DNA from: Phytohabitans houttuyneae
GTDB lineage: Bacteria > Actinomycetota > Actinomycetes > Mycobacteriales > Micromonosporaceae
Length of the DNA: 64,000 nucleotides
Assembly (NCBI RefSeq): GCF_011764425.1
Contig: NZ_BLPF01000001.1
Span: forward strand, 1-64,000
Reading direction: 5' to 3'
The notes below the pieces were generated by a model, which was given only the letters and a program-made list of their open reading frames with translations, was not told where the DNA came from and made no database searches. Shown piece after piece: positions 1 to 64,000 of the stretch. Numbering within the stretch: the stretch's first letter is position 1; every line of letters starts with the position of its first letter. Made by a program: the position numbers and the translations under genes.

Positions 1-27
1 CACGACGACGTTGAAGTGCTCAGTCAT
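1..27 (-). CDS. 5' end of an unidentified gene, possibly a flavin-dependent oxidoreductase (partial)
   Basis: An ATG at 25-27 on the minus strand opens a frame that reads MTEHFNVVV up to the window edge. It lies 14 bases after the secA2 stop, so it is probably the next gene of the same operon. The N-terminus resembles the starts of FAD-dependent disulfide oxidoreductases such as dihydrolipoyl dehydrogenase, which often begin M-x-E-H-F-D-V-V-V before the GxGxxG motif. Nine residues cannot establish this. Confidence 0.3.
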
Positions 28-41
28 ACGAAAAGGAAACC

Positions 42-2330
42 TCAGCGGGACGTCAGGCGCCGACCAACCGCCGAGATGAGCCGGTCCAGCTCGGAGCCGA
101 ACGGGTTGTCGTGCACCAGGTACGTCCAGGTCGCCGACGGCCGCACCAGTGTGGCCGCCTCCGGCTCCCAGTCCTCGGTGACCTCGATCGACTCGAAGGT
201 CTCCAGCGTCCGCTCCTCGATCTTCGGGAAGAGGTCGTTGAACGCGGGCACCGCCGAGCGGTGGAACTCGTCCAGCGGGTCGAGCCGCCCCAGCGCGCGC
301 AGGTGCACACCCTCGCGCACCTCGTTGAGCTCGGCCAGGTGCTCGGCCCACAGGCGGTCGAGGTGGTACAGCGCGATCGAGCGGCCCACCCGCGACAGCA
401 GCTCGTCGTCCAGCTCCTCGGTCTCCTCCGGGAAGCGGTCGCGCAGCAGGTCGGCGGCGACGTCGGTGGTGAGCAGGCGCTCGCGGCGCTCGGCCAGCGC
501 GATGCGCTGCTGCTCGATCACCACGCTGTACCGCCAGGTGTTGCGGTGGATCTCGTGGTTGACGCCCTCGGCGACGCGCTGGGCGTGCTCCACCGCGTAC
601 GTCACCGCGTCGTCCTGCACCTTGCCGTCCGCGTACATCTTCGGGGAGGCGGGGATCAGCTCGGGCGCGTGCCGGACGACGAGCTCGTCCTCAAGGCTCA
701 CGAAGAAGACCGAGCTGCCCGGGTCGCCCTGCCGGCCGGAGCGGCCGCGGAGCTGGTCGTCGACGCGGCGGCTGTCGTGGCGGCCGGAGCCGATGATGTA
801 GAGGCCGCCCAGCTCGGCGATGCGGTCGTAGTCGGCCTGGTCGCTGCCGCCGAGGCGGATGTCGACGCCGCGGCCGGCCATCTGGGTGGAGACGGTCACC
901 GCGCCGTGCGTGCCGGCCTCGGCGATGATCGCCGCCTCTTCCTCGTCGTTTTTGGCGTTGAGCACGACGCAGGGGATGCCGGCGGCGGTCAGACCGGTGG
1001 CGAGCTGCTCGGACTCCTTGACGTCGAGCGTGCCGACCAGCACCGGGCGGCCCGTCTCGTGGGCCTCGCGGATCTCCTCGATCAGCGCCTCGTCCTTCTC
1101 GGCCCGGGTGGCGTAGATGCGGTCCTCTTCGTCCACGCGGATGCAGGGCGTGTTCGGCGGGATGACCGCGACCTCGAGCTTGAAGAACTCGCGCAGCTCG
1201 TTGCCGACCAGCACCGCGGTGGCGGTCATGCCGCACAGCGTCTTGTACAGCGCGATGTACGCCTGCACGGTGATCGTGTCGAGCACCTCGCCCTCGGCGG
1301 TGGCGTTGAGCCCCTCCTTGGCCTCGACGGCCGCCTGGAGCCCGTCCGGCCAGCGGCGGCGCTGCGCCACCCGGCCGCGCATCTCGTCGACCAGCTCGAC
1401 CGCGCCGTTGCGCACGATGTAGTCGACGTCGCGGTGCAGCAGCGCCTCGGCGTGGAGGGCGACGTTGACGGCGGAGAGCTGCTCGACGTTCTCGTCCGCG
1501 TACAGGTCGATGCCGCCCAGCTTGGCCTCGACGGCCTGCAGGCCGCGGTCGGTGAGCGCGACCGACCGGCCGTCGTCGGCGATCTCGTAGTGGCGCTTGT
1601 TGACCAGGCCCTTGACCAGGGTGGCGGCCTGGTGCACCGGGTCCTGCTCGCCGGCCACGGTGCCGGCCAGCACCATCGGCACGCGGGCCTCGTCGATGAG
1701 GATGGAGTCGGCCTCGTCGACGATGCAGCAGGCCAGGTCGCGCTGCACCCGGTCGTCGATGTCGGTGACCAGCTGGTCGCGCAGGTAGTCGAAGCCGGCC
1801 TCGCTGACCGACACGTAGGTGACGTCGTTGCCGTAGGCGGCGCGGCGCTGGTCGCGGGTGGAGGACTCGGTGACCCAGCCGACGGTGAGGCCGAGCAGGC
1901 GGTACACCGGGGCCATCCAGAGGGCGTCGCGGCGGGCCAGGTAGTCGTTGACGGTGATCACGTGGACCGGGCCCTTGCCGCGGCGCACGTGCCCGTACGC
2001 GGCGATGGCGGCGGTCAGCGTCTTGCCCTCACCGGTGGCCATCTCGGCGACCTTGCCGGACAGCAGCGCCATCGCGCCGAGCAGCTGCACGTCGTACGGC
2101 GTCTGGTCGAGCCCGCGCCGGGCCGCCTCCCGCCCGTACGCACAGATGTCGACGTAGTCGGTGGCCTCGCCGGCCGCCTCGGTCAGCTCAGAGTCGCTGA
2201 GGTCGGCCAGCTCCTCCGCGCGACTACTGATCTTGGGGAGCAGCTTTTCCAGCGGGCCGAGGTCGACCGTCGTGCCCGGGCGCTGGAGGAAGCGCTGCAT
2301 CCTGCTTTTCAACCGCTGCGACACACCCAT
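42..2330 (-). CDS. secA2: Accessory Sec translocase ATPase SecA2
   Basis: This 762-residue protein is a SecA-type motor ATPase that energises export through SecYEG. The Walker A motif MATGEGKT lies near residues 97-104, a Walker B region IVDEAD near residue 205, and helicase-like motifs QMAGRGVDI and GRSGRQGDPG follow. A helical scaffold segment (near LYHLDRLWAEHL) is present, but the protein stops soon after it. It lacks the C-terminal linker and zinc-binding domain of housekeeping SecA and is about 150 residues shorter, which is the pattern of actinobacterial SecA2. The ATG at 2330 is preferred over an in-frame TTG three codons upstream. The gene follows the dehydrogenase gene by 18 bases and is probably co-transcribed with it. 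The substrates of this accessory pathway cannot be read from the sequence. Confidence 0.9.
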   Translation of the reverse strand: MGVSQRLKSRMQRFLQRPGTTVDLGPLEKLLPKISSRAEELADLSDSELTEAAGEATDYVDICAYGREAARRGLDQTPYDVQLLGAMALLSGKVAEMATGEGKTLTAAIAAYGHVRRGKGPVHVITVNDYLARRDALWMAPVYRLLGLTVGWVTESSTRDQRRAAYGNDVTYVSVSEAGFDYLRDQLVTDIDDRVQRDLACCIVDEADSILIDEARVPMVLAGTVAGEQDPVHQAATLVKGLVNKRHYEIADDGRSVALTDRGLQAVEAKLGGIDLYADENVEQLSAVNVALHAEALLHRDVDYIVRNGAVELVDEMRGRVAQRRRWPDGLQAAVEAKEGLNATAEGEVLDTITVQAYIALYKTLCGMTATAVLVGNELREFFKLEVAVIPPNTPCIRVDEEDRIYATRAEKDEALIEEIREAHETGRPVLVGTLDVKESEQLATGLTAAGIPCVVLNAKNDEEEAAIIAEAGTHGAVTVSTQMAGRGVDIRLGGSDQADYDRIAELGGLYIIGSGRHDSRRVDDQLRGRSGRQGDPGSSVFFVSLEDELVVRHAPELIPASPKMYADGKVQDDAVTYAVEHAQRVAEGVNHEIHRNTWRYSVVIEQQRIALAERRERLLTTDVAADLLRDRFPEETEELDDELLSRVGRSIALYHLDRLWAEHLAELNEVREGVHLRALGRLDPLDEFHRSAVPAFNDLFPKIEERTLETFESIEVTEDWEPEAATLVRPSATWTYLVHDNPFGSELDRLISAVGRRLTSR

Positions 2331-2348
2331 GGTGCGCAACGGTACTAT

Positions 2349-3437
2349 TCAAACTTCCAAGATCGTCGCCACCTCCTGCCGCGCACGCCGAGCGAGGTCG
2401 CGCAGCAGCTCAGGGCCCTTGTCGAACGGGACCACCGCGGTCACCACGTGCCGCATGATCCCCTCGCCGCACTCGCGGAGCATCGATATCGTCTCGCCGG
2501 AGAGCCGCTCGCGGTCCCAGGCGGCCGCCAGCCCGCGCGGGACGCGCCCGATCTGCGCGCAGCGCACCGAAAGTCCGTTGTGGTGAAACTCCTCCCCCAA
2601 CCGCACCTCCCCCGCCCCGCCCTGGTAGAACGCCAGATCGACCACCGTCCCCTGCGGCCGCAGCAGGCGCATCGCGAGGTGCAGCGCCGACGCCCGCCCC
2701 CGGCACTGGAAGACGACGTCCGCGCCACGGTCGCCCGGCCCCCGCCGCCACGCGCTCTTGACGGCGACCGCCGGGTCGCCGGCGGCCGGGTCCAGCACCG
2801 CACAACCGAGGGCCTCCGCGACCGCCCGGCGCCGCGACGTCTCATCGAGTACGAGCACCGACTCCGCGCCGTGGCGGACGGCGAACGCCGCGGTCAGCAG
2901 ACCGATCATGCCGGCGCCGATCACGGCGACACGCCGTCCCCGCACGCCGTCGCCGAGGTCGCGCACCGCCGGCCCGAAGGCGTCCGCCGCGGCGTGCAGC
3001 AGCCCGTTGGCGCAGATGGGGCCGGCGTGCGCCACGTAGACGCCCAGCATGGGGTCGAGGTCGGGCGGGAGTGGCACGAACCGGTCCACGAGCGGGTCGG
3101 CGAGGTAGCCGGTGCGGTGCCCGTACGCCATCGCGACGACCGTGCCCTCGGCGACCGCCGGCGTGGCCGACTCGGTGACCCGGCCGACCTCCATGTAGCC
3201 GAGGCGGGTCACCGGGTACCCCTGCGCCGGCTCGCCGTCGCGGAACAGCCCGAGGTCGGTGTCGAATCGCGCGGAGAGCATGGGGTTGGTGCCCTTGACG
3301 TAGCTCAGCTCGGTGCCCGCCGATACTCCACTGTAGAGCGTCGAGACGCGGAACGTGCCGCCCCGTACCGGCGCCGGCTCCTCCTCGACCATCTCGACCC
3401 GCTCGGGGCCGGCGACGACGATGACCCGGTCAGACAC
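2349..3437 (-). CDS. Medium-chain (zinc-type) dehydrogenase
   Basis: This 362-residue protein belongs to the medium-chain dehydrogenase/reductase superfamily. The N-terminal GroES-like half contains SGVSAGTEL, and the Rossmann motif VIGAGMIGLLTA begins near residue 170. The usual catalytic zinc cysteine (GxxxHExxG context) is not obvious. It is therefore closer to the sugar/polyol or BchC-like branch than to classical alcohol dehydrogenase. It starts with GTG and overlaps the upstream Gfo/Idh/MocA gene by 8 bases, so the two enzymes are translationally coupled and may act on the same sugar or inositol-like substrate. The substrate is unknown. Confidence 0.8.
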   Translation of the reverse strand: MSDRVIVVAGPERVEMVEEEPAPVRGGTFRVSTLYSGVSAGTELSYVKGTNPMLSARFDTDLGLFRDGEPAQGYPVTRLGYMEVGRVTESATPAVAEGTVVAMAYGHRTGYLADPLVDRFVPLPPDLDPMLGVYVAHAGPICANGLLHAAADAFGPAVRDLGDGVRGRRVAVIGAGMIGLLTAAFAVRHGAESVLVLDETSRRRAVAEALGCAVLDPAAGDPAVAVKSAWRRGPGDRGADVVFQCRGRASALHLAMRLLRPQGTVVDLAFYQGGAGEVRLGEEFHHNGLSVRCAQIGRVPRGLAAAWDRERLSGETISMLRECGEGIMRHVVTAVVPFDKGPELLRDLARRARQEVATILEV

Positions 3438-4383
3438 CGACGGCCTCCCCGATCACCGCCGAGCGGGCGACGGCCGCGGCGAGACGGTGGGTGCGCAGCG
3501 CCTCGGCGTACGGCACCCGCACGTCGTCGGCCACACCCAGCACCGCGTCGACGAACGCCCGGTCCACCGCCACCCGCGCCGCGGCCGGGTCGCCGGGGTA
3601 GCGGTGCTCGGCCTCCCCGTCCCGTACCAGAAGGCCGTCCTCGCCCACCGAGATGGCGAGGCCGTCCGCGAAGACCTCGACCGAGGCCCGGTGTTTCCAC
3701 CCCAGCACGCAGGTCGTGGTCAGCGTGCCCGGCGCGCCGCTCTCGAACCGCAGCATGGCGGCGGTGGCGGCGTCCACGTCGGCACCCTCCACCGCCGGCC
3801 GGCCGCCGCCCACCGCGTGCACCTGCGCGACCTCGCCCGCCAGCAGCCGCATGACGTCGAGGACGTGCGGGGCCTGCTCGACCACCGGCCCGCCGGAGGA
3901 CTCCCGCCGCACCCACCAGTCGACCGGCGGCACCTTGTCCAGCCAGCTGCCGGTGACCAGGCGCACCTCGCGGCCGGCGAGCAGCGCGCGGGCCCGTTCG
4001 ACGGCGTCCAGGTACCGCCAGTGCAGCCCCACGGCGGTCACCACCCGCTCGGCGAGCGGCGCGATCCGCTCGGCGGTGGCGAGGTCGACGGCGAGCGGCT
4101 TCTCCACGAACATCGGCAGCCCCGCCGCCAGCACCGCCTCCTCGGCCGGGCCGTGCGCGAAGGGCGGCACGCAGACGTACACGGCGTCGGGCTCGGCGTC
4201 GACCACCGCGGCCACGTCCGGGTACGCGAGCGCGCCGTACTCGGCGGCGAGGGCGCCGGCCGCGTCGGGCACCACGTCGGTCACACCCACCAGGCGCACG
4301 TCGGAGAATCCGGCCAGGACGCTCGCGTGCCGCCGGGCCACATTGCCCGCCCCTACGATCGCAATGGCGCACCTTGTACCCAT
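3430..4383 (-). CDS. Gfo/Idh/MocA family oxidoreductase
   Basis: This predicted 317-residue NAD(P)-dependent sugar or inositol oxidoreductase has an N-terminal Rossmann fold with IVGAGNVARRH (residues 9-19). It also has the family motif EKP at 94-96 and a C-terminal alpha/beta domain with EQAPH supplying the expected active-site histidine. I chose the ATG at 4383 because it sits directly before the first beta strand; an in-frame upstream start would add 23 residues of poor character. It is the first gene of a minus-strand run continuing into the dehydrogenase and secA2. It diverges from gpgS across 67 bases that must hold both promoters. The substrate cannot be inferred. Confidence 0.88.
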   Translation of the reverse strand: MGTRCAIAIVGAGNVARRHASVLAGFSDVRLVGVTDVVPDAAGALAAEYGALAYPDVAAVVDAEPDAVYVCVPPFAHGPAEEAVLAAGLPMFVEKPLAVDLATAERIAPLAERVVTAVGLHWRYLDAVERARALLAGREVRLVTGSWLDKVPPVDWWVRRESSGGPVVEQAPHVLDVMRLLAGEVAQVHAVGGGRPAVEGADVDAATAAMLRFESGAPGTLTTTCVLGWKHRASVEVFADGLAISVGEDGLLVRDGEAEHRYPGDPAAARVAVDRAFVDAVLGVADDVRVPYAEALRTHRLAAAVARSAVIGEAVGV

Positions 4384-4450
4384 TTGTTGTGGCTCCCAAC
4401 GCCGATCTTTCGCCGCGGTTGGATACCCGATCTTTGGGAAACCACGCGCC

Positions 4451-5440
4451 ATGTGGCATCCGCTTTCGGTGAGCCCTGTGGTGGAGGCTTGGTCCGCTTA
4501 CCGGACCAGCACCGCGAGACAGTGGAAATCCCGAGATCTGGTCCGGGCCAAAGGGTCCAGCGCGGTATCCGTCGTGCTGCCTGCCCGCAACGAACAGGAA
4601 ACGGTCGGTGAGATCGTCCGTACGATCCGCCGGCACCTCGTCGAGCGCCTCCCGCTCGTCGACGAGGTCATCGTCGTCGACTCCCGCTCCTGCGACGCGA
4701 CCGCGCGCGTCGCGGGCGAGGCCGGCGCGCGCGTCGTCGACCAGGACCAGCTGACACGGGGCCTGCCCCGCCTGGAGGGCAAGGGCGACGCGCTGTGGGC
4801 CGGCCTCGCCGCCGCACGCGGGGACATCGTGGCGTTCATCGACGCCGACCTGCGCGAGTTCCAGCCGCACTTCGTCACCGGGCTGCTCGGCCCCCTGCTC
4901 ACCGATCCCTCCGTCGTCTACGTCAAAGGCTTCTACCACCGCCCCCTGGAATCCTCCGCCGACACCGAACGTGACGGCGGCGGCCGGGTCACCGAGCTCA
5001 TGGCCCGCCCGCTGCTCAACCTCTGCTGGCCTGAGCTGGCCGGTTTCGTACAGCCCCTCGCCGGCGAGTACGCCGGCCGCCGCGACGTGCTCGAACAGCT
5101 CCCCTTCGTCTCCGGGTACGGCGTCGAGCTGGCCATGCTCATCGACCTGCTGGAGACCGTCGGCCTGGACGCGCTCGCCCAGGTGGACCTCGGCGAGCGC
5201 CACCACCGCCACCAGAGCACCGAGGCGCTCGGGCGGATGTCCGCGCAGATCCTCTACACCGCGTGGTCCCGCCTGCACCGCCAGGGCATCGTGCCCGACC
5301 CCGAGCCGCCGTCGGGCGCGCTGACCCAGTTCCGGCGCGGTGGTGCGCAGGCGCTGCCGGGGCTGGACCGCGAGGTCGTCGTGCACGACGTCGCGGTCAG
5401 TGAGCGTCCGCCGCTGGCCCAGCTGCGGGTCGTCTCGTGA
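4451..5440 (+). CDS. gpgS: Glucosyl-3-phosphoglycerate synthase (GT81)
   Basis: This 329-residue GT-A fold glycosyltransferase has VSVVLPARNEQE at 39-50, the nucleotide-sugar contact GKGDALW at 110-116 and the metal-binding DAD at 131-133. It also has conserved GGGRVTELMARPLL and QPLAGEYAGRR blocks matching mycobacterial GpgS along its length. In that family the enzyme transfers glucose from a nucleotide donor to 3-phosphoglycerate. This is the first step towards glucosylglycerate and methylglucose lipopolysaccharides. The ATG at 4451 gives a length typical of the family; in-frame GTG codons slightly downstream are alternatives. Its stop overlaps the next glycosyltransferase start by 4 bases. 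Confidence 0.93.
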   Translation: MWHPLSVSPVVEAWSAYRTSTARQWKSRDLVRAKGSSAVSVVLPARNEQETVGEIVRTIRRHLVERLPLVDEVIVVDSRSCDATARVAGEAGARVVDQDQLTRGLPRLEGKGDALWAGLAAARGDIVAFIDADLREFQPHFVTGLLGPLLTDPSVVYVKGFYHRPLESSADTERDGGGRVTELMARPLLNLCWPELAGFVQPLAGEYAGRRDVLEQLPFVSGYGVELAMLIDLLETVGLDALAQVDLGERHHRHQSTEALGRMSAQILYTAWSRLHRQGIVPDPEPPSGALTQFRRGGAQALPGLDREVVVHDVAVSERPPLAQLRVVS

Positions 5441-6558
5441 AGGTCATGATGAACGCCGGCCCGTGGCTGTCCGTACCGCCGGACGGCTACGGCGGCATCG
5501 AGAACATCGTCGCCACGCTCGTGCCCCCGCTGCGCGAGCTGGGCGTCGAGGTGGTGCTCGCCAGCGTCGGTACCTCCACATTGGACGTGGACGGCCTCGT
5601 CACGGTCTTCCCGGAGGGGCAGTTCCGGCAGCTGCAACGCCCGTACAACCAGGTCAACGGCGTCGTGCCGGCGCACCAGCACGCGGTCGTGCGCGCGGTG
5701 CGCGAGCGCGGCGACATCGACCTGGTGCACGATCACGTGGAGGCGGCGGGGCTGGCCACGCTCGCCGCGCTCGGCCCGGACGACCCGCCGGTGCTGCACA
5801 CGCTGCACTGGGACCTGCACAAGCACCCCGAGCTGTACGGCACGTTCGACGGCGGCGGGCGGGTGTGGGTCAACGGCGTCTCCGCGGACCAGGTGTCCCG
5901 CGCGCCGGAGGCGTTGCGGGCGCACGCGATCGGCCACGTGTACCTGGCCACCCCGCTCGCCGAGGGCGCCGACCGGCGGCAGCCGCCGCAGAAGGGCGAC
6001 CACGTGGTGATCCTCGGCCGGATCACGCCCGGCAAGGGGCAGGACGTCGGCGTGCGGCTGGCCCACGAGCACGGCTTCGACCTCGTCCTCGCGGGGCCGG
6101 TGGGTCCGTACCACTCCCCCGCGGACCTGGCCGCCGTGTCCACTTCGGACAACCCCGACGTGGCGTACTACCGGGACAAGGTCGAGCCCTATGTGGACGG
6201 TGACCGGGTCCGCTGGCTCGGCACGGTACGCCCGCCGGCCCGCGACGACCTCGTGGCGAGCGCGCGGGCGGTGCTGGCGCCGCTGCGGTGGTCGGAGCCG
6301 GGCGGCACGTTCGTGGTCGAGGCGCTCGCGCTCGGCACCCCGGTCGTCGGCCTGTCGATGGGCTGCCTGCCCGAGCTTGTCGACCACGGCCGTACCGGCT
6401 TCCTGACCGAGGACGACGGCGAGCTGCCCGACCTGCTGGAGGCGGCGACGAAGCTGGACCCCGCCGAGTGCATGCGGGAGGCCGCCACCCGCTTCACGCC
6501 CGCGATGATGGCGGCCCGCTACCTGGAGCTCTACCGCACGGTGCTCGCGTCGGTGTAA
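5437..6558 (+). CDS. Glycosyltransferase family 4 protein
   Basis: This 373-residue GT-B fold retaining glycosyltransferase has an N-terminal acceptor domain beginning with a glycine-rich loop GYGGIE (residues 18-23). Its C-terminal donor domain carries EPGGTFVVEALALGTPVV from about residue 287, which contains the paired glutamates of the GT4 family. The GTG start overlaps the gpgS stop (GTGA), indicating translational coupling. Its acceptor may therefore be a glucosylglycerate-type product, but this rests only on location. Its 3' end overlaps the convergent baeRF2-like gene by 28 bases. Confidence 0.85.
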   Translation: MKVMMNAGPWLSVPPDGYGGIENIVATLVPPLRELGVEVVLASVGTSTLDVDGLVTVFPEGQFRQLQRPYNQVNGVVPAHQHAVVRAVRERGDIDLVHDHVEAAGLATLAALGPDDPPVLHTLHWDLHKHPELYGTFDGGGRVWVNGVSADQVSRAPEALRAHAIGHVYLATPLAEGADRRQPPQKGDHVVILGRITPGKGQDVGVRLAHEHGFDLVLAGPVGPYHSPADLAAVSTSDNPDVAYYRDKVEPYVDGDRVRWLGTVRPPARDDLVASARAVLAPLRWSEPGGTFVVEALALGTPVVGLSMGCLPELVDHGRTGFLTEDDGELPDLLEAATKLDPAECMREAATRFTPAMMAARYLELYRTVLASV

Positions 6559-7652
6559 CGCAGCACCGCGCCGACACCGTGTCGCAGGTCCGCGTCGTCG
6601 GGGCCGACCAGCACCAGGTCGGCCCCGGCACCGGCCACGGCACGGACGAGGGCGGCGTCGGCGCGTACCCGCACCGGCTCCTCCACGCCCATCCCGCGCA
6701 GCTGCGCCGGGTCGACCGCGACCTGCGCCGCCTCCGGCCCGATCCACAGCTCGTCGGTCGACGACGGGTCGTCCACGATCAGCATCGCCTCGACCTGCTC
6801 GCGCTGCAGCGCGGTGACGACCGCGGCGAGCCCGTTGCCGACGCCCGCCTGCGCGCCGAAGCGGTCCACGGCGTCCCGGGTACGCCGGTCCGCCACCTCC
6901 GCCACCGCGATCGTCGTCGCGTCGTCCAGCGGCTCGGGGTCGGCGCCGTCGGCCCGGGTGCCGGCGTCGGTCACCACCGCACGTTCGCGCCACCGCTTGG
7001 GCAGCTGCTCCAGCAGGAGCTGCCGGGCCCGCACGTCGCCGGCCAGGACCAGCACGTCCGGCCCCATCGCGTCGGCGAGGTCCGCGGTGGCGGCGGCCAC
7101 GTCGCCCGTGTTGCGCCGCCACGAGGTCTCGGCCTCGCGCTGGTACCGCGCCTGCGACCAGCCACCCGGCTTGACCTTGCGGATCGGGTACGACTCACGC
7201 CCCCGCACGGTCTCGCTCGCGGTGGGACGCACCCCGCCCGCGTCGAACGCGGTCACCTCGCCGCCGGTACGGTCCGCGACCACGCGCAGCCACCCGACCT
7301 CCTCGCCGCGCTGGGCGACGAGGGGCATCGAGTGTGGCAGGACGCCGTAGCGGGCAAGGTCGACGCGGGGACGCGTGGGCAGGCGCTCGACGGTCACGTC
7401 GTCCGGGGCGGCCTCGGAGGCGAACATCGCGATCCCGCGGCGGTCAGGCTCGGCCGGTACCCCGTCCAGGGCCTGGTCCATCGCGGCGAGGACGGCGGGG
7501 CCCACGCCCTGGCCGGCGAGGCTCTCCCGCAGCCCACGCCAGCGCAGGCCCAACGCCCGCGCGGCGTCCGCGGTGTCCGGGGTGGCGTCCATGTAGGCCG
7601 ACGCCCACGGCCCGGGATGCGAGTAGAGCGGGCGCAGGAATGAGAGATCCAT
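6531..7652 (-). CDS. Vms1/eRF1-like baeRF2 family protein (Rv2629-like)
   Basis: This 373-residue protein resembles M. tuberculosis Rv2629 along its length, including the N-terminal FLRPLYSHPGPWASAYMD block, central SYPIRKVKPGGW and the C-terminal HGVGAVLRYTD. The family has been described computationally as bacterial members of the archaeo-eukaryotic release-factor (eRF1/Vms1) fold, suggesting a role at the ribosome, perhaps in rescue or hibernation. No universal GGQ release motif is visible. The ATG at 7652 matches the family start. An in-frame ATG at 7670 is an alternative. The function in this organism is not established. Confidence 0.75.
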   Translation of the reverse strand: MDLSFLRPLYSHPGPWASAYMDATPDTADAARALGLRWRGLRESLAGQGVGPAVLAAMDQALDGVPAEPDRRGIAMFASEAAPDDVTVERLPTRPRVDLARYGVLPHSMPLVAQRGEEVGWLRVVADRTGGEVTAFDAGGVRPTASETVRGRESYPIRKVKPGGWSQARYQREAETSWRRNTGDVAAATADLADAMGPDVLVLAGDVRARQLLLEQLPKRWRERAVVTDAGTRADGADPEPLDDATTIAVAEVADRRTRDAVDRFGAQAGVGNGLAAVVTALQREQVEAMLIVDDPSSTDELWIGPEAAQVAVDPAQLRGMGVEEPVRVRADAALVRAVAGAGADLVLVGPDDADLRHGVGAVLRYTDASTVR

Positions 7653-7763
7653 AGCGTGGCCATACCCCATGAGAAGGCATTCACTCACCCGCCGCCCTCT
7701 CGTGAGAATGCGCGTTTGTCGATACGCTGAGTACTTGCGCGATAAACAATCGGTAGGACTCTC

Positions 7764-8312
7764 ATGACCTGGGACCGGGAGCTCTTCCCCGACCCCGTGG
7801 CGCGCCGGCAAGGCCCGATCATCAACGGGCACGTGGTGAAGCTGGAGGGCGGCTACTCCCGCGAGATCAAGGTGGGCCAGCCCATCCTTGTCGCGGTGCT
7901 GGCGGCCGCCGGCGTGGCCCGCCTGCTCTCCAAGGTGGTCCTGGCCGTCCTGCGCGCCGGTTCCGGCGCCGGCGGCGGGCGCAAGTGGAAAGAGCTGAAA
8001 AAGGGCCCCGAATACCTCGTCACCCCGATGCGAATCCGCGCCACCGACGGCGTCCTGTGCGAAATGGAAATCCACGGCCACCTGCCGCAAAGCGCGCTGG
8101 AACCCCGCGACCACGTGCAGGTGACCGTTCGCCGCCAGAAGGACCCGGACCTCCCACCCCGCGTCGAACGGATCGTCAACCTGACGACCGCCCAACTGCT
8201 GACCCCGCGCACGCCGACGCTCTGGTCCCACCTGGGCCCCGCCCTGCTCACCCAGGCCGTGTTGGGCATCGTCGTCTTCACCGTGGTAGCGGGGTGCACC
8301 GCCCTGACCTGA
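7764..8312 (+). CDS. Hypothetical membrane-associated protein
   Basis: I do not recognise this 182-residue protein. A hydrophobic stretch at about residues 38-64 and a strongly hydrophobic C-terminal segment at about 157-178, ending near GCTALT, suggest one or two membrane spans. The soluble segment between is basic and contains the phrase RATDGVLCEMEIHGHL. It diverges from the baeRF2-like gene across about 110 bases and ends 12 bases before the convergent deaminase stop. Base composition matches its neighbours. No domain can be assigned. Confidence 0.6.
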   Translation: MTWDRELFPDPVARRQGPIINGHVVKLEGGYSREIKVGQPILVAVLAAAGVARLLSKVVLAVLRAGSGAGGGRKWKELKKGPEYLVTPMRIRATDGVLCEMEIHGHLPQSALEPRDHVQVTVRRQKDPDLPPRVERIVNLTTAQLLTPRTPTLWSHLGPALLTQAVLGIVVFTVVAGCTALT

Positions 8313-8324
8313 CCAGCGACGTCC

Positions 8325-8831
8325 CTACAACTTCGGGACCAGCGGTCCCGGCAGCCGCTCGGCCCAGTCGCGCAACACGTCGACCGCTTGAGCCTGAGAC
8401 GTCGGGCCGGCGAAGTCCGCACGCAAAGATCGCCGTTCGCTCGGGACGCCGAGCTCCCGGTAGAACTGAAGGTCCTCGAAGCCGTAGGTGGCGACGTCAT
8501 GGCTGGTGGCACCGAAGACGACGCGGGGAACGCGGGCCCAGTAGCACGCGGCGAGACACATCGGACAGGGCTCGCTGCTCGAGTACATCACCCCATCTTC
8601 GAAGAGATGACGCCCCAACGTGCTGCCTGCGTGGCGTAAAGCCATGACCTCGGCATGCGCGGTGGGATCGCGCAGCTCCATGACGCTGCTCGTGCCTTCC
8701 CCCACGATCTCGCCGGCCACGACCACCACGGCGCCGAAGGGCGTCTTGCCCTCCAGCTCTAGCGCCTGGCGGGAAATCTCGATCGCGCGCGCGAGAAACT
8801 GCCGATCGGTGACACCGAGCGCGTCAGGCAT
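8325..8831 (-). CDS. Nucleoside/guanine deaminase-like protein
   Basis: This 168-residue protein has the cytidine-deaminase-fold zinc site. H59-A60-E61 supplies a zinc ligand and the general acid/base, and PCPMC at 88-92 supplies the two cysteines. The extended PCPMCLAACYWAR block resembles guanine deaminases of the Bacillus GuaD type more than TadA, though either assignment is possible. It would hydrolytically deaminate a purine base or nucleoside. It appears monocistronic: 92 bases separate its start from the next minus-strand gene upstream. Confidence 0.82.
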   Translation of the reverse strand: MPDALGVTDRQFLARAIEISRQALELEGKTPFGAVVVVAGEIVGEGTSSVMELRDPTAHAEVMALRHAGSTLGRHLFEDGVMYSSSEPCPMCLAACYWARVPRVVFGATSHDVATYGFEDLQFYRELGVPSERRSLRADFAGPTSQAQAVDVLRDWAERLPGPLVPKL

Positions 8832-8923
8832 CAGGCCAACCCTCTCTGGACGACACGACGGGGGCGACCCACGGGATACATCGCGATCTTACGTGCGATC
8901 CGCGCACCACTGCCGCTGGGCGT

Positions 8924-9478
8924 TCATGTCTGGCTGCCGACCCAGAGTGGACTTCGGTCGCTGTACGGCCCGATGATCGTCGCCTCGTGTGGATCAAGCG
9001 GGATCTTCCCCGGCGCTTGCCAGACCCTGTCGAAGGCAGCCGGCGGAGCGCTGTCGAGCCAGATCCCGTCGGGCAGGTCGAGCGTCGGTGAGCGCCCGGC
9101 CCGCGGCAGGATCACGAGACCGACCCGATAGTCCTGACCGCGCACGGCGCCCGGTCCCGCGCTGCTGGGCGCGCCCAACGCGGCGAGCTGGCGGCGCACC
9201 CGCGTCACCCACCGATTGTGTTCCGCCTTGGCCTGCTCGTAGTCCGGCGGCCTGCTCGCCGGATCGCTGGGCGGGTCGTAGAGCAGCAACCGGCGGACGC
9301 GGCCGGGTCGCCCGCGCAGCAACCACCGGAACACCGCCAGATCCAGGTCGTCACGGACCGCCGCCCAGGCCGGATCGCCATACCACCGGCTCGCGAGCTG
9401 CACGATCGACACGTTCGCCGCTCGAGACACCTGCTCGGCGGCCCGCCTCCAGGCGGCGAGATCGAGGGCATCAGGCAT
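8924..9478 (-). CDS. Hypothetical protein, downstream partner of membrane gene
   Basis: This 184-residue soluble protein is not recognised. It is rich in Trp, Arg and Pro, with short conserved-looking phrases RWYGDPAW, RRLLLYDPPSD and LPDGIWLDSAP, and no membrane segment. The YDPP phrase and basic centre leave a nucleic-acid or nucleotide role possible but unproven. Its start overlaps the end of the 598-residue membrane gene by 8 bases. The two are almost certainly co-translated and probably work together. Confidence 0.6.
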   Translation of the reverse strand: MPDALDLAAWRRAAEQVSRAANVSIVQLASRWYGDPAWAAVRDDLDLAVFRWLLRGRPGRVRRLLLYDPPSDPASRPPDYEQAKAEHNRWVTRVRRQLAALGAPSSAGPGAVRGQDYRVGLVILPRAGRSPTLDLPDGIWLDSAPPAAFDRVWQAPGKIPLDPHEATIIGPYSDRSPLWVGSQT

Positions 9479-11267
9479 CGGCCAGCAACTCCCTGACGAT
9501 TCCCAGCAGCTCCCGCTCCTGGCTGCGCCGGGTGCCGAGCCGTCGCTGTCTGGCCGGAGACCAGGTCAGCATGACCGGTTCGCCCGTGCCCTCGTCGCTG
9601 AACACGAACCTGGCGTGCTGCAGAGCACCTGCCAGCAGCGATGGAGGAAGCTGGCGCGCCAGCGACTCCGCCTGCCGTGGCCGGTGGAACGCAAGGCGGC
9701 ACAACGCGGCGAGAGTGACCGCGGCGGGCCGTTCGCCCAGGTCGCGCAGCGGGAGAATGCTGGGCTCGCGGTATCCACGATGCGCCTCGCGGACCAGCTT
9801 TCCGAGGCTGGGCTGGGTCGGCGCGCTCGTCAGGGCCTGCGCCATCCAGTCGGTGGCCGCCTCGGCGGTGCGCAGGCAGTCGTAGGTGGCGAACACGCTC
9901 ACCTGGGCACGCAGGTAGCGCCGGTCGATGGTGAAGTCCGGGTCGTCATCCCAGCCCGCCGGCGGGATGAACCGGCGGTTGCGCAGTCCGGCGATCACCC
10001 CCGCGGCCAGCTCGAGGCTGATGTTGCCGAGACCGCCGCACGAGCGGAGCAGGGGATGACCGGTTCGGCCGACCCGCCGTTGGATCTCGGTGAAGACACA
10101 GTCGCCGTGCCAGTAGTTGCCGTCGAACTTCTCTCCCGTCAGGACCTCACAGAAAATGTAGAGGCCGCTGCCGATATCGCTGCCCCCGAAGTCGGTCAGG
10201 GCGGACAGCCACAGCAGTGCGGCCAACGGGTCAGTGAAGCCATCCGGCCAGGGATCCTTCGGTCCTCGGACGAATCCGGGCGGATCCGGATCGACAAACT
10301 TGACGATTCGGACCCGAGCTTGGCCGAGGGTGTTCACCACCTGGCGGCTGCCCGCGTCGTCTGGACTGTGTTGCAGGCGCTCGTGGGCGCTCTGTCGCAG
10401 CCACCCGAGAATGCGGCAGATGTGACCGAGTGCCACGGCAGCCGGCACCTCGTCTCGACGCGCGGCGCCGCGCGACCGGACGGACAGGACGCTGAGCTGC
10501 CAGCTTGTGTGGAGTGCGCCCTGCACCAGCGGCGGCACCGCGTTGCGGATCGCCCCGGAACTCAACGCCTCGTACAAGACCGACCGGCCCAACCGCTCCA
10601 GCAGATGTGCCTGCAAGGCCAGCCGGAAGCGGGCCTGACGGACGGTCCGGTCCATCGGCCATCCGTCGACGATCTCGTGTGCGCGTGCGGCGATCTCCGC
10701 CACGTCGTTGCGGTTGATCGCGTACTCGATCTCCTCCATGAGATCGGAGACCTGGTCATGCCGGGCGCAATGGGACTGGCCGGCGCGCGACGCCGCCCGA
10801 TGCATTCTTCGGGTGGCGAGCCCCATCAGAATGTTCCGGCGACCGGCGGCCGACCGGAACCGCATGAGCGCCAGGAGCGTGTCCAGCCCGAACGCCAGCT
10901 GGACGACGGTGAAGACGACGCCCACGATCGTCAGTCCGCGCACGTCGTAGATGTCGCCCGATGCCGCCGAGAGAATAGCTACCAACGCCACCGCCAGCCA
11001 GGATGTAACGGCGATCGCCCCGACGAGGTCTCCGAACGATGGCCAACGCGTTTGCGGCGTCACCGTGACAGCGAAGACGATGGTCAATGCCGTCAGCAGC
11101 GCGGAGAACGATCCGAGACCGACCTGCCACACCACTTCGGCCTTGGCCGCCGGCGCCGGCACGTCCAATCGCCATAGCAACACGCTCGTCGCGGCGGCGA
11201 CAAGCACGGCCACGATCCGGGTCAGGTGCCGCACCGTCCCCGCGGAGGCTGCCACGATCCGCGGCAT
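9471..11267 (-). CDS. Hypothetical protein with four N-terminal membrane helices
   Basis: The N-terminus of this 598-residue protein carries about four hydrophobic segments (roughly residues 17-33, 48-68, 78-98 and 109-130). A long soluble region of about 450 residues follows. The soluble part is rich in Arg, Leu and Ala, probably mostly alpha-helical, and matches no domain I know. The ATG at 11267 is preferred because a GGAGG ribosome binding site lies just upstream; a TTG at 11309 would add 14 residues. The gene overlaps the 184-residue gene downstream. A 20-base palindrome lies just upstream of the start. The membrane sensor plus large cytosolic part resembles layouts seen in signalling or defence proteins, but that is only a resemblance. 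Confidence 0.6.
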   Translation of the reverse strand: MPRIVAASAGTVRHLTRIVAVLVAAATSVLLWRLDVPAPAAKAEVVWQVGLGSFSALLTALTIVFAVTVTPQTRWPSFGDLVGAIAVTSWLAVALVAILSAASGDIYDVRGLTIVGVVFTVVQLAFGLDTLLALMRFRSAAGRRNILMGLATRRMHRAASRAGQSHCARHDQVSDLMEEIEYAINRNDVAEIAARAHEIVDGWPMDRTVRQARFRLALQAHLLERLGRSVLYEALSSGAIRNAVPPLVQGALHTSWQLSVLSVRSRGAARRDEVPAAVALGHICRILGWLRQSAHERLQHSPDDAGSRQVVNTLGQARVRIVKFVDPDPPGFVRGPKDPWPDGFTDPLAALLWLSALTDFGGSDIGSGLYIFCEVLTGEKFDGNYWHGDCVFTEIQRRVGRTGHPLLRSCGGLGNISLELAAGVIAGLRNRRFIPPAGWDDDPDFTIDRRYLRAQVSVFATYDCLRTAEAATDWMAQALTSAPTQPSLGKLVREAHRGYREPSILPLRDLGERPAAVTLAALCRLAFHRPRQAESLARQLPPSLLAGALQHARFVFSDEGTGEPVMLTWSPARQRRLGTRRSQERELLGIVRELLADA

Positions 11268-11290
11268 ACCACCTCCGGAGCCATCCGCTG

Positions 11291-11310
11291 ATTGGTGCAC
11301 ATGTACCAAT
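11291..11310. promoter_or_regulatory. Inverted repeat upstream of the 598-residue membrane gene
   Basis: The half-sites ATTGGT and ACCAAT flank an 8-base centre, giving a 20-base inverted repeat 24 bases before the start at 11267. The position fits an operator or a short hairpin in the leader. No regulator can be assigned. Confidence 0.35.
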
Positions 11311-11379
11311 GCAACCTACCAACGGCGGACCGGTACCACTCACCCGGTTTTGGCGCACGCGGCCGCGACCAGCGCGAAG

Positions 11380-12357
11380 CTAGGCGGTCTCGCGGGCTAC
11401 CACGTGGGATGCGTACGCCGTCACCGGTGGGGATGTGCGGGCGCCGGCGATCACGGCCGTCGCGGCCCCCGCCGCGATCCGCTCGACCGGGTGGGTCGCC
11501 GTGGTCAGGGACGGCAGGCTCAGCGCGGCGAACGGGATGTCGTCGAAGCCGGCCACCGCCACGTCGCCCGGCACGTCCAGGCCACGCGCGCGCAGGGCGG
11601 CGATCGCGCCGAGGGCCATCGCGTCGCTCGTGGCGAACACGGCGTCCGTGTCCGGCCAGCGGTCCAGGATCCGGGCGGCGGCGGCGCGGCCGGAGGCGGC
11701 GGTGAAGTCGCCCGGCACCAGGCGTACCGGCATGCCCGCCTCGCCCGCGGCGTCCCGGTACGCGTCGATCGGGCGTTGCGTGCACGGCATCCAGCGCGGG
11801 CCGGTGACCATGGCGACGCGGCGGCGGCCGGCCGCGTAGAGGTGGTGGATCATGGCGGTGGTGGCGCCGCCGTTGTCCACGTCGAACGACGGGATCTCGC
11901 GCGAGCCGACGCCGATCGACGCCACCCGGCCGGCGAGCGCGGGCGGCAGCGCGGCGAGGACCGCGTCGGTGGTGTTGGCGATGACCAGGCCGCGTACCCC
12001 GCGGTCCTCGGCCAGCCGGCGCAGCAGCGGGGCCGGGTCGTCCAGCGGGAGCCACACGAGCGACACCCCGACGTCGTGCGGCGCGCCCGTCGCGGCGGCG
12101 GAGCGGACCACGCGGTCGACGTACGGGTCGTCGAGCACCGCGGGGCTGGCGCCGGCGATCGCGACGACGAGGCGGTAGCCGGCGCCGGTCACGAGGGCGC
12201 GGGCGACCTGGTCGGGGGCGTACCCGAGCTGGTCCGCGGCAGCCCGGACGCGGTCGCGCGCGGCTGGCGACGCGGGGCCGTAGCCGGCCAGGACGCGGGA
12301 CGCCGTGGAACGGGAGACGCCGGCCGCGCGGGCGACGTCGTCCAGGGTTGGTGGCAT
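11380..12357 (-). CDS. LacI family transcriptional regulator
   Basis: This 325-residue repressor has an N-terminal helix-turn-helix at residues 4-22 (LDDVARAAGVSRSTASRVL). The hinge region and a periplasmic-binding-protein-like effector domain follow, with DAVFATSDAMALGAI and VAVAGFDD typical of the family. The ATG at 12357 places the helix-turn-helix at the very N-terminus as expected. It is transcribed away from an MFS transporter. The shared intergenic region contains a near-perfect LacI-type palindrome, so it probably represses both itself and the transporter. The effector, likely a sugar or the transporter's substrate, is not identifiable. Confidence 0.92.
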   Translation of the reverse strand: MPPTLDDVARAAGVSRSTASRVLAGYGPASPAARDRVRAAADQLGYAPDQVARALVTGAGYRLVVAIAGASPAVLDDPYVDRVVRSAAATGAPHDVGVSLVWLPLDDPAPLLRRLAEDRGVRGLVIANTTDAVLAALPPALAGRVASIGVGSREIPSFDVDNGGATTAMIHHLYAAGRRRVAMVTGPRWMPCTQRPIDAYRDAAGEAGMPVRLVPGDFTAASGRAAAARILDRWPDTDAVFATSDAMALGAIAALRARGLDVPGDVAVAGFDDIPFAALSLPSLTTATHPVERIAAGAATAVIAGARTSPPVTAYASHVVARETA

Positions 12358-12383
12358 GAGAGAAATCATGCACCCGCTTGAGG

Positions 12384-12397
12384 TGAGAACGCTCTCA
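12384..12397. promoter_or_regulatory. Candidate LacI-family operator
   Basis: The sequence TGAGAACGCTCTCA is a palindrome with one mismatch centred on the CG step characteristic of LacI-family operators. It lies midway between the divergent lacI-type gene (start 12357) and the MFS gene (start 12434). A second perfect palindrome, TGATGCATCA, lies at 12404-12413. Confidence 0.7.
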
Positions 12398-12433
12398 GGG
12401 ATGTGATGCATCAATCGCGTGAAAGGAGCGACC

Positions 12434-13645
12434 GTGCCACCACCCCGCTACGTCATCGCCGCCCGCAACGGGGTCGCCGCCGTCTTCGGCCTCAACGGGC
12501 TGGCGGTCGCGTCGTGGTTCGCACGCGTGCCGGCCGCCAAGGACGCGCTCGACCTCACCGCCGGACAGCTCGGCCTGCTGATGCTGACGCTCTCCGCGGG
12601 CGCGGTGCTGGCGCTGCCGGCGGCAGGGATGGTGGCGCACCGGCTGGGCGCCGCGCGTACCGTCGCCACCGCCGGCGTGTCCATGGCCGCCGGCCTCGTG
12701 CTGGCCGGCGTGGCCGCGGGCACCTGGGGTTGGATCCCGGCCGTCGGGGTGGGACTGTTCGCGATCGGGTTCGGCGCGGGCTGCTGCGAGGTCGCGATGA
12801 ACGTCGAGGCGGCCGCCGTCGAGCGCCTGCTGGGACGCACGATCATGCCGCGCTTCCACGCGGCCTGGAGCCTGGGTACCGTCGCCGGCGCCGGCATCGG
12901 TGCCGCCGCGGCCCGCCTCGACGTGCCGATCGCGGCGCACCTGGCGTCGATGGCGGTGATCGTGGGTGGAGGCACGCTGGCCGCGATCCGCTACTTCCTG
13001 CCGGACGAGCGGGCCGAGGAGGAGCGCACCGCGAAGGGTGGCGGCCTGCTCGCCGCCTGGCGCGAGCCGCGCACGGTCCTCATCGGGCTGCTGGTGCTGG
13101 TGATGGCGTTCACGGAGGGTACGGCCAACGACTGGCTCGCGGTCGCCTTCGTCGACGGGCACGGGGTGAGCGAGGCGGCGGGCGCGGCGAGCTTCGGCGT
13201 GTTCGTGGCGGCGATGACCGTGGGGCGCACGGTCGGCACCGTCGCGCTCGACCGGTGGGGCCGGCTGAAGGTGCTGTGGGTGACGATGGCGTTCGCGGCC
13301 GCGGGTGCGGCCGTCACGGTGTACGCGGACTCGCTCGCCCTCGCCCTCGCCGGCGTGGCGCTGTGGGGTGTGGGCGCGTGCCTCGGATTCCCGGTCGGGA
13401 TGAGCGCGGCGGCCGACGAGGAGAGCCGGGCACCGGCGCGGGTGAGCGTGGTGGCCGTGATCGGCTACACGGCTTTCCTGGCCGGCCCGCCGCTGGTCGG
13501 CCTGCTCGGCGACCGGGTGGGCGTCCTGCGCGCGCTGCTCATCGTGCCGCTGCTGATCGTGCCGGCGCTCGCGCTCGTGCCCGCCCTCCGCCCGCCGCGG
13601 GTGGCCGAGCCCGCGGCCGCGCCGGTGGAGGCCGCGAAGGCCTAG
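12434..13645 (+). CDS. MFS transporter
   Basis: This 403-residue integral membrane protein has about twelve hydrophobic segments and the loop DRWGRLKVLW after the sixth helix, typical of the major facilitator superfamily. The GTG at 12434 is chosen because AAGGAG lies five bases upstream; an in-frame GTG at 12419 lies before that site. It is divergent from a LacI-type repressor and separated from it by the candidate operator, so export or uptake is probably controlled by the repressor's ligand. Its stop TAG interlocks with the convergent ligase stop through a shared CTAG. Confidence 0.88.
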   Translation: MPPPRYVIAARNGVAAVFGLNGLAVASWFARVPAAKDALDLTAGQLGLLMLTLSAGAVLALPAAGMVAHRLGAARTVATAGVSMAAGLVLAGVAAGTWGWIPAVGVGLFAIGFGAGCCEVAMNVEAAAVERLLGRTIMPRFHAAWSLGTVAGAGIGAAAARLDVPIAAHLASMAVIVGGGTLAAIRYFLPDERAEEERTAKGGGLLAAWREPRTVLIGLLVLVMAFTEGTANDWLAVAFVDGHGVSEAAGAASFGVFVAAMTVGRTVGTVALDRWGRLKVLWVTMAFAAAGAAVTVYADSLALALAGVALWGVGACLGFPVGMSAAADEESRAPARVSVVAVIGYTAFLAGPPLVGLLGDRVGVLRALLIVPLLIVPALALVPALRPPRVAEPAAAPVEAAKA

Positions 13646-14988
13646 AGCAGCTGCTTCTGCACCTTGCCCATGCCGTTGCGCGGCAGCTCGGGCAGGAAGC
13701 GGACCTGGCGCGGCCGCTTGTGCACGGACAGCTGGTCGGCCACGAAGCCGATCAGCTCGTCAGCGGTGACGCCGTCCGCCACCACGTACGCGACGATCTC
13801 CTGCCCCAGGTCGTCGTGGGGCGCGCCGACGACGGCGGCCTCGCGTACGGCGGGATGGGCGAGCAGCGCGTTCTCCACCTCGCCCGCGCCGATGCGGTAC
13901 CCGCCGCTCTTGATGAGGTCGGTGGAGGAGCGGCCGACGATGCGGTGCCACCCGTCCGGGCCGATCGTGGCCACGTCACCGGTGCGAAACCACCCGTCCT
14001 CGGCGAACGCGGCGGCGGTGGCGTCGGGCCGGTTCAGGTACCCGCTGAAAAGCGTCGCCCCGCGCACCTGCAGCTCGCCCACGGACTCGCCGTCGTGCGG
14101 GGCCGGCGCGCCGTCCTCGCCGACAAGGCGGGTCTGCACGCCGGCGATCGGCCGCCCGACCTGGCCCGGCCGCCGCTCGCCGTCGGCGCGGGCGGCGACC
14201 GTGATGAGCGTTTCGGTCATGCCGTACCGCTCGACCGGCTCGTGCCCGGTCAGCTCGCGCAGCTTGGTAAAGACCGGCACGGGCAGCGCCGCGCTGCCGG
14301 AGACGAGCAGCCGCGCGGGTGCGAGCGCGCGGGCGGAGGCCGGGTCGGACGCGACGCGGTGCCAGACCGTGGGCACGCCGAAGTAGAGGGAGCCGCGGGC
14401 GGCCGCGTACGCCTCGGGGCGGGGCCGCACGGTGTGCACGAGGCGCGAGCCGGTGCGGAGGGCGCCGAGCACGCCGAGCACGAGGCCGTGCACGTGGTAC
14501 AGCGGCAGGCCGTGCACCAGCGTGTCGCCGGCGGTCCAGTCCCACGCGTCCGCGAGCCCGTCCAGGCCGGCCGCGATCGCGTCGCGGCGCAGGAGCACTC
14601 CCTTGGGCGCGCCCGTGGTCCCGCTCGTGTAGAGGATCAGCGCGGTGGCGTCGCCCGGCCCGCCCGCCGTGTACGAGCCGCGGGCCGCCAGGTCGACGCC
14701 CTCCACGAGCGCGGCGCCGGCGTCGCGGAGGATGTGCTCGCGCTCCATCGGGCCCGAGTCGGGCGGGACGGGCACGACCGGGACGCCCGCCGCCAAGCCG
14801 GCCAGCACCGTCACGATCGTCTCGAACGAGGCCGTGGCGGTCACCGCGACCGCCGGCGCGCCCGCGATCCGGTCCGCGAGCGCCCCCGCGGCGCCGGCCA
14901 GGTCGGCCCACGACATCGCGCGGTCGCCCACGCGGACCGCGTCGGGCCGATCTCCGAAATGGCCGCTCAGCGCGGGCAGCAGCTCCAT
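13642..14988 (-). CDS. Acyl-CoA synthetase, FadD36/malonyl-CoA synthetase-like
   Basis: This 448-residue ANL-superfamily adenylate-forming enzyme has the P-loop YTSGTTGAPKG at 120-130 and the A5 motif YGMTET. GYRIGAGEVE is the A8 hinge, and the catalytic lysine of A10 lies in PRNGMGKVQKQLL at the C-terminus. Long stretches such as LVHGLPLYHVHGLVLG match mycobacterial FadD36 closely. That group includes malonyl- or short-branched acyl-CoA synthetases. The ATG at 14988 is chosen because everything upstream in frame is repeat DNA. It is monocistronic and divergent from the gene at 15381, with the micro-ORF array between them. Confidence 0.88.
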   Translation of the reverse strand: MELLPALSGHFGDRPDAVRVGDRAMSWADLAGAAGALADRIAGAPAVAVTATASFETIVTVLAGLAAGVPVVPVPPDSGPMEREHILRDAGAALVEGVDLAARGSYTAGGPGDATALILYTSGTTGAPKGVLLRRDAIAAGLDGLADAWDWTAGDTLVHGLPLYHVHGLVLGVLGALRTGSRLVHTVRPRPEAYAAARGSLYFGVPTVWHRVASDPASARALAPARLLVSGSAALPVPVFTKLRELTGHEPVERYGMTETLITVAARADGERRPGQVGRPIAGVQTRLVGEDGAPAPHDGESVGELQVRGATLFSGYLNRPDATAAAFAEDGWFRTGDVATIGPDGWHRIVGRSSTDLIKSGGYRIGAGEVENALLAHPAVREAAVVGAPHDDLGQEIVAYVVADGVTADELIGFVADQLSVHKRPRQVRFLPELPRNGMGKVQKQLL

Positions 14989-15012
14989 GCGGAACACCCT
15001 AAGGTGGGCGAT

Positions 15013-15378
15013 ATGAGCGGGAGGCGCGAGATCGGCCACGACGGCGGACGAGCGCCGAGCGACGGAGCGAGGTAGGCCATGAGCGGGAGGCGCGAGGCAA
15101 CGGAGTCCAGCCACGACGGAGGACGAGCGCCGAGCGACGGAGCGAGGTAGGCCATGAGCGGGAGGCGCGAGGCAACGGAGCCCGACCACGACGGAGGACG
15201 AGCGCCGAGCGACGGAGCGAGGTAGGCCATGAGCGGGAGGCGCGAGGCAACGGAGCCCGACCACGACGGAGGACGAGCGCCGAGCGACGGAGCGAGGTAG
15301 GCCATGAGCGGGAGGCGCGAGGCAACGGAGCCCGACCACGACGGAGGACGAGCGCCGAGCGACGGAGCGAGGTAGGCA
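15013..15378 (+). repeat. Tandem array of five units, each a complete micro-ORF
   Basis: Five head-to-tail units begin at 15013 (66 bases), 15079, 15154, 15229 and 15304 (75 bases each, the last with a changed end). Each unit starts with ATG AGC GGG, reads a 20- or 23-codon peptide beginning MSGRRE and ending PSDGAR, and stops at TAG. The next ATG follows after GCC. A GAGG-type purine tract precedes every ATG. The last TAG is five bases before the GTG start of the next gene. The period is a multiple of three, so a frame on the other strand stays open through the array. Confidence 0.85.
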
Positions 15379-15380
15379 GA

Positions 15381-16037
15381 GTGGCAAAACCGACTGTCGT
15401 CGACCTGGAGGCCGGGCAGAAGAAGGTCTTCGTCTGGGCGGTCGACTGGCCCGGGTGGTGCCGCTCGGCCCGCACCGAGGAGCAGGCGCTCGCCGCGCTC
15501 GCCGACTACCAGCCGCGCTACGCGGTGGTGGCCGACAAGGCCGGCCTGCGGTTCCCGAAGACGGCGGGCGACACGTTCGAGATCCGTGAGCGGCTGACCG
15601 GCGACGGCGGCACCGAGTTCGGGATACCCAGCACGATCTCGGCGGGCGACCGCGAGCCGGTGAAGGCGGCCGAGGCCAGCCGCGCCGCCAAGCTGATGAC
15701 GGCCGCGTGGGAGCTGCTCGCCGAGGTCGCCGCCGAGTCCCCGGCCGAGCTGCGCAAGGGCCCGCGGGGCGGCGGACGCGACCGGGACAAGATGCTCGAC
15801 CACGTGGTGGGCGCCGAGGTGGCGTACGCGCGGCAGGTGGGCATCAAGCACAAGCAGCCGGCGTTCGACGACGAGGAGGCGGTGGCAGCCGTGCGGGCAG
15901 ACCTGCTGGCACTGCTGGGCAAGCCGACCCGGGCCGGCGCGGAGACCAAATGGCCCCAGCGGTACGCGGTGCGCCGCGTCGTCTGGCACGTGCTCGACCA
16001 CGTCTGGGAGATGCAGGACCGCGCCACCCCCGCCTGA
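15381..16037 (+). CDS. Conserved hypothetical protein, HicB-like N-terminus and DinB-like C-terminus
   Basis: This is a 218-residue soluble protein. The first 50 residues (VFVWAVDWPGWCRSARTEEQ and onward) resemble the HicB antitoxin-like fold, where an aromatic strand is followed by a T-E-E-x-A helix. The C-terminal part, with MLDHVVGAEVAYARQ and RRVVWHVLDHVWEMQDR, has histidines spaced as in DinB/YfiT-like metal-binding four-helix bundles. The GTG start lies directly after the micro-ORF array. No toxin gene is adjacent, so a toxin-antitoxin role is unlikely. The biochemical function is unknown. Confidence 0.6.
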   Translation: MAKPTVVDLEAGQKKVFVWAVDWPGWCRSARTEEQALAALADYQPRYAVVADKAGLRFPKTAGDTFEIRERLTGDGGTEFGIPSTISAGDREPVKAAEASRAAKLMTAAWELLAEVAAESPAELRKGPRGGGRDRDKMLDHVVGAEVAYARQVGIKHKQPAFDDEEAVAAVRADLLALLGKPTRAGAETKWPQRYAVRRVVWHVLDHVWEMQDRATPA

Positions 16038-16177
16038 CCTGGCCGGATCCCCTACCACCGGGCAGCGCGCATCCCTCTTGAGGAGGAGGCGTGACGCGCG
16101 TCCTACCGCCCATGACGTAGCGCACAAACCAACCGGTGGTGGACGCCAGGAGGCGTTTTCCGAGAGATCATCGTTTC

Positions 16178-17068
16178 ATGAGTGCGGTAGCGCTGGCCGT
16201 GATCTTCGCGATCGCGTCAGCAGCGGCGTACGCAGCGGGGGCAGTGGTGCAGGAGCGACTGGCCGCCGAGGCTGTACGCATTCCCGTCCTGGCGCTACTG
16301 CGCCGGGGTCGGTGGTGGTTCGCGGTCGGTCTCAACGGGGCCGGTGGGGCGCTGCACGTCGCCGCGCTCGCTTTCGGCCCGCTCTCCCTGGTGCAGCCGC
16401 TGGGAGTGCTCACGCTCGTGCTGGCGCTGCCGATGGGCGCGGCGCTCGCCGGCCGCCGGGTCTCCATGCGGCACTGGCGCGGCGCGGGGTACACGGTGGC
16501 CGGACTTGTGGTGCTCCTGCTGCTGGTGAGCCCCGTGACAGGTGCCGAGGCGCTTGGTGGCCGCGATGCCACCACGCTGGCCGTCACCGCGGCGACGATG
16601 GTGGCCGTGCTGATGGCGGCCGCCCGCCTCGCCCGCCCGCCGGTGGCCCGCAGCCTGCTCAACGCCGTCGCGGCGGGTGTGGCGTTCGCCGTCGCCTCCG
16701 CGCTGACACAGACCGTGGCGCTGCGGACCAGCGAGGACGGCCTGTCGGCCCTGGTCAGTCCGATCGCGCTGGTGCTCGCCGCGATGGCGGTCGGCGGGCT
16801 GCTGCTGTCCCAGATGGCGTACCGCGACTCCGGCCTCGGCGCGCCGCTGGCCACCGTCACGCTGGCCAACCCGATCGCTTCCGCGGTCATCGGCATGATC
16901 CTGCTCGGGGAGCGGTTCATCGGCGGTACCCCCGGAGCGGTCGCCGCCCTCGCGGCCGCCGCGGTCGCCTCGTGGGGCGTGGTGGTGCTCGCCCAGCCCG
17001 AGTCGTACCCCCTCCCTCCCCTCGGCGAGCCTGACCTCGCCGAGGAGCGCGAGCCGGCCCTCGTGTAG
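16178..17068 (+). CDS. DMT-superfamily (EamA-like) membrane transporter
   Basis: This 296-residue protein has about nine or ten hydrophobic segments in two similar halves. The second half contains APLATVTLANPIASAVIGMI followed by GERFIGGTPG, the usual signature of drug/metabolite transporters. The ATG at 16178 starts immediately before the first helix. The acidic C-terminal tail is cytoplasmic in the usual model. The substrate is unknown. It is followed 38 bases later by the glutamate-cysteine-ligase-like gene in the same direction, so the two could be co-transcribed. Confidence 0.78.
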   Translation: MSAVALAVIFAIASAAAYAAGAVVQERLAAEAVRIPVLALLRRGRWWFAVGLNGAGGALHVAALAFGPLSLVQPLGVLTLVLALPMGAALAGRRVSMRHWRGAGYTVAGLVVLLLLVSPVTGAEALGGRDATTLAVTAATMVAVLMAAARLARPPVARSLLNAVAAGVAFAVASALTQTVALRTSEDGLSALVSPIALVLAAMAVGGLLLSQMAYRDSGLGAPLATVTLANPIASAVIGMILLGERFIGGTPGAVAALAAAAVASWGVVVLAQPESYPLPPLGEPDLAEEREPALV

Positions 17069-17106
17069 CACTTTCCCCCGGCGCCTCGCCGTGCCACCGT
17101 AAACGC

Positions 17107-18585
17107 ATGGGCACGGAGGTGGAGCGTCACGAGTTCAGCCGGGAAGACCGTGCCCGGTACCGGCGCAAGGTGCGGCAGTGCCTGGACGTGTTCGCGGAGA
17201 TGCTGCGCGAGTCCCGGTTCGAGTTCGAGCGGCCGATGACAGGGCTGGAGATCGAGCTCAACCTCGTCGACGAGCAGGCCGAGCCCGCGATGCGCAACGC
17301 CGAGGTCCTCGCCGCGATCGCCGACCCCGACTTCCAGACGGAGCTCGGCCAGTTCAACGTCGAGATCAACGTGGCACCCCGCCGGCTGACCGGCGACGGC
17401 ACCGCCGACTTCGAGCGGCACGTCCGCGACAGTCTCAACGCCGCCGAGGAGAAGGCCCGCACGGTCGGCGCGCACATGGTGATGATCGGCATCCTGCCCA
17501 CCCTCACGCGCGACCACCTCACGCTGGAGTCGCTGTCCGCCAACCCCCGCTACGCCCTGCTCAACGAGCAGATCTTCGCCGCCCGCGGTGAAGACCTCGA
17601 CATCCGCATCGACGGCGTCGACCGGCTGGCCGTCACCGCCGACACGGTCGCGCCGGAGGCGGCGTGCACGAGCACGCAGTTCCACCTGCAGGTGAGCCCG
17701 GGGCAGTTCGCCGCGTACTGGAACGCCGCGCAGTGCATCGCCGGCGTGCAGGTGGCGCTCGGCGCCAACGCGCCCTTCCTCTTCGGCAAGGAGCTGTGGC
17801 GGGAGACCCGCATCCCCCTCTTCGAGCAGGCGACCGACACGAGGTCCGAGGAGATCAAGGCCCAGGGGGTACGCCCGCGGGTGTGGTTCGGCGAGCGCTG
17901 GGTGACCTCGGTCTTCGACCTCTTCGAGGAGAACGTCCGCTACTTCCCCGCCCTCCTGCCCGTCTGCGACGACGACGATCCCGCGCGGACCCTGGCGCAG
18001 GGCGACACCCCGCAGCTCGGTGAGCTTCGCCTGCACAACGGCACGGTCTACCGCTGGAACCGCCCGGTCTACGACGTGGTCCGCGGCCGCCCCCACCTGC
18101 GCGTGGAAAACCGGGTGCTCCCAGCCGGACCCACGGTCGTCGACACGGTGGCCAACGGTGCCTTCTACTTCGGCCTGGTCCGCACGCTGGCCGACTCCGA
18201 CCGTCCACTGTGGTCACAGATGAGCTTCAGCGCCGCCGAGGAAAACTTCCACGCCTGCGCGCGGCACGGCATCACCGCGCAGGTCTTCTGGCCCGGCCTC
18301 GGCTACCTGCCGGTGACGGAGCTGGTGCTGCGGCGGCTGCTGCCCCTCGCCCGCGAGGGCCTGGACGCGTGGGAGGTCGAGCCGGCCGAGCGCGACCGCC
18401 TGCTGACCATCATCGAGCAGCGCTGCCTGACCGGCCGCAACGGCGCGACGTGGCAGGCGGACACGCTGCACCTGCTGGAAGACGACCGCAACATGGCGCG
18501 GCCCGACGCACTGCGCGCGGTGCTGCAGCGCTACATCCCGCTGATGCACGAAAACACCCCGGTCCACGAATGGCCCGTGGAGTAG
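17107..18585 (+). CDS. Glutamate-cysteine ligase family protein (GCS2-like)
   Basis: This 492-residue protein of the carboxylate-amine ligase/GCS2 family has the N-terminal motif TGLEIELNLVD, the central block LGQFNVEINVAP and an ACTSTQFHLQV strand. These are expected for the ATP-dependent formation of a gamma-glutamyl amide. The family includes EgtA of ergothioneine synthesis and YbdK-like ligases. No egtB-E genes are adjacent, so the amine acceptor is uncertain. The terminal TAG stop coincides exactly with the first three bases of a repeat-element end (TAGAGACCTTTCGCGGTC). Confidence 0.82.
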   Translation: MGTEVERHEFSREDRARYRRKVRQCLDVFAEMLRESRFEFERPMTGLEIELNLVDEQAEPAMRNAEVLAAIADPDFQTELGQFNVEINVAPRRLTGDGTADFERHVRDSLNAAEEKARTVGAHMVMIGILPTLTRDHLTLESLSANPRYALLNEQIFAARGEDLDIRIDGVDRLAVTADTVAPEAACTSTQFHLQVSPGQFAAYWNAAQCIAGVQVALGANAPFLFGKELWRETRIPLFEQATDTRSEEIKAQGVRPRVWFGERWVTSVFDLFEENVRYFPALLPVCDDDDPARTLAQGDTPQLGELRLHNGTVYRWNRPVYDVVRGRPHLRVENRVLPAGPTVVDTVANGAFYFGLVRTLADSDRPLWSQMSFSAAEENFHACARHGITAQVFWPGLGYLPVTELVLRRLLPLAREGLDAWEVEPAERDRLLTIIEQRCLTGRNGATWQADTLHLLEDDRNMARPDALRAVLQRYIPLMHENTPVHEWPVE

Positions 18586-18809
18586 AGACCTTTCGCGGTC
18601 TGGTAAATGTCCAACCCAAAACAAGATGTGAGCTGCCGCGATGTCCGCCGTGGTCCGGACCGCTGCTCCCGCGGCCTCACCCTCCGCGGTCGCCCCTGGC
18701 GCAGCTCGACTTTCGGAGTGGGGATTGCCTCCCGCTGCGCCCCACGTCTCCCCGCAACGGTCCGGACCACGAGCGGTCGCACCTCACCCTGACCGCGAAA
18801 ACGTCTAGA
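18583..18809 (+). repeat. Dispersed repeat element with terminal inverted repeats (copy A)
   Basis: The left end TAGAGACCTTTCGCGGTC (18583-18600) is mirrored by GACCGCGAAAACGTCTAGA (18791-18809). Inside is the shared core, from GAGCTGCCGCGATGTCCGC through the palindrome GGTCCGGACC to CCGCGGCCTCACCCTCCGC (about 18628-18690). No protein is encoded. The element starts on the stop codon of the preceding gene. Confidence 0.75.
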
Positions 18810-19054
18810 GACCTTGAGGTCCGTCCACTGTGCAGCGCCATCGCGGGAGGCGTCGACCTTGCCCACGGCGGACCTTCCAAGGGGGTCGCCGCCAGTGGCT
18901 CTCGACCTGGGCGCACGGATGCGCCCACGGACCGGTACCGATCGTTGGGTGTGGCTTGGGCAGCCGCCTGTGACTGTGTCGGGCTCCACGGCCAGCGGCT
19001 CCCACCGACCTGGACCGGCGCCGCCAGCCGCGCGCGACCTCGGGCTCGGCGCCA

Positions 19055-19240
19055 GATCGGGTTGAGGTACACAACCCGCGGAGGGCGAGGCCACAGGAGC
19101 AGGTCAGGGCATCCGCTCGCCACACAACCCGCCGGCCCGGACAACGGTTCCGGCTGCCAACGCCAGCCCACCCACGGTTGTGGTCCGAGCCCAGGGGCAA
19201 CGGTCCGGACCGCCGCGGACCTCGCGGTAGCTCACAATCC
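19055..19240 (-). repeat. Diverged copy of the dispersed repeat
   Basis: Minus-oriented core blocks are visible at 19191-19235, around CGGTCCGGACC and the GCGGTAGCTC complement. A weaker block lies at 19075-19105. The ends are not recognisable. Together with copy A it fills most of the 816-base gap between two convergent genes. Confidence 0.5.
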
Positions 19241-19270
19241 CTCGGATCAAGGCCCTTAGTGCGGTGACCA

Positions 19271-19330
19271 TTGATCAGGGAGTTCGTGGAGCGAATCGCC
19301 GACCGACACGCCCACGAACTCCCTGATCAA
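19271..19330. repeat. Intergenic hairpin repeat, TTGATCAGGG type
   Basis: Perfect 19-base arms, TTGATCAGGGAGTTCGTGG at 19271-19289 and its complement at 19312-19330, enclose a 22-base loop. There is no T-tract, so it is not a classical terminator, but it lies between two convergent genes. A second member lies at 22842-22903. Confidence 0.75.
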
Positions 19331-19401
19331 CAGCCCGAGATCCCGGAGCGGTGCCTGCACCCGGCGACGACGACGGTGGTACAGGCCGGCGCACTAGGAG
19401 G

Positions 19402-20931
19402 TCAGGACGGAGTCGTCCACGGGGTGATGACGGTGGCGCCGGCCGGCGGGAGCGGGGTCAGGCGGAGCTCGCGGCCCGCGGCGAGGTCGTCGGCCGTGCA
19501 GATGTAGCGCTCGGTCACCATGAACTCCCACCGCGGATCGCGCGTGCACACCCGCGGGCCCATGCGCTCGCCGTGCACGACGAGGGCGGTGAGCGCCGGC
19601 CACGCCTCCTGCTGCACGTCGAGCACCACGGGGCTGCCGGCTGTGTAGCGGTCCAGGATGGCCATCACCGCGGGCATGTCGGGCACGTGCTCGGGCAGCC
19701 TGCGCATCGCTGGCGCGCCGCTGCCCACGCCGAGTGCGCCGATCACCACGGCCGCGACCAGCCAGGCGGCCACCGGGCGCCCCGCCCAGACCGCGGCCAG
19801 CGCGGGCAGGCGGCGAACGGCGGGAGAGGTCGCGGCGGCGGCCACCGCGATCCAGAGCAGCAGCAGCGGTACCGCGCGGCTGAACTGCCCGACGTAGGTG
19901 AAGCGGAGGTCGTCGACGCCGCGTGTCACGTACACGGCGAAGAGGAGCGTGGCCACCGCGGCGGCGCACACGCCCGCGGTGAGGAAGCGGCGCGGCGGCC
20001 CGGCGGGCAGGTGGCGGGTGAGGGCCGCGGCGGCGGCGAAGAGTAGCGTGGCGATCACAGCGGCCAGCGGGGTGGGCGAGGCGTAGAAGCTCAGCATGTA
20101 GCGCGCGATGTCGGCGGGGCCGACGCCACCGCCACCGCCACCGTTGTAGGCGAAGTAGCGCGCGAACTCGCCCGGCCAGTGCAGCAGCAGGTTGAGCACG
20201 ATCGGCAGCGCGAACAGCCCGCACACCGCGGCCGCCACGGCCACCGCGGTGCGCACCTCGCGAAATGCCTCGCGGCGGCCGGTGCGCAGTGCGGCCGCGA
20301 CGGCGGCGCCGGCGATCACCGGGACGAAGAGCAGGAAGCTCACGTGGCCGTGGATCAGCAGGCCCGACGCGAGCGCGAGTACCGGCAGGTGGGCGACGCG
20401 GCCGGCGGCCACCGACGCGGCGGCGATGAGCAGGAGCAGGAACGGCGCGACGTAGAGGTCGGGCATCCACGCCGACGCGAGGATCGCGGGTTGCGTGGCG
20501 AAGTACAGGATCCCGGCCGCGCCGCACAGGGCGGTCGCGGCCCGCGAGGCGGTCCAGCTGTGGATGACGGCGAGGGCGAGGCCGAGGAGTACCGAGTTGA
20601 GCGCGAGCAGCGCCACCCACTGCCCGTTCCACGGGGTGGGCACCACGCCGAGCAGGTCGTGGAGGAGCCACTCGCCGAAGGCCTGCACGTAGAAGAAGGC
20701 CGGGCCGGGGTGGTGGAAGCCGAGCCGCGAGTAGTTGCCGACCAGCAGCTCGAAGTGCTTCGCGTCGGCCGTGATGATCGAGTTGGCGGCGAAGTCACCG
20801 CGCTCGTACACGACGCGGCCGAACGTGACCGGGTTGCGCCACAGCAGCAGGCCGAAGAGAGCGCCCGCCGCGACCGCGAACACGGCGGGATCGAGGGTGA
20901 CCCGCCGTGCCGCAACGCCTTGCTGTGTCAC
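19402..20931 (-). CDS. Polytopic membrane protein, possible GT-C type glycosyltransferase
   Basis: This 509-residue protein has roughly ten to twelve hydrophobic segments. The first extracytoplasmic loop reads YERGDFAANSI and then GFHHPGPAFFYVQAFGEW. The PGP-aromatic motif after an acidic loop is seen in GT39/ArnT-like lipid-linked glycosyltransferases. The C-terminal 100 residues are soluble and would lie outside the membrane. The start is GTG at 20931. It lies 45 bases downstream of the citrate synthase stop on the same strand, without obvious functional connection. No catalytic assignment is certain. Confidence 0.62.
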   Translation of the reverse strand: MTQQGVAARRVTLDPAVFAVAAGALFGLLLWRNPVTFGRVVYERGDFAANSIITADAKHFELLVGNYSRLGFHHPGPAFFYVQAFGEWLLHDLLGVVPTPWNGQWVALLALNSVLLGLALAVIHSWTASRAATALCGAAGILYFATQPAILASAWMPDLYVAPFLLLLIAAASVAAGRVAHLPVLALASGLLIHGHVSFLLFVPVIAGAAVAAALRTGRREAFREVRTAVAVAAAVCGLFALPIVLNLLLHWPGEFARYFAYNGGGGGGVGPADIARYMLSFYASPTPLAAVIATLLFAAAAALTRHLPAGPPRRFLTAGVCAAAVATLLFAVYVTRGVDDLRFTYVGQFSRAVPLLLLWIAVAAAATSPAVRRLPALAAVWAGRPVAAWLVAAVVIGALGVGSGAPAMRRLPEHVPDMPAVMAILDRYTAGSPVVLDVQQEAWPALTALVVHGERMGPRVCTRDPRWEFMVTERYICTADDLAAGRELRLTPLPPAGATVITPWTTPS

Positions 20932-20976
20932 GTATCCGCCCCGTTGTCGACCGACCGGAGCGGATCGTACCTTGAG

Positions 20977-22260
<1,284 letters not shown>

Positions 22261-22424
22261 GGGGTGCCTCGCTTCGCCCGCAGATTCTTCGTGAGTGGCT
22301 TTACTCAACCGTAATCCCTCCGGGGTTGATAGGCCTGAGCGCGCCCGCCCGTGAGGAATGCGTCACTAACCCTTGTCTGTTTTGTTCAAGCCACCTACTC
22401 CGGCGGCCTCCTAGCGTGGTGGTC

Positions 22425-22820
22425 ATGGCACCTCGTGTAGACGCGATCGGCCTGGTAGTGGCCGACATGACCCGTTCCCTGTCCTTCTACCGCCGCCTCG
22501 GTCTTGTCTTTCCCGACGGGGCTGAGTCCGAACCTCACGTCGAGGCCCAGCTGGCCGGTGGCCTGCGCCTGCTTCTTGACACGGTGGAAACGGTCCGCTC
22601 GTTCGATCCCGAGTGGCAGCCACCGTCGGCGGGTGGGCCGCGGGCCGCGCTGGCGTTCGCCTGCGACAGCCCGGCCGAGGTCGACAAGGTCTACGCGGAC
22701 CTGGTGGCCGCCGGCTTCGAAGGGCACAAGGAGCCGTGGGACGCGTTCTGGGGCCAGCGGTACGCAATGGTCCACGACCCCGACGGCAACGGCGTAGACC
22801 TCTTCGCCCGCTTGCCTTAG
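22425..22820 (+). CDS. VOC family (glyoxalase/bleomycin-resistance-like) protein
   Basis: This 131-residue protein has the paired beta-alpha-beta-beta-beta modules of the vicinal oxygen chelate fold. The N-terminal IGLVVADMTRSLSFYRRLGL and C-terminal YAMVHDPDGNGVDLFA are the conserved ends. Members are metal-dependent lyases, dioxygenases or drug-sequestering proteins, and the sequence does not say which. The ATG at 22425 is chosen because upstream in-frame sequence is non-conserved. A hairpin repeat follows the stop by about 20 bases. Confidence 0.85.
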   Translation: MAPRVDAIGLVVADMTRSLSFYRRLGLVFPDGAESEPHVEAQLAGGLRLLLDTVETVRSFDPEWQPPSAGGPRAALAFACDSPAEVDKVYADLVAAGFEGHKEPWDAFWGQRYAMVHDPDGNGVDLFARLP

Positions 22821-22841
22821 CCGGCTGCCCGCTCGGGGGTT

Positions 22842-22903
22842 GTTGATCAGGGAGTTGGTGGGCGTGTCTGTCGGCGTGTCCACCCACGAAGTCCCTGATC
22901 AAC
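22842..22903. repeat. Intergenic hairpin repeat, TTGATCAGGG type
   Basis: A 62-base inverted repeat has arms GTTGATCAGGGA(G)TT at 22842 and its near complement ending GATCAAC at 22903, with three mismatches in 23 positions. It is the second copy of the element at 19271-19330 and sits between a stop codon and the next gene's promoter region. Confidence 0.7.
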
Positions 22904-22960
22904 GCCGGCCCCGGGAGGTAGTGACGCGCGGATGTCGGGGGTCGCCGGTAGCCTCGGCGT

Positions 22961-23644
22961 GTGTACGAGGAGCGGCCTTCCCGGCTGCCCGGCGCCTATG
23001 TGTGGCGGCGCACCGCCGTCGGTGAGCCGCGCGCCGGGCGCGTGCTGCCGGACGGCTGCATGGACCTGCTGTGGTGGCGCGGCGACCTGGTGGTGGCCGG
23101 CCCCGACACCGCGGCCTACGAGTCCCGCCTCGACACCGGCGAGACGATCGTCGGCCTCCGCTTCGCGCCCGGGACGGCACCGGCCGCGCTCGGCGTGCCG
23201 GCCGACGAGCTCCGCGACTCGCGCGTGCGGCTGTCCGCGCTGTGGCCCGGCCGCCTGGCACGCGAGGCCGCCGAGCGCGTGGCCGCCGCACCCGAGCGCG
23301 CCCTGGAAGACATCGCCGCCACGCGACTGGCGGCCGCCGGCGGCCCCGCCCGCGAGGTCTCGGCGGTCGTGTCACTGCTGCGCGCCGGCACGCCGGTCGC
23401 CACGGTCGCGGACGAGGTCGGGCTCAGCGAGCGGCAGCTGCACCGCCGGTCACTGTCCGCGTTCGGCTACGGGCCGAAGACGCTGGCCCGCATCCTCCGG
23501 CTGGAGCGGGCGCTCGCGCTGGCCCGGTCCGGCACGCCGCTGGCCAGGGTGGCGGTGGAGTCCGGCTACGCCGACCAGGCCCACCTGTCCCGGGATGCCC
23601 GCGCGCTCGGCGGGGCGCCGATGGGCGAGCTCATCCGCCCTTGA
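22961..23644 (+). CDS. AraC-type transcriptional regulator with DUF6597-like N-terminus
   Basis: This is a 227-residue regulator. The N-terminal half (LPDGCMDLLWWRGDLVVAGPD and AGRVLP context) matches the sensing domain common in actinobacterial AraC proteins. The C-terminal half has two helix-turn-helix motifs, VATVADEVGLSERQLHRR and LARVAVESGYADQAHLSRD. The start is GTG. No obvious target is adjacent: the next gene lies on the opposite strand beyond a repeat. The ligand is unknown. Confidence 0.85.
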   Translation: MYEERPSRLPGAYVWRRTAVGEPRAGRVLPDGCMDLLWWRGDLVVAGPDTAAYESRLDTGETIVGLRFAPGTAPAALGVPADELRDSRVRLSALWPGRLAREAAERVAAAPERALEDIAATRLAAAGGPAREVSAVVSLLRAGTPVATVADEVGLSERQLHRRSLSAFGYGPKTLARILRLERALALARSGTPLARVAVESGYADQAHLSRDARALGGAPMGELIRP

Positions 23645-23656
23645 CCTGCGCCGTGC

Positions 23657-23780
23657 CGCACAACCCCGAACCAGATGCGAGCTACCGCGATGTCCGCCGT
23701 GGTCGGGACCGTCGCTCCCGCGGCCTCACCCTCCGCGGTCGGCTCGACTTTCGGAGTATGGATAGCTTTCCCTACGACAG
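23657..23780 (+). repeat. Dispersed repeat copy after the AraC-type gene
   Basis: The core runs from CGAGCTACCGCGATGTCCGC at about 23678 to CACCCTCCGCGGTC near 23740. The palindrome is altered to GGTCGGGACC. A tail beginning CTCGACTTTCGGAGT (23744) is shared with copy A and with 55557. The copy begins within 20 bases of the upstream stop codon. The rest of the gap to 23882 shows nothing recognisable. Confidence 0.65.
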
Positions 23781-23882
23781 CCTCCGGTGTCCTCCCAGCT
23801 CACGGTGTCCGCGCCGGCGTGGCCAGCTCCCCGGTGCACCATCCCGGACCCGCAGGACCGACGCACCCCGTCCACGACCCTT

Positions 23883-25046
23883 CTACGTGCCCCGCAGCGG
23901 ACCCCTCCGGCCCACGGCCCACACAGCCAGCGCGAAACAACTCACCACCACACCCGCGGCCGACACCGCCCGCCAGCCGCCGGCGGACCACAACACCGTC
24001 GCGGCGGCGGAGCCGAGCGCGCCACCGGCGAAATTGCCGGTGATGAACGCGGTGTTCAGCCGGCTCCGGGCCTCGTGCGACACGGCGAAGAGGCGGGTCT
24101 GGTTGAGGATTCCCTGCGCCTGGATGGCGGCGTCGAGCACGACCACCACCACGATCACCAGCACCACCGAACGCCCCGCGAACAGCGCCACCACCCACGC
24201 ACCCAGCGCCAGGCCCCACGCCGCGCCGGTCGCCGGCAGTGACCAGCCGCGGTCGTGCAGGGCGCCGGCGCGCTGTGCGGCGAGCGCGCCGGCGATGCCG
24301 GCCAGGCCGAAGAGGCCGATGACGGAGACCGGGTAGCCGAAGGGCGGGCCGCTGAGCAGGAACGTCAGCGCCGTCCAGAACATCGTCAGCGCCGCGAACC
24401 CGCTCGCCCCCAGCGCCATCGTCCACCGCACGGTGCGGTCGCGCAGCACCACCGTGCCGACCGACGCGATCAGCCGGTGGTACGGCATCCGCGCCTTGCC
24501 CGGCAGCGACGGGATCGCCCGGTACAGCAGGAACGCGAACAGCACGGACAGCGCCGCGGCCAGGGCGAAGACCGCCCGCCACCCCGCGACGTCGGCGATG
24601 AGACCGCTGACGGTACGGGACGCGAGGATCCCGGTCAGCAGCCCCGAGACGACCGCGCCCACCACCCGGCCGCGGTCGCCGTCGCCGGCCAGGTCCCCGG
24701 CGAGCGGGGTGAGGATCTGGCCGGAGACGGTGGTGACGCCGAGTGCGGTGATCGCCACCAGCAGCACGGCGAATGTGGGCGCGAGCGCGCACAGCACCAG
24801 CGCGGCCGCGGCGCACAGCATCATCACCGGCAAGAAGCGGCGGCGGTCGAGCACGTCGCCGAGCGGTACGAGCAACAGGATGCCCGCGGCGTAGCCGACC
24901 TGGGTCGCGGTGACCAGCCAGCCGGCGGTCGCGGTGGAGGCGTTCAGGTCGTCCGCGATGAAGTCGAGGAGCGGCTGCGCCCAGTACAGGTTGCCGACCG
25001 CCACGCCGGCGGCCACCGCGAACAGGAATGTCAGCCGCCGGGTCAC
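23883..25046 (-). CDS. MFS transporter
   Basis: This 387-residue protein has about twelve membrane segments. LVPLGDVLDRRRFLPVMML after the second helix is the major facilitator A-type motif, and NLYWAQPLLDFIADDL in the first helix-loop region is typical of YgaY/YfkF-like drug exporters. It starts with GTG at 25046. The DUF2255 gene ends 34 bases upstream on the same strand, so they may form one transcript. The substrate is unknown; a small-molecule efflux role is a family-level guess. Confidence 0.85.
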   Translation of the reverse strand: MTRRLTFLFAVAAGVAVGNLYWAQPLLDFIADDLNASTATAGWLVTATQVGYAAGILLLVPLGDVLDRRRFLPVMMLCAAAALVLCALAPTFAVLLVAITALGVTTVSGQILTPLAGDLAGDGDRGRVVGAVVSGLLTGILASRTVSGLIADVAGWRAVFALAAALSVLFAFLLYRAIPSLPGKARMPYHRLIASVGTVVLRDRTVRWTMALGASGFAALTMFWTALTFLLSGPPFGYPVSVIGLFGLAGIAGALAAQRAGALHDRGWSLPATGAAWGLALGAWVVALFAGRSVVLVIVVVVVLDAAIQAQGILNQTRLFAVSHEARSRLNTAFITGNFAGGALGSAAATVLWSAGGWRAVSAAGVVVSCFALAVWAVGRRGPLRGT

Positions 25047-25080
25047 GGTCGTTGATCTTGCCAGGTGGCGGAGCGCTCAG

Positions 25081-25458
25081 CTACCGAGGTTCGAGCCGCA
25101 GCGTGGCAGCGCGGGCCGGCGGCGCGAGCATCGGATCGACGTACTGCGCCCCGTAATGCTGGTACTTCCCGCGGTAGGCGTCGTCGATCCGGGCGTTCAC
25201 CCCCGGGTCGGTCTCGTCGACGAACCTGACGTCGCGCCCGACGCCCCCCGCCTCGATGTGGCCCTGATGGCGGGCGCGGGTGCCGCGGTACCAGTGCGAC
25301 CCCGCGCCCTTGAACGACCGGACATACAGGTCGTCACCGTCCCGAACCACCCAGATGGTGGTGGGCTCGCGAAGCGTGCCGTTCCGCCGCAGCGGCGCGA
25401 TCCGCAGCTCGTCGGCGCCCTCGATCGCGGTCAGCTCGTCGGCCTTCCAGTCGGACAT
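25081..25458 (-). CDS. DUF2255 family protein
   Basis: This 125-residue soluble protein has the core TIWVVRDGDDLYVRSFKGAG, which matches the flavin-reductase-like split-barrel family DUF2255. A trailing block, with RIDDAYRGKYQHYG, is also typical. Family members are uncharacterised. It precedes the MFS gene in the same direction. Confidence 0.78.
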   Translation of the reverse strand: MSDWKADELTAIEGADELRIAPLRRNGTLREPTTIWVVRDGDDLYVRSFKGAGSHWYRGTRARHQGHIEAGGVGRDVRFVDETDPGVNARIDDAYRGKYQHYGAQYVDPMLAPPARAATLRLEPR

Positions 25459-25589
25459 CGCAGTTCCCCCTCACGGGCGCGCAGCGCCCCTTGATGCCTC
25501 TTCCAGCGATACCCAGCCAGGACCCGTTCCAGCGGCGGCGTGAGACCGAACACCCCGCCAAGGGCTCCGTCACCAAAGCCCCAAAGCAA

Positions 25590-26030
25590 GATCCCAATGC
25601 AAATCCGGGCTACCGCGATGTCCGCGGTGGTCCGGACCGTTGCTCCCGCGGCCTCACCCTCCGCGGTGGCCAACCCCACCCAGCGCCCCGGCCGCCACTG
25701 GCCGCTCCCCCGAGGCGTAATCCTGTTCACCCACGTCGACCGTGGCCCGCTGCGCGAACCATGATCACGCAGAGGGACGGCACGCGGAGAGCGGGCCCGA
25801 GAGCTTTTTGAGGTCGAGGTGGGCGAATCCGTCCACAACGGAACGGACCGGTCGCCCTTGCCGACGCCGATCTGGGCGACCGCACGATCTCAACGGCAAC
25901 CCGGAACTTGAAGCTCGCCCACCGCGGAGGGTGAGGCCGCGGGAACGCACCCCAAGAAACGCTCCGCTGCGCTCCACGTTTCCCCCGGGGCCCCGCGCGA
26001 CGGTCCGGACCACTGAAACGGTCTCTAGAG
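25590..26030. repeat. Two facing copies of the dispersed repeat
   Basis: A plus-oriented core at about 25606-25675 faces a minus-oriented core at about 25911-26020. The second copy carries an extra GC-rich module (25935-26002) between the palindrome and the CCGCGGCC block. The pair ends at CTAG (26027-26030), shared with the next element. The 230 bases between the cores contain no recognisable gene. Confidence 0.65.
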
Positions 26031-26459
26031 ACCTTTCGCGGTCAGGGTGAGCCTTCGCAGAGTCCGACCCGAGTTAGCTGTGAGCTGCCGCTATGCCGCG
26101 GGTGCCGCCTCACCCTCCGCGGTCGCCCAGCTCAACCCAGGAGCCCGCTCCGGCAGATCTTGGCAAGTTAGCGTCGAAATAACGCGCCAACTCACCAAGA
26201 TCTCGACTGCGGCGCCGCATCCGTCCGACGGATGGTCACAGACGGTAGTAAAGCCCTCCAAGACGGCGCCGCATCGTGGGCGGGCTCGGCGCCGCCGTCC
26301 GGCTGTCCATGGAGCAGGCCCTTGGGTTGAGCCTGGCGACCGCGCAGGGTGAGGCCGCGGGAGCAACGGTCCGGACCACCGCGGACATCGCGGCAGCTCA
26401 CATCTCCTTCGGTTTGAACTTTCCAGAAGGGCTTCACCCTGACCGCGAAAGGTCTCTAG
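26027..26459. repeat. MITE-like element with about 29-base terminal inverted repeats
   Basis: The left end (26027-26055) begins CTAGAGACCTTTCGCGGTCA and the right end (26430-26459) is its complement with one extra base. Both terminate in CTAG. Inside are a short core variant (26080-26130), a 49-base hairpin with AGATCTTGG arms (26155-26203) and a full minus-oriented core (about 26325-26415). No transposase is encoded. The right end supplies the TAG stop of the ferredoxin gene. Confidence 0.78.
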
Positions 26460-26689
26460 CGCTTGCGGGCGACCTTGCCGTCGACGCGCAGGGCGAGAGT
26501 CGGGCAGGCGGCGACCGCGCGCCTCGCGTGGGAGACAAGGCCTGACGGCAGGGGGTCGGTCTCGATGATCGGGTAGCCCCACTCGTCCAGGGAGACGCGT
26601 TCGGGGAGGAGCTCGAAGCAGGAGGCGTGGCCCACGCACTTGATCATGTCTACCTGCAGGCGCAGGCCCTCCGGGTTGGGGGCGCTCAC
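26456..26689 (-). CDS. Small ferredoxin ([3Fe-4S] or His-ligated [4Fe-4S] type)
   Basis: This 77-residue electron carrier has CVGHASC in the N-terminal half and a single CP further on. The C-x2-H-x2-C plus CP arrangement, with histidine where a fourth cysteine would be, is known from actinobacterial ferredoxins, often those serving P450s. The GTG at 26689 overlaps the stop of the NuoF-like gene by 4 bases and has GGAG upstream. It is therefore probably the electron partner of that flavoprotein rather than of a P450, since none is nearby. Its last codon and stop abut the repeat-element end. Confidence 0.85.
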   Translation of the reverse strand: MSAPNPEGLRLQVDMIKCVGHASCFELLPERVSLDEWGYPIIETDPLPSGLVSHARRAVAACPTLALRVDGKVARKR

Positions 26690-27984
26690 TTCCAGCTCCG
26701 GTCGCGGTGGCGGCGGTCGGGCAGCGGGAGGATGGGGTCGCGGCTCACGCCGGTGCAGGTCCAGCCGTCCATGTGGGTCATCAGGTCGTCGGCGAAGGTG
26801 GTCAGCGCGCTCGTCGCGAGCTTGGTGGCGGCGTCCGGGTGCCGGCAGGCGCCGCGGCCGGTGACCTGCGCGATGCGGCGGCTCAGCCGCTGGCGCGTGG
26901 CGGGGTCGCAGCGGCCGTACGCCACGGCGGCCAGGTCGGTGGCGATCGCCGGAAGGCCGAACATGCACGGGCCGCACTGCTGCGCGGACTCCTCGGCCAG
27001 GTAGCGCACCACGCGCGCGGTCTCGGCCAGGCCGCACGACTCGGCGGGCAGGGCGATGATGCCGCCGCCGCCGAGGCTGGTGCCCTGCGGTCCGGTGCGG
27101 TCGTGGGTGAGCGGGAGGCCCCAGCCGTCGGGCATGGGGACCCAGGTGCCGAAGTAGCCGCCCACCAGCACCGCGCCGATCGGCTCTACCGCGCCGCCCG
27201 CAGCGTCGAGCACCTCGCCGAGGCGCATGCCGGGCGCGATCTCGTACACGTTCGGGCGGGCCACCGCGCCGCCGACGGTGACCAGAGTGGACCCGGGGTC
27301 GCTGCGGGTGCCGACCTCGCGGAACCAGCCCGGACCGTACGCGGCGATCAGCGCCACGTGCGCGAGCGTCTCCACGTTGTCAACGAGCGTGGGGCGGCCG
27401 GCCACGCCCTTCTCGTACGGCCGAGGGGGCGCCGCCATCGGCCGGCCGTCGCCGTCGTTGATGAGGTGGACGAGGGCGGACTCCTCGCTGGACACGTACC
27501 GCCGGGGGACGCGCACCAGCTTCCACTTCACCGGGTCGTCGCGCTGGGCGAGCTCGCGCTCCAGGCGGTCGGCGATGCTCGTGCCGCGCTCCACGCAGAG
27601 GTACACGCGGTCGGCGCCCACGGCGTGCGCGGCCAGCACCGCGCCGTCCATCACGAGGTGCGGCGCGCACGCCATCAGCATCTTGTCCTTGCGGCTGGCG
27701 GGCTCCGACTCGCAGCCGTTGGCGATCACGACGGGGCGCTTGGCGCCGGCCGCGACGCTGGTCATCTTCCGCCCGGTCGGGAAGCCGGCGCCGCCACGCC
27801 CGCGCAGCCCGGCGTCGGTGATCGCGCGGATCAGCGTGCGGCGGCCGTCTTCGCCGGCGAAGCGGCGCAGCGGGATCTGCCCGTACGTCGCGCGGTGCTC
27901 GCCCAGCCGCCGGCCGCCGGCCAGGAGCCGGGGCAGGGTGCCGGGGGCGCCCTGCCGGGTGCCGCGTTCCAACATGATCGTCAT
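26686..27984 (-). CDS. NuoF-like NADH-binding flavoprotein subunit
   Basis: This 432-residue protein is related to the 51-kDa subunit of complex I. GRGGAGFPTGRKM (62-74) matches the NADH-binding loop and NGCESEPASRKDK (89-101) the FMN region. A SLBB-like segment follows (TLVTVGGAVARPNVYEIAPG). The C-terminal cluster site has C337, C340 and C380. The first cysteine of the usual C-G-x-C-x2-C motif is alanine, so the fourth ligand must be elsewhere or absent. It overlaps the ApbE fusion and the ferredoxin by 4 bases each. This suggests a small NAD(P)H:ferredoxin-type module linked to a membrane cytochrome, not complex I itself. Confidence 0.85.
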   Translation of the reverse strand: MTIMLERGTRQGAPGTLPRLLAGGRRLGEHRATYGQIPLRRFAGEDGRRTLIRAITDAGLRGRGGAGFPTGRKMTSVAAGAKRPVVIANGCESEPASRKDKMLMACAPHLVMDGAVLAAHAVGADRVYLCVERGTSIADRLERELAQRDDPVKWKLVRVPRRYVSSEESALVHLINDGDGRPMAAPPRPYEKGVAGRPTLVDNVETLAHVALIAAYGPGWFREVGTRSDPGSTLVTVGGAVARPNVYEIAPGMRLGEVLDAAGGAVEPIGAVLVGGYFGTWVPMPDGWGLPLTHDRTGPQGTSLGGGGIIALPAESCGLAETARVVRYLAEESAQQCGPCMFGLPAIATDLAAVAYGRCDPATRQRLSRRIAQVTGRGACRHPDAATKLATSALTTFADDLMTHMDGWTCTGVSRDPILPLPDRRHRDRSWK

Positions 27985-29441
27985 GAGAGCCTCGCCAGGA
28001 TCTTCTTGCGGGCCGCGGCGATCCGCCAGCCCACGCCGGCCAGGACGGCCAGCGCGCAGACCACCGACAGGCCGAGTGGCCAGCCGGACAAGGCGTCGGT
28101 GCCGATCCCCAGTCCATGCACCAACGCAAGCGGCCAGCAGAGGTACGCCGACCAGTGCAGCACCCGCCACATCCGCGGGTTGATCCGTGGCCGCAGCATG
28201 CTCGTCACCAGCAGCGCCAGGAAGATGTCGAACGAGACGGTGCCGATCCCCATCCACACCGGGTGGTACGCGGAGATGAACGGCACGAAGAGGTCCGTCC
28301 AGGTGATCGGCACGTACGAGTCGACGGCGACGCTCACCACGTGCACGCCGAGCAGGCCGAGCGCGATGAGCGAGATGTTGCGGTGCAGGCCGGCGAGCGT
28401 GAAGCGCGGCCAGCTCGGCGTGCCCACCCGCATCGGGCCGAGGATGCCGAGCAGCACCGTGGCGGTGAGCAGCAGCGTCGCCACGAAGCCGCTCGCCCGC
28501 GCCGCGTGCCAGAGCGACACGTCAGGCATGAGATCTCCACCCCCGACGGTCACGACCCGTCCGTCGTGACCCACCAGCCGGGCCGGAAGGCCGAGCCCGT
28601 CGAGCCAGGCGTCCGCGCCCTCGCCGCGGACGACCGCCGCGGTGGCCGCGGCGTTCGCGTCCACGCAGGTCCGGGCGGCGACCGAGACGGTGCGCCACAC
28701 GGGTGCCGGCAGGTCGCCGGTGCGCGGGTCGACGATGTGGTGCACCGCGCGGCCACCCCGCCGCCACGCCCGCTGGGTGGTGCTGGAGGTGGCGAGCGCG
28801 CCGGAGCGGATCGTCACCACGGGGTCGCCGGGCGCCGCCGCGCGGTGGTCGTCGCCGACGCCGACGAGCCAGCCACCCTCGGGTGCCGGGCCGGCGGTGG
28901 CGAGGTCGCCGCCGAGCGAGACGAGCACACCGCAGCCGAGCGCGGCGATGCGGGCGGCGGCGCGGTCCGCCGCGTACGCCTTGCCGGTGGAGCCGAGGTC
29001 GAGCCGGACGCCGCGGGGCACGACCACCTGGCCCGTGGCCGCGTCCAGCCGCACCCGCCACCAGCCGGGCGCGGGGCGCGGGGCGGGCGGGTCGCCGTCG
29101 GCGGGGCCGAGCGCGAAGTCCCGGTCGTAGCCGAGATCGATCATGGCCTGGCCGACCGTGAGGTCGACCAGGCCGTCGGTGGCCGAGGCCGCGCGTAGAG
29201 CCGCGTGGAGCGCGGCGGCGAGCAGTGGGCTGACCGGTGCGACCCGCCCCTCGTACGCGCCGAGCCGCACGATCTCCGAGTCGTCCCGAAACCGGCTGTA
29301 CGCCGCGTCGACCTCGGCGAGGCTCGCGCGGAGCAGCCGCTCCCCCTCGGCGAGCGCGGCCGCGTCGGTGACGAGCAGGACGGCCGTGGTGCCGAGCGCG
29401 GGAAAGGCGGCGCGAGGTGGCGCCGCCCGTACCGAAGTCAT
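27981..29441 (-). CDS. ApbE-type FAD:protein FMN transferase fused to a ferric-reductase-like membrane domain
   Basis: This is a 486-residue two-domain protein. Residues 1-300 are ApbE-like: DLGSTGKAYAADRAA (148-162), SLGGDLATAG (175-184) and HIVDPRTG (235-242) are the FAD/Mg-binding motifs. Residues 310-480 contain about five membrane helices with histidines at H353, H367, H429 and H442, positioned like the heme ligands of ferric reductase/YedZ proteins. ApbE enzymes covalently attach FMN to Ser/Thr of redox proteins. Fusion to a heme membrane domain suggests flavinylation and trans-membrane electron transfer in one polypeptide. It is coupled by 4-base overlaps to genes on both sides. Confidence 0.85.
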   Translation of the reverse strand: MTSVRAAPPRAAFPALGTTAVLLVTDAAALAEGERLLRASLAEVDAAYSRFRDDSEIVRLGAYEGRVAPVSPLLAAALHAALRAASATDGLVDLTVGQAMIDLGYDRDFALGPADGDPPAPRPAPGWWRVRLDAATGQVVVPRGVRLDLGSTGKAYAADRAAARIAALGCGVLVSLGGDLATAGPAPEGGWLVGVGDDHRAAAPGDPVVTIRSGALATSSTTQRAWRRGGRAVHHIVDPRTGDLPAPVWRTVSVAARTCVDANAAATAAVVRGEGADAWLDGLGLPARLVGHDGRVVTVGGGDLMPDVSLWHAARASGFVATLLLTATVLLGILGPMRVGTPSWPRFTLAGLHRNISLIALGLLGVHVVSVAVDSYVPITWTDLFVPFISAYHPVWMGIGTVSFDIFLALLVTSMLRPRINPRMWRVLHWSAYLCWPLALVHGLGIGTDALSGWPLGLSVVCALAVLAGVGWRIAAARKKILARLS

Positions 29442-29740
29442 GATCCGCCGGACTGGGTGTCCGGCGGCGGTGCCGCCTCCTCCTGGGGTGGCTCCTCCAC
29501 CGGGGCTTCCTCGGGCGCTTTGAGCTCGGGCTCGTCCTCGGTCTTCGTCGCGGCCGGCTTCTTCGTCGCGGGTTTCTTCGTCGCGGCCGGCTTCTTGGTC
29601 GCCGGCGTCTTCTTGACCGGCGCGGCGGGCTGCTCAGCGGCGGGGGCCGGCGCCGGCTGGGCGAAGATCCAACCGAACAGCAGTGCGAGCGCGGTGGCCC
29701 CGCCCGCCGCCGCTTGGGTCACCAGGCGCTGCCGTCGCAT
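29438..29740 (-). CDS. Small membrane-anchored Lys/Ala/Pro-rich protein
   Basis: This 100-residue protein begins MRRQRLVTQAAAGGATALAL, with a basic start and hydrophobic helix (about residues 10-26) acting as signal anchor or signal peptide. A repetitive KKPAATKKPATKKPAA segment and an acidic Pro/Glu-rich tail ending QSGGS follow. The low-complexity exterior resembles cell-wall-spanning linkers. It is the first gene of the redox operon and overlaps the ApbE fusion by 4 bases. No FMN-attachment motif (SGAT type) is visible, so it is not an obvious ApbE substrate. The function is unknown. Confidence 0.7.
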   Translation of the reverse strand: MRRQRLVTQAAAGGATALALLFGWIFAQPAPAPAAEQPAAPVKKTPATKKPAATKKPATKKPAATKTEDEPELKAPEEAPVEEPPQEEAAPPPDTQSGGS

Positions 29741-29887
29741 GCCCTGGTCACGCCGATCGACATGCCTGGGCTGGTGGCGGTCCGTCGGCTCCCTCACGCA
29801 CGGCTCCCTCACACAGGTGACGAGTAACCAGTGGTACGGACGGTTCCCGCGCAAGGTTCATTCGCACCGTGCGGTACGGTGCCTCCG

Positions 29888-31528
29888 GTGGAACGGGCAG
29901 TGACGGACGTACCGCCGAAAAGTGTCGATCCGACCCGGCCGCTCCGGCGGCGGCCGTGGCTGCTCGCCGCGGTGGCGGCGCCGCTGCTCTTCGCGGCCTA
30001 CCTGCTGATCTCCCGCCAGCTCGGTGTCAACTCCGACGGCGCGAGCAACGCCCTCCAGGCGCGCGAGATGCTCGACGGCAACGTGCTGCTCAGCGGCTGG
30101 ACCGTCACCGACGTGTCGTTCTACACGAACGAGCTGCTGCTCTTCATGCTTGTCGAGCTCGTGTACGGCTTCCACGGCGACACCACCCACGCCACCGCCG
30201 CGCTCGTCTTCACGCTTGTCGTGCTGCTGGTCGCCGCGGCGGCGAAGGGCCGGGCCACCGGGCGGGAGGCGGCGGCGCGGATCGGGGTGGCGGTCGCGAT
30301 CGTCGCGGTGCCGGCGCTCGGCCACGCCGCGATCACGCTGCTCACCTCGCCCGACCACACCGGCACCGCGATCCCGCTGCTGGCCACCTGGCTGGTGCTG
30401 GAGCGCGCGCGGCCCGGCCGGGGGCTGCCGGTCGTGATCGCGGTCATGCTCGCCTGGGCGCAGATCGCCGACCCGCTGGTCATGTACATCGGCGTGCTCC
30501 CGCTCATGCTGGTCAGCGGGTGGCGGGCCTGGCGCGGGCGCTCGTGGCGCGGCCCCGACGCCCGCCTCGTGCTCGCCGGTGCCGGCTCCGTCGTGCTGGC
30601 GCAGGTGACGCTGGTCCTGCTCCGGGCGGCCGGCGGCTTCGGTGCGCACGCGGCCGAGGCGAAGCTGGCCGAGCTGTCCAGCCTGGGCCGGCACGCCTGG
30701 CTGGGGGTGCGGGTGGTCGCGGTCAACTACGGCGCGTACCCGCCGGACCGGCACGGCCCGCTCGACACGTTCATGTCCGCGTTCCACCTCGTGGGACTGC
30801 TCGCCGCGGCCACCGCGCTCGTCGTGGTCGTGGCCCGGGCGCTGCGCCGGCCGGCCGGCGAGCCCGGTGACCGGCTGGCCGAGCTGGCCGCGGTCGGCGT
30901 CCTGGTCAACCTCGGCGCGTTCGTGGTCTCCGCCCTGCCGACCGACCTGCTCTCCGCCCGCCAGGTGGTGGCCGTCCTCCCGCTCGGCGCCGTGCTGGCC
31001 GGCCGCGTCTGGGGTCCCCGCCTCGCCACACTCCCCCGCGCCGCGCCGGTCGCGGCGGCCGTGGCGGTGCTGCTCGCGGCCGAGCTGGCCGGTCACGCGG
31101 CCGCGCGGGGCGCGCCGGGGCACGCCGAGGACGTCGCGGAGTGGCTGGACGGGCGCGGCCTGCGCTACGGGCTCGGCGAGTACTGGAACGCCAACAACAT
31201 CACGCTGCTCACCAGCGGCCGCGTGGCGGTGCGGCCGGTGGTGGCCGGCGACCGGGTGGCCGCCTACCGGTGGGAGTCCAAAGTGGACTGGTACGACGCG
31301 GCCACGCACGACGCCACGTTCCTGGTGCTGGACACGCGAGTGCCGGGCGCGCGGGCCGAGGCGGTGGCGACGGCCCAGTTCGGCGCGCCGGCCGAGCGGC
31401 ACGAGTTCGACGGCGCGGTGGTCCTGGTGTACCGCAAGGACCTGCTTGCCGGGCTCCCCGCGTACTGCGTGCCCGAGACCGTCCCCGACATCCGCGACTG
31501 CCCGTCACACGGGGTGGCCCTCTTCTGA
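29888..31528 (+). CDS. Polytopic membrane protein of unknown function
   Basis: This protein of about 546 residues has some ten to twelve hydrophobic segments and a soluble C-terminal region of about 130 residues with DVAEWLDGRGLRYGLGEYW. The first long loop, VNSDGASNALQAREMLDGN, has the acidic character of GT-C glycosyltransferase loops, but no catalytic motif is certain. GTG codons at 29888 and 29900 are both plausible starts. It is transcribed divergently from the redox operon and convergently to the phosphatase gene, with only 6 bases between stops. Confidence 0.65.
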   Translation: MERAVTDVPPKSVDPTRPLRRRPWLLAAVAAPLLFAAYLLISRQLGVNSDGASNALQAREMLDGNVLLSGWTVTDVSFYTNELLLFMLVELVYGFHGDTTHATAALVFTLVVLLVAAAAKGRATGREAAARIGVAVAIVAVPALGHAAITLLTSPDHTGTAIPLLATWLVLERARPGRGLPVVIAVMLAWAQIADPLVMYIGVLPLMLVSGWRAWRGRSWRGPDARLVLAGAGSVVLAQVTLVLLRAAGGFGAHAAEAKLAELSSLGRHAWLGVRVVAVNYGAYPPDRHGPLDTFMSAFHLVGLLAAATALVVVVARALRRPAGEPGDRLAELAAVGVLVNLGAFVVSALPTDLLSARQVVAVLPLGAVLAGRVWGPRLATLPRAAPVAAAVAVLLAAELAGHAAARGAPGHAEDVAEWLDGRGLRYGLGEYWNANNITLLTSGRVAVRPVVAGDRVAAYRWESKVDWYDAATHDATFLVLDTRVPGARAEAVATAQFGAPAERHEFDGAVVLVYRKDLLAGLPAYCVPETVPDIRDCPSHGVALF

Positions 31529-31534
31529 CGCGGC

Positions 31535-32152
31535 TTACTCCAGGTGCGCGATGTCGTTGTAGCGCATGAGGATCCACGGCCCGTTCGGCTCGGTGTACTC
31601 CCACTCGGTGATCGACGTGTACGCCGGGTTGATGTAGGCGCCGGTCCCCGGCCGGGGCACGTCGAAGCGGGTCAGGAACGCCCACGAGATGAACCCGCCG
31701 TGCGAGACCGCCACCACCCGCCGCCCCGGAAAGCGCCGGGGCAGCGCGTCGGTGGTGCGGCGGACCCGCGTGACGAAGTCGTTCCAGCACTCGCCGCCGG
31801 GTGCGACCACCCGGTTGGGCTCGGCCTGCACGTCGAACGAGCCGTACCGGGCGGCGAACTCCGCGATCGGCAGCCCGTCGCCGTCGCCGGGGTGCAGTTC
31901 GCAGAGGTCGCAGTCGACGAGGACGTCCGGCGCCAGCACGGACGGCGCGAGGATCCGCGCGGTCTCCTGTGCCCGCGGCGTGCCGCTGGAGAGCAGCACG
32001 TCCGCCGTGAACTCCTCGTCCGCGAACCGCCGCCGCAACGCCCGCGCCTGCTCCCGACCACGCTGCGTGAGCCCGGGGCAACCGCGCGGCCCGGCGACGA
32101 GCGCGCGGCGCCCGTGCTCCGATTCACCATGACGGATGAGTACCAACCGCAT
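31535..32152 (-). CDS. Histidine phosphatase family protein
   Basis: This 205-residue protein begins MRLVLIRHGESEHG, giving the RHG catalytic motif at residues 7-9. The second histidine lies in VVAVSHGGFISW, and acid residues are in the usual positions. The branch includes phosphoglycerate-mutase-like and broad-specificity phosphatases. The ATG at 32152 puts the RHG motif near the N-terminus as usual; a TTG at 32161 would add three residues. No strong ribosome binding site is visible, so a leaderless mRNA is possible. The substrate is unknown. Confidence 0.87.
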   Translation of the reverse strand: MRLVLIRHGESEHGRRALVAGPRGCPGLTQRGREQARALRRRFADEEFTADVLLSSGTPRAQETARILAPSVLAPDVLVDCDLCELHPGDGDGLPIAEFAARYGSFDVQAEPNRVVAPGGECWNDFVTRVRRTTDALPRRFPGRRVVAVSHGGFISWAFLTRFDVPRPGTGAYINPAYTSITEWEYTEPNGPWILMRYNDIAHLE

Positions 32153-32189
32153 GGCGCTCAAGCCTAGGACCCCATGGATGTGGGGGTGG

Positions 32190-32579
32190 CTACAGGGCGT
32201 GGCCAGCGGTGCTGTCGACGTGGGCCGGGATCTCCCCCTCGTGGTGGTCGCCGGTGGTGAGCGTGCCCGAGGGTTCGAACATCAGGATCGAGCCGCCGGG
32301 CGACGAGGGCTTGTGCGCGACGCCGCGCGGCACCACGTACGTGTCGCCCTTGTTCAGCACCACCGTGGACTCGGTGCCGTCGGCCGCGCGCACCGCGACG
32401 TCGAAGCGCCCCTCCAGCACCAGGAAGAACTCGTCCGTGTCCTCGTGCGTGTGCCAGACGTGCTCGCCGCGCACGTGGGCGACGCGCACGTCGTAGTCGT
32501 TCATGCGGGCGACGATCCGCGGGCTGTACACCTCGTCGAAGGAGGCCAGCGCCGCGCTGAGGTTGACCGGTTGCGTCAT
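32190..32579 (-). CDS. Cupin domain protein
   Basis: This 129-residue single-domain cupin has motif 1 HTHEDTDEFFLVLEG (H-x-H with a later Glu) and motif 2 PRGVAHKP, which together give a 3-His/1-Glu metal site. The fold covers many enzymes and binding proteins, so the reaction cannot be named. It lies between the phosphatase and phosphotransferase genes on the same strand with gaps of 37 and 45 bases. The three may share a transcript. Confidence 0.85.
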   Translation of the reverse strand: MTQPVNLSAALASFDEVYSPRIVARMNDYDVRVAHVRGEHVWHTHEDTDEFFLVLEGRFDVAVRAADGTESTVVLNKGDTYVVPRGVAHKPSSPGGSILMFEPSGTLTTGDHHEGEIPAHVDSTAGHAL

Positions 32580-32624
32580 GTCCCGATCATCCCGCGCGCG
32601 TCTTGAACGCGCGTGCGCCCCCGC

Positions 32625-33461
32625 TCACGCGAACAGCCACTCCAGCGCGACGAGCGACTTGGCCACGTACCGTTCGCGGCTTGTCTCGAGGCCGTAGGCC
32701 AGGTCTTCGAAGACGTTGCACCGCGCGTAGAAGACGGCCCGCGCGCGCAGGGCCTCGGACCCACCGCCGTACGCGGCGAGCGCCGCGTCCAGCGCGGCCG
32801 GGCCGAGGTCGCGGTACACCAGCCCGAAGTCGAACGCCGGGTCGACGATCGCCGCGTCGGACCAGTCGATGACGCCGGTGACCGCGCCGGTGAGCGGGTC
32901 CACGAGGACGTGCTCGATGCCCAGGTCGTTGTGGGAGAAGGCGAGCGTCTCCGGGTCTTCGGGCGGCGAGGTCTCCAGGAACGTCTCGACCCGCCGCCGG
33001 TACGCCGACGGCACGTTTGCGGACACCGACGCGTACGTCTCCCGCGCCTCGCGCCGCCACTCGTCCATCGGCAGGTCGTCGGTGGCGACGAGCTTGCCCA
33101 TCCGCTCGACCGGTGCGGCGTGCAGGGCGGCCAGGAAACCGCCCAGGGCCGCGGCCACCGCGAGCCCGTCGACGCCGGCGGCGTCCAGGAGGGGCACGCC
33201 GCGCAGCTTCGGGTACGCCAGGCAGCCCGAGTCCGTGAAGCACGGCACCGGAACGGGCAGCGGCGAGAAGTTGCCGACGGCGGTGAGCAACCGCGCCTCG
33301 CGGTCGGCGCCGGCGCCGCTGCCGAAGCGGACGATGAGGTCGCCGTTCACCTCGTAGGCCACGTTGTCGAGGCCGGCGCCGAGCCGGGTCACCGACTCCA
33401 CGCGGTACTCGGGGAGGTGCGCGGCCACCAGCGCACGCACGCGCTCCTCCGAGTCGACCAT
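32625..33461 (-). CDS. Aminoglycoside-phosphotransferase-family kinase
   Basis: This 278-residue APH/choline-kinase fold protein has the catalytic loop HNDLGIEHVLVD (H177, D179), with histidine in place of the usual metal-binding asparagine. The DFG-equivalent is IDWSDA (D199). A glycine-rich N-terminal loop reads TRLGAGLDNVAYEV. It may phosphorylate a small hydroxylated metabolite or, as in some relatives, an antibiotic; resistance is not demonstrated by the sequence. It diverges from the metallo-beta-lactamase-fold gene with only 15 bases between starts if that gene starts at 33477. Confidence 0.85.
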   Translation of the reverse strand: MVDSEERVRALVAAHLPEYRVESVTRLGAGLDNVAYEVNGDLIVRFGSGAGADREARLLTAVGNFSPLPVPVPCFTDSGCLAYPKLRGVPLLDAAGVDGLAVAAALGGFLAALHAAPVERMGKLVATDDLPMDEWRREARETYASVSANVPSAYRRRVETFLETSPPEDPETLAFSHNDLGIEHVLVDPLTGAVTGVIDWSDAAIVDPAFDFGLVYRDLGPAALDAALAAYGGGSEALRARAVFYARCNVFEDLAYGLETSRERYVAKSLVALEWLFA

Positions 33462-33476
33462 GGGACAATCCTATGA

Positions 33477-34342
33477 GTGTGGGTTGAGCTTGGTGACCGA
33501 GTCTTCGTGAGCCCAGGTGAGGGGCCTACCCCAACGCGGGCCTGATCGTGGGCGAATCCGCCTGCCTCGTCGTGGACACGCGCATGACCCACCCGCAGGG
33601 ACGGGAGATCGCCGAGGCGGTGCGGCGGGTGACCGCGCTGCCGTGGGTGGTGGTCAACACGCACGGTCACTTCGACCACTGTTTCGGCAACCACGCGTTC
33701 CTGCCGGCGCCGATCTGGGGCCACGAGCGCTGCGCCGAGATGCTGCGCCGGGACGGGCCGGTCAAGCGGGCGCACTTCGCGGGTCGCGCCGAGCCGCCCC
33801 TCTCCGCCGACCTCGCCGCCGTGGAGATCGTGCCGCCGGACCGCACATTTGGCGGCGAGGCGGCGGTCGACCTCGGCGGCCGCACCGTCCACCTGCGACA
33901 CCTGGGGCGCGGCCACACCGACAACGACGTGGTGGTGGACGTGCCCGACGCGGCGGTGCTGTTCGCCGGCGACCTTGTCGAGGAGGGCTACCCGCCGGTG
34001 TTCGGCGACGCGTTTCCGCTGGACTGGCCGGCCACGATGGACGCCGTCGCCGCGCTGGCCACCGGCGCGGTGGTGCCCGGGCACGGCGCGGTGGTCGACG
34101 GGGCGTTCGTCCGGGAGCAGGGCGCCACGCTCGCGCGGGCGGCCGAGGTGGCGCGCGAGGCGTACGCGGCGGGCCGCCCGGTCGACGACGCGTGGCCGGA
34201 CATGCCGCTGCCCGAGGACTTCGCGCGGCAGGCGCTGGACCGCGCGTACCGGCAGCTGCGCGGCGACCCGCCCTACGACCCGCCGGAGGTGCTCGCCGCC
34301 CGGCTGGGCGTGCCCTACGGCTCGACCAGCAGCCGCCCGTAG
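33477..34342 (+). CDS. MBL-fold metallo-hydrolase, frame broken near 33521-33524
   Basis: The intact frame from 33548 encodes the metallo-beta-lactamase fold: HGHFDH supplies the first metal site, with GRGHTDND, FAGDLVEEG and VPGHG following in order. The expected first strand lies upstream in another frame: a GTG at 33477 reads WVELGDRVFVSPGEG. The two frames join at the G-run 33521-33524 if one G is added, giving 288 residues with the normal N-terminus and NAGLIVG strand. As it stands, translation would need to begin at the GTG at 33548 and would lack the first strand. The 3' end overlaps the TPR gene by 28 bases. The substrate is unknown. Confidence 0.8.
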
Positions 34343-34791
34343 TTGGCCATCGAGCGCTGGTAGCGCGGCAGGTGCGGAGCGATCGCGATCAGCAGCAGCG
34401 ACACCGCCTCCCGCTCGCGGCCCAGGTCGGTGAGGGCGAGCGCGAGCACGCACCTGACGGCGTCGTCGAGGTGGTCGGAGGTGCGGTCCCGCTCCTGCTC
34501 CAGCAGCGCGACGCTCTCCTGTGGACTGCCGAGGTTGCGCAGCGAGCTGGCCAGCTGGATGGTCGCCCGCCGCCGCCGCTCACCGGTGAGCCCGGTGGCG
34601 AGCGCCGCGCGGTAGAGCGGCACCGCCCGCTCCGGGACGCCCGTGGAGTCGAACGCGCACGCCCGCTCGAAGTCAGCCTCCGCGCTCCCCGCCGGCAGCT
34701 CGCTGGCAAGCGACTCGATGAGCGCCCGGAACTCCTCCGGCTCGAACTCGTCGATCCGCTGCCACGCCTCGGCGACCCGCTCTTCCCACAT
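34315..34791 (-). CDS. Tetratricopeptide-repeat-like protein
   Basis: This is a 158-residue all-helical protein. ADFERACAFDSTGVPERAVPLYRAAL, RATIQLASSLRNLG and CVLALALTDLGREREAVSLLL fit successive TPR units with the small residues at the usual spacing. Such small TPR proteins are common in actinobacteria and mediate protein contacts; no partner is evident. The ATG at 34791 is preceded by a GTG that is also possible. Confidence 0.78.
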   Translation of the reverse strand: MWEERVAEAWQRIDEFEPEEFRALIESLASELPAGSAEADFERACAFDSTGVPERAVPLYRAALATGLTGERRRRATIQLASSLRNLGSPQESVALLEQERDRTSDHLDDAVRCVLALALTDLGREREAVSLLLIAIAPHLPRYQRSMANYGRLLVEP

Positions 34792-34897
34792 CACCCGATC
34801 ACCATATGGCGTTGACCTGCGCCGCAAGGTCACCGGGCAGCGGTATCCGCGGATCTCACAGAATTTTGCCCCGGTCCGCGCCAGCCGCTGACCGTAT

Positions 34898-34959
34898 GCG
34901 CGGGCCCCGGGGGAAACGTGGAGCGCAGCGGAGCGTTTTCTTTGGGTGCTTTCCCGCGG
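34898..34959 (+). repeat. GC-rich repeat module (solo copy)
   Basis: The 62-base module GCGCGGGCCCCGGGGGAAAC... ending TTTCCCGCGG is nearly identical to modules inside dispersed-repeat copies at 25935-26002 (minus) and 50456-50519 (plus). Here it stands without the core repeat, in the 256-base gap between the TPR gene and the response-regulator operon. The remainder of the gap shows only GC-rich sequence. Confidence 0.65.
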
Positions 34960-35047
34960 GCACCGCTGCGGCCGGCGGCTCGCTCGGCGCTCGCCGAAAC
35001 CCCGGCCTCCGCTGCCGGGTCCGCGCGACAAGCCCACCCGGCCGCGC

Positions 35048-35653
35048 TCAGAGCCAGCCCGACGCGTCGGCGAGGCGGACGGCCTCGGCGCGGGTACGGG
35101 CGCCGGTCTTGCCGATCGCGGCCGAGAGGTGGTTGCGCACGGTGCCCTCGGACAGGCCCAGCGCGGCGGCCAGGTCGGCGATCGTGCCGCCGTCGCGGGC
35201 GGCGCGCAGCACGTCGGCCTCGCGGGCGGTGAGCGGGCTGTCCCCCGCGGCGAGGGACTCGGCGGCGAGCCCCGGGTCGACGACGCGGAGGCCGGCGGCG
35301 ACGCGGCGTACGGCGTCGGCGAGCTGCCGCGCGGGCGTGTCCTTGACCACGAAGCCGCTGGCGCCGGCGGCCATCGCGCGGCGCAGGTAGCCGGGCCGGC
35401 CGAACGTGGTGACGACAAGCACCTTGCACGACGGCAGCGCGGCGCGCAGGGCGGCGGTGGCGGCGAGCCCGTCGAGGCCGGGCATCTCGACGTCGAGCAG
35501 CGCCACGTCGGGCCGGTGGGCGCGGGCCGCCTCGACGACCTCGTCACCGCGGCCGACCTCGGCCACCACCTCCAGGTCCGGCTCGAGGGACAGCAGAGCG
35601 GCCAGCGCACCGCGCACGAGCGCCTGGTCGTCGGCGAGGAGGAGGCGGATCAC
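35048..35653 (-). CDS. NarL/LuxR-type response regulator
   Basis: This 201-residue regulator has an N-terminal receiver domain with the acidic pair in LLLADDQ, the phosphoacceptor aspartate in VALLDVEMPG and the conserved lysine in VVKDT. The C-terminal LuxR-type helix-turn-helix is LTAREADVLRAARDGGTIAD followed by LGLSEGTVRNHL. It is the last gene of a four-gene operon with an ABC exporter and a DesK-type kinase. Its GTG start overlaps the kinase stop by 4 bases. It probably activates the exporter genes in response to a membrane or drug signal. Confidence 0.92.
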   Translation of the reverse strand: MIRLLLADDQALVRGALAALLSLEPDLEVVAEVGRGDEVVEAARAHRPDVALLDVEMPGLDGLAATAALRAALPSCKVLVVTTFGRPGYLRRAMAAGASGFVVKDTPARQLADAVRRVAAGLRVVDPGLAAESLAAGDSPLTAREADVLRAARDGGTIADLAAALGLSEGTVRNHLSAAIGKTGARTRAEAVRLADASGWL

Positions 35654-36741
35654 GGCACCCGTACCCGCAAAGTGAACCCCCTCTCCGGCGCGCGGCCGAC
35701 GGTGAGCGAGCCGCCGGCGGCCTCCGCCCGCTCCCGCAGCCCGGCCAGGCCCCGCCCGGTGGACGCGCCGTCCGGGCCGTGGCCGTCGTCGGTGACCTCG
35801 ACCTCCCGCGGCGTGACGCGGATCCGGCAGCGCTTGGCACCGCTGTGGCGCACCACGTTTGTGACACCTTCCCGCACGACCCAGCCGAACAGCTCGCGAC
35901 GCTCCGGCGGCACCTGCTCCACGTCCTCGGGCAGGTCGGCCTCGATGCCCGCCGAAGTGAGCGCGGCCTGCGCGCCGGCGAGCTCGGCGGCCAGCGACGC
36001 CTGTGCGTACCCGGCGACGGCCGCGCGCACGTCCCGCAGCGACTGGCGGGCGAGCCGCTCGACGTCGCCGATCTCCTCCTCGGCGCGTTCCGGCGCCAGG
36101 CGCACGAGCCGGCCGGCCAGCTCGGCCTTGACCGCGACCACGGTGAGCGAGTGGCCGAGCAGGTCGTGCAGGTCGCGGGCGAGGCGGTTGCGCTCGTCGG
36201 CGACCGCGAGGCGGGCGATCTCCTCGCGGGCGGCGGCGAGCTCCGAGTTGCGCTTGAGCAGCTGGGTCACGCCGAGCACGATCAGGCAGGCCAGGAAGAT
36301 GGAGAAGCTGAGGTCGAAGCGGGGCTCCCAGCCGGGTACCGCGTACGGCACGACCGAGGGCGCCAGCACCAGCGCCGCCGCCAGCGCGACGGCCGCGCGG
36401 CGGGGCAGGGCGAAGAGCGCGACGACGGCGATGAAGGCGTACATGCCGAGCGCGCTCTCCCCGATCGCCGGCATGATCGCCAGGGAGAGCGCGAACATCG
36501 CGGCCACGCTCGCCCACCCCCACCAGCCGGGTATCGGGCGGCGCTGCTCGCGGGCGCGGCGGAACGCGGAGAAGAACCAGATGAAGATCGCCGCGAACAG
36601 ACCGACCGCCACCACGCCGAGCGCGCGCACGGCCGGCCTGTCCTCGCGCCACGCCTGGACGAGCGGCTCGATCAGGTAGACCAGCCAGACCCCGTACCAG
36701 AGGTGGAAGACGCGTCCCCGCACGCTGCGAACGCTACTCAT
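35650..36741 (-). CDS. DesK/NarX-type sensor histidine kinase
   Basis: This 363-residue kinase has about five or six membrane helices in residues 15-165 and no large extracytoplasmic domain. The HisKA_3 dimerisation domain holds the phosphoacceptor histidine in ARDLHDLLGHSLTVV. The C-terminal HATPase domain has the N-box REGVTNVVRHS and the GRGLAGLRERA loop. The mostly membrane-embedded sensor suggests detection of membrane state or of a lipophilic ligand. It overlaps the permease stop and the regulator start by 4 bases each. Confidence 0.92.
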   Translation of the reverse strand: MSSVRSVRGRVFHLWYGVWLVYLIEPLVQAWREDRPAVRALGVVAVGLFAAIFIWFFSAFRRAREQRRPIPGWWGWASVAAMFALSLAIMPAIGESALGMYAFIAVVALFALPRRAAVALAAALVLAPSVVPYAVPGWEPRFDLSFSIFLACLIVLGVTQLLKRNSELAAAREEIARLAVADERNRLARDLHDLLGHSLTVVAVKAELAGRLVRLAPERAEEEIGDVERLARQSLRDVRAAVAGYAQASLAAELAGAQAALTSAGIEADLPEDVEQVPPERRELFGWVVREGVTNVVRHSGAKRCRIRVTPREVEVTDDGHGPDGASTGRGLAGLRERAEAAGGSLTVGRAPERGFTLRVRVP

Positions 36742-37571
36742 GCCCGTGCGGTGTCGGCGCGGAACCGCCGCAGCGCGATCGCGCCCAGTCCCACCGCCCA
36801 GGCCAGCAGCACCAGCAGCGCGCGCGGGTCGAGCGAGCCGTGGAAGAGCGGGTTGCGGGCGAGCTGGCCGACCCAGTACGCGGGCGTGAACTCGGCGATG
36901 TCCCGCATCAGCCGCGGCATGACCTCGACCGGCACCCACAGCCCGCCGAACGCGGCGAGCAGCATGTACAGCAGCGCGGAGATCTGCTGCACGCTGTCCG
37001 GAGTGGCGATGTAGCCGATGACCACGCCGAGCGCGGCGAACGGCAGCGCGCCGAGCCACGAGCCGACGAACACCAGCAGCCACGTCGCCGCCGACAGGTG
37101 CACGCCGAGCGCGAGCGCGCCGATCAGGTACACGACGACGAGCGGCGGGACGGCCATCAGCAGCGAGGTGGCCACCTTGATGGCGACATACCGGCTGGGG
37201 CGCAGCGGGGTGAGGCGCAGCTGGCGGTTCCAGCCGATGCCCCGCTCGACGGCGATCGAACCGCCCCGCCCCATCACGCTGGTCATCGAGCCGAAGACGC
37301 CCAGGCTGACCATGATGTACGCCGAGGCGTCCACGCCGTTGAGATCCTGGCCCTTGTTGAGGCCGCCGAAGACCAGCAGCAGCACGGCCGGCATGAGCAT
37401 GCTGAAGATCAGCACACGCCGGTTGCGGGGCAGCCGCTTGAGCTCCATCAGCAGGTACGTCCACCCTGCGCGCCACGCTCCGCTGTTCCGCGCTCGTCCG
37501 CCGCCGAGGTCCAGGTCCGTAGCCGCACGAATCCCGCTCACACGAATCCCGCTCACACGAATCCCGCTCAT
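36738..37571 (-). CDS. ABC-2 type transporter permease
   Basis: This 277-residue membrane subunit has six hydrophobic segments and the typical N-terminal YLLMELKRLPRNRRVLIFSM region of ABC-2 exporters. GGLWVPVEVMPRLMRDIAEFTP precedes the last helix. The first 15 residues are three copies of a five-residue unit encoded by a perfect 15-base triplication. Each copy offers a start codon (ATG at 37571, then two GTGs). It partners the ATPase encoded immediately upstream. Confidence 0.9.
   Translation of the reverse strand: MSGIRVSGIRVSGIRAATDLDLGGGRARNSGAWRAGWTYLLMELKRLPRNRRVLIFSMLMPAVLLLVFGGLNKGQDLNGVDASAYIMVSLGVFGSMTSVMGRGGSIAVERGIGWNRQLRLTPLRPSRYVAIKVATSLLMAVPPLVVVYLIGALALGVHLSAATWLLVFVGSWLGALPFAALGVVIGYIATPDSVQQISALLYMLLAAFGGLWVPVEVMPRLMRDIAEFTPAYWVGQLARNPLFHGSLDPRALLVLLAWAVGLGAIALRRFRADTARA
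37526..37570 (-). repeat. 15-base triplication over the permease start
   Basis: Three perfect copies of CACGAATCCCGCTCA lie at 37526, 37541 and 37556. On the coding strand each reads start codon-Ser-Gly-Ile-Arg, so the permease could initiate at ATG or either GTG. Confidence 0.85.
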
Positions 37572-38455
37572 TTGACTGCCTCCATGGTGAGCGCCACGAA
37601 CGCGTCCTCGAGGCCGCGCGCGGTGACTTCGATGTCGTACGCCGGTGTGGTGGTGATGAGCGCGCGCAGCGCCGCGTCCGAGTCGCGGCAGGTCAGCAGC
37701 ACCGCGTCGCCGCGGGTCTCCACCTCGTCGACGCCGGGCAGGCCGGCTAGGGCACCCGGGTCCGCGCCGGGCAGCGTGGCCCGGATCGTGCGGCCGGAGA
37801 CCTGGGCCTTGATCTGCGCGGCGGTACCGTCGGCGACCACCCGCCCGGCCCGCACGAACACGATCCGGTCGGCGAACGCGTCCGCCTCCTCCAGGTAGTG
37901 CGTGGCGAACAGCACCGTGCGGCCGTGGCCGCTCTCCTCCCGCATCGCCGCCCAGAACGAGCGCCGCGCCTCCACGTCCAGGCCGGTGGTGGGCTCGTCC
38001 AGCACGATCAGCTCGGGGTCGGCGACCAGCGCCATCGCGAACCGCACCCGCTGCTGCTGCCCGCCGGAGAGCTTGGCGACCCGGCGGCCGGCGAGGTCCG
38101 TGAGGCCGGCGCGGGCGAGCACGTCGGGCACCGCGCGGTGGCCGGCGTACAGGGCGGCGGACAGCTCGACGATCTCCCGGACGGTGAGGTCGGGCAGCAG
38201 CCCGCCGGACTGGAGCAGCGCCCCCACCCTGCCGGCGGCGATGGCCGCGGCCGGTGCCATCCCGAACAGCAGCGCGCTGCCGCTGTCCGGCCGGGCGAGG
38301 CCGAGCAGCATGTCGATGGTGGTGGACTTGCCGGCGCCGTTCGGGCCGAGGAGGGCGACGACCTCGCCGGGCCGGATGGTGAGGTCGAGGCCGTCGACGG
38401 CGCGCACGTTGCCGTACGACTTGGTGAGCCCGTGGAGGGCGACGGTCGGTGTCAT
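37568..38455 (-). CDS. ABC transporter ATP-binding protein (drug/antibiotic exporter type)
   Basis: This 295-residue ATPase has Walker A LLGPNGAGKST, signature KLSGGQQQRVRFAMAL, Walker B LIVLDEPTTGLD and an H-loop FATHYLEEAD. The roughly 80-residue C-terminal extension is typical of DrrA/CcmA-like exporters. It is the first gene of the exporter and two-component operon and overlaps the permease by 4 bases. The likely role is efflux of a lipophilic compound, controlled by the kinase/regulator pair downstream. Confidence 0.93.
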   Translation of the reverse strand: MTPTVALHGLTKSYGNVRAVDGLDLTIRPGEVVALLGPNGAGKSTTIDMLLGLARPDSGSALLFGMAPAAAIAAGRVGALLQSGGLLPDLTVREIVELSAALYAGHRAVPDVLARAGLTDLAGRRVAKLSGGQQQRVRFAMALVADPELIVLDEPTTGLDVEARRSFWAAMREESGHGRTVLFATHYLEEADAFADRIVFVRAGRVVADGTAAQIKAQVSGRTIRATLPGADPGALAGLPGVDEVETRGDAVLLTCRDSDAALRALITTTPAYDIEVTARGLEDAFVALTMEAVK

Positions 38456-38523
38456 GCACCTACCGTCCGGCGGCGCGGGCCCCCGCGCGTACGCCGCTCG
38501 TCAGCCCCGGGGCATGACGGATG

Positions 38524-39525
38524 TCATGGCCGCCCGTGCGCCCAGGTCCGGCGGTACCAGTAGAAGGTGCGGCGCAGCCCGTCGGCGAGGTCGACGGAGG
38601 GCTCGAAGGCGGTGAGTCGGCGCAGCTTGGCCAGGTCGGGGGCGCGCCGGGCGGGCGAGCCGGGCGGGGCGGGCTCGGCCACCACCCGGGTCTCCACGCC
38701 GGCGATCCGCAGCACCATGCGGGCCACCTCGCCGATCGCGGCCTGCGGGGCGTCGTTTCCGATGTGGACGATCTCGCCGACCGCGGCCGGCGCCTCCATC
38801 AGCCGCAGCGTGGCCTCGACCGCGTCGTCGACGAAGCAGAACGCGCGCTTGCGGTGCGGCCCCTTGACCAGGAACGGGTCGTCGCCGCGCACGGCGCGCA
38901 GGCACATCTGCGGGATCAGGTGGTCGGTGCCCATGCGCGGCCCGTACACGTCGTAGAAGCGCCCCACCACCACCCGGCTGCGGCCGGCGCGGGCCGCGTG
39001 CACGAGCGCGGCCTCGGCGAACAGGCGGCTCGCCGCGTACGCCGAGCGGGGCTCGGCCAGGTCGCCGACCACCACCGGCTCGGACTCCTCGGTCGGCACC
39101 TGCACGACGCCGTCCTCGACGCCGTCCGCGTACACCTCGCCGGAGGAGGCGAAGAAGACCTTGTCGCCGGGCGCGGCCCAGTCGAGCAGGTGAAGGGCGG
39201 CGAGGGCGTGCCCGCGCACCGACCGGACCGGGTCGGACTCGATCGCCCTCGGCAGCGGCGCGGGCGGCAGCAGGTAGATCTGCGCCCAGCCGCGCTGCAG
39301 GGCGGACCAGGTGGCGGGGTCGGTGAGGTCACCGGCGATGAGCTCGACGCCGGGCGTGGCGCCGAGCGCGGCCACCTCGGCGCGGTTTCGGCCACGGGAC
39401 AGGTTGTCGACCACCACGACGTGGTAGCCCTCGGTCACCAAGCGTCGCGCGAGGTGCAGGCCGAAGAAGTCGGCGCCGCCCAATATGAGAGCCCGAGCCT
39501 TCAGGCTGACCGCTCCGCCGTTCAC
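38524..39525 (-). CDS. NAD-dependent epimerase/dehydratase (extended SDR)
   Basis: This 333-residue protein has the nucleotide-binding loop GGADFFGLHLA near residue 16 and the catalytic serine region FFASSGEVY. The tyrosine lies in SAYAASRLFAEA. In place of the usual YxxxK the sequence has arginine, which is unusual for an active extended SDR. GPHRKRAFCFVDDAVEA and the C-terminal region resemble UDP-glucuronate decarboxylases and related nucleotide-sugar enzymes. The start is GTG at 39525. It stands alone, upstream of the exporter operon on the same strand. Confidence 0.83.
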   Translation of the reverse strand: MNGGAVSLKARALILGGADFFGLHLARRLVTEGYHVVVVDNLSRGRNRAEVAALGATPGVELIAGDLTDPATWSALQRGWAQIYLLPPAPLPRAIESDPVRSVRGHALAALHLLDWAAPGDKVFFASSGEVYADGVEDGVVQVPTEESEPVVVGDLAEPRSAYAASRLFAEAALVHAARAGRSRVVVGRFYDVYGPRMGTDHLIPQMCLRAVRGDDPFLVKGPHRKRAFCFVDDAVEATLRLMEAPAAVGEIVHIGNDAPQAAIGEVARMVLRIAGVETRVVAEPAPPGSPARRAPDLAKLRRLTAFEPSVDLADGLRRTFYWYRRTWAHGRP

Positions 39526-39627
39526 CGCCTATGTCCCCCAAGCCCACGCTCTCCGACGCAGAACGTTAGCAACGTGGGGCTGAGCCCCAAAGAGGTGCGT
39601 CGATTGCACGACAGGGCAGGTCAGAGG

Positions 39628-39646
39628 TTATGTTAGGCTCACCAAA
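39628..39646 (+). promoter_or_regulatory. Candidate IdeR/DmdR iron box
   Basis: TTATGTTAGGCTCACCAAA matches the 19-base actinobacterial iron-box consensus (TTAGGTTAGGCTAACCTAA) at most positions. It lies 27 bases before the GTG start of a FecE-type ATPase. This implies repression by an iron-loaded IdeR-type regulator and induction under iron limitation. Confidence 0.75.
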
Positions 39647-39672
39647 CTTCGTGGGACCGGGGGTGGTTTCTC

Positions 39673-40551
39673 GTGCCGACGCGGCTGGCCGGCGAAGGGC
39701 TCACGCTCGCGTACGACCAGCGGGTCGTGACCGAGGGACTAAGCGTGACAATCCCCGACAACTCGTTCACCGTGATCGTGGGTCCCAACGCGTGCGGCAA
39801 GTCCACGCTCCTGCGCGCCCTCTCCCGCATGCTCCGCCCCCGCACCGGCGCCGTCCACCTCGACGGCAAGGCCATCACGTCGTACCCGTCCAAAGAGGTC
39901 GCCCGCCGCCTCGGCCTGCTCCCCCAGACCTCGATCGCGCCGGACGGCATCACGGTCACCGACCTCGTCGCCCGCGGCCGCTTCCCGCACCAGCGCCTGC
40001 TGCGCCAGTGGTCCCGCGAGGACGAGCGGGTGGTGCGCGAGTCGATGGCCGCCACCGGCGTCACCGACCTCGCCGACCGCCTGGTCGACGAGCTCTCCGG
40101 CGGCCAGCGGCAGCGGGTGTGGCTGGCGATGGCCCTCGCCCAGCAGACCGGCATCCTGCTACTGGACGAGCCCACCACGTTTCTCGACATCACCCACCAG
40201 GTCGAGGTGCTCGACCTCTGCGCCGACCTGCAGGAGACCGGCGGCCGCACCCTCGTCGCGGTGCTGCACGACCTCAACCAGGCCTGCCGGTACGCCACCC
40301 ACCTGATCGCCATGCGCGACGGCCGCATCGTGGCCGAGGGCGCGCCCGGCGACATCGTCGACGCCGCGCTGGTGGGCGAGGTGTTCGGCCTGGCCTGCCG
40401 GGTCATCCCCGACCCGGAGACGGGCAGCCCGCTGGTGGTGCCGGCCGCCCGCCGCCCCTCCCGCGGGCCTCAGGACACGAGCTGGGACGCGACGGCCGAG
40501 GCGGTGTCGGCCGGGATCGCGAAGCCGAGCCCGATGTTGCCGCTGTCCTGA
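39673..40551 (+). CDS. Fe(III)-siderophore ABC transporter ATP-binding protein
   Basis: This 292-residue FecE/FhuC-type ATPase has Walker A GPNACGKST (37-45), a Q-loop at LGLLPQT, signature DELSGGQRQRVWLAMAL, Walker B ILLLDEPTT and an H-loop VLHDLNQA. It follows a candidate iron box, supporting a role in ferric siderophore uptake. No permease or binding protein is adjacent, so it must serve a transporter encoded elsewhere. The last roughly 25 residues extend past the normal family end. They run across the HtrA remnant on the other strand, as if the original 3' end had been replaced. Confidence 0.9.
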   Translation: MPTRLAGEGLTLAYDQRVVTEGLSVTIPDNSFTVIVGPNACGKSTLLRALSRMLRPRTGAVHLDGKAITSYPSKEVARRLGLLPQTSIAPDGITVTDLVARGRFPHQRLLRQWSREDERVVRESMAATGVTDLADRLVDELSGGQRQRVWLAMALAQQTGILLLDEPTTFLDITHQVEVLDLCADLQETGGRTLVAVLHDLNQACRYATHLIAMRDGRIVAEGAPGDIVDAALVGEVFGLACRVIPDPETGSPLVVPAARRPSRGPQDTSWDATAEAVSAGIAKPSPMLPLS

Positions 40552-40616
40552 CCCGTCGTGGCGATCGCCACCGTGATCCCGACAACCCGGCCGCTGGAGT
40601 CGACGAGTGCCGTCAC
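40470..40616 (-). pseudogene. Remnant of an HtrA/DegP-type serine protease
   Basis: A 48-codon frame starts with GTG overlapping the kinase stop. It reads ALVDSSGRVVGITVAIA and then SGNIGLGFAIPADTASAVA. This is the strand-helix end of a trypsin-like HtrA protease domain, starting just after the catalytic GNSGG serine. The catalytic triad, the membrane anchor and the PDZ domain are all missing. In MprAB-type loci an HtrA/PepD protease follows the kinase, so a deletion has probably removed most of the gene here. It overlaps the 3' end of the FecE-like gene by 82 bases. Confidence 0.75.
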
Positions 40617-42049
40617 TGTGAACCCGGCAGCCGCACGACGAACTCGGTGCGGCCCGGCCCGCTCTCGACCTCGACGCTCCCGCCGTGCGCGTCCACCACC
40701 GCCGCGACGATGGCGAGCCCGAGGCCCGTGCTGCCGGCGGCGCGGGAGCGGGAGGTGTCGCCGCGCGCGAACCGTTCGAAGACGTCGTCCTGCAGCTCCG
40801 GCGCGATGCCCGGCCCCGTGTCCAGCACGCTGACCTGCGCGCCTCCCCCGTCCCAGGGACGCAGGGTGACGGTGACCTCGGTGCCCGGCGGGGTGTGGGT
40901 ACGCGCGTTCGCCAGCAGGTTGCCGACGACCTGGTGCAGGCGCGCCGCGTCGCCGGGCACGGTGACCGCCTCCTCGGGCAGGTCGAGCCGCCACCGGTGC
41001 TCCGGCCCGGCCACGTGCGCGTCGCTGACCGCGTCGACGAGCAGCCGGGACAGGTCCACCGGCTCCGTCTCCAGTGGACGGCCCGAGTCGAGGCGGGCCA
41101 GCAGCAGCAGGTCGTCGACGAGCGTGGTCATCCGCGCCGACTCCGACTCCACCCGCCGCAGCGCGTGCGCCACGTCCGGCGGCACCTCGTCACGGCCCCG
41201 GCGGGTCACCTCCGCGTACCCGCGGATCGCGGCGAGGGGCGTGCGCAGCTCGTGGCTGGCGTCGGCGACGAACTGCCGTACCCGCGTCTCGCTGGCCTGC
41301 CGCGCGGAGAGCGCGGCGGCGACGTGCCCCAGCATGCGGTTGAGCGCCGCGCCCACCTGCCCGACCTCGGTGCGCGGGTCGGTGTCCGCCTCGGGCACGC
41401 GCACCGACAGCGCCACCTCGCCCCGGTCCAGCGGCAGCTCGGCGACCCGCCCGGCGGTGGCGGCGACGCGGCGCAATGGCCGCAGCGCGCGGCCGATGAT
41501 GAACGCGCCGACACTCATGGCCAGGAGCACGCCCGCGCCGACGACGGCCACCTCGATGGCGACCAGCCGCAGCACGGTGTCGTTGACGGAGCCGAGGGGG
41601 ATCGCGGTGATCGAGTCGCCGTCGGGCGTCTTCACCGCGACCACCCGGTACCCGCCGAGGCCGGGCAGCTCGGTCGTGCGGATCGTGCCGTCGACGGGCA
41701 CCGAGGCCAGCGCCCGCCCCTGCTCGGCGGTGATGTCGCTGCGGCCCCGGTCGGCATAGGGGTCGGCCCGCTCACCCGACACGGCACCGCCGGGGCGGAC
41801 GACCGCGCGGACGGTGTCCTTCGGCTGGCCGGGCCGGACGGTGCCCGGGTCGCCCGGCCCTCTCATGTGGAAGCCGACGTCGCGCCGGGCCTCCTCCTGG
41901 ACCTGCGCGTCGACCTGCTGGATGAGGTAGTCCCGCACCGCGAACGTGGTGGCCACCCCGATCGTCAGCCCGACCACCGCGAGCAGCGCGATGACGGCCG
42001 CGAGCAGGCGGGCCCGCAGCGACCAGCTACTGCGCCGGCTTGAGGACAT
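40613..42049 (-). CDS. Two-component sensor histidine kinase (MprB-like)
   Basis: This 478-residue kinase has a first membrane helix near residues 14-36 and an extracytoplasmic domain of about 120 residues. A second helix precedes the HAMP linker (GRALRPLRRVA). The HisKA histidine is in FVADASHELRTPLAAIRGYA, and the HATPase domain has the N-box VGNLLANARTH and DTGPGIAP. The ATG at 42049 lies inside the end of the response-regulator gene, so the pair is translationally coupled. The protease remnant downstream suggests the ancestral unit was regulator, kinase and HtrA, acting in envelope stress. Confidence 0.92.
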   Translation of the reverse strand: MSSSRRSSWSLRARLLAAVIALLAVVGLTIGVATTFAVRDYLIQQVDAQVQEEARRDVGFHMRGPGDPGTVRPGQPKDTVRAVVRPGGAVSGERADPYADRGRSDITAEQGRALASVPVDGTIRTTELPGLGGYRVVAVKTPDGDSITAIPLGSVNDTVLRLVAIEVAVVGAGVLLAMSVGAFIIGRALRPLRRVAATAGRVAELPLDRGEVALSVRVPEADTDPRTEVGQVGAALNRMLGHVAAALSARQASETRVRQFVADASHELRTPLAAIRGYAEVTRRGRDEVPPDVAHALRRVESESARMTTLVDDLLLLARLDSGRPLETEPVDLSRLLVDAVSDAHVAGPEHRWRLDLPEEAVTVPGDAARLHQVVGNLLANARTHTPPGTEVTVTLRPWDGGGAQVSVLDTGPGIAPELQDDVFERFARGDTSRSRAAGSTGLGLAIVAAVVDAHGGSVEVESGPGRTEFVVRLPGSQ

Positions 42050-42758
42050 AGCCCGCGCCACGCAGGGTGTGGATCATCGGCGGGCGGCCCGCGTCGATCT
42101 TCTTGCGCAGGTACGAGATGTACAGCTCGACGACGTTCGCCTGCCCGCCGAAGTCGTAGTTCCACACGCGGTCGAGGATCTGCGCCTTGCTCAACACCCG
42201 GCGGGGGTTGCGCATGAGGTACCGCAGCAGCTCGAACTCGGTCGCGGTCAGCGACACGAGGTCGCCGCCGCGCCGCACCTCGTGGCTGTCCTCGTCGAGG
42301 CTCAGGTCGCCCACCACGAGCACCGCGTCGTCGCGCGTGGTGCCCACGCCGGCCCGCCGCATCAGCGCGCGCAGCCGGGCCACGACCTCCTCCAGGCTGA
42401 ACGGCTTGGTCACGTAGTCGTCGCCGCCCGCGGTCAGCCCCGCCACCCGGTCCTCGACCGCGTCCCGCGCGGTGAGGAAGAGCACCGGGACGTCGGGCCG
42501 CACGCCGCGCAGCCGCCGCAGGACCTCCAGGCCGTCGAGGTCGGGCAGCATGATGTCGAGCACCACCGCGTCCGGCTCGAACTCGCGCGCCACCCGCACC
42601 GCGGCCAGCCCGTTGCCGGCGCTTCGCACCTGCCAGCCCTCGTAGCGCAGGGCCATCGACAGCAGGTCGGTGAGCGTGGCCTCGTCGTCCACGACGAGCA
42701 CCCGCACCGGCTCACCGTCCGGCCGGCGCAGCTCGGGCCCGGCCGTCCTCGCGTTCAC
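42027..42758 (-). CDS. OmpR/PhoB-type response regulator
   Basis: This 243-residue regulator has the receiver motif VLVVDDEA, phosphoacceptor in AVVLDIMLPDLDG and switch lysine in YVTKPF. A winged-helix DNA-binding domain follows, with SLTATEFELLRYLMRNPRRV and RGAGYVLKP. The GTG at 42758 places the receiver domain about 17 residues in. It overlaps the kinase by 23 bases. It diverges from an ApbE-like gene across 134 bases that contain the inverted repeat CTGTGA-N5-TCACAG, a plausible autoregulatory site. Confidence 0.92.
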   Translation of the reverse strand: MNARTAGPELRRPDGEPVRVLVVDDEATLTDLLSMALRYEGWQVRSAGNGLAAVRVAREFEPDAVVLDIMLPDLDGLEVLRRLRGVRPDVPVLFLTARDAVEDRVAGLTAGGDDYVTKPFSLEEVVARLRALMRRAGVGTTRDDAVLVVGDLSLDEDSHEVRRGGDLVSLTATEFELLRYLMRNPRRVLSKAQILDRVWNYDFGGQANVVELYISYLRKKIDAGRPPMIHTLRGAGYVLKPAQ

Positions 42759-42823
42759 GCTGATCACGCTCCTAATGCTGGCGAGCGCGCCTGTGCCCGG
42801 CCTGGGCCGTTTCTGTGCGCCAA

Positions 42824-42840
42824 CTGTGAGAATGTCACAG
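42824..42840. promoter_or_regulatory. Inverted repeat in the regulator/ApbE-like intergenic region
   Basis: CTGTGA and TCACAG are perfect 6-base arms separated by 5 bases. The repeat lies 66 bases before the response-regulator start and 53 bases before the ApbE-like gene. It could be an operator for either divergent promoter. Several CGCACAGCC-like direct repeats follow at 42846-42880. Confidence 0.45.
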
Positions 42841-42892
42841 CTCCCGCACAGCCGCGCCCGAACAGCCGCACAGCCCGAAGCCGCACGCTTCC

Positions 42893-43639
42893 GTGGTGTC
42901 CCTGCCCTTCTCACTCGCTGTCGCTCAGCCTTTGTCACACTCCTCGGTCGGCACCGTGGCTCGCGAGGCGCGGCGCCTGGTGGCCCGCGAGGTCGCCGCC
43001 GCGCGCGCCGCCCTGGCCCGCGAACTGCCGAGCGTCACGCTCGCCGCCGGCCGCCCGGTCCACCTGAGCCCCGTCCTGGCCGACCTCGTCCGCGCCGCCC
43101 TGGAGGCCGCCCGGCTGACGGACGGCGCCGTGGACCCGACGGTCGGCGCGGCGCTGCTCCACACCCGACCGTGGCTGCCGGCCTGCGGCTCCGCGGTAGG
43201 CCTGTTGGGGGCCCGCCGCCACAGCTGGCGCGACGTCCGCCTCGACGGCCGGTGGCTGACGCTGCCCCGGACCGTCCTGCTGGACCTGAACGCCACGGCC
43301 GCCGCGCGCACGGCCGACCGCTGCGCCACCCTCGTCACGACCCGCTTCGGCGTGGGCGCGCGGGTGAGCGTGGCCGGCGACGTGGCCACCTGCGGCCCCG
43401 CGCCGGCGGGCGGCTGGCCCGTCCCCGGCTGGCCGGGCACGCTGCCCGCGGGACGGTCACTGGGCACGTCACGCGCGCCGCTGGTCGACCCCGCCACCGG
43501 CCGGCCCGCACCGCGGACCTGGACGGCGGTGACGGTCGAGGCGGCGGACGCGCTGACCGCGAGCGCCTTGGCCAAGGCCGCCGACCTGCGCCCCGACACC
43601 CCGCTCCCGCCGGGCACGCGCGCCCACACCGTCTCCTGA
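42893..43639 (+). CDS. Degenerate ApbE-family (FMN transferase-like) protein
   Basis: This 248-residue protein keeps the ApbE outline: AARLTDGAVDPTVGAALL corresponds to the region preceding the FAD site, and later LVDPATGRPA replaces hIxDPxTG. The key motifs are altered. LDLNATAAARTADRC stands for the DxGGxxKGxAxD motif and has lost its glycines and lysine. SVAGDVATCG stands for SxGGD. FMN transferase activity is therefore doubtful. It is divergent from the OmpR-type system and probably regulated by it. A substrate-binding or regulatory role is possible. Confidence 0.7.
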   Translation: MVSLPFSLAVAQPLSHSSVGTVAREARRLVAREVAAARAALARELPSVTLAAGRPVHLSPVLADLVRAALEAARLTDGAVDPTVGAALLHTRPWLPACGSAVGLLGARRHSWRDVRLDGRWLTLPRTVLLDLNATAAARTADRCATLVTTRFGVGARVSVAGDVATCGPAPAGGWPVPGWPGTLPAGRSLGTSRAPLVDPATGRPAPRTWTAVTVEAADALTASALAKAADLRPDTPLPPGTRAHTVS

Positions 43640-43659
43640 GCCCGCGATCCGGCAGCCTT

Positions 43660-43745
43660 TTTTGATGATGTGAGCTACCGCGACGTCCGCGGTGGTCCGG
43701 ACCGTTGCTCCCGCGGCCTCGCCCTCCGCGGTCGCCCAGCTCACC
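43660..43745 (+). repeat. Dispersed repeat copy after the ApbE-like gene
   Basis: The core begins GATGTGAGCTACCGCGACGT at about 43668, includes GGTCCGGACC and ends CCTCCGCGGTCGCC near 43738. It starts 20 bases after the stop codon. The TIR is missing on this side. Confidence 0.72.
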
Positions 43746-43875
43746 CCTTCTGGCGCGCGGCTGACAGCGCCGGCCGGTCGCGCCGCTACCGGTGGCCGTT
43801 GTTGCCCCGACGTGCCACGGCGCTTGGTCGTTTCACCGCACCCCGCACCCGCGCAGGCCGCCCCACCGGCAGACC

Positions 43876-43950
43876 ATCTGAGCTGCGGCGGCCGTCCGCA
43901 GTCGTCCGGACCGTTGCTTCGCGGCCTCACCTTCCGCGCTGGGCGCGGTT
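43876..43950 (+). repeat. Shortened copy of the dispersed repeat
   Basis: A degenerate core has CTGAGCTGCGGCGGCCGTCC, the altered palindrome CGTCCGGACCG and CGGCCTCACCTTCCGCG. It lies 130 bases from the preceding copy in the same orientation. Confidence 0.55.
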
Positions 43951-43967
43951 AACCCCGGGTCCCGTTG

Positions 43968-44017
43968 AGATCGTGGACGTCTACTGCCCCTACAGGGGCA
44001 GTAGACGTCCACGATCT
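43968..44017. repeat. Perfect 24-base-arm hairpin
   Basis: The 24 bases at 43968-43991, beginning AGATCGTGGACGTCTACTGC, are exactly complementary to 43994-44017 with only two bases between. There is no T-tract. It is embedded between copies of the dispersed repeat. Confidence 0.85.
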
Positions 44018-44084
44018 GCTCTGTACAGGCCTTTGTCGACGCCGATCAAGGAGCCAGTGTGGTCCAGACCGTTGTCTACCGCCC

Positions 44085-44225
44085 TTGGGGTTGAGCCTGG
44101 CGACCGCGCAGGGTGAGGCCGCGGGAGCAACGGTCCGGACCACGACGCACATCGCGGCAGCTCACATCTCGTTCGGATTGAGGTTTCCAGATAGGGCTCA
44201 CCCTGCACGGCGAAAGGGTCTCTAG
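44085..44225 (-). repeat. Dispersed repeat copy ending in a CTAG terminal repeat
   Basis: The minus-oriented core (about 44100-44170) closely matches that at 26325-26415. It is followed by GGGCTCACCCTGCACGGCGA and GGTCTCTAG, the terminal inverted repeat with a two-base variation. The end lies 72 bases before the stop of the SWIM gene. Confidence 0.7.
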
Positions 44226-44296
44226 ACACGAGTGGCTCTCGACCTGGGCGCGCGAGTGCGCCCACCGACGTGTGGCGCGGCGCGGGCCGGCAGGCG

Positions 44297-45172
44297 CTAG
44301 GGCGGGGGTGTCTCGGAGAACGCCTCGTACGCGGGGCGCAGGCGGGCCACCAGGCCGGCGCCGCCCAGCTGCGGGCCGGGCGTGGGGAGCTGGCGCAGCA
44401 GCAGGTCCGGCTCGGTCTCCAGCGTCGGCGGGCGCGCGGGCAGCGGCTGCGGCGGGAGCCAGAAGCGGTCGACCGTCTCCGCCAGCGGCGTGTCCACCAC
44501 CTCGGCCAGCGCGGACGCGGCACCCACCGGCGCCGGCGGGCGCTCCCTGCGGCGGGAGGGCTCACCGGCCACGCCGCCGCCGCGCAGCAGGCGCAGGCGG
44601 GACAGCAGATCCTCGCGGGAGCGGCCGCGCCAGTGCAGGATCTGGAACGGGTCGTCGTCGAACTCCTCCGCCAGCAGGTAGAACGTCGCCGCCAGGTGCT
44701 TGCACGGCACCGCGTGGTCGGGGCAGGTGCAGCGCATCAGCAGGTCGGTCATCGCCTGCGGGAAGAGCGGCGCGTCAAGGTCGGAGAAGAGCTGCTCCAG
44801 CTCGGGCGGTACGTCGCCGGCCAGCAGGCGGGCGCTGTAGAGCGCCTGGCTGGCCAGGGCCTCCTCGACGCGGGCCCACACGGCGGCGGAGAAGCGCTCC
44901 AGCCGGATCGACACCTGGTACGGCGCCTCGCGTGAGCCCTGCACCGACGCGGTGACCTCGCCCGGTGCCACGGCGAGCGAGAGCACCTGGCCCTTGCGGG
45001 CGTACGAGCGGCCGCGCGTGAGGCGGCTGCCGACCGCGAACGACTCCAGCACCGCCAGGAAGCGGCGGGACCACCACGACTCGCCGATCGCGCCGCGGGT
45101 GCTGCGCGCCTTGAGGCCGCCCTCGACCGAACGCGTGCGGCCGTACTGGCGGAAACCACCCGGCTGTGTCAC
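44297..45172 (-). CDS. SWIM zinc-finger protein
   Basis: This 291-residue protein has a SWIM motif, [13 protein letters not shown], providing C148, C150, C157 and H159 as zinc ligands. SWIM fingers bind DNA or proteins and are often encoded next to SNF2 ATPases, as here. The GTG start overlaps the helicase stop by 4 bases. The N-terminal [20 protein letters not shown] and [11 protein letters not shown] blocks are typical of the actinobacterial family. It probably acts in a complex with the helicase; the process is undefined. Confidence 0.88.
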
Positions 45173-48100
45173 TCGACCACCGCCCCCGCCTCGAGCGCGA
45201 ACAGCTTGCGCAGATCCGATGTGGACATCTCGGTGAGCCACTGCTCGCCGGTACCGACGATCTTCGCGGCCAGCCCCCGCTTGTCGCGGATCATGCCGGC
45301 GATCTTCTCCTCGACGGTGCCCGCGCACACGAACTTGCGTACCTGCACCGCCCGCCGCTGCCCGATCCGGAACGCCCGGTCGGTCGCCTGGTCCTCGACC
45401 GCCGGGTTCCACCACCGGTCGACGTGCACGACGTGGTTGGCCGCGGTCAGCGTGAGGCCGGTGCCGCCCGCCTTCAGCGAGAGCACGAACAGCGGCGGGC
45501 CGGCGGGACCCTGGAAGCGGGCCACCATCGCGTCGCGGTCCTTCTTGGACACTCCACCGTGGAGGAAGAGCACCTCGCGGCCGGAGCGGGCGGAGAGGTG
45601 GGCGCGGAGCATGCCGCCGAACTCCGCGTACTGCGTGAACAGCAGCGCCTTCTCCCCGCCGCCAGCACCTCCTCGAGGATCTCCTCCAGGCGAGCCAGCT
45701 TGCCCGACCGCCCGGCGAGCCGCGTGTCGTCGTGCAGGAACTGCGCGGGATGGTTGCACACCTGCTTGAGCTTGCTCATCGTGGCGAGCACGAGGCCACG
45801 CCGCTCGATGCCGTCGCTCCGCTCGATCTTTTCGAGCATGTCGTCGACCACCGCCTGGTACAGGGACGCCTGCTCACCGGTCAGGTTGCAGAGCACCTCC
45901 ATCTCCAGCTTCTCGGGCAGGTCCGAGATGATGGTCTTGTCGGTCTTGAGCCGCCGCAGCACGAACGGGCCCGTGATCCGCCGCAGCCGCGCCGCCGCCT
46001 CCTCGTCACCGTGCCGCTCCACCGGCTCGGCGTACTTCTTCTTGAACGCCGCCGCCGCGCCCAGCAGCCCCGGGTTGGCAAAGTCCATGATGGACCAGAG
46101 GTCGGCGAGCCGGTTTTCCACCGGGGTGCCCGTGACGGCCACGCGGTGCCGCGCGGGCAGCGCCCGGACCGCGGCGGCCTGGCGGGTGGCGGCGTTCTTG
46201 ATCGCCTGCGCCTCGTCGACGACCACCCGGTGCCACGGGATCTCGCCGAGCGCCTCGGCGTCCCGCGCCGCGATCGAGTACGTCGTGACGACCACGTCCG
46301 ACTCCCGCACCGCCGCCGCGAAGTCCGCCCCGCGCGCCCGCTCCGCGCCGTGGTGCACGTGCACGCGCAGCCCGGGCGCGAACTTCGCCGCCTCCCGCTC
46401 CCAGTTGCCGACCAGCGACATGGGGCAGACAAGCAGCGTCGGCCCCACCTCCGGCCCGTCGCCCGAGATCAGCGCAAGCAACTGCACGGTGTTGTGGCAG
46501 AGCATCCCACCGGCGACGAAGTTGTGGTGCCGATCGACCTCGAAGTCGTACACCCAACCCGTATGGTGCACGTCCTCGACCTCCACCACCTCCGCGAAGT
46601 GCACCTCGCTGCCCGCCCGCCACGCGAGCGCATCGCGCAGGTCACCGAGGCGATCGAGATCAAGGCGCCGGTAGGCCTCGGTCACGGCCGCCGTCCACCT
46701 GTTGCGCGGGCGGGTGGCGTAGTGGCGGGCGGGCAGGCCCGTGACCGCCTTGGCGTGCATCAGGATGTCGGCGGCGGGGACACCCTCGACGTTCGTGCTG
46801 GCCGGCTTGGCGCATATGTCCGCGAGCTTCGCGGTCTTGGCCGGGTCGGAGAAACCGATGTGCTCTTGGAAGAGCCGCAGCGACGGACCACCGATGGTGC
46901 CCACGTGGTAGGGGCGGAGGATGCCCGAGCCGTTGGTGGCACGCTTGTGCTTCACGCCGAACCGCAGCCAGATGCCGAAACGGCGCAGCATCGTGGAGAG
47001 CTGCCGAATGACGGCGGGCGACGCCGAGCTGATCTCGACCAGGCGCATCGACGGTATGACGGAGCCCTCCGCCGTGAAGAACTCCCGCAGGAACAGCGCG
47101 ATCGTCGCGTCGTCGGCCGCGACGATGAAGTCCGGGATCGACTTGCCCGCCGAACGCTCTCCCCAGCGGTATCCGCGACTTTCCAGGTAGCGCATGTACG
47201 CGACGCTGCGGATGCCCAGGACGCCTTGCCCCTTGGCGTCACGACCTGTCGACGGCTGGTTCATCCGCACGCCTAGCCGGGCACCCACGTCGACCGCGGC
47301 CAGGCGCAGCCGATCGAGGACGCTCACGTCCTTCTGTGTGATGCGGAGCGCCCCGTTGGGCAGCTCGTAGCCCTCGCCTATCTGCCAGGCCAGGAGCGTC
47401 GTCAGGTCGGGGTCGACCGGCTCGCCCCGCCAGGTCAGCCGCGCCGGCACGCAGAGCCGGTCACCCACCGCGATGTCGTTGGTCCAGCCACGCGTACCGA
47501 GCAGCTTGTGCCGTCGGGTGATCAGGACTTCGCTTCCGTCGTCGAGCCGGACCCGCCGGAGCCGCTCGCTGACGCGCTGGCGGTACAGGTGGCGGATCGG
47601 CGCCTCGACCATCGGCCCGGGGAAGGGACCTCCCGACAGCGCGTTCACGATCAGCGGCCGGGTCGGGACGGCCCACTCGCCCACGCCGTCCGGTGTGGTT
47701 GGCCCGGCACACTCGGCCCACAGGCGCTCGGCCGTGGTGAGGCTGCCGTTGACGAACACCGACATGTCGCCGCTCAAGCATTTACCCAAGCCCATGTCGT
47801 CGGCGAGGATGCCGCCCAGGCCCAGTGACTGCAGGAAGGTCAGCCACGCCAGCCCGCGCTTCTGGTACGGGCGCAGCGTGCCCGCGAAGCCCGCCGGCGG
47901 GTCGATCGGGGCGAGGTGGCGCTCGGCCTCGCCGGCGAGCAGGTCGCCCAGCGCGCCGTCGGCCGTCACCGTCTGGATCGGCAGGGCGTCCGGGTCGTCC
48001 TCCATGGACAGTCCGAGGTGGAGGAGCTCGCCGACGCTCATCTCGCCGCCCGACTTGAGCAGCTTGAGGCCGGCGGCCAGGTGCTTGGCGTCGAGCTCGA

Positions 48101-49430
48101 CCCACTGGCCGCGCAGGCGCACCAGCGGCGTCTTGAGCTTCGCCAGCTCGCGCAGCTCCTTTTCGGACAGCGGCTCGTCGCCGAGCGCCAGCTCCCACTG
48201 GTAGTCCACAAGGGAGCTCATGCCGACCGCGCTCGCGGTGGCGACGGTGCCCGGCGCGGAGCGGCGGCCCCGCGCGCGCAGCTTGGCGCCCAGCCGCGAG
48301 CCGGGCCGTCCCCACCAGGTGGGCAGCAGCACGCCGAAGCCGGCCGCGTGCAGCTGCGGCGCGCCCTCGCGCAGGAAGCGGTGCGCCCCCGTCACGTCCA
48401 TGCCCAATGTGGACGGCTTCGGGGTGCGCAGGGCGTCGTCGAGCTCGGGCCACAACCGGCTGGCGCGGCCCAGCTCGGTCAGGAGCGTCTCTTGTGGAGC
48501 GTCGAGGTGGCGGGCGAGGGCGCGGAGCGCGCCGCGAGAGCGCCACACCTTCTCCGCGTCGACGACGAGGCTCGGCTCGTCGGCGGCCTGGAGGGAAAAG
48601 TCGACGCGCCAGTCCTGTGTCTCGTCCTCGTCCGGCTCGACGAGCCGGAAGCACGCCCGCACCGCTCCCCCGGCCGCGTCGCGCTGCCACTCGGCCACCG
48701 CGACGGCGAGAGCGTCCAGTTCGGGCGCGGCAGCGTCGACGACCCGCTCGCGCCCCGACAGCGCCCCGAGCCATGAGCCGGAGATGGTGCCACGGCCGCC
48801 CGCGAGGCGTACCCCCTCCAAAGCTGTCCGTGCGGCGGCGTCGACAAGCGCGTCGAGCGCGCCCCCGACGAGCGCCCGCGGGTCTCCGCCGGCGGCCCGC
48901 GCGGAGGGCGGGAGCGCGGCGGCGAGTGCCCGCGCCCACTCCGCGTCGCCCCCGGTCAGCAGCGGCCGCCACACGGCCGCGCCCCCCGACACGCCCGGAA
49001 GGACCCGCCCGCGCCGCACGAGGTCCGCGGCGAACGCGGCGATCTCCCCCGCGTGCCGCAGCGAAAACCCGCGGGCCACACCGTCGTCCAGGCCGCGCAG
49101 CAGCGCCAGCGCCGCGTCGGGCTCCAGCTCCAGCGTGGGTACGAGCCATGGGGCGAGCGCCACCTCGGCGCTGCCGCGGGCCGGCGGGTCGGTGCGCACG
49201 AGCTCGGGCGAGTCGAGCGGGCGGCCGCCGGCGGTGGGCAGGTCGAGGGTGGCGGTGGCGTGGCTCCCCTTGGCGGCCGCGTCACCCAACGCGCCGGCGA
49301 CGGCCTCGGCGGGCGCGGCGAAGGGGTGGGGCCGCACGGCGCGCCGGCTCGCGCGGACGGGCATGGTCGGGTCTTCCGCCCAGAGGCCGAGGTGGCCGGT
49401 GGGCAGCCACAGACCGTGTACGACCAGCAC
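45169..49430 (-). CDS. SNF2-family DEAD/DEAH helicase with intein, frame broken near 45654-45657
   Basis: After removal of the intein this would be a protein of about 990 residues. The N-terminal 450 residues are a helicase-associated region, followed by [18 protein letters not shown] and the ATPase motifs. Walker A is DDMGLGK followed by T after the intein. Then come [11 protein letters not shown] (DEAQ box), [10 protein letters not shown], and in the C-terminal lobe [14 protein letters not shown] and [10 protein letters not shown]. The frame shifts at the C-run 45654-45657: one added base joins EEVLAAG to EKALLFTQY. The GTG at 49430 ([10 protein letters not shown]) matches the family start. 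An ATG at 49502 would overlap the divergent reductase start and leave no promoter. Confidence 0.88.
46491..47780 (-). mobile_element. Intein with LAGLIDADG-type endonuclease domain
   Basis: This 430-residue in-frame insertion begins with cysteine ([12 protein letters not shown], block A) and has the block B motif LITRRHKLL. It ends with the block F/G sequence [20 protein letters not shown] followed by threonine of the host. That gives the canonical Cys1 ... His-Asn/Thr junction. Between the splicing blocks, [15 protein letters not shown] and [11 protein letters not shown] correspond to the two dodecapeptide motifs of a LAGLIDADG homing endonuclease, with glutamate where aspartate is common. 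Insertion is exactly within GK/T of the helicase Walker A motif, so the ATPase can function only after splicing. Confidence 0.93.
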
Positions 49431-49500
49431 CGCACAAGTCTGCCAGCCCGATGCGGTGAGCCGGCGGAACGGCGCGGCGCCACTCGGTAGGTTGGGTGGC

Positions 49501-50271
49501 ATGACACAACCCTCCGTGAGCGTCGGTGACGGACAGGCGATGCCGCTGCTCGGCTTCGGCACGTGGCAGCTGCCCGGCAAGCAGGCGTACGAGCCGGTGC
49601 GGGTGGCCTTGGAGACCGGCTACCGGCACCTGGACACGGCCACGATGTACCGCAACGAGAGTGAGGTCGGCCGGGCGCTGCGGGACAGCGGGGTCGCGCG
49701 CGGGGAGGTGTTCATCACCACGAAGCTGCCGGCCGAGCGGGCGGGGCGCGAGCGGGAGACGATCGAGGCCAGCCTCAAGGCGCTCGGCATCGACCAGCTG
49801 GACCTGTGGCTCGTGCACTGGCCGCCGAACGGGTCGGCGAGGCCTCAGACGTGGCGCGAGTTCGTGGCGGCGCGCGAGGCGGGCCTCACTCGCGCGATCG
49901 GGGTGAGCAACTACAGCATCCCTCAGATCGACGACCTCACCCAGGCGACGGGCGTGACGCCGTCGGTGAACCAGATCCCGTACAGCCCGGCGCTGCACGA
50001 CGCCAAGCTGCTGGCCGAGCACCGCGAGCGTGGGGTGGCGCTGGAGGGGTACAGCCCGTTTCGCCGCAGCGACCTGCGAGAGCCGGTGTTCGCGCAGGTG
50101 GCGGCCGCGCACGGGGTGACGCCGACCCAGGTCATCCTGCGGTGGCACCTGCAGCACGAGATCGTGGTCATCCCGAAGTCGGCGACGCCTGAGAGGATCC
50201 GCGCGAACTTCGACGTGTACGGCTTCACGCTGACGGACGAGGAGATGTCCCGCATAGACGCGGTCCGCTGA
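49501..50271 (+). CDS. Aldo-keto reductase
   Basis: This 256-residue TIM-barrel NADPH-dependent reductase has the catalytic tetrad D45 and Y50 (HLDTATMY), K75 (ITTKLP) and H106 (LVHWPP). The cofactor-binding end is VIPKSATPERIRANF. It most resembles the AKR5/2,5-diketo-gluconate reductase group. The ATG at 49501 matches the family start. The dispersed repeat and a pectate lyase remnant follow. The physiological carbonyl substrate is unknown. Confidence 0.92.
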   Translation: MTQPSVSVGDGQAMPLLGFGTWQLPGKQAYEPVRVALETGYRHLDTATMYRNESEVGRALRDSGVARGEVFITTKLPAERAGRERETIEASLKALGIDQLDLWLVHWPPNGSARPQTWREFVAAREAGLTRAIGVSNYSIPQIDDLTQATGVTPSVNQIPYSPALHDAKLLAEHRERGVALEGYSPFRRSDLREPVFAQVAAAHGVTPTQVILRWHLQHEIVVIPKSATPERIRANFDVYGFTLTDEEMSRIDAVR

Positions 50272-50397
50272 CGGCTCGTCGCATGCGCCCGGCGGATTGC
50301 CTGTTCGCCGGCTCAGCACTCACCTGCCCGTCGGTGGCCGTGGCGGAAGCCTCGATGAATGGGTTACCAGCAGTTCGTTCCGGGTCGAGTCGGTGAA

Positions 50398-50530
50398 ACA
50401 TCCAACCCAAAACGAGATGTGAGCTGCCGCGATGTCCGCCGTGGTCCGGACCGTTGCGCGGGGCCATGGGGAAACGTGGAGCGCAGCGGAGCGTTTTCTT
50501 GGGGTGCGTTCCCGCGGCCTCACCCCGGCC
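50398..50530 (+). repeat. Dispersed repeat copy with inserted GC-rich module
   Basis: It begins with the conserved lead ATCCAACCCAAAACGAGATG. The core follows with GGTCCGGACCG at about 50444-50454, then the 64-base GC-rich module (50456-50519), then CCGCGGCCTCACC. Its end abuts or lies within the start of the pectate lyase remnant. Confidence 0.7.
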
Positions 50531-50533
50531 GGG

Positions 50534-50827
50534 GGCCTCGTCGGCTGGGCGACCCAGGGTGGCGGCACCACCGGCGGCGGCAGCGCGGCGGCCACGACCG
50601 TGACCAGCTCGTCGGCGCTGTCCAGCGCAGTCTCCGGCACGACCGCCCGGGTGGTACGCGTCTCCGGCACGATCTCCTGCTCCGGCATGATCTCGGTCGG
50701 CTCGAACAAGACAATCGTCGGCAGCGGCCAGGCGGGTGGCAGCGTGGCGAGCATCCCGTACTCGTACTCGCTGGAGACCGCGAGCGCGGGGAAGGCGTCG
50801 GTCATGGCCGGCGCGGGCGCCCGCTGA
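50534..50827 (+). pseudogene. Pectate lyase remnant with internal deletion
   Basis: The frame reads GLVGWATQGGGTTGGG, a low-complexity Thr/Ser stretch, then ARVVRVSGTISCSGMISVGS and NKTIVGSGQ. This is the N-terminal strand set of a family 1-type pectate lyase. It then jumps to IPYSYSLETASAGKASVMAG and AGAR, the usual C-terminus. The whole central parallel beta-helix with the Ca-binding and catalytic residues is missing. There is no start codon of its own: the upstream frame runs into the dispersed repeat. The gene is inactive. Confidence 0.75.
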
Positions 50828-50966
50828 CGCGGTAACCCAAAGGGGGAGGTGGCCGGGAGCGCGGCCGCCTCCCCCGCGCGCGTGCACGGTCCCGGGCTCC
50901 ACCGCTGGGCGGAAGGTCGTAGGCTATCCGGGTTTACGTTCTGTACCCACTGGCCTAGGAAGCTCG

Positions 50967-53879
50967 ATGGTCTTGCCGCGCGCACTGACGCCGCCAGCCG
51001 CTCCGGACACGCCCGACCCCGCCCCGCAGGCGGGCGGTCGCGTCCCGGCGCTGCGCCGGCTGGACCGCATCCTGCCCGCCGTGGTGCTCGTGGCGATCGC
51101 CGCGTTCGCCCTGATCGGCATCGGGTCGCCGCTGCTGGGCCAGGCCACGTTCGCGGCGACCGACGAGATGGTGACCACCTCGCCGTACAGCGAGGTGCCC
51201 GAGTTCGCCGGCGTGCGGCCCACCAACAACTACCTCGACGACACGTGGGACTCGGCCCTGCCGAACACGCTGCTTTTCGGCGAGGAGCTGCGCGACGGCA
51301 ACATCGCCCCGTGGAACCCGTACACGGCCGGCGGCGTGCCACTCGGCGCCACGCCCAACTACGGGCTCGGCTCCCCGCTGACGGTGCCGTTCTACGCGCT
51401 GCCCGGCTGGTTCGCGCCCGGCATCGTCAAGCTGCTGGAGATCGTCGTCGCGATCGGCGGCATGTACCTCTTCCTGCGCCGCCTCCGCCTCGGCGCGGCG
51501 TCGTCGCTCCTCGGCGGCCTGGTCTTCGCGAGCAGCGCGTTCATGGTGGTCTGGACCGGGTGGCCGCAGACCCGGGTGGCGGCGTTCATCCCGGCGGTCT
51601 TCTGGGCGGTCGAGCTGATCGTGCAGCGCAGGCGCGTGCGCGACGCGGCGGTGCTCGCGCTCGCGATGGCCGCCATGATCTTCGGCGGCTTCCCCGCCGT
51701 CACCGGGTACACGGTCGCCACCGGCGCCATCTACCTCGCCGTCCGCCTCTTCGCCACGTACGGGCGGGAGTGGCGCCGGATCCTCGGCGGGTTCGCCCTG
51801 GCCGCCGGCGGGGTGGCGGGCGGAGTGCTGCTGACCGCGGTGCAGCTGCTGCCGTGGGTCGCGTTCATGAGCAGTGCGTACGTGGAGGGTCGCGCCCAGC
51901 AACCGGACGCCCACCTGTCGATGGCGAGCCTCGTCACCTCGATCGCGCCGTGGGCGCTCGGCTCCACCAACCCGTACGGCGACGTGTACTGGTACCTGCC
52001 GGTCAACCTCGTCGAGTCGATGTCGTACCTCGGCGCCGCCGCGCTGGTGCTCGTGGTGGCCGCGGTCGCGATGGCGCGGCGGGGGCGGGCCGCGCTGCCA
52101 CAGGGCGCGTGGCTCTTCATGGTCGTCGCCACGGGCGGCTGGCTGGTGCTGATCTACGGCGGCGGCTTCCCGCTCAAGGTGGCGCAGAGCCTGCCGTACC
52201 TGTTCTCGGACAACTTCGTCGGCCGGTCCCGCTGCGTGCTGGGCTTCCTGCTGGCCGTGCTGGCCGCGGTCGGGCTGGAGCTGCTGCTGCGCCGGCGGGA
52301 GGCGGTGCGCGCGCGGCGTTGGGAGCTCGCCTGGGCGCTGCTCGTCGTCGGTGGCGTCGGGGTCGCCGCTCTGGCCGCGCTGCGGGGTGCCCGCCGCGCC
52401 GCGTACCTGGCCGACCGCGCGGCCGCCGGCGACGGCTGGCCGCGCACGCACGAGCTGACCCGCGAGTTCGCGGTGGGTGCCGTGCTCGTGCTGCTCGCCG
52501 CGGCCTGCGCCGCCGCACTCTGGTGGCAGGGGCGGCGCGAGGGCGGCGGGAGGCTGCGCCTCGTCGCGGCCGGCCTGCTGCCGCTGCTCGTCGCGGGGCA
52601 GGCGCTCGCGTTCGTCGTGCCGTACTGGCCGCGCTCCGACCGCGACACGTTCTTCCCGATGACCGACGCGCACGACTACCTCGCCTCGCACCTGGGACCC
52701 GACCGCTTCGCCGGCATGTACCGGTCGATGACCCGCAGCGTGGAGTCGGCGTTCAGGCTGCGCTCCGCGACCGGCCACGCGTTCGTCGACCGGCGGTACG
52801 GCGAGCTCATCCGCTCCCCCGCCGACCGGGTCAACTTCTCCTCCACCAACGTCGCCGTCGGCGGCGGGCTGACCGCGATCACCAGCCCCACCCTCGACCG
52901 CATGTCCGTGCGCTACGGCATCACCGCTCTTGACGCCCCCGTGCCCGGCACCGCCCGCCCCGCGCCGACGACCACCGGCCTCACGACCCTCCAGCCAGGC
53001 GCCTCGGTGACCGTGCCCGTGCCCGGCACGGGCCCGATCCGGGCCGTGGAGCTGACGCCGATGGAGAGCCGGGAGGAGTGGGAGGCGACCGATCGCATCG
53101 AGGCCGTCGTCACCGACGAGAGCGGTGCCGAGGTGGCCCGCACCAGCCGCCGCCTCGGGCGCACCACGGCCGGGCAGCCGCTGTACATCCCGCTCGCGGC
53201 CGAAAGCGCACCCGCCGGGGCCCGGCTCGGTGTCACGATCACCGTCCGTGCCGCGCACGCCGTCCCGGTGCAGGCCGCCGGCGAGCAGGCGGCGGTGGGC
53301 GCTGTCGGTACGGCGGACGACGGGCTCAAGCTGGCGTTCGTCGGCGCCGCGGCGATCTACGAGCGGACGCGGGCACTCCCGCGCGTGCGGTGGGCCGGCA
53401 CGGCCGTCGTCGAGCCCGACTCGACGCGCCGGCTCGACCTGCTCAAGGGCGGCACGCTCACCAACGACCAGGTGGTGCTGGAGCAGCAGCCCTCCGCGCC
53501 GGGCGGCGGCACGGCCGACGTGCGGATCACCGAGGACGGCACCGACACCACCGAGGTGTCCGTGACCGCGCGCGGCTCCGGGTACCTCGTGCTCGCCGAC
53601 CCGATCCAGTCCGGCTGGACCGCCACCGTCGACGGCGCCCCGGCCACGATGCTCAAGGCCGACCACGCATTCGTGGCGGTCGCGGTGCCGGACGGCACGC
53701 ACACGGTGCGGTTCCGGTACACGACCCCCGCCGGCGGCGCGGGCGGATGGCTCAGCCTCGCGGCCGCGCTCGGCATCGCCGGCGTACTCGTGGCGGGCGT
53801 GGTGCGGGACCGCCGCCGCCGAACGGGCGAGGCGCCATTAGGCTCGTCAGGTCCCGTTCTCCCACCGTCTGCGAGTTGA
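50967..53879 (+). CDS. YfhO-family membrane protein
   Basis: This 970-residue protein has an N-terminal helix, a luminal loop with APWNPYTAGGVPLGATPNYG and about ten further membrane segments to residue 560. A large C-terminal extracytoplasmic region follows, ending with a final helix (GWLSLAAALGIAGVLVAGVV). Family members in Gram-positives are implicated in glycosylation of cell-wall polymers or lipids. The ATG at 50967 is preceded by AGGA. It is followed 8 bases later by the flippase-like gene. The same pair recurs on the other strand at 59543-64000. Confidence 0.85.
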   Translation: MVLPRALTPPAAPDTPDPAPQAGGRVPALRRLDRILPAVVLVAIAAFALIGIGSPLLGQATFAATDEMVTTSPYSEVPEFAGVRPTNNYLDDTWDSALPNTLLFGEELRDGNIAPWNPYTAGGVPLGATPNYGLGSPLTVPFYALPGWFAPGIVKLLEIVVAIGGMYLFLRRLRLGAASSLLGGLVFASSAFMVVWTGWPQTRVAAFIPAVFWAVELIVQRRRVRDAAVLALAMAAMIFGGFPAVTGYTVATGAIYLAVRLFATYGREWRRILGGFALAAGGVAGGVLLTAVQLLPWVAFMSSAYVEGRAQQPDAHLSMASLVTSIAPWALGSTNPYGDVYWYLPVNLVESMSYLGAAALVLVVAAVAMARRGRAALPQGAWLFMVVATGGWLVLIYGGGFPLKVAQSLPYLFSDNFVGRSRCVLGFLLAVLAAVGLELLLRRREAVRARRWELAWALLVVGGVGVAALAALRGARRAAYLADRAAAGDGWPRTHELTREFAVGAVLVLLAAACAAALWWQGRREGGGRLRLVAAGLLPLLVAGQALAFVVPYWPRSDRDTFFPMTDAHDYLASHLGPDRFAGMYRSMTRSVESAFRLRSATGHAFVDRRYGELIRSPADRVNFSSTNVAVGGGLTAITSPTLDRMSVRYGITALDAPVPGTARPAPTTTGLTTLQPGASVTVPVPGTGPIRAVELTPMESREEWEATDRIEAVVTDESGAEVARTSRRLGRTTAGQPLYIPLAAESAPAGARLGVTITVRAAHAVPVQAAGEQAAVGAVGTADDGLKLAFVGAAAIYERTRALPRVRWAGTAVVEPDSTRRLDLLKGGTLTNDQVVLEQQPSAPGGGTADVRITEDGTDTTEVSVTARGSGYLVLADPIQSGWTATVDGAPATMLKADHAFVAVAVPDGTHTVRFRYTTPAGGAGGWLSLAAALGIAGVLVAGVVRDRRRRTGEAPLGSSGPVLPPSAS

Positions 53880-53887
53880 GCCAGCCG

Positions 53888-54895
53888 ATGACCGTGCGCG
53901 ACGACACCACCGAAAGCCCCGCCGTGCCGGCGCCTCCCGCGCCGCCGACCCGGCGCGCGCGGGCCCGCCGGTGGATCCGCGCCGGTGTCCTCGTGGTCAT
54001 GGTCGTGTCGGCGGTCACCGTGCTGGCCGCCAACCGCGAGGCGGTGCTCGACGCGCTCACCGAGATCTCCCCCGGCTACGTCGCGGCCGCACTCCCCGGC
54101 GCCATCGCCGCCATGCTCGCGGCCCTCATCGTGTGGCGCTCGCTCCTGGCCGACCTCGGCTCGCCCATCGCCTGGCGCGACGCCGCGCGGGTGTTCTACC
54201 TGAGCCAGCTCGGCAAGTACGTGCCGGGCACCGTGTGGTCGATGGTCGCCCAGGTCGAGCTGAGCCGCGACCTGCGCATCCCCCGCCGCACCAGCCTGGC
54301 CGTGGGCGTGCTGGCCATCGCCGTCTCGGTCACCGTGGGCCTGACCGTGGGCTCGGCGATCCTGCTGGTCGCGGCGCCGGGCGTGGCCGAGCACTTCCGG
54401 TACTTCCTCTTCGCCGTGCCCCTCCTGCTGACCGTGCTGCACCCCGCCGTGCTCACCCGCCTGCTCAACCTGGCCTACCGCCTGCTCCGCCGCCAACCCT
54501 TGCCCAAGGCACCAAGCTGGGGCGGCATGCTCCGCGCGGCCGGCGCACAGCTGCTGGTCTGGATGTGCCTGGGCCTGCACATCTGGCCGTTCCTGGTCGG
54601 CATCGGCGCCGACCCGCTGGAGTCCCTCCCGGTAGCGATCGGCGGCTACGCCCTCGCCTACAGCCTCGGCCAACTCGCCGTAGGCCTGCCCGCCGGCGCC
54701 GGCGTCCGCGAGGCCGCCCTGGTGCTAGCCTTCGCCCCCCTCCTACCAGGCGGCGCCGCGGCCGCACTGGTGGTCGCGCTGATCTCGCGCGTCACCCTCA
54801 TCGTCGTGGACGTCCTGATGGCCGGCCTCCAACGCCTGATCGCCCGCCGCGCCCCCGCGACCCCACCGCCCGCCGAGGAGCCCGAGGCGGCGTAG
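53888..54895 (+). CDS. Lysylphosphatidylglycerol synthase TM-region/UPF0104 family membrane protein
   Basis: This 335-residue protein starts with a Pro/Ala-rich, basic cytoplasmic segment and has about seven or eight membrane helices. The blocks FYLSQLGKYVPGTVWSMVAQ and GQLAVGLPAGAGVREAALV are the family signature found in the flippase domain of MprF and in stand-alone UPF0104 proteins. It probably moves a lipid or lipid-linked sugar. It is translationally close to the YfhO-like gene. A paralogue lies at 59543-60510. Confidence 0.87.
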   Translation: MTVRDDTTESPAVPAPPAPPTRRARARRWIRAGVLVVMVVSAVTVLAANREAVLDALTEISPGYVAAALPGAIAAMLAALIVWRSLLADLGSPIAWRDAARVFYLSQLGKYVPGTVWSMVAQVELSRDLRIPRRTSLAVGVLAIAVSVTVGLTVGSAILLVAAPGVAEHFRYFLFAVPLLLTVLHPAVLTRLLNLAYRLLRRQPLPKAPSWGGMLRAAGAQLLVWMCLGLHIWPFLVGIGADPLESLPVAIGGYALAYSLGQLAVGLPAGAGVREAALVLAFAPLLPGGAAAALVVALISRVTLIVVDVLMAGLQRLIARRAPATPPPAEEPEAA

Positions 54896-54948
54896 CGGCG
54901 CGGTTACGGTCCGCAGCCGGGCCCGCTCTTCGAGAGCTGGCGCCCTCC

Positions 54949-55030
54949 ACAACAGATTCGAGCTACCGCGACGCCCGTCGTGGTCCGGACCGTTGCTCCC
55001 GCGGCCTCACCCTCCGCGCTGGTCAAGCCC
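54949..55030 (+). repeat. Dispersed repeat copy after the flippase-like gene
   Basis: The core runs from GATTCGAGCTACCGCGACGC (about 54956) through GGTCCGGACC to CGGCCTCACCCTCCGCG (about 55018). It begins some 55 bases after the stop codon. Confidence 0.68.
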
Positions 55031-55516
55031 CAGCAGCTCGCCGCTTCACCGCGGGCAAGGGCCGCCGCCTCGGCCTTAACCACCCGCCCGCGCTCCCGCC
55101 GCCCACGCACCCGTCGCCGCGCACGCCCGCTGCACGGTCGCGCCACTCGCCCGCTGCACGGTCGCCTCGCCCGCCGCCCGCCGGCGCACGCGCACGCGCA
55201 CGCCCGTCCGCCCGCCCGCCGCATGGTCGCCTCACTCGCCGCCCGCCAGCGCACGCGCACGCCGCCGCGCGGTTGCCCGTGCTCGCCGCCCCCGTCCACC
55301 GCTGCGCACACCCGCACTCGCCGCGCGCACGCCCGGACGCATCCCGCTGCGCGCGTCCGCGCCCTGCCGTCGCCGCAGCCCGTGACCATGGTCTCTGCTG
55401 CACTGATCATGGTTTGTGTACCAGTTTTCGGTGATTTGTTCCCGCAGAAATCATGATCGCGCGTAGCGCAAAGGTGCGGGTCCGTCCACAGTGCAGGAAC
55501 TGCGAGAAGCCAAGCA
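55031..55516. other. Low-complexity GC-rich gap without recognisable genes
   Basis: From 55080 to 55380 the sequence repeats short CGCAC, CCCGCTGCACGGTCGC and GCGCACGCG motifs. These would encode only Arg/Ala/His/Pro strings in any frame. No start with a ribosome binding site or codon pattern of a real gene is visible. The AT-richer stretch at 55390-55460 could hold a promoter but no gene follows it. Confidence 0.6.
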
Positions 55517-56022
55517 CGATGCGAGATCTTGGTGAGTTATCGCGCCATATCGCCGCCTCGACTTTCGGAGTTTCGTCGTCTGGAGTCCTTCCGCGGTCGG
55601 GGTGAGCTTTCTTGGAGTCCGACTCGATTTAGCTGTGAGCCGCCGCTGTGCCCGCGGTTGGCGCCTCACCCTCCGCGGTCGTCCGGCTCAGCCCAGGAGG
55701 CTGCTCCGGCAGATCTTGGCAAGTTAGCGTCGAAATGGCGGGCAAACTCACCAAGATCGTGAAGCGCACACCGCCGCACCTGATCGACAGTCACCGACCG
55801 CGACGAGGGTGCACTCGCGCACTGCCGCCCGAAGATCTGCAGAAGCACGGGTGGGGGAAGATCGGACCGGTGAATCTTGCATCTTGCCTGGTCAATGCCT
55901 TGCCCCGTAAAGCCGGCCGCCGGGGCGCGGACCGTGAGCGGGGAAGACCCCGGAAGCTCTCGCACGGCAAGTGATCCCAAACGCCGAAAAGTCGAGGCCG
56001 CTAACTCACCAAGATCTGCCGG
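55517..56022. repeat. Composite element with inverted GATCTTGGTGAGTT ends
   Basis: GAGATCTTGGTGAGTT (about 55520) with a nearby CCTCGACTTTCGG is mirrored at about 55982-56019 by its complement. The arms are roughly 35-40 bases, with an indel. Inside is a copy of the short core variant (about 55575-55700) and an AGATCTTGG hairpin (55711-55757). About 170 bases match the left half of the element at 26027-26459. No protein is encoded. Confidence 0.6.
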
Positions 56023-56186
56023 AGTCGCCGTGGAGGGTGCGGTCGCGGGACACGAAACGCGCCGGGCTCGCCGCCGGATCCAGCCACGGGTTCAGCTTCG
56101 CCACCCCACGGAGAACAAGGTTGCGGCCCTGGACAACCCCGCCCAGACCAAGGAAGCCGCCAGACACGGCCGGTGATGGCGTCAGG

Positions 56187-56660
56187 CGACCGGGACTGTG
56201 GGCGCACCGGTGCGCCCAGCTTGAGAGGCACTCGCAGCACGACACCTTCGGAGGCAGGCGAAGCCGCCCTCGGGGTGAGCTTGCCGACCGCGTGGACGGT
56301 GAAGCCGCGCGGGAGCAACGGTCGGTCGGTGAAGACCCCAGGCGCACCGATGCGCCCAGGTCGAAAGGCACTCGCGGCACGACACCTTCCGAGCCAGGCG
56401 AAGCCCTCGGGTGAGCTTGCCAACGGCGGACGGTGAAAGCTTCAGGCGACCGGGACCCTGGGCGCACCGGTGCGCCCAGCTTGAGAGGCACTCGCCGCGC
56501 GACACCTGCCTAGCCAGGCGAAGCCGCCCCGGGTGAGGTGGCCGACCGCGGACGGTGAGGCCGCGCGCAGCAGTGGCGGACGGTGAAGGCGACGGGACCG
56601 CGCACCGTGCGCTCGGGTTGAGGGGCGCTCGCGGCGCGACACCCTGCGGAGCCAAGGCGT
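56187..56660 (+). repeat. Four-unit tandem repeat of about 120-140 bases
   Basis: Each unit contains an 18-base palindrome, GGGCGCACCGGTGCGCCC or a variant, at about 56200, 56340, 56460 and 56600. It is followed by a CTTGAGAGGCACTCGC-like block, ACGACACCTTC, AGCCAGGCGAAGCC and a GTGAGCTTGCCGACCGCGGA-like block. Related palindromes lie at 18907-18927 and 44240-44261. No gene is encoded. Confidence 0.7.
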
Positions 56661-56745
56661 CCCTTGGGTGAGCTTGGCCACCGCGGAGGGTGAGGCCGCG
56701 GGAGCAACGGTCTGGACCACGACGGACGTCGCGGTAGCTCGAAGT
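56660..56745 (-). repeat. Dispersed repeat copy next to the methyltransferase stop
   Basis: The minus-oriented core runs from GGGTGAGCTTGGCCACCGCG through an altered palindrome GGTCTGGACC to GCGGTAGCTCG (about 56738). It ends about 20 bases before the stop of the gene at 56761. Confidence 0.68.
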
Positions 56746-56760
56746 GGGGTGGTGGTTTCC

Positions 56761-57498
56761 TCAGGAGGCGCGGCGGCCGTACGCCACCAGGCCGATGCCG
56801 CGGCCGGGCGCGAAGTTTTGCACCACGGTGAATGGCGCGATGCCGAGCTGGAGGACGGCGCTGGCCACGCGGCGCGGCTGGAGGAAGCGGCCGGAGGTGG
56901 CGCTGCGCTCCTGGATGTCGGTCGAGGCGGCGGCGAGGCGGCGGGCGGAGATGCGGTTGTGCGCGGCCTCCAGGGCGTAGCCGACGGGCCAGCCGTACTG
57001 CCGGACCTTGATGTCGACGCAGCCGGCCTGCTGCATGACCTCGGTGAGCTGCTCGGGCGTGTACCGCCGGAAGTGGCCGACCAGCTCGTCGGACGGGCCG
57101 AAGCGCTTGGGGTCGGCGGGCACCGACAGCAGCACGTGGCCGCCGGGGCGGGCGAACGGCACCCACTCGGCGAGCACGCCGCGGTCGTCGTCGATGTGCT
57201 CAAGCACCTCGAACGCGCACACCAGGTCGAACTGCGCGCCGTCGGGGACCTTGTGGTGATCGCCGTGCAGGACGGTGCCGCCCAGCGGGGTGACGCGCGA
57301 GGAGGCGACCGACCACGATGACTCGTCCGGCTCCACGCCCGTGTATTCCCCCAGGCTGGCCAGGCGGGCACCGAAGCCGCCCTGCCCGCAGCCGAGCTCC
57401 AGGATGCTCTTCGGCGCGAGCCTGCGCAGCAGCGGACCCACCACCGCCCAGCGGAGGCGGGCGCGGGCGCTGAGCGGCGGAGTGGCGGTCGAGCTCAT
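56761..57498 (-). CDS. Class I SAM-dependent methyltransferase
   Basis: This 245-residue protein has motif I ILELGCGQGGFG (residues 32-43) and an acidic residue after the second strand (GVEPDES). Motif post-II is LVCAFEVLEHIDDD, followed by GGHVLLSVPADPKRFGPSDE. The pattern fits a UbiE/Coq5-like methyltransferase acting on a sugar or lipid precursor. Its start overlaps the stop of the adjacent glycosyltransferase gene by 4 bases (ATGA), so it belongs to the surface-glycan cluster. The substrate is unknown. Confidence 0.85.
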   Translation of the reverse strand: MSSTATPPLSARARLRWAVVGPLLRRLAPKSILELGCGQGGFGARLASLGEYTGVEPDESSWSVASSRVTPLGGTVLHGDHHKVPDGAQFDLVCAFEVLEHIDDDRGVLAEWVPFARPGGHVLLSVPADPKRFGPSDELVGHFRRYTPEQLTEVMQQAGCVDIKVRQYGWPVGYALEAAHNRISARRLAAASTDIQERSATSGRFLQPRRVASAVLQLGIAPFTVVQNFAPGRGIGLVAYGRRAS

Positions 57499-58661
57499 CG
57501 GTGTCGGTGTCCAAACTCGAGGTGGGCGACGGATCGGCGGAGCGGCGCGACGACGGCATCGGGGCCGAAGCGCTCGGCGGCGTAGAGCTGGCCGCTGGAC
57601 TTGAGCTTGGCCAGCCGGTCCCGGTCGTCCGCCAGAGAGCGTAGAGCCTCGGCGAGCGCGGCCGCGTCACCGGGGGGCACGAGCACGGCGGTGTCGTCGA
57701 GCGCGTTGCGCTGGGGTGCGGTGTCGGAGGTGACGACCACGCAGCCGGCGGCCAGGCCCTGGTAGACCTTGGTCGGCACGACGCGCGTCGCCTTGTCGGT
57801 CGTGCCGAAGATGCCCAGGCTGACGTCGTGGCCGGCGACGAGGTCGGGCAGGTCGGCGCCGGGCACCCAGTCGAGCCAGGTCACGCGGGGGTTGGCGGAG
57901 GCGAGCTCGCGGCAGCGGTCGTAGTCCTGCCCGGTGCCGACCATCGTGAACGCGATGCGGTCGTCGCCGGCCAGCTCCGCGAGTGCCTCGCCGATCGTGG
58001 CGGTGCCGTGCAGGGGCGTGAAGAGGCCGACGAAAATCACCCGCAGGGGGGCGCCGGCCCGGTGGACGACGCCGGGCTCGCGGGCCACGCCGGCGTCTCC
58101 GGTGTGGGCCTCGCCGGCCTTGAACCACACGTCGCTCGCGCCCACGGGCACGACGACGGACCGCTCGGCGGCGTCGGCCGGCAGCGTCGCGCCCTGCTCC
58201 ACAGTGTCGACGATGACGACGTCGGCGCGGCGCAGCGCGGTGCGGTCGATCCAGCGCATCAGGCGGTGCTTGATCCCGCCGCTGCCGGCCAGCGCGCGGT
58301 CTTCGGCGGTGCCGGCGGCGGAGACGAGGTGGTCCAGCGCGATCGGCGTGGAACGGAACAGCAGCCGAGCCAGCCGTACATCGAAATGTCCGAGATATCC
58401 GACAAGCACCGCATCGGGCGCCTGTCGCCGGCGTTCGCGGCGTGCGGCGACCGCCAGGCGGGTCCAGCAGGTGGCGAGGCGCCAGGCCAGCAGCGGAAGG
58501 CGCCACGGCTGCCGCAGCATGGCGACCCGCGCCGCGGTGGACAGCCGCAGCGGCGCGTTGACCTCGACGACCTCGTCGCCGCTGGCACGCAAACCCTCGA
58601 TGAGCACCGCCACCCTGGGGTGGCGCTCGACGTCGAAGGTGCCGAAAGCCAGCCAGCGCAT
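57495..58661 (-). CDS. Glycosyltransferase family 4/1 protein
   Basis: This is a 388-residue GT-B protein. The N-terminal domain begins MRWLAFGTFDVERHPRVAVL. The C-terminal domain has VIFVGLFTPLHGTATIGEAL and VVPTKVYQGLAAGCVVVTSD, including the donor-site glutamine/lysine region, and then APQRNALDDTAVLVPPGD. It resembles GT4 enzymes of polysaccharide clusters. It is coupled to the methyltransferase downstream by a 4-base overlap. A 100-base gap separates it from the next gene upstream. Confidence 0.85.
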   Translation of the reverse strand: MRWLAFGTFDVERHPRVAVLIEGLRASGDEVVEVNAPLRLSTAARVAMLRQPWRLPLLAWRLATCWTRLAVAARRERRRQAPDAVLVGYLGHFDVRLARLLFRSTPIALDHLVSAAGTAEDRALAGSGGIKHRLMRWIDRTALRRADVVIVDTVEQGATLPADAAERSVVVPVGASDVWFKAGEAHTGDAGVAREPGVVHRAGAPLRVIFVGLFTPLHGTATIGEALAELAGDDRIAFTMVGTGQDYDRCRELASANPRVTWLDWVPGADLPDLVAGHDVSLGIFGTTDKATRVVPTKVYQGLAAGCVVVTSDTAPQRNALDDTAVLVPPGDAAALAEALRSLADDRDRLAKLKSSGQLYAAERFGPDAVVAPLRRSVAHLEFGHRHR

Positions 58662-58761
58662 CCGCAGAGCGTACCGGAGACTCACGCGCAGACCGAGCCC
58701 CCGTGCGGCCGGTCGCGGTATGCCGCAACAAGGTCGAACACGGACCTGAGCTGCCGTTCCG

Positions 58762-59546
58762 CTAGGCGCGGACGAATGCCAGCCGGATGAACGTGTAGTC
58801 GACGCCGACGCGCTTCCAGTGCACGGGTCGCTCGGCGTGTTCGAGGGCGAGCTCACCGAGCAGGCGCAACCGGTGACGCTCGGCAACCGCGACAAACTCC
58901 TTGATCTCCACCGGCGAGAAGATGTGGACAGGCGCGCCGTACGCGGTGCGGCCGCTGGTGTCCGGCGGGTCCTGGTCGTAGTCGGTGGAGACGACGAGCA
59001 GGCCACCCGGGCGGATGATCCGGGCCGACTCGGCCAGGAACGGCTCCAGCGGCACCCCGTGCTCGATCACGCTCATGCAGGTGACCGCGTCGAAGCGGCC
59101 GTCCGGGAAGTCGGTGCCGGTGATGTCGCCGTACCGGAAGAGGACACCGTCGCGGCGGACGTCCACACCGAACTCGAGGTTGTTACCGACCAGGTCGGTG
59201 AGGCCGAACAGGCGCAGCCACGGAAGCACCGACGAGTACCGCGCGCTGCCCGCGTCCAGCACCGACGCGTCCGTGCCGAGGCGGGACAGGATCGTGGCCA
59301 CCGCGCCGAGCGCGTCCCAGTTCTTCGGGCGGTCGTGGTGCAGCGGCAGCCGCAGCCGCCGGCATTCGGCCACCGCCCGCTCCCACTCGGCGCGCGAACG
59401 CAGCACGTCGGTCGGGGGCACGCCGGCCGGGTGGGTGGTGGGCGCGGCGAGGGCGCGCTGGAGGCGTACCCGCGTCCACAGCGCCCGCTCCGCCACGCGC
59501 TTGGCCAGCGCGATGGCCGCTCCCCCGGCGGTGCCGCGGCACTCAT
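58762..59546 (-). CDS. SAM-dependent methyltransferase, frame broken near 59522-59526
   Basis: The intact part encodes SVLDAGSARYSSVLPWL (motif I-like), FDAVTCMSVIEHGVPLEPFL and RPGGLLVVSTDYDQD, typical of class I methyltransferases in glycan clusters. A natural start, ATG at 59546, overlaps the flippase-like stop as ATGA. It reads MSAAAPPG, then loses frame at the run of five G/C at 59522-59526. Adding one base continues into GAAIALAKRVAERALW and the rest, giving 261 residues. Without it, translation would have to start at the GTG at 59496. Confidence 0.8.
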
Positions 59547-60510
59547 GTCTTCTCCTCGTGCTGGTGCTTGGTCCGGTGGATGCTCAGCGCGGCCATTCCC
59601 ATGTCGACCACGGCGAGCACGAGCCGCGAGACGAGCACGACGGCGGCCGCCGCCTGGGCGGGCAGCGCGGTGGCGAGGGCGGCGCCGAGTGCCAGCTCGC
59701 GTACGCCGACCCCGGCCGGTGCGGGTACGAAGAGGACACCGGCGCAGTACGCCAGCGTGAAGCCGCCCACGGCGAGCGGCAGCACCGACCACCCCTCGGC
59801 GCCGGCCGCGCGCACGAGGATGTAGCAGTGCAGCCCCATCAGGCACCAGCTCAGGACCTGCCACCCGGCGGCGGCCAGCATGCCGCGGCCGCTGGGGCGT
59901 ACGGCGAGGGGCGGCCGCCGCAGCACGCGCAGCATCTGGTTGATGCCCCACGTGGTGACCGACGGGTGGATCACCGCGACGAGCACGGGCAGGATCAGCC
60001 ACAGCCACCAGAACTCGCGCAGCGCGTCGCCCGCGCCGAACGGCAGCAGGATCGCCGCCATCCCCAGGCCCACCGCGATCGACAGCACGACAGCGAGCAC
60101 GCTCACCGCGAACGACACCGCGCGCGGCACCTTCAGCTGCTTGGCGAGCTCGACCTGCGCGACGAACGTCCACACCGAACCGGGCAGGTACTTGCCGAGC
60201 TGGCTGGTGTAGAAGACCCGGCCGGCCGGCACCACCGGGAGCGGGTGGCCGAGGTCGGCGAGGAGGCGTCGCCACGCGAGCATGCCCGCGATGCCGGCGC
60301 CGACGACGAACGGCACCGAGGCGAGTGCGGCGCCCCAGCCGATCTGGCGCAGGGCGGGTCCGGTCTCGTCCCAGTTGGCCACGACGTACCAGACGCCCGC
60401 CGCGGCGGCGAGGACCAGAAAGCCGATCTTGAACCAGATGCCGGGGCCACGCCGCCGCCTGCCCGCGGGGGCGTGGGGACGTCGGACGACACGGAAGCCT
60501 GTGCCGTCAC
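59543..60510 (-). CDS. UPF0104/LPG-synthase-TM family membrane protein, frame broken near 60440-60471
   Basis: The family signature blocks FYTSQLGKYLPGSVWTFVAQ and LFVPAPAGVGVRELALG are present with about seven membrane helices. The first helix (IWFKIGFLVLAAAAGVWYVV) lacks any in-frame start. In the neighbouring frame a GTG at 60510, overlapping the upstream stop as GTGA, reads MTAQASVSSDVPTPP, like the Pro-rich start of its paralogue at 53888. One extra base in a C-run between them restores a 322-residue protein. The probable role is lipid or lipid-linked sugar translocation in the cluster. Confidence 0.8.
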
Positions 60511-61613
60511 GACGAGGCCGCCGACAGCGACGACGCGGTCAGGACCGCCGCGCAGTACGCCCGCCAGCCGGGTCCCGTGTCCACCGGGCGCACGCCGCGG
60601 CGCAGCCGCGCCGGCTCGCCGTCGGTGTAGAAGCGGCGCAGCGCGTACACCAGGGACTCGACGTTGTCCGGTGCGCACAGCACCCCGTCGACGCCGTCCC
60701 GCACGTCCTGCTCGACCGTGCCGACCCGGGTGGCGATCACCGGCCGCTCGTGCGCGAACGCCAGGAACGCGTTGAGCGAGGCGGTCGCCGACCGGTACGG
60801 CAGCACGAGCGCGTCGGCGTCCGCGAAAAGGCTTGGCACGTCGGCGGCGTCCACGTACCCGGGGCGCAGCTCCACGCGAGAGACGAGCCCCAGCTCGCGG
60901 ATCAGCCGCTGGGTCTCCTCGGTGCCGCCCCAGAACTCGCCCGCGACCCGCAGCGTCACACCGGGCGGACCGGCGGCCATCGCGCGCAGCAGCACGTCCA
61001 ATCCCTTGTACGGGCGGACGATGCCGAAGAACAGCAGCCGGTTGAACACGCCGTCGACGGTGCACGGCGCGGTCGGCGAGGCAACCACGACGGGCGCCAT
61101 GTGCTCGACCACGACCGGCTTGTCGGTCAGCGACTTCGCGATCTTCGCCTGCTCGGCCGTGTGCGCGAGCACACCGTCCACACGGGACAGTACGCCGCGG
61201 ATCAGCCGCACGTCCATGGAGCCGCGCTCGTGCGGCAGCACGTTGTGGCACTGCGCCACCACGCGGGCGGTCCGGTGGCGGCCGAGCCCCGCGAGGATCG
61301 CGCGGTAGGCCGGCAGCTGGATCGGCGCGGCGACGACGAGCACCACCACGTCGGCGCCGCGCAGCCGCCGCCCGCAGGCGAGCCACGAGTCGGGACGCCG
61401 CCAGGAGAGGTGCCGCACGGTACCCGGAAAGGGCGGCAGCTCCGGCTCGCGGACCGTCAACTGCCCGGGGTAGAGCAGCTTCGGGTACTGGTGAGCCCAG
61501 GACTCCAGCCGCACCTGGTGACCCGCCGCGGTCAGCTCGTGTGCCAGCGCCGTCGTGTACTGGGCGATGCCGCCCTTGTACGGATGGGCCGGCCCCACGA
61601 TCGCGATTCGCAA
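60507..61613 (-). CDS. Glycosyltransferase family 4 protein
   Basis: This 368-residue GT-B enzyme has the acceptor-domain start MRIAIVGPAHPYKGGIAQYT, with the GGI loop. Donor-domain blocks are FFGIVRPYKGLDVLL, YVDAADVPSLFADADALVLP and SATASLNAFLAFAHERPVIA. The last replaces the usual E-x7-E segment and has Asn/Ala at the first glutamate. The start codon is TTG, 15 bases after the GT2 gene. It overlaps the flippase-like gene by 4 bases. It probably builds the glycan whose lipid carrier the GT2 and flippase-like proteins handle. Confidence 0.85.
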   Translation of the reverse strand: MRIAIVGPAHPYKGGIAQYTTALAHELTAAGHQVRLESWAHQYPKLLYPGQLTVREPELPPFPGTVRHLSWRRPDSWLACGRRLRGADVVVLVVAAPIQLPAYRAILAGLGRHRTARVVAQCHNVLPHERGSMDVRLIRGVLSRVDGVLAHTAEQAKIAKSLTDKPVVVEHMAPVVVASPTAPCTVDGVFNRLLFFGIVRPYKGLDVLLRAMAAGPPGVTLRVAGEFWGGTEETQRLIRELGLVSRVELRPGYVDAADVPSLFADADALVLPYRSATASLNAFLAFAHERPVIATRVGTVEQDVRDGVDGVLCAPDNVESLVYALRRFYTDGEPARLRRGVRPVDTGPGWRAYCAAVLTASSLSAASS

Positions 61614-61628
61614 CAGATGGCCCCCGGG

Positions 61629-62585
61629 TCAGTCCGCCCGCGACCGGACTATGAGGTCGGCCAGCAGCGCCACCGCCGCGATGATCAGACCGGTGACGAT
61701 GAGCAGCATCGCGTTGGTGGTGACCCGGAAGTTGTACTGGATGACGTCGACGACCGCCTTGACCGCGCCCAGCCCGAAGAGGAAGAGCGCGAGCGGCATC
61801 AGCACCTTGATCGGGTTGAAGTACACGACCATGCGGAGCACCTGCAGGATGTACCGGTAGGCGTCGCGCACGAAGTGGAACTTGCTCTTGCCCGACCGCT
61901 TCGCGTAGTCGATCGGCAGGAAGTCGACCTGGTGCTGGTTGGACAGGAACGCCAGCGTGATCGTGGTGACGCAGGAGAAGCCGGGCGGCAGCAGCCGCAG
62001 GTACGGCAGCGACACCTCCTTGCGGAACGCGCGAAGCCCGGAGTTCAGGTCGGGGATCTTCGTGCCGGCGAGCACCTCGGCAAACTTGCGGATCGCCCAC
62101 TTGGCCGGCACCCGCAGCGCCTTGTGGCTGCCCTGCTCGGACGTGCGCGCGCCGACGACCTGGTCGACGTGCTCGTTGTCGCGCAGGTACTGCACGAACT
62201 CGGGGATCCGCTCGTTCGGGTACGACATGTCGGCGTCGGTCCACACGACGATGCCGCCCCTGGCCTCCTGCGAGCCGATGCGGCGGGCGGTGCCGGAGCC
62301 GCCGTTGCGCTGGAACGCCATCAGGCGCATGTGCGGGAAGCGCGGCTCGGCCTCGCGGAGCACGGCGAGCGTGTTGTCCGTCGACTTGTCGTCGATGACG
62401 AGAAGCTCGTACGTGAACTCGCTCGCGTCCATCGACTTCGTGATCCGCTCGATCTCGGCCACGACGTGGGTCTGCTCGTTGTAGCAGGGAAGGACGATGG
62501 TCACGTCGAGCGTGGCCGGCTCAGGTGGCGTTGGTGCCATGGATGGGCGCCCCTCGGCGGTCCGTACCGTCTGCTCGATAATCAT
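61629..62585 (-). CDS. Glycosyltransferase family 2, polyprenyl-phosphate sugar transferase-like
   Basis: This 318-residue protein has a GT-A domain with VTIVLPCYNEQTH (28-40), the metal site TDADMSYP (DAD at 117-119) and GSGTARRIGS. Two C-terminal membrane helices follow (about residues 245-265 and 285-308). The organisation matches dolichol/polyprenyl-phosphate mannose or glucose synthases of the Dpm1/GtrB type. These load a lipid carrier with one sugar for later use outside the membrane by GT-C enzymes such as the adjacent YfhO-like protein. Its ATG overlaps the stop of that gene. Confidence 0.88.
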   Translation of the reverse strand: MIIEQTVRTAEGRPSMAPTPPEPATLDVTIVLPCYNEQTHVVAEIERITKSMDASEFTYELLVIDDKSTDNTLAVLREAEPRFPHMRLMAFQRNGGSGTARRIGSQEARGGIVVWTDADMSYPNERIPEFVQYLRDNEHVDQVVGARTSEQGSHKALRVPAKWAIRKFAEVLAGTKIPDLNSGLRAFRKEVSLPYLRLLPPGFSCVTTITLAFLSNQHQVDFLPIDYAKRSGKSKFHFVRDAYRYILQVLRMVVYFNPIKVLMPLALFLFGLGAVKAVVDVIQYNFRVTTNAMLLIVTGLIIAAVALLADLIVRSRAD

Positions 62586-64000
62586 CGACTCGTCACAATC
62601 TGGCTCTGGCGTGCGGCGCCGAAGCCCTCGGATGTGGAACGGCGGCGGTCCCGGACGCGTCCGACCACCACCACCATGACGATGGCGATGACCATGAGCA
62701 TAGAGACCCAGCCGCCGAGATTAGCGTATGGCGCGGCATATTCGACGCGCACCACGTGCTCCCCCGCGGGGACGGCGACGGCCACGAGGCCGTGGTCAGC
62801 CGGGCGCAGCTCGGCCGGCGTGCCGTCGACCGTGGCGGTGAACTGACCCTGCACGGCGTCGGCCACGACAAGGTACCCGGCGCCCCGCGCGGAGACCGAC
62901 ACCTCGATGCGGTCCGTGCCGTCCTCGTCGATCCGGAGGTCGGCCCCGGCGCCCTGCGCCGGCGGGCCCGGCGTGTCGAGCACGACCTGGTCGGGGCGGA
63001 GCGTGCCGCTCGCCTCGCGGTCGACCCGGGCCACCCCGTCCGGCTCGACGATCGCCTCGCTCGCCCAGCGGATCCGCGGCGCCGCGTCCAGCCGCTCGTA
63101 CACGACCGCCGGGAACGCCTGGACGAGCTTGAGCCCGTCGCCGGCCGCGGTGGTGGTCTCGAGCGCGACCTCCCCGTCGATCCCCTCGGCGCGCAGCGGC
63201 CCGTCGACCCCGCTCGTGCTGAACTCCACGGTCAGCTCGCTGCCCGCCGGCACGTCCTCGGCCGCCACCGGGAAGTCGAACGGCTGTCCCTCGACGAGCC
63301 TCGCGGCGAGGCGCTGTGACCGGGCCACCTCCCGCCCGCCGGAGTCCTTGAGCACCGCCACGACCACCGAGTCGGGCGCGCGGGCGGGCAGCGGACCGAC
63401 CGGCCGGATGACCACCGCGCGCAGCGGCCCCTCGGTCGTGAGGCTGGCCGGGCCCTCCCCACGACGACCGGGGTGCCGCCCTTGGGCGCCGGCGTGCGCC
63501 GCCCGAACACCCGGTCGGACGGGCTGGTCACGAAGTAGCGGACGCCCAGCCGGTCGAGGACGGGGCTGCTCGCCACGTCCGCCCGCGCGGGCAGGTCCAG
63601 CCAGGTGGACGATTCGAGCTGCTTTGTCGGTATGCCCTGCACAAGCTCGGCGAAGCGCCGGTTGACGAACTGGTGGCCGCTGAGCGCCCGCAGCCGCAGC
63701 TGCGAGTCGGCGCCGATCTGCATGCCGCCCCAGGTGCCGGAGAAACGGTCGTGGCCGATGTGCTCCATGAGGTACCGGTGCGTCTGCGTGACCGGGAAGA
63801 ACGTGTCCTTGTCCACCCGCGGCAGGTACGGCACGGTGAGCGTGAGCGCCTGCGCCGCCGCGAGCACGGGCAGCGTGGCGGCCGCGCCCACGCGGACCCG
63901 GCCCCACAGCGGACCCCGCCGGCCGCCCGACCACCAGGCCAGCACCACGGCAGCCACCGCGACCGCGAGGAAGATGACGCCGACCAGCACCTCGCCGTCG
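62582..64000 (-). CDS. YfhO-family membrane protein, 5' end beyond window, frame broken near 63457-63460
   Basis: The C-terminal part of a paralogue of the protein at 50967 is present: TVPYLPRVDKDTFFPVTQTH, RYLMEHIGHDRFSGTW, then GAGYLVVADAVQGQFTATVD and a final helix. The frame changes at the run of four C at 63457-63460. Adding one base joins GGTPVVVG to EGPASLTTEGPL, restoring continuity. It heads the minus-strand glycan cluster and overlaps the GT2 gene by 4 bases. The membrane part lies outside the window. Confidence 0.82.
   Translation of the reverse strand, partial: RRRGAGRRHLPRGRGGCRGAGLVVGRPAGSAVGPGPRGRGRHAARARGGAGAHAHRAVPAAGGQGHVLPGHADAPVPHGAHRPRPFLRHLGRHADRRRLAAAAAGAQRPPVRQPALRRACAGHTDKAARIVHLAGPARAGGRGEQPRPRPAGRPLLRDQPVRPGVRAAHAGAQGRHPGRRGEGPASLTTEGPLRAVVIRPVGPLPARAPDSVVVAVLKDSGGREVARSQRLAARLVEGQPFDFPVAAEDVPAGSELTVEFSTSGVDGPLRAEGIDGEVALETTTAAGDGLKLVQAFPAVVYERLDAAPRIRWASEAIVEPDGVARVDREASGTLRPDQVVLDTPGPPAQGAGADLRIDEDGTDRIEVSVSARGAGYLVVADAVQGQFTATVDGTPAELRPADHGLVAVAVPAGEHVVRVEYAAPYANLGGWVSMLMVIAIVMVVVVGRVRDRRRSTSEGFGAARQSQIVTSR

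Follow-up and report, generated by a model that had tools for sequence, protein, structure and literature searches.

A REP-like, probably mobile intergenic repeat of Phytohabitans that favours the gaps between convergent genes

Results

The window, by which we mean the whole 64-kb stretch analysed, belongs to a genome of the genus Phytohabitans (Micromonosporaceae) with a GC content of 73%, and it contains many copies of a short repeat that we call type A. Copies were located and scored with a repeat model (R1) that was built from sequence alone on 60 copies; since a few of these came from the window, the window copies match R1 by construction. Eight full copies were found at 74-80 bits. The first (18624..18696, plus strand, 75.7 bits) begins 44 nt past the TAG stop of its upstream gene, behind an outer extension, TAGAGACCTTTCGCGGTC, and belongs to a small inverted unit (18583-18814) whose right arm is a palindrome fragment (18754..18776, minus strand, 13.9 bits). 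It is followed by a left-half copy whose right half has decayed (19192..19238, minus, 39.6 bits) and by full cores at 23674..23745 (plus, 74.4 bits; 34 nt past a stop codon) and 25602..25680 (plus, 78.6 bits). Next come a split copy (25912..26014, minus, 26.1 + 12.6 bits), which lacks its left part and carries an insert of ~54 bp between GTTGC and TCCCGCGG, a weak relative (26078..26136, plus, 16.7 bits) and a full core (26326..26405, minus, 79 bits) whose outer extension, CTAGAGACCTTTCGCGGTCAGGGTGA, starts at the stop codon. Two full cores that face each other, at 43667..43745 (plus, 78.4 bits; 32 nt past a stop codon) and 44090..44169 (minus, 75.1 bits), enclose a degenerate full copy (43876..43949, plus, 44.4 bits). 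The copy at 50415..50526 (plus, 41.8 + 13.3 bits) has an insert of ~54 bp between its halves and was scored as a left-half copy. The last two full cores, at 54954..55031 (plus, 80.4 bits; 64 nt past a TAG stop) and 56668..56744 (minus, 79.5 bits; 20 nt past a TGA stop), also face each other, and between them lies a second weak relative (55636..55692, plus, 15.3 bits). An earlier note on this DNA had listed a dozen copies and two short variants, near 26080 and 55631. All 14 places do hold something related, but three of the twelve copies are half or split and a fourth is degenerate, and the short variants are the two weak relatives.

The conserved unit of type A is about 60 bp, GRGCTACCGCGAYGTCCGYSGTGGTCCGGACCGYTGCTCCCGCGGCCTCACCCTCCGCGG, with an outer end that reads GRGCTRCC (GRGCTACC); the flanks are unrelated and cannot be aligned between copies. 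Among the matches listed, copies are mostly identical to the 60-base consensus at 52-59 positions, and copies scoring below 50 of 60 or lying near a sequence end were left out of the core alignment. With at most one mismatch, GGTCCGGACC occurs 20 times in the window against 9.0 expected, a number reached in none of 100 shuffles. Across the 11.3-Mb Phytohabitans genome the core palindrome gave 377 matches per strand, compared with 23 for a reversed-pattern control; the repeat is thus present genome-wide, its absence elsewhere being what the earlier note had named as fatal to its reading. A 32-bp pattern gave 303 matches in the host, none in the control and none in any of the 35 genomes searched outside Phytohabitans. 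Abundance varies between genomes, G000, G002 and G003 being rich in copies and G001 and G004 poor. Match thresholds varied by count (27, 29 or 30 of 38). We found no paper whose title concerns this repeat, as judged by titles. No start-to-stop frame is kept in the aligned core, as judged by eye, and a coding reading was rejected because variation in the core lacks a codon period and half of the copies have ACG in place of the apparent ATG (likewise by eye). A related repeat, type B, has an inner motif in common with type A, and weaker relatives, in which the central part of the core recurs, were found in other Micromonosporaceae genera by a model search limited to 30 scored candidates in each genome.

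Genes were called with a simple codon-score gene finder and no annotation was used. Nine of the ten scored window copies follow a same-strand gene, the copy at 25602 being the exception, and in a wider sample of 178 copies a single one overlaps a predicted gene, which bears out the earlier description of the family as intergenic and nearly always at gene 3' ends. Copies too near a sequence end (14 of the 178) were left out of the placement count. Convergent gene pairs flank 117 of the 163 placeable copies and another 28 sit behind a same-strand gene; the resulting figure of 145 of 163 copies preceded by a same-strand gene, at a median distance of ~50 nt, overstates orientation because either orientation counts as same-strand in a convergent gap. 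Gaps between convergent genes hold 21 of 29 host copies, against 28% expected from intergenic length (p ~1e-6), and 19 of 31 copies in P. flavus, against 22% (p ~2e-6). The bias among copies in tandem regions is weak (28 sense, 15 antisense; p = 0.066), and some copies lie in promoter or divergent regions. All 38 pairs of neighbouring copies separated by less than 1 kb point inward, as do the copies of all 15 multi-copy islands, one of which is an overlapping pair. Where a copy stands alone, it is the outer end that lies closer to the gene in 24 of 29 convergent cases (p = 0.0005), in 9 of 11 tandem-sense cases and in only 4 of 9 antisense or divergent cases, with all non-convergent solo copies pooled giving 13 of 20. 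The stop codon before the core is TAG in 65 of 144 cases, compared with 255 of 969 predicted genes, and of the CTAG type in 20 of 65, compared with 170 of 1750 genes; CTAG occurs within 100 nt upstream of 77 of 221 copies and within the same distance downstream of 23. P. flavus copies appeared in long single-strand runs among the matches listed, from which known loci were missing, but a replication-strand bias was rejected as an artefact of that selection: the 400 kb sampled held 17 plus and 14 minus copies.

Comparison of orthologous intergenic regions, which the earlier note had proposed, revealed empty sites in P. suffuscus. A counterpart was present there for three of 14 testable host copies, that is, copies whose upstream gene has an identified orthologue, and none was present for the other 11; the three came from 11 copies in one region, and three copies near dnaA yielded none. 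Orthologues were best hits with at least 60% identity in the former region and reciprocal best hits near dnaA, where one copy (388171 of its stretch) has a non-syntenic orthologue. Host gaps of 1182 and 655 bp correspond to 34 and 100 bp in P. suffuscus, and one of 110 bp corresponds to a 4-bp gene overlap, this insertion having CTAG at both ends. A clean 4-bp CTAG duplication is seen at one site (the CTAG...CTAG unit at host C1:4353692-4353803), and no duplication was visible at the compact site G002 C1:3567357-3567462. Distance and flank are not the same at the three shared sites, which therefore may represent independent insertions or ancient ones. Type A is found in P. suffuscus and type B in the host at one orthologous 3' end. 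Many insertions are whole islands instead of single cores, and no movement within a strain was observed.

The Y1 (RAYT) transposase domain PF01797 (Y1_Tnp) was detected in none of six Phytohabitans genomes, compared with 5 of 14 control genomes, and mobilisation by a RAYT or IS200-IS605 enzyme was rejected on this ground. Within 2.3 Mb sampled, 22 of 29 gaps of 0.7-6 kb between inward-facing ends (two gaps entered twice) hold no predicted gene, which agrees, as does the absence of a kept frame, with the lack of coding capacity described earlier. The remaining gaps contain genes that look ordinary, judged by appearance, or, in two, an IS4-type transposase inside the core. No autonomous partner with the same ends was seen in these ~2.3 Mb, and with gap contents of this kind the core is so far not supported as the terminal repeat of an autonomous transposon. 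The IS4-family element (PF13006 + PF01609) is inserted exactly in GGTCCGGACC, the core palindrome, where it has duplicated 10 bp, and its ends, CAATGCCACTCA, have by eye no resemblance to the core.

The earlier note had also named a match to a known IS or RNA family as fatal to its reading. Rfam covariance models, with which a known RNA family was sought, gave no match in the window at the gathering score and none at E <=1 for 54900-56800. The first core helix is 86% paired, compared with 36-40% when the whole structure is slid, a comparison that is informative for this helix alone because the second helix was set one column off. There were no compensatory base changes in the core helices, and within helix columns 9-35 one base pair is broken in 37 and another in 35 of the 60 sequences. 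Folding z-scores for four typed copies were -0.25, -2.11, -2.13 and -2.73, three of the four beating most shuffles. No T-run of the kind expected of an intrinsic terminator follows the helices in the sequence. A conserved RNA was therefore not supported, some folding excess notwithstanding, given the lack of compensatory changes and of an Rfam match. By eye, a terminator-like hairpin precedes several copies.

Discussion

Type A is dispersed, non-coding, genome-wide and absent from Rfam, and orthologous sites are empty; it therefore reads as a REP-like or non-autonomous mobile repeat. Of the two interpretations offered earlier, this one is supported. A conserved 3'-end regulatory structure is less likely, given the absence of compensatory changes, the upstream terminator-like hairpins and the weak sense bias of tandem copies, although the polarity of copies, clear only in sense position behind a gene, leaves it some room. 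On balance we favour a REP-like, non-autonomous mobile repeat of ~60-110 bp that is moved by a non-RAYT enzyme. Several Phytohabitans species carry hundreds of amplified copies, and the family turns over from one species to another. Copies would enter intergenic gaps, for the most part just past a stop codon and especially where two genes converge and insertion may be tolerated; we infer that convergent 3' gaps fill because insertions there are harmless. With the outer end (GRGCTACC) nearest the stop codon, other repeats would pile up inside, giving islands bounded by inward-facing copies. Copies probably move as short units, and the mobilising enzyme presumably acts in trans and is not of the HuH/RAYT type. 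The CTAG-starting outer segments, together with the single clean duplication of CTAG, may point to CTAG stop codons as preferred targets.

REP-like repeats are familiar from genomes in which a RAYT transposase can account for them, and Correia and NEMIS elements are bacterial types of MITE. In those portions of the published REP paper on which we draw (PMC3733652), a REP is a 20-40-bp stem-loop, convergent REPs in the species diagrammed adjoin the 3' end of the upstream gene while their distance to the downstream one varies, and the phylum lists for REPs omit Actinobacteria, a word absent from the main text. Measured against these portions, type A resembles GTAG- and CGTC-tagged REPs and BIMEs in being high-copy, short, palindrome-bearing and extragenic, in lying 3' of genes and in its convergent bias, but it is 60-80 nt long instead of 20-40, has an invariant core spanning ~60 bp and lacks a covarying stem. 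Furthermore, the six genomes lack the RAYT/Y1 transposase that marks REPs of the GTAG type (and that may be lost in some species), and there is no fixed GTAG/CGTC tag; the other strand has GTAG beyond the palindrome, replaced by GCAG in 18% of 62 host copies. With bacterial MITEs type A shares its non-coding nature, hundreds of copies, islands with inward ends and the one clean CTAG duplication. However, many type A copies are solo, single copies have no constant terminal inverted repeat, the outer TIR-like ends are rare and species-specific, the duplication is not general and a partner transposase was not found in the regions searched. It is conceivable, although doubtful, that types A and B, and others in other genera, belong to a Micromonosporaceae-wide repeat class with a common inner core, approximately GTCCGYSGTGGTCCGGACCGTYTGCTCCCGC, and outer and inner modules that vary by genus, copied by non-HuH machinery that targets gene 3' ends, where types would replace each other.

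It is rather unlikely that the core lies subterminally in a larger MITE that truly ends in the CTAG-starting outer segments, is moved by a DDE transposase with a CTAG target and has lost these outer ends in most copies. Inverted AGACCTTTCGCGGTCAGGGTGA ends flanked by CTAG at 26029-26455 of the window would suit such an element, as would the upstream excess of CTAG and the clean CTAG...CTAG unit, and inward-facing pairs would be its two ends. The outer segment, however, is TAG followed by AGACCTTTCGCGGTCAGGGTGAG in the host and reads differently in P. flavus and P. suffuscus, so that it varies between species, in contrast to the invariant core; it is also rare (21 occurrences in the host, 3 in P. 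suffuscus and none in P. flavus or in genome G005, at <=2 mismatches), and some single-core units leave room for just a few outer bases between stop codons.

We likewise regard as unlikely a functional 3'-end element, be it a terminator, an mRNA 3' stabiliser or a protein-binding insulator, that was spread and kept by selection. Such a role would suit a near-invariant core between diverging flanks, the short distance behind same-strand genes and a polarity that is clear in convergent and tandem-sense positions and none in antisense or divergent ones. It would also suit the exchange of type A and type B at one orthologous 3' end, the recurrence of the central part in other genera, and the folding and pairing excess. 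Published REPs, however, have the same 3' placement in the portions of PMC3733652 considered here. Moreover, the helices show neither compensatory change nor a following T-run, several copies come after what looks like a terminator hairpin, tandem copies are just 28:15 sense, others occupy promoter or divergent regions, and for 11 of 14 copies the orthologous gene lacks a counterpart. Chance has practically no standing as an explanation, for although GC-rich DNA commonly contains short palindromes, both patterns far exceeded their controls and the 32-bp pattern matched nowhere outside Phytohabitans in the genomes searched.

A high-copy actinobacterial family with REP habits, in six genomes that have no RAYT, means that the mover of the mobile repeat we favour can be sought. 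If 3' placement affects transcript ends where genes converge, each genome would have hundreds of genes under its influence. The ecology of these gaps is also layered, as the repeat itself serves as the target of the IS4-family element, which occupies some type A sites but does so by insertion into the repeat.

Distribution and conservation of the type A repeat

The repeat of the earlier note, there called dispersed, was confirmed as such by the genome-wide search: its core palindrome, GGTCCGGACC, occurs 377 times per strand in the 11.34-Mb host genome (GC 73%, measured over 464 kb), as against 23 times for the reversed pattern used as a control. The window makes up the opening 64 kb of the host's contig C1. 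Across 854 kb of host sequence, at least 40 of the 60 consensus bases were matched at 73 places. Among 62 host copies and 102 from relatives, core columns 0-58 were near-invariant except at about ten two-state positions; beyond the core, partial conservation was limited to an A/T-rich, AGATTT-like stretch on the 5' side and a C-rich tail on the 3' side.

A 32-bp pattern, allowing up to two mismatches, matched all six Phytohabitans genomes searched (both strands: host 303, G001 1, P. suffuscus (G002) 335, P. flavus (G003) 424, G004 23, G005 88) and none of 35 genomes searched beyond the genus. A tighter pattern matched one of 396 genomes sampled phylum-wide, the host itself. We also built a sequence-only model from 60 copies, which at E <=0.001 found matches in 43 of 150 Micromonosporaceae genomes, 6 within the genus and 37 outside it, several of the latter with one weak match only. 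In genus g60, five genomes had one or two matches apiece, of which the best was almost full length. Each examined genome of genera g7, g18, g19, g41 and g46 had 6-27 matches with differing flanks, mainly to the central part (model positions ~18-79; chiefly 22-52 in g19). G001 had its single pattern match yet 27 model matches among at most 30 candidates scored, and seems to carry diverged copies.

Empty sites and species turnover

Comparison of orthologous gaps, which the earlier note had proposed, revealed empty sites. The host gaps at 95919-97101 (1182 bp) and 78470-79125 (655 bp) measure 34 and 100 bp in P. suffuscus, while a divergent region of the latter with two inward-facing copies near its edges (C1:9632074-9634173, 2099 bp) measures 162 bp in the host. 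Near dnaA, one host copy is flanked by two CTAG stops (C1:4353692-4353803), where the convergent genes of P. suffuscus overlap by 4 bp (CTAA); the host thus has an insertion here that duplicated 4 bp and left both genes intact. At P. suffuscus C1:3567357-3567462 (104 bp vs 14) a duplication was looked for and none was found.

Synteny with P. suffuscus extends over host C1:0-233 kb. Of 11 host copies that follow a gene whose orthologue was identified, three have a counterpart behind the P. suffuscus orthologue and eight have none; in the reverse comparison, 3/8 have one. The three common sites differ in distance and flank, and one of them is half decayed. Around dnaA (400 kb per species, 251 reciprocal best hits, median identity 92%) there are five copies in the host and eight in P. 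suffuscus, and none is common to both (0/3 and 0/7, respectively, among those with orthologues). When the same threshold is applied to both regions, host copies number 4 around dnaA vs 29 in C1:0-464 kb, a contrast that is weaker in P. suffuscus (8 vs 19). Four more gene pairs, chosen because both species had something there, had sequence resembling the core in each species, but the flanks could mostly not be aligned; at two of these pairs, one half of the host copy was lost or interrupted.

The repeat itself is also a target, since an IS4-family element (PF13006, PF01609) is inserted in the type A palindrome with a 10-bp duplication (sampled locus L089:2026-3279(-); P. flavus C1:3297103-3298680), and its ~170-bp derivatives in P. 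suffuscus likewise lie exactly within the core palindrome. The element, CAATGCC...GGCATTG, is bordered on both sides by GGTCCGGACC, and both junctions are present at P. suffuscus C1:9497603/9497777 and C1:9545025/9545199 and at P. flavus C1:3297103/3298680. A second repeat, type B, combines GGTCCGCGCCAGCTGCGGACCGTATGCTCCCGCGGGCACCGC with a long imperfect hairpin, has GACCGTWTGCTCCCGCGG in common with type A and occupies the same sort of gap. About half of its 32 matches in the sample lack a same-orientation type A copy within 2 kb upstream, and one orthologous 3' end carries type A in P. suffuscus and type B in the host.

Placement and nature of the repeat

Placement was scored with a codon-score gene finder for 178 copies, from 854 kb of the host and 80 loci of relatives. 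The claim that copies are intergenic and mostly at gene 3' ends held: 117 lay between convergent genes, 28 were tandem-sense, 15 tandem-antisense and 3 divergent, 1 overlapped a gene, and 14 were too close to the end of a sequence to be placed, with a median of ~50 nt from stop codon to core. Neighbouring copies less than 1 kb apart faced inward in 38/38 cases, as did multi-copy islands on three contiguous stretches (15/15, one an overlapping pair). On these stretches the outer end was closer to the gene in 24/29 solo convergent copies (p = 0.0005); the same held for 9/11 tandem-sense solos, but for only 4/9 antisense and divergent ones. Polarity is thus linked to the direction in which the preceding gene reads, a pattern that speaks for a 3'-end target or function rather than for an "edge of island" rule alone.

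The simplest account, which we regard as on balance probable, is that type A is a REP-like, non-autonomous mobile repeat. Published convergent REPs (PMC3733652) share this polarity habit, adjoining the 3' end of the upstream gene at a variable distance from the other. Type A differs from REPs in size, tag and RAYT, so that it behaves like a REP but may not be one. A MITE that targets CTAG and has lost its ends is unlikely. CTAG stops precede cores more often than expected (20/65 vs 170/1750); the majority of copies, though, come after other stops, which makes CTAG a preference at most. Also improbable is a 3'-end element under selection, to which the polarity would be suited; given the similar habit of published REPs, polarity alone is no proof of a terminator. 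Although the RNA helix is 86% paired overall, two of its pairs are disrupted in the majority of 60 copies, and it shows no compensatory changes. Rfam, searched over the window, gave no match to the repeat. A RAYT route in its known form is excluded because Y1_Tnp is absent from 6/6 Phytohabitans genomes; a search of 2.3 Mb turned up no transposase gene bounded by core ends.

Other repeats

Distinct from type A, a MITE with inverted GGGCGTGTTTCATAAGGG ends, flanked on either side by CTAG, is located at CTAG stop codons in two P. suffuscus loci (L343 ~13554-13770; L352 ~15001-15230). Hairpins of ~48 bp, GATCGTGG...CCACGATC, occur at window 43969-44016 and in 54 more matches in the sampled genomes; the stems are variable, and in many of them a change on one arm is matched on the other (the pattern searched fixed both outer arms), which makes these hairpins a candidate hairpin-conserving family. 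A ~54-bp module (GGGGAAACGTGGAGCGCAGCGGAGCGTTTTC...; window 50457-50510, 25946-26000 and 34897-34982) splits several cores between their halves and occurs alone too. Another dispersed palindrome, TTGATCAGGGAGTT...AACTCCCTGATCAA, forms an inverted pair of hairpins (window 19271-19349 and 22824-22902). Direct repeats with 75-bp spacing lie upstream of a predicted gene at window 14953-15402, where the spacer is 383 bp vs 93 in P. suffuscus, and a CGCCCG-rich direct repeat of two 65-bp copies (window 55143-55272) lies within the window's largest island.
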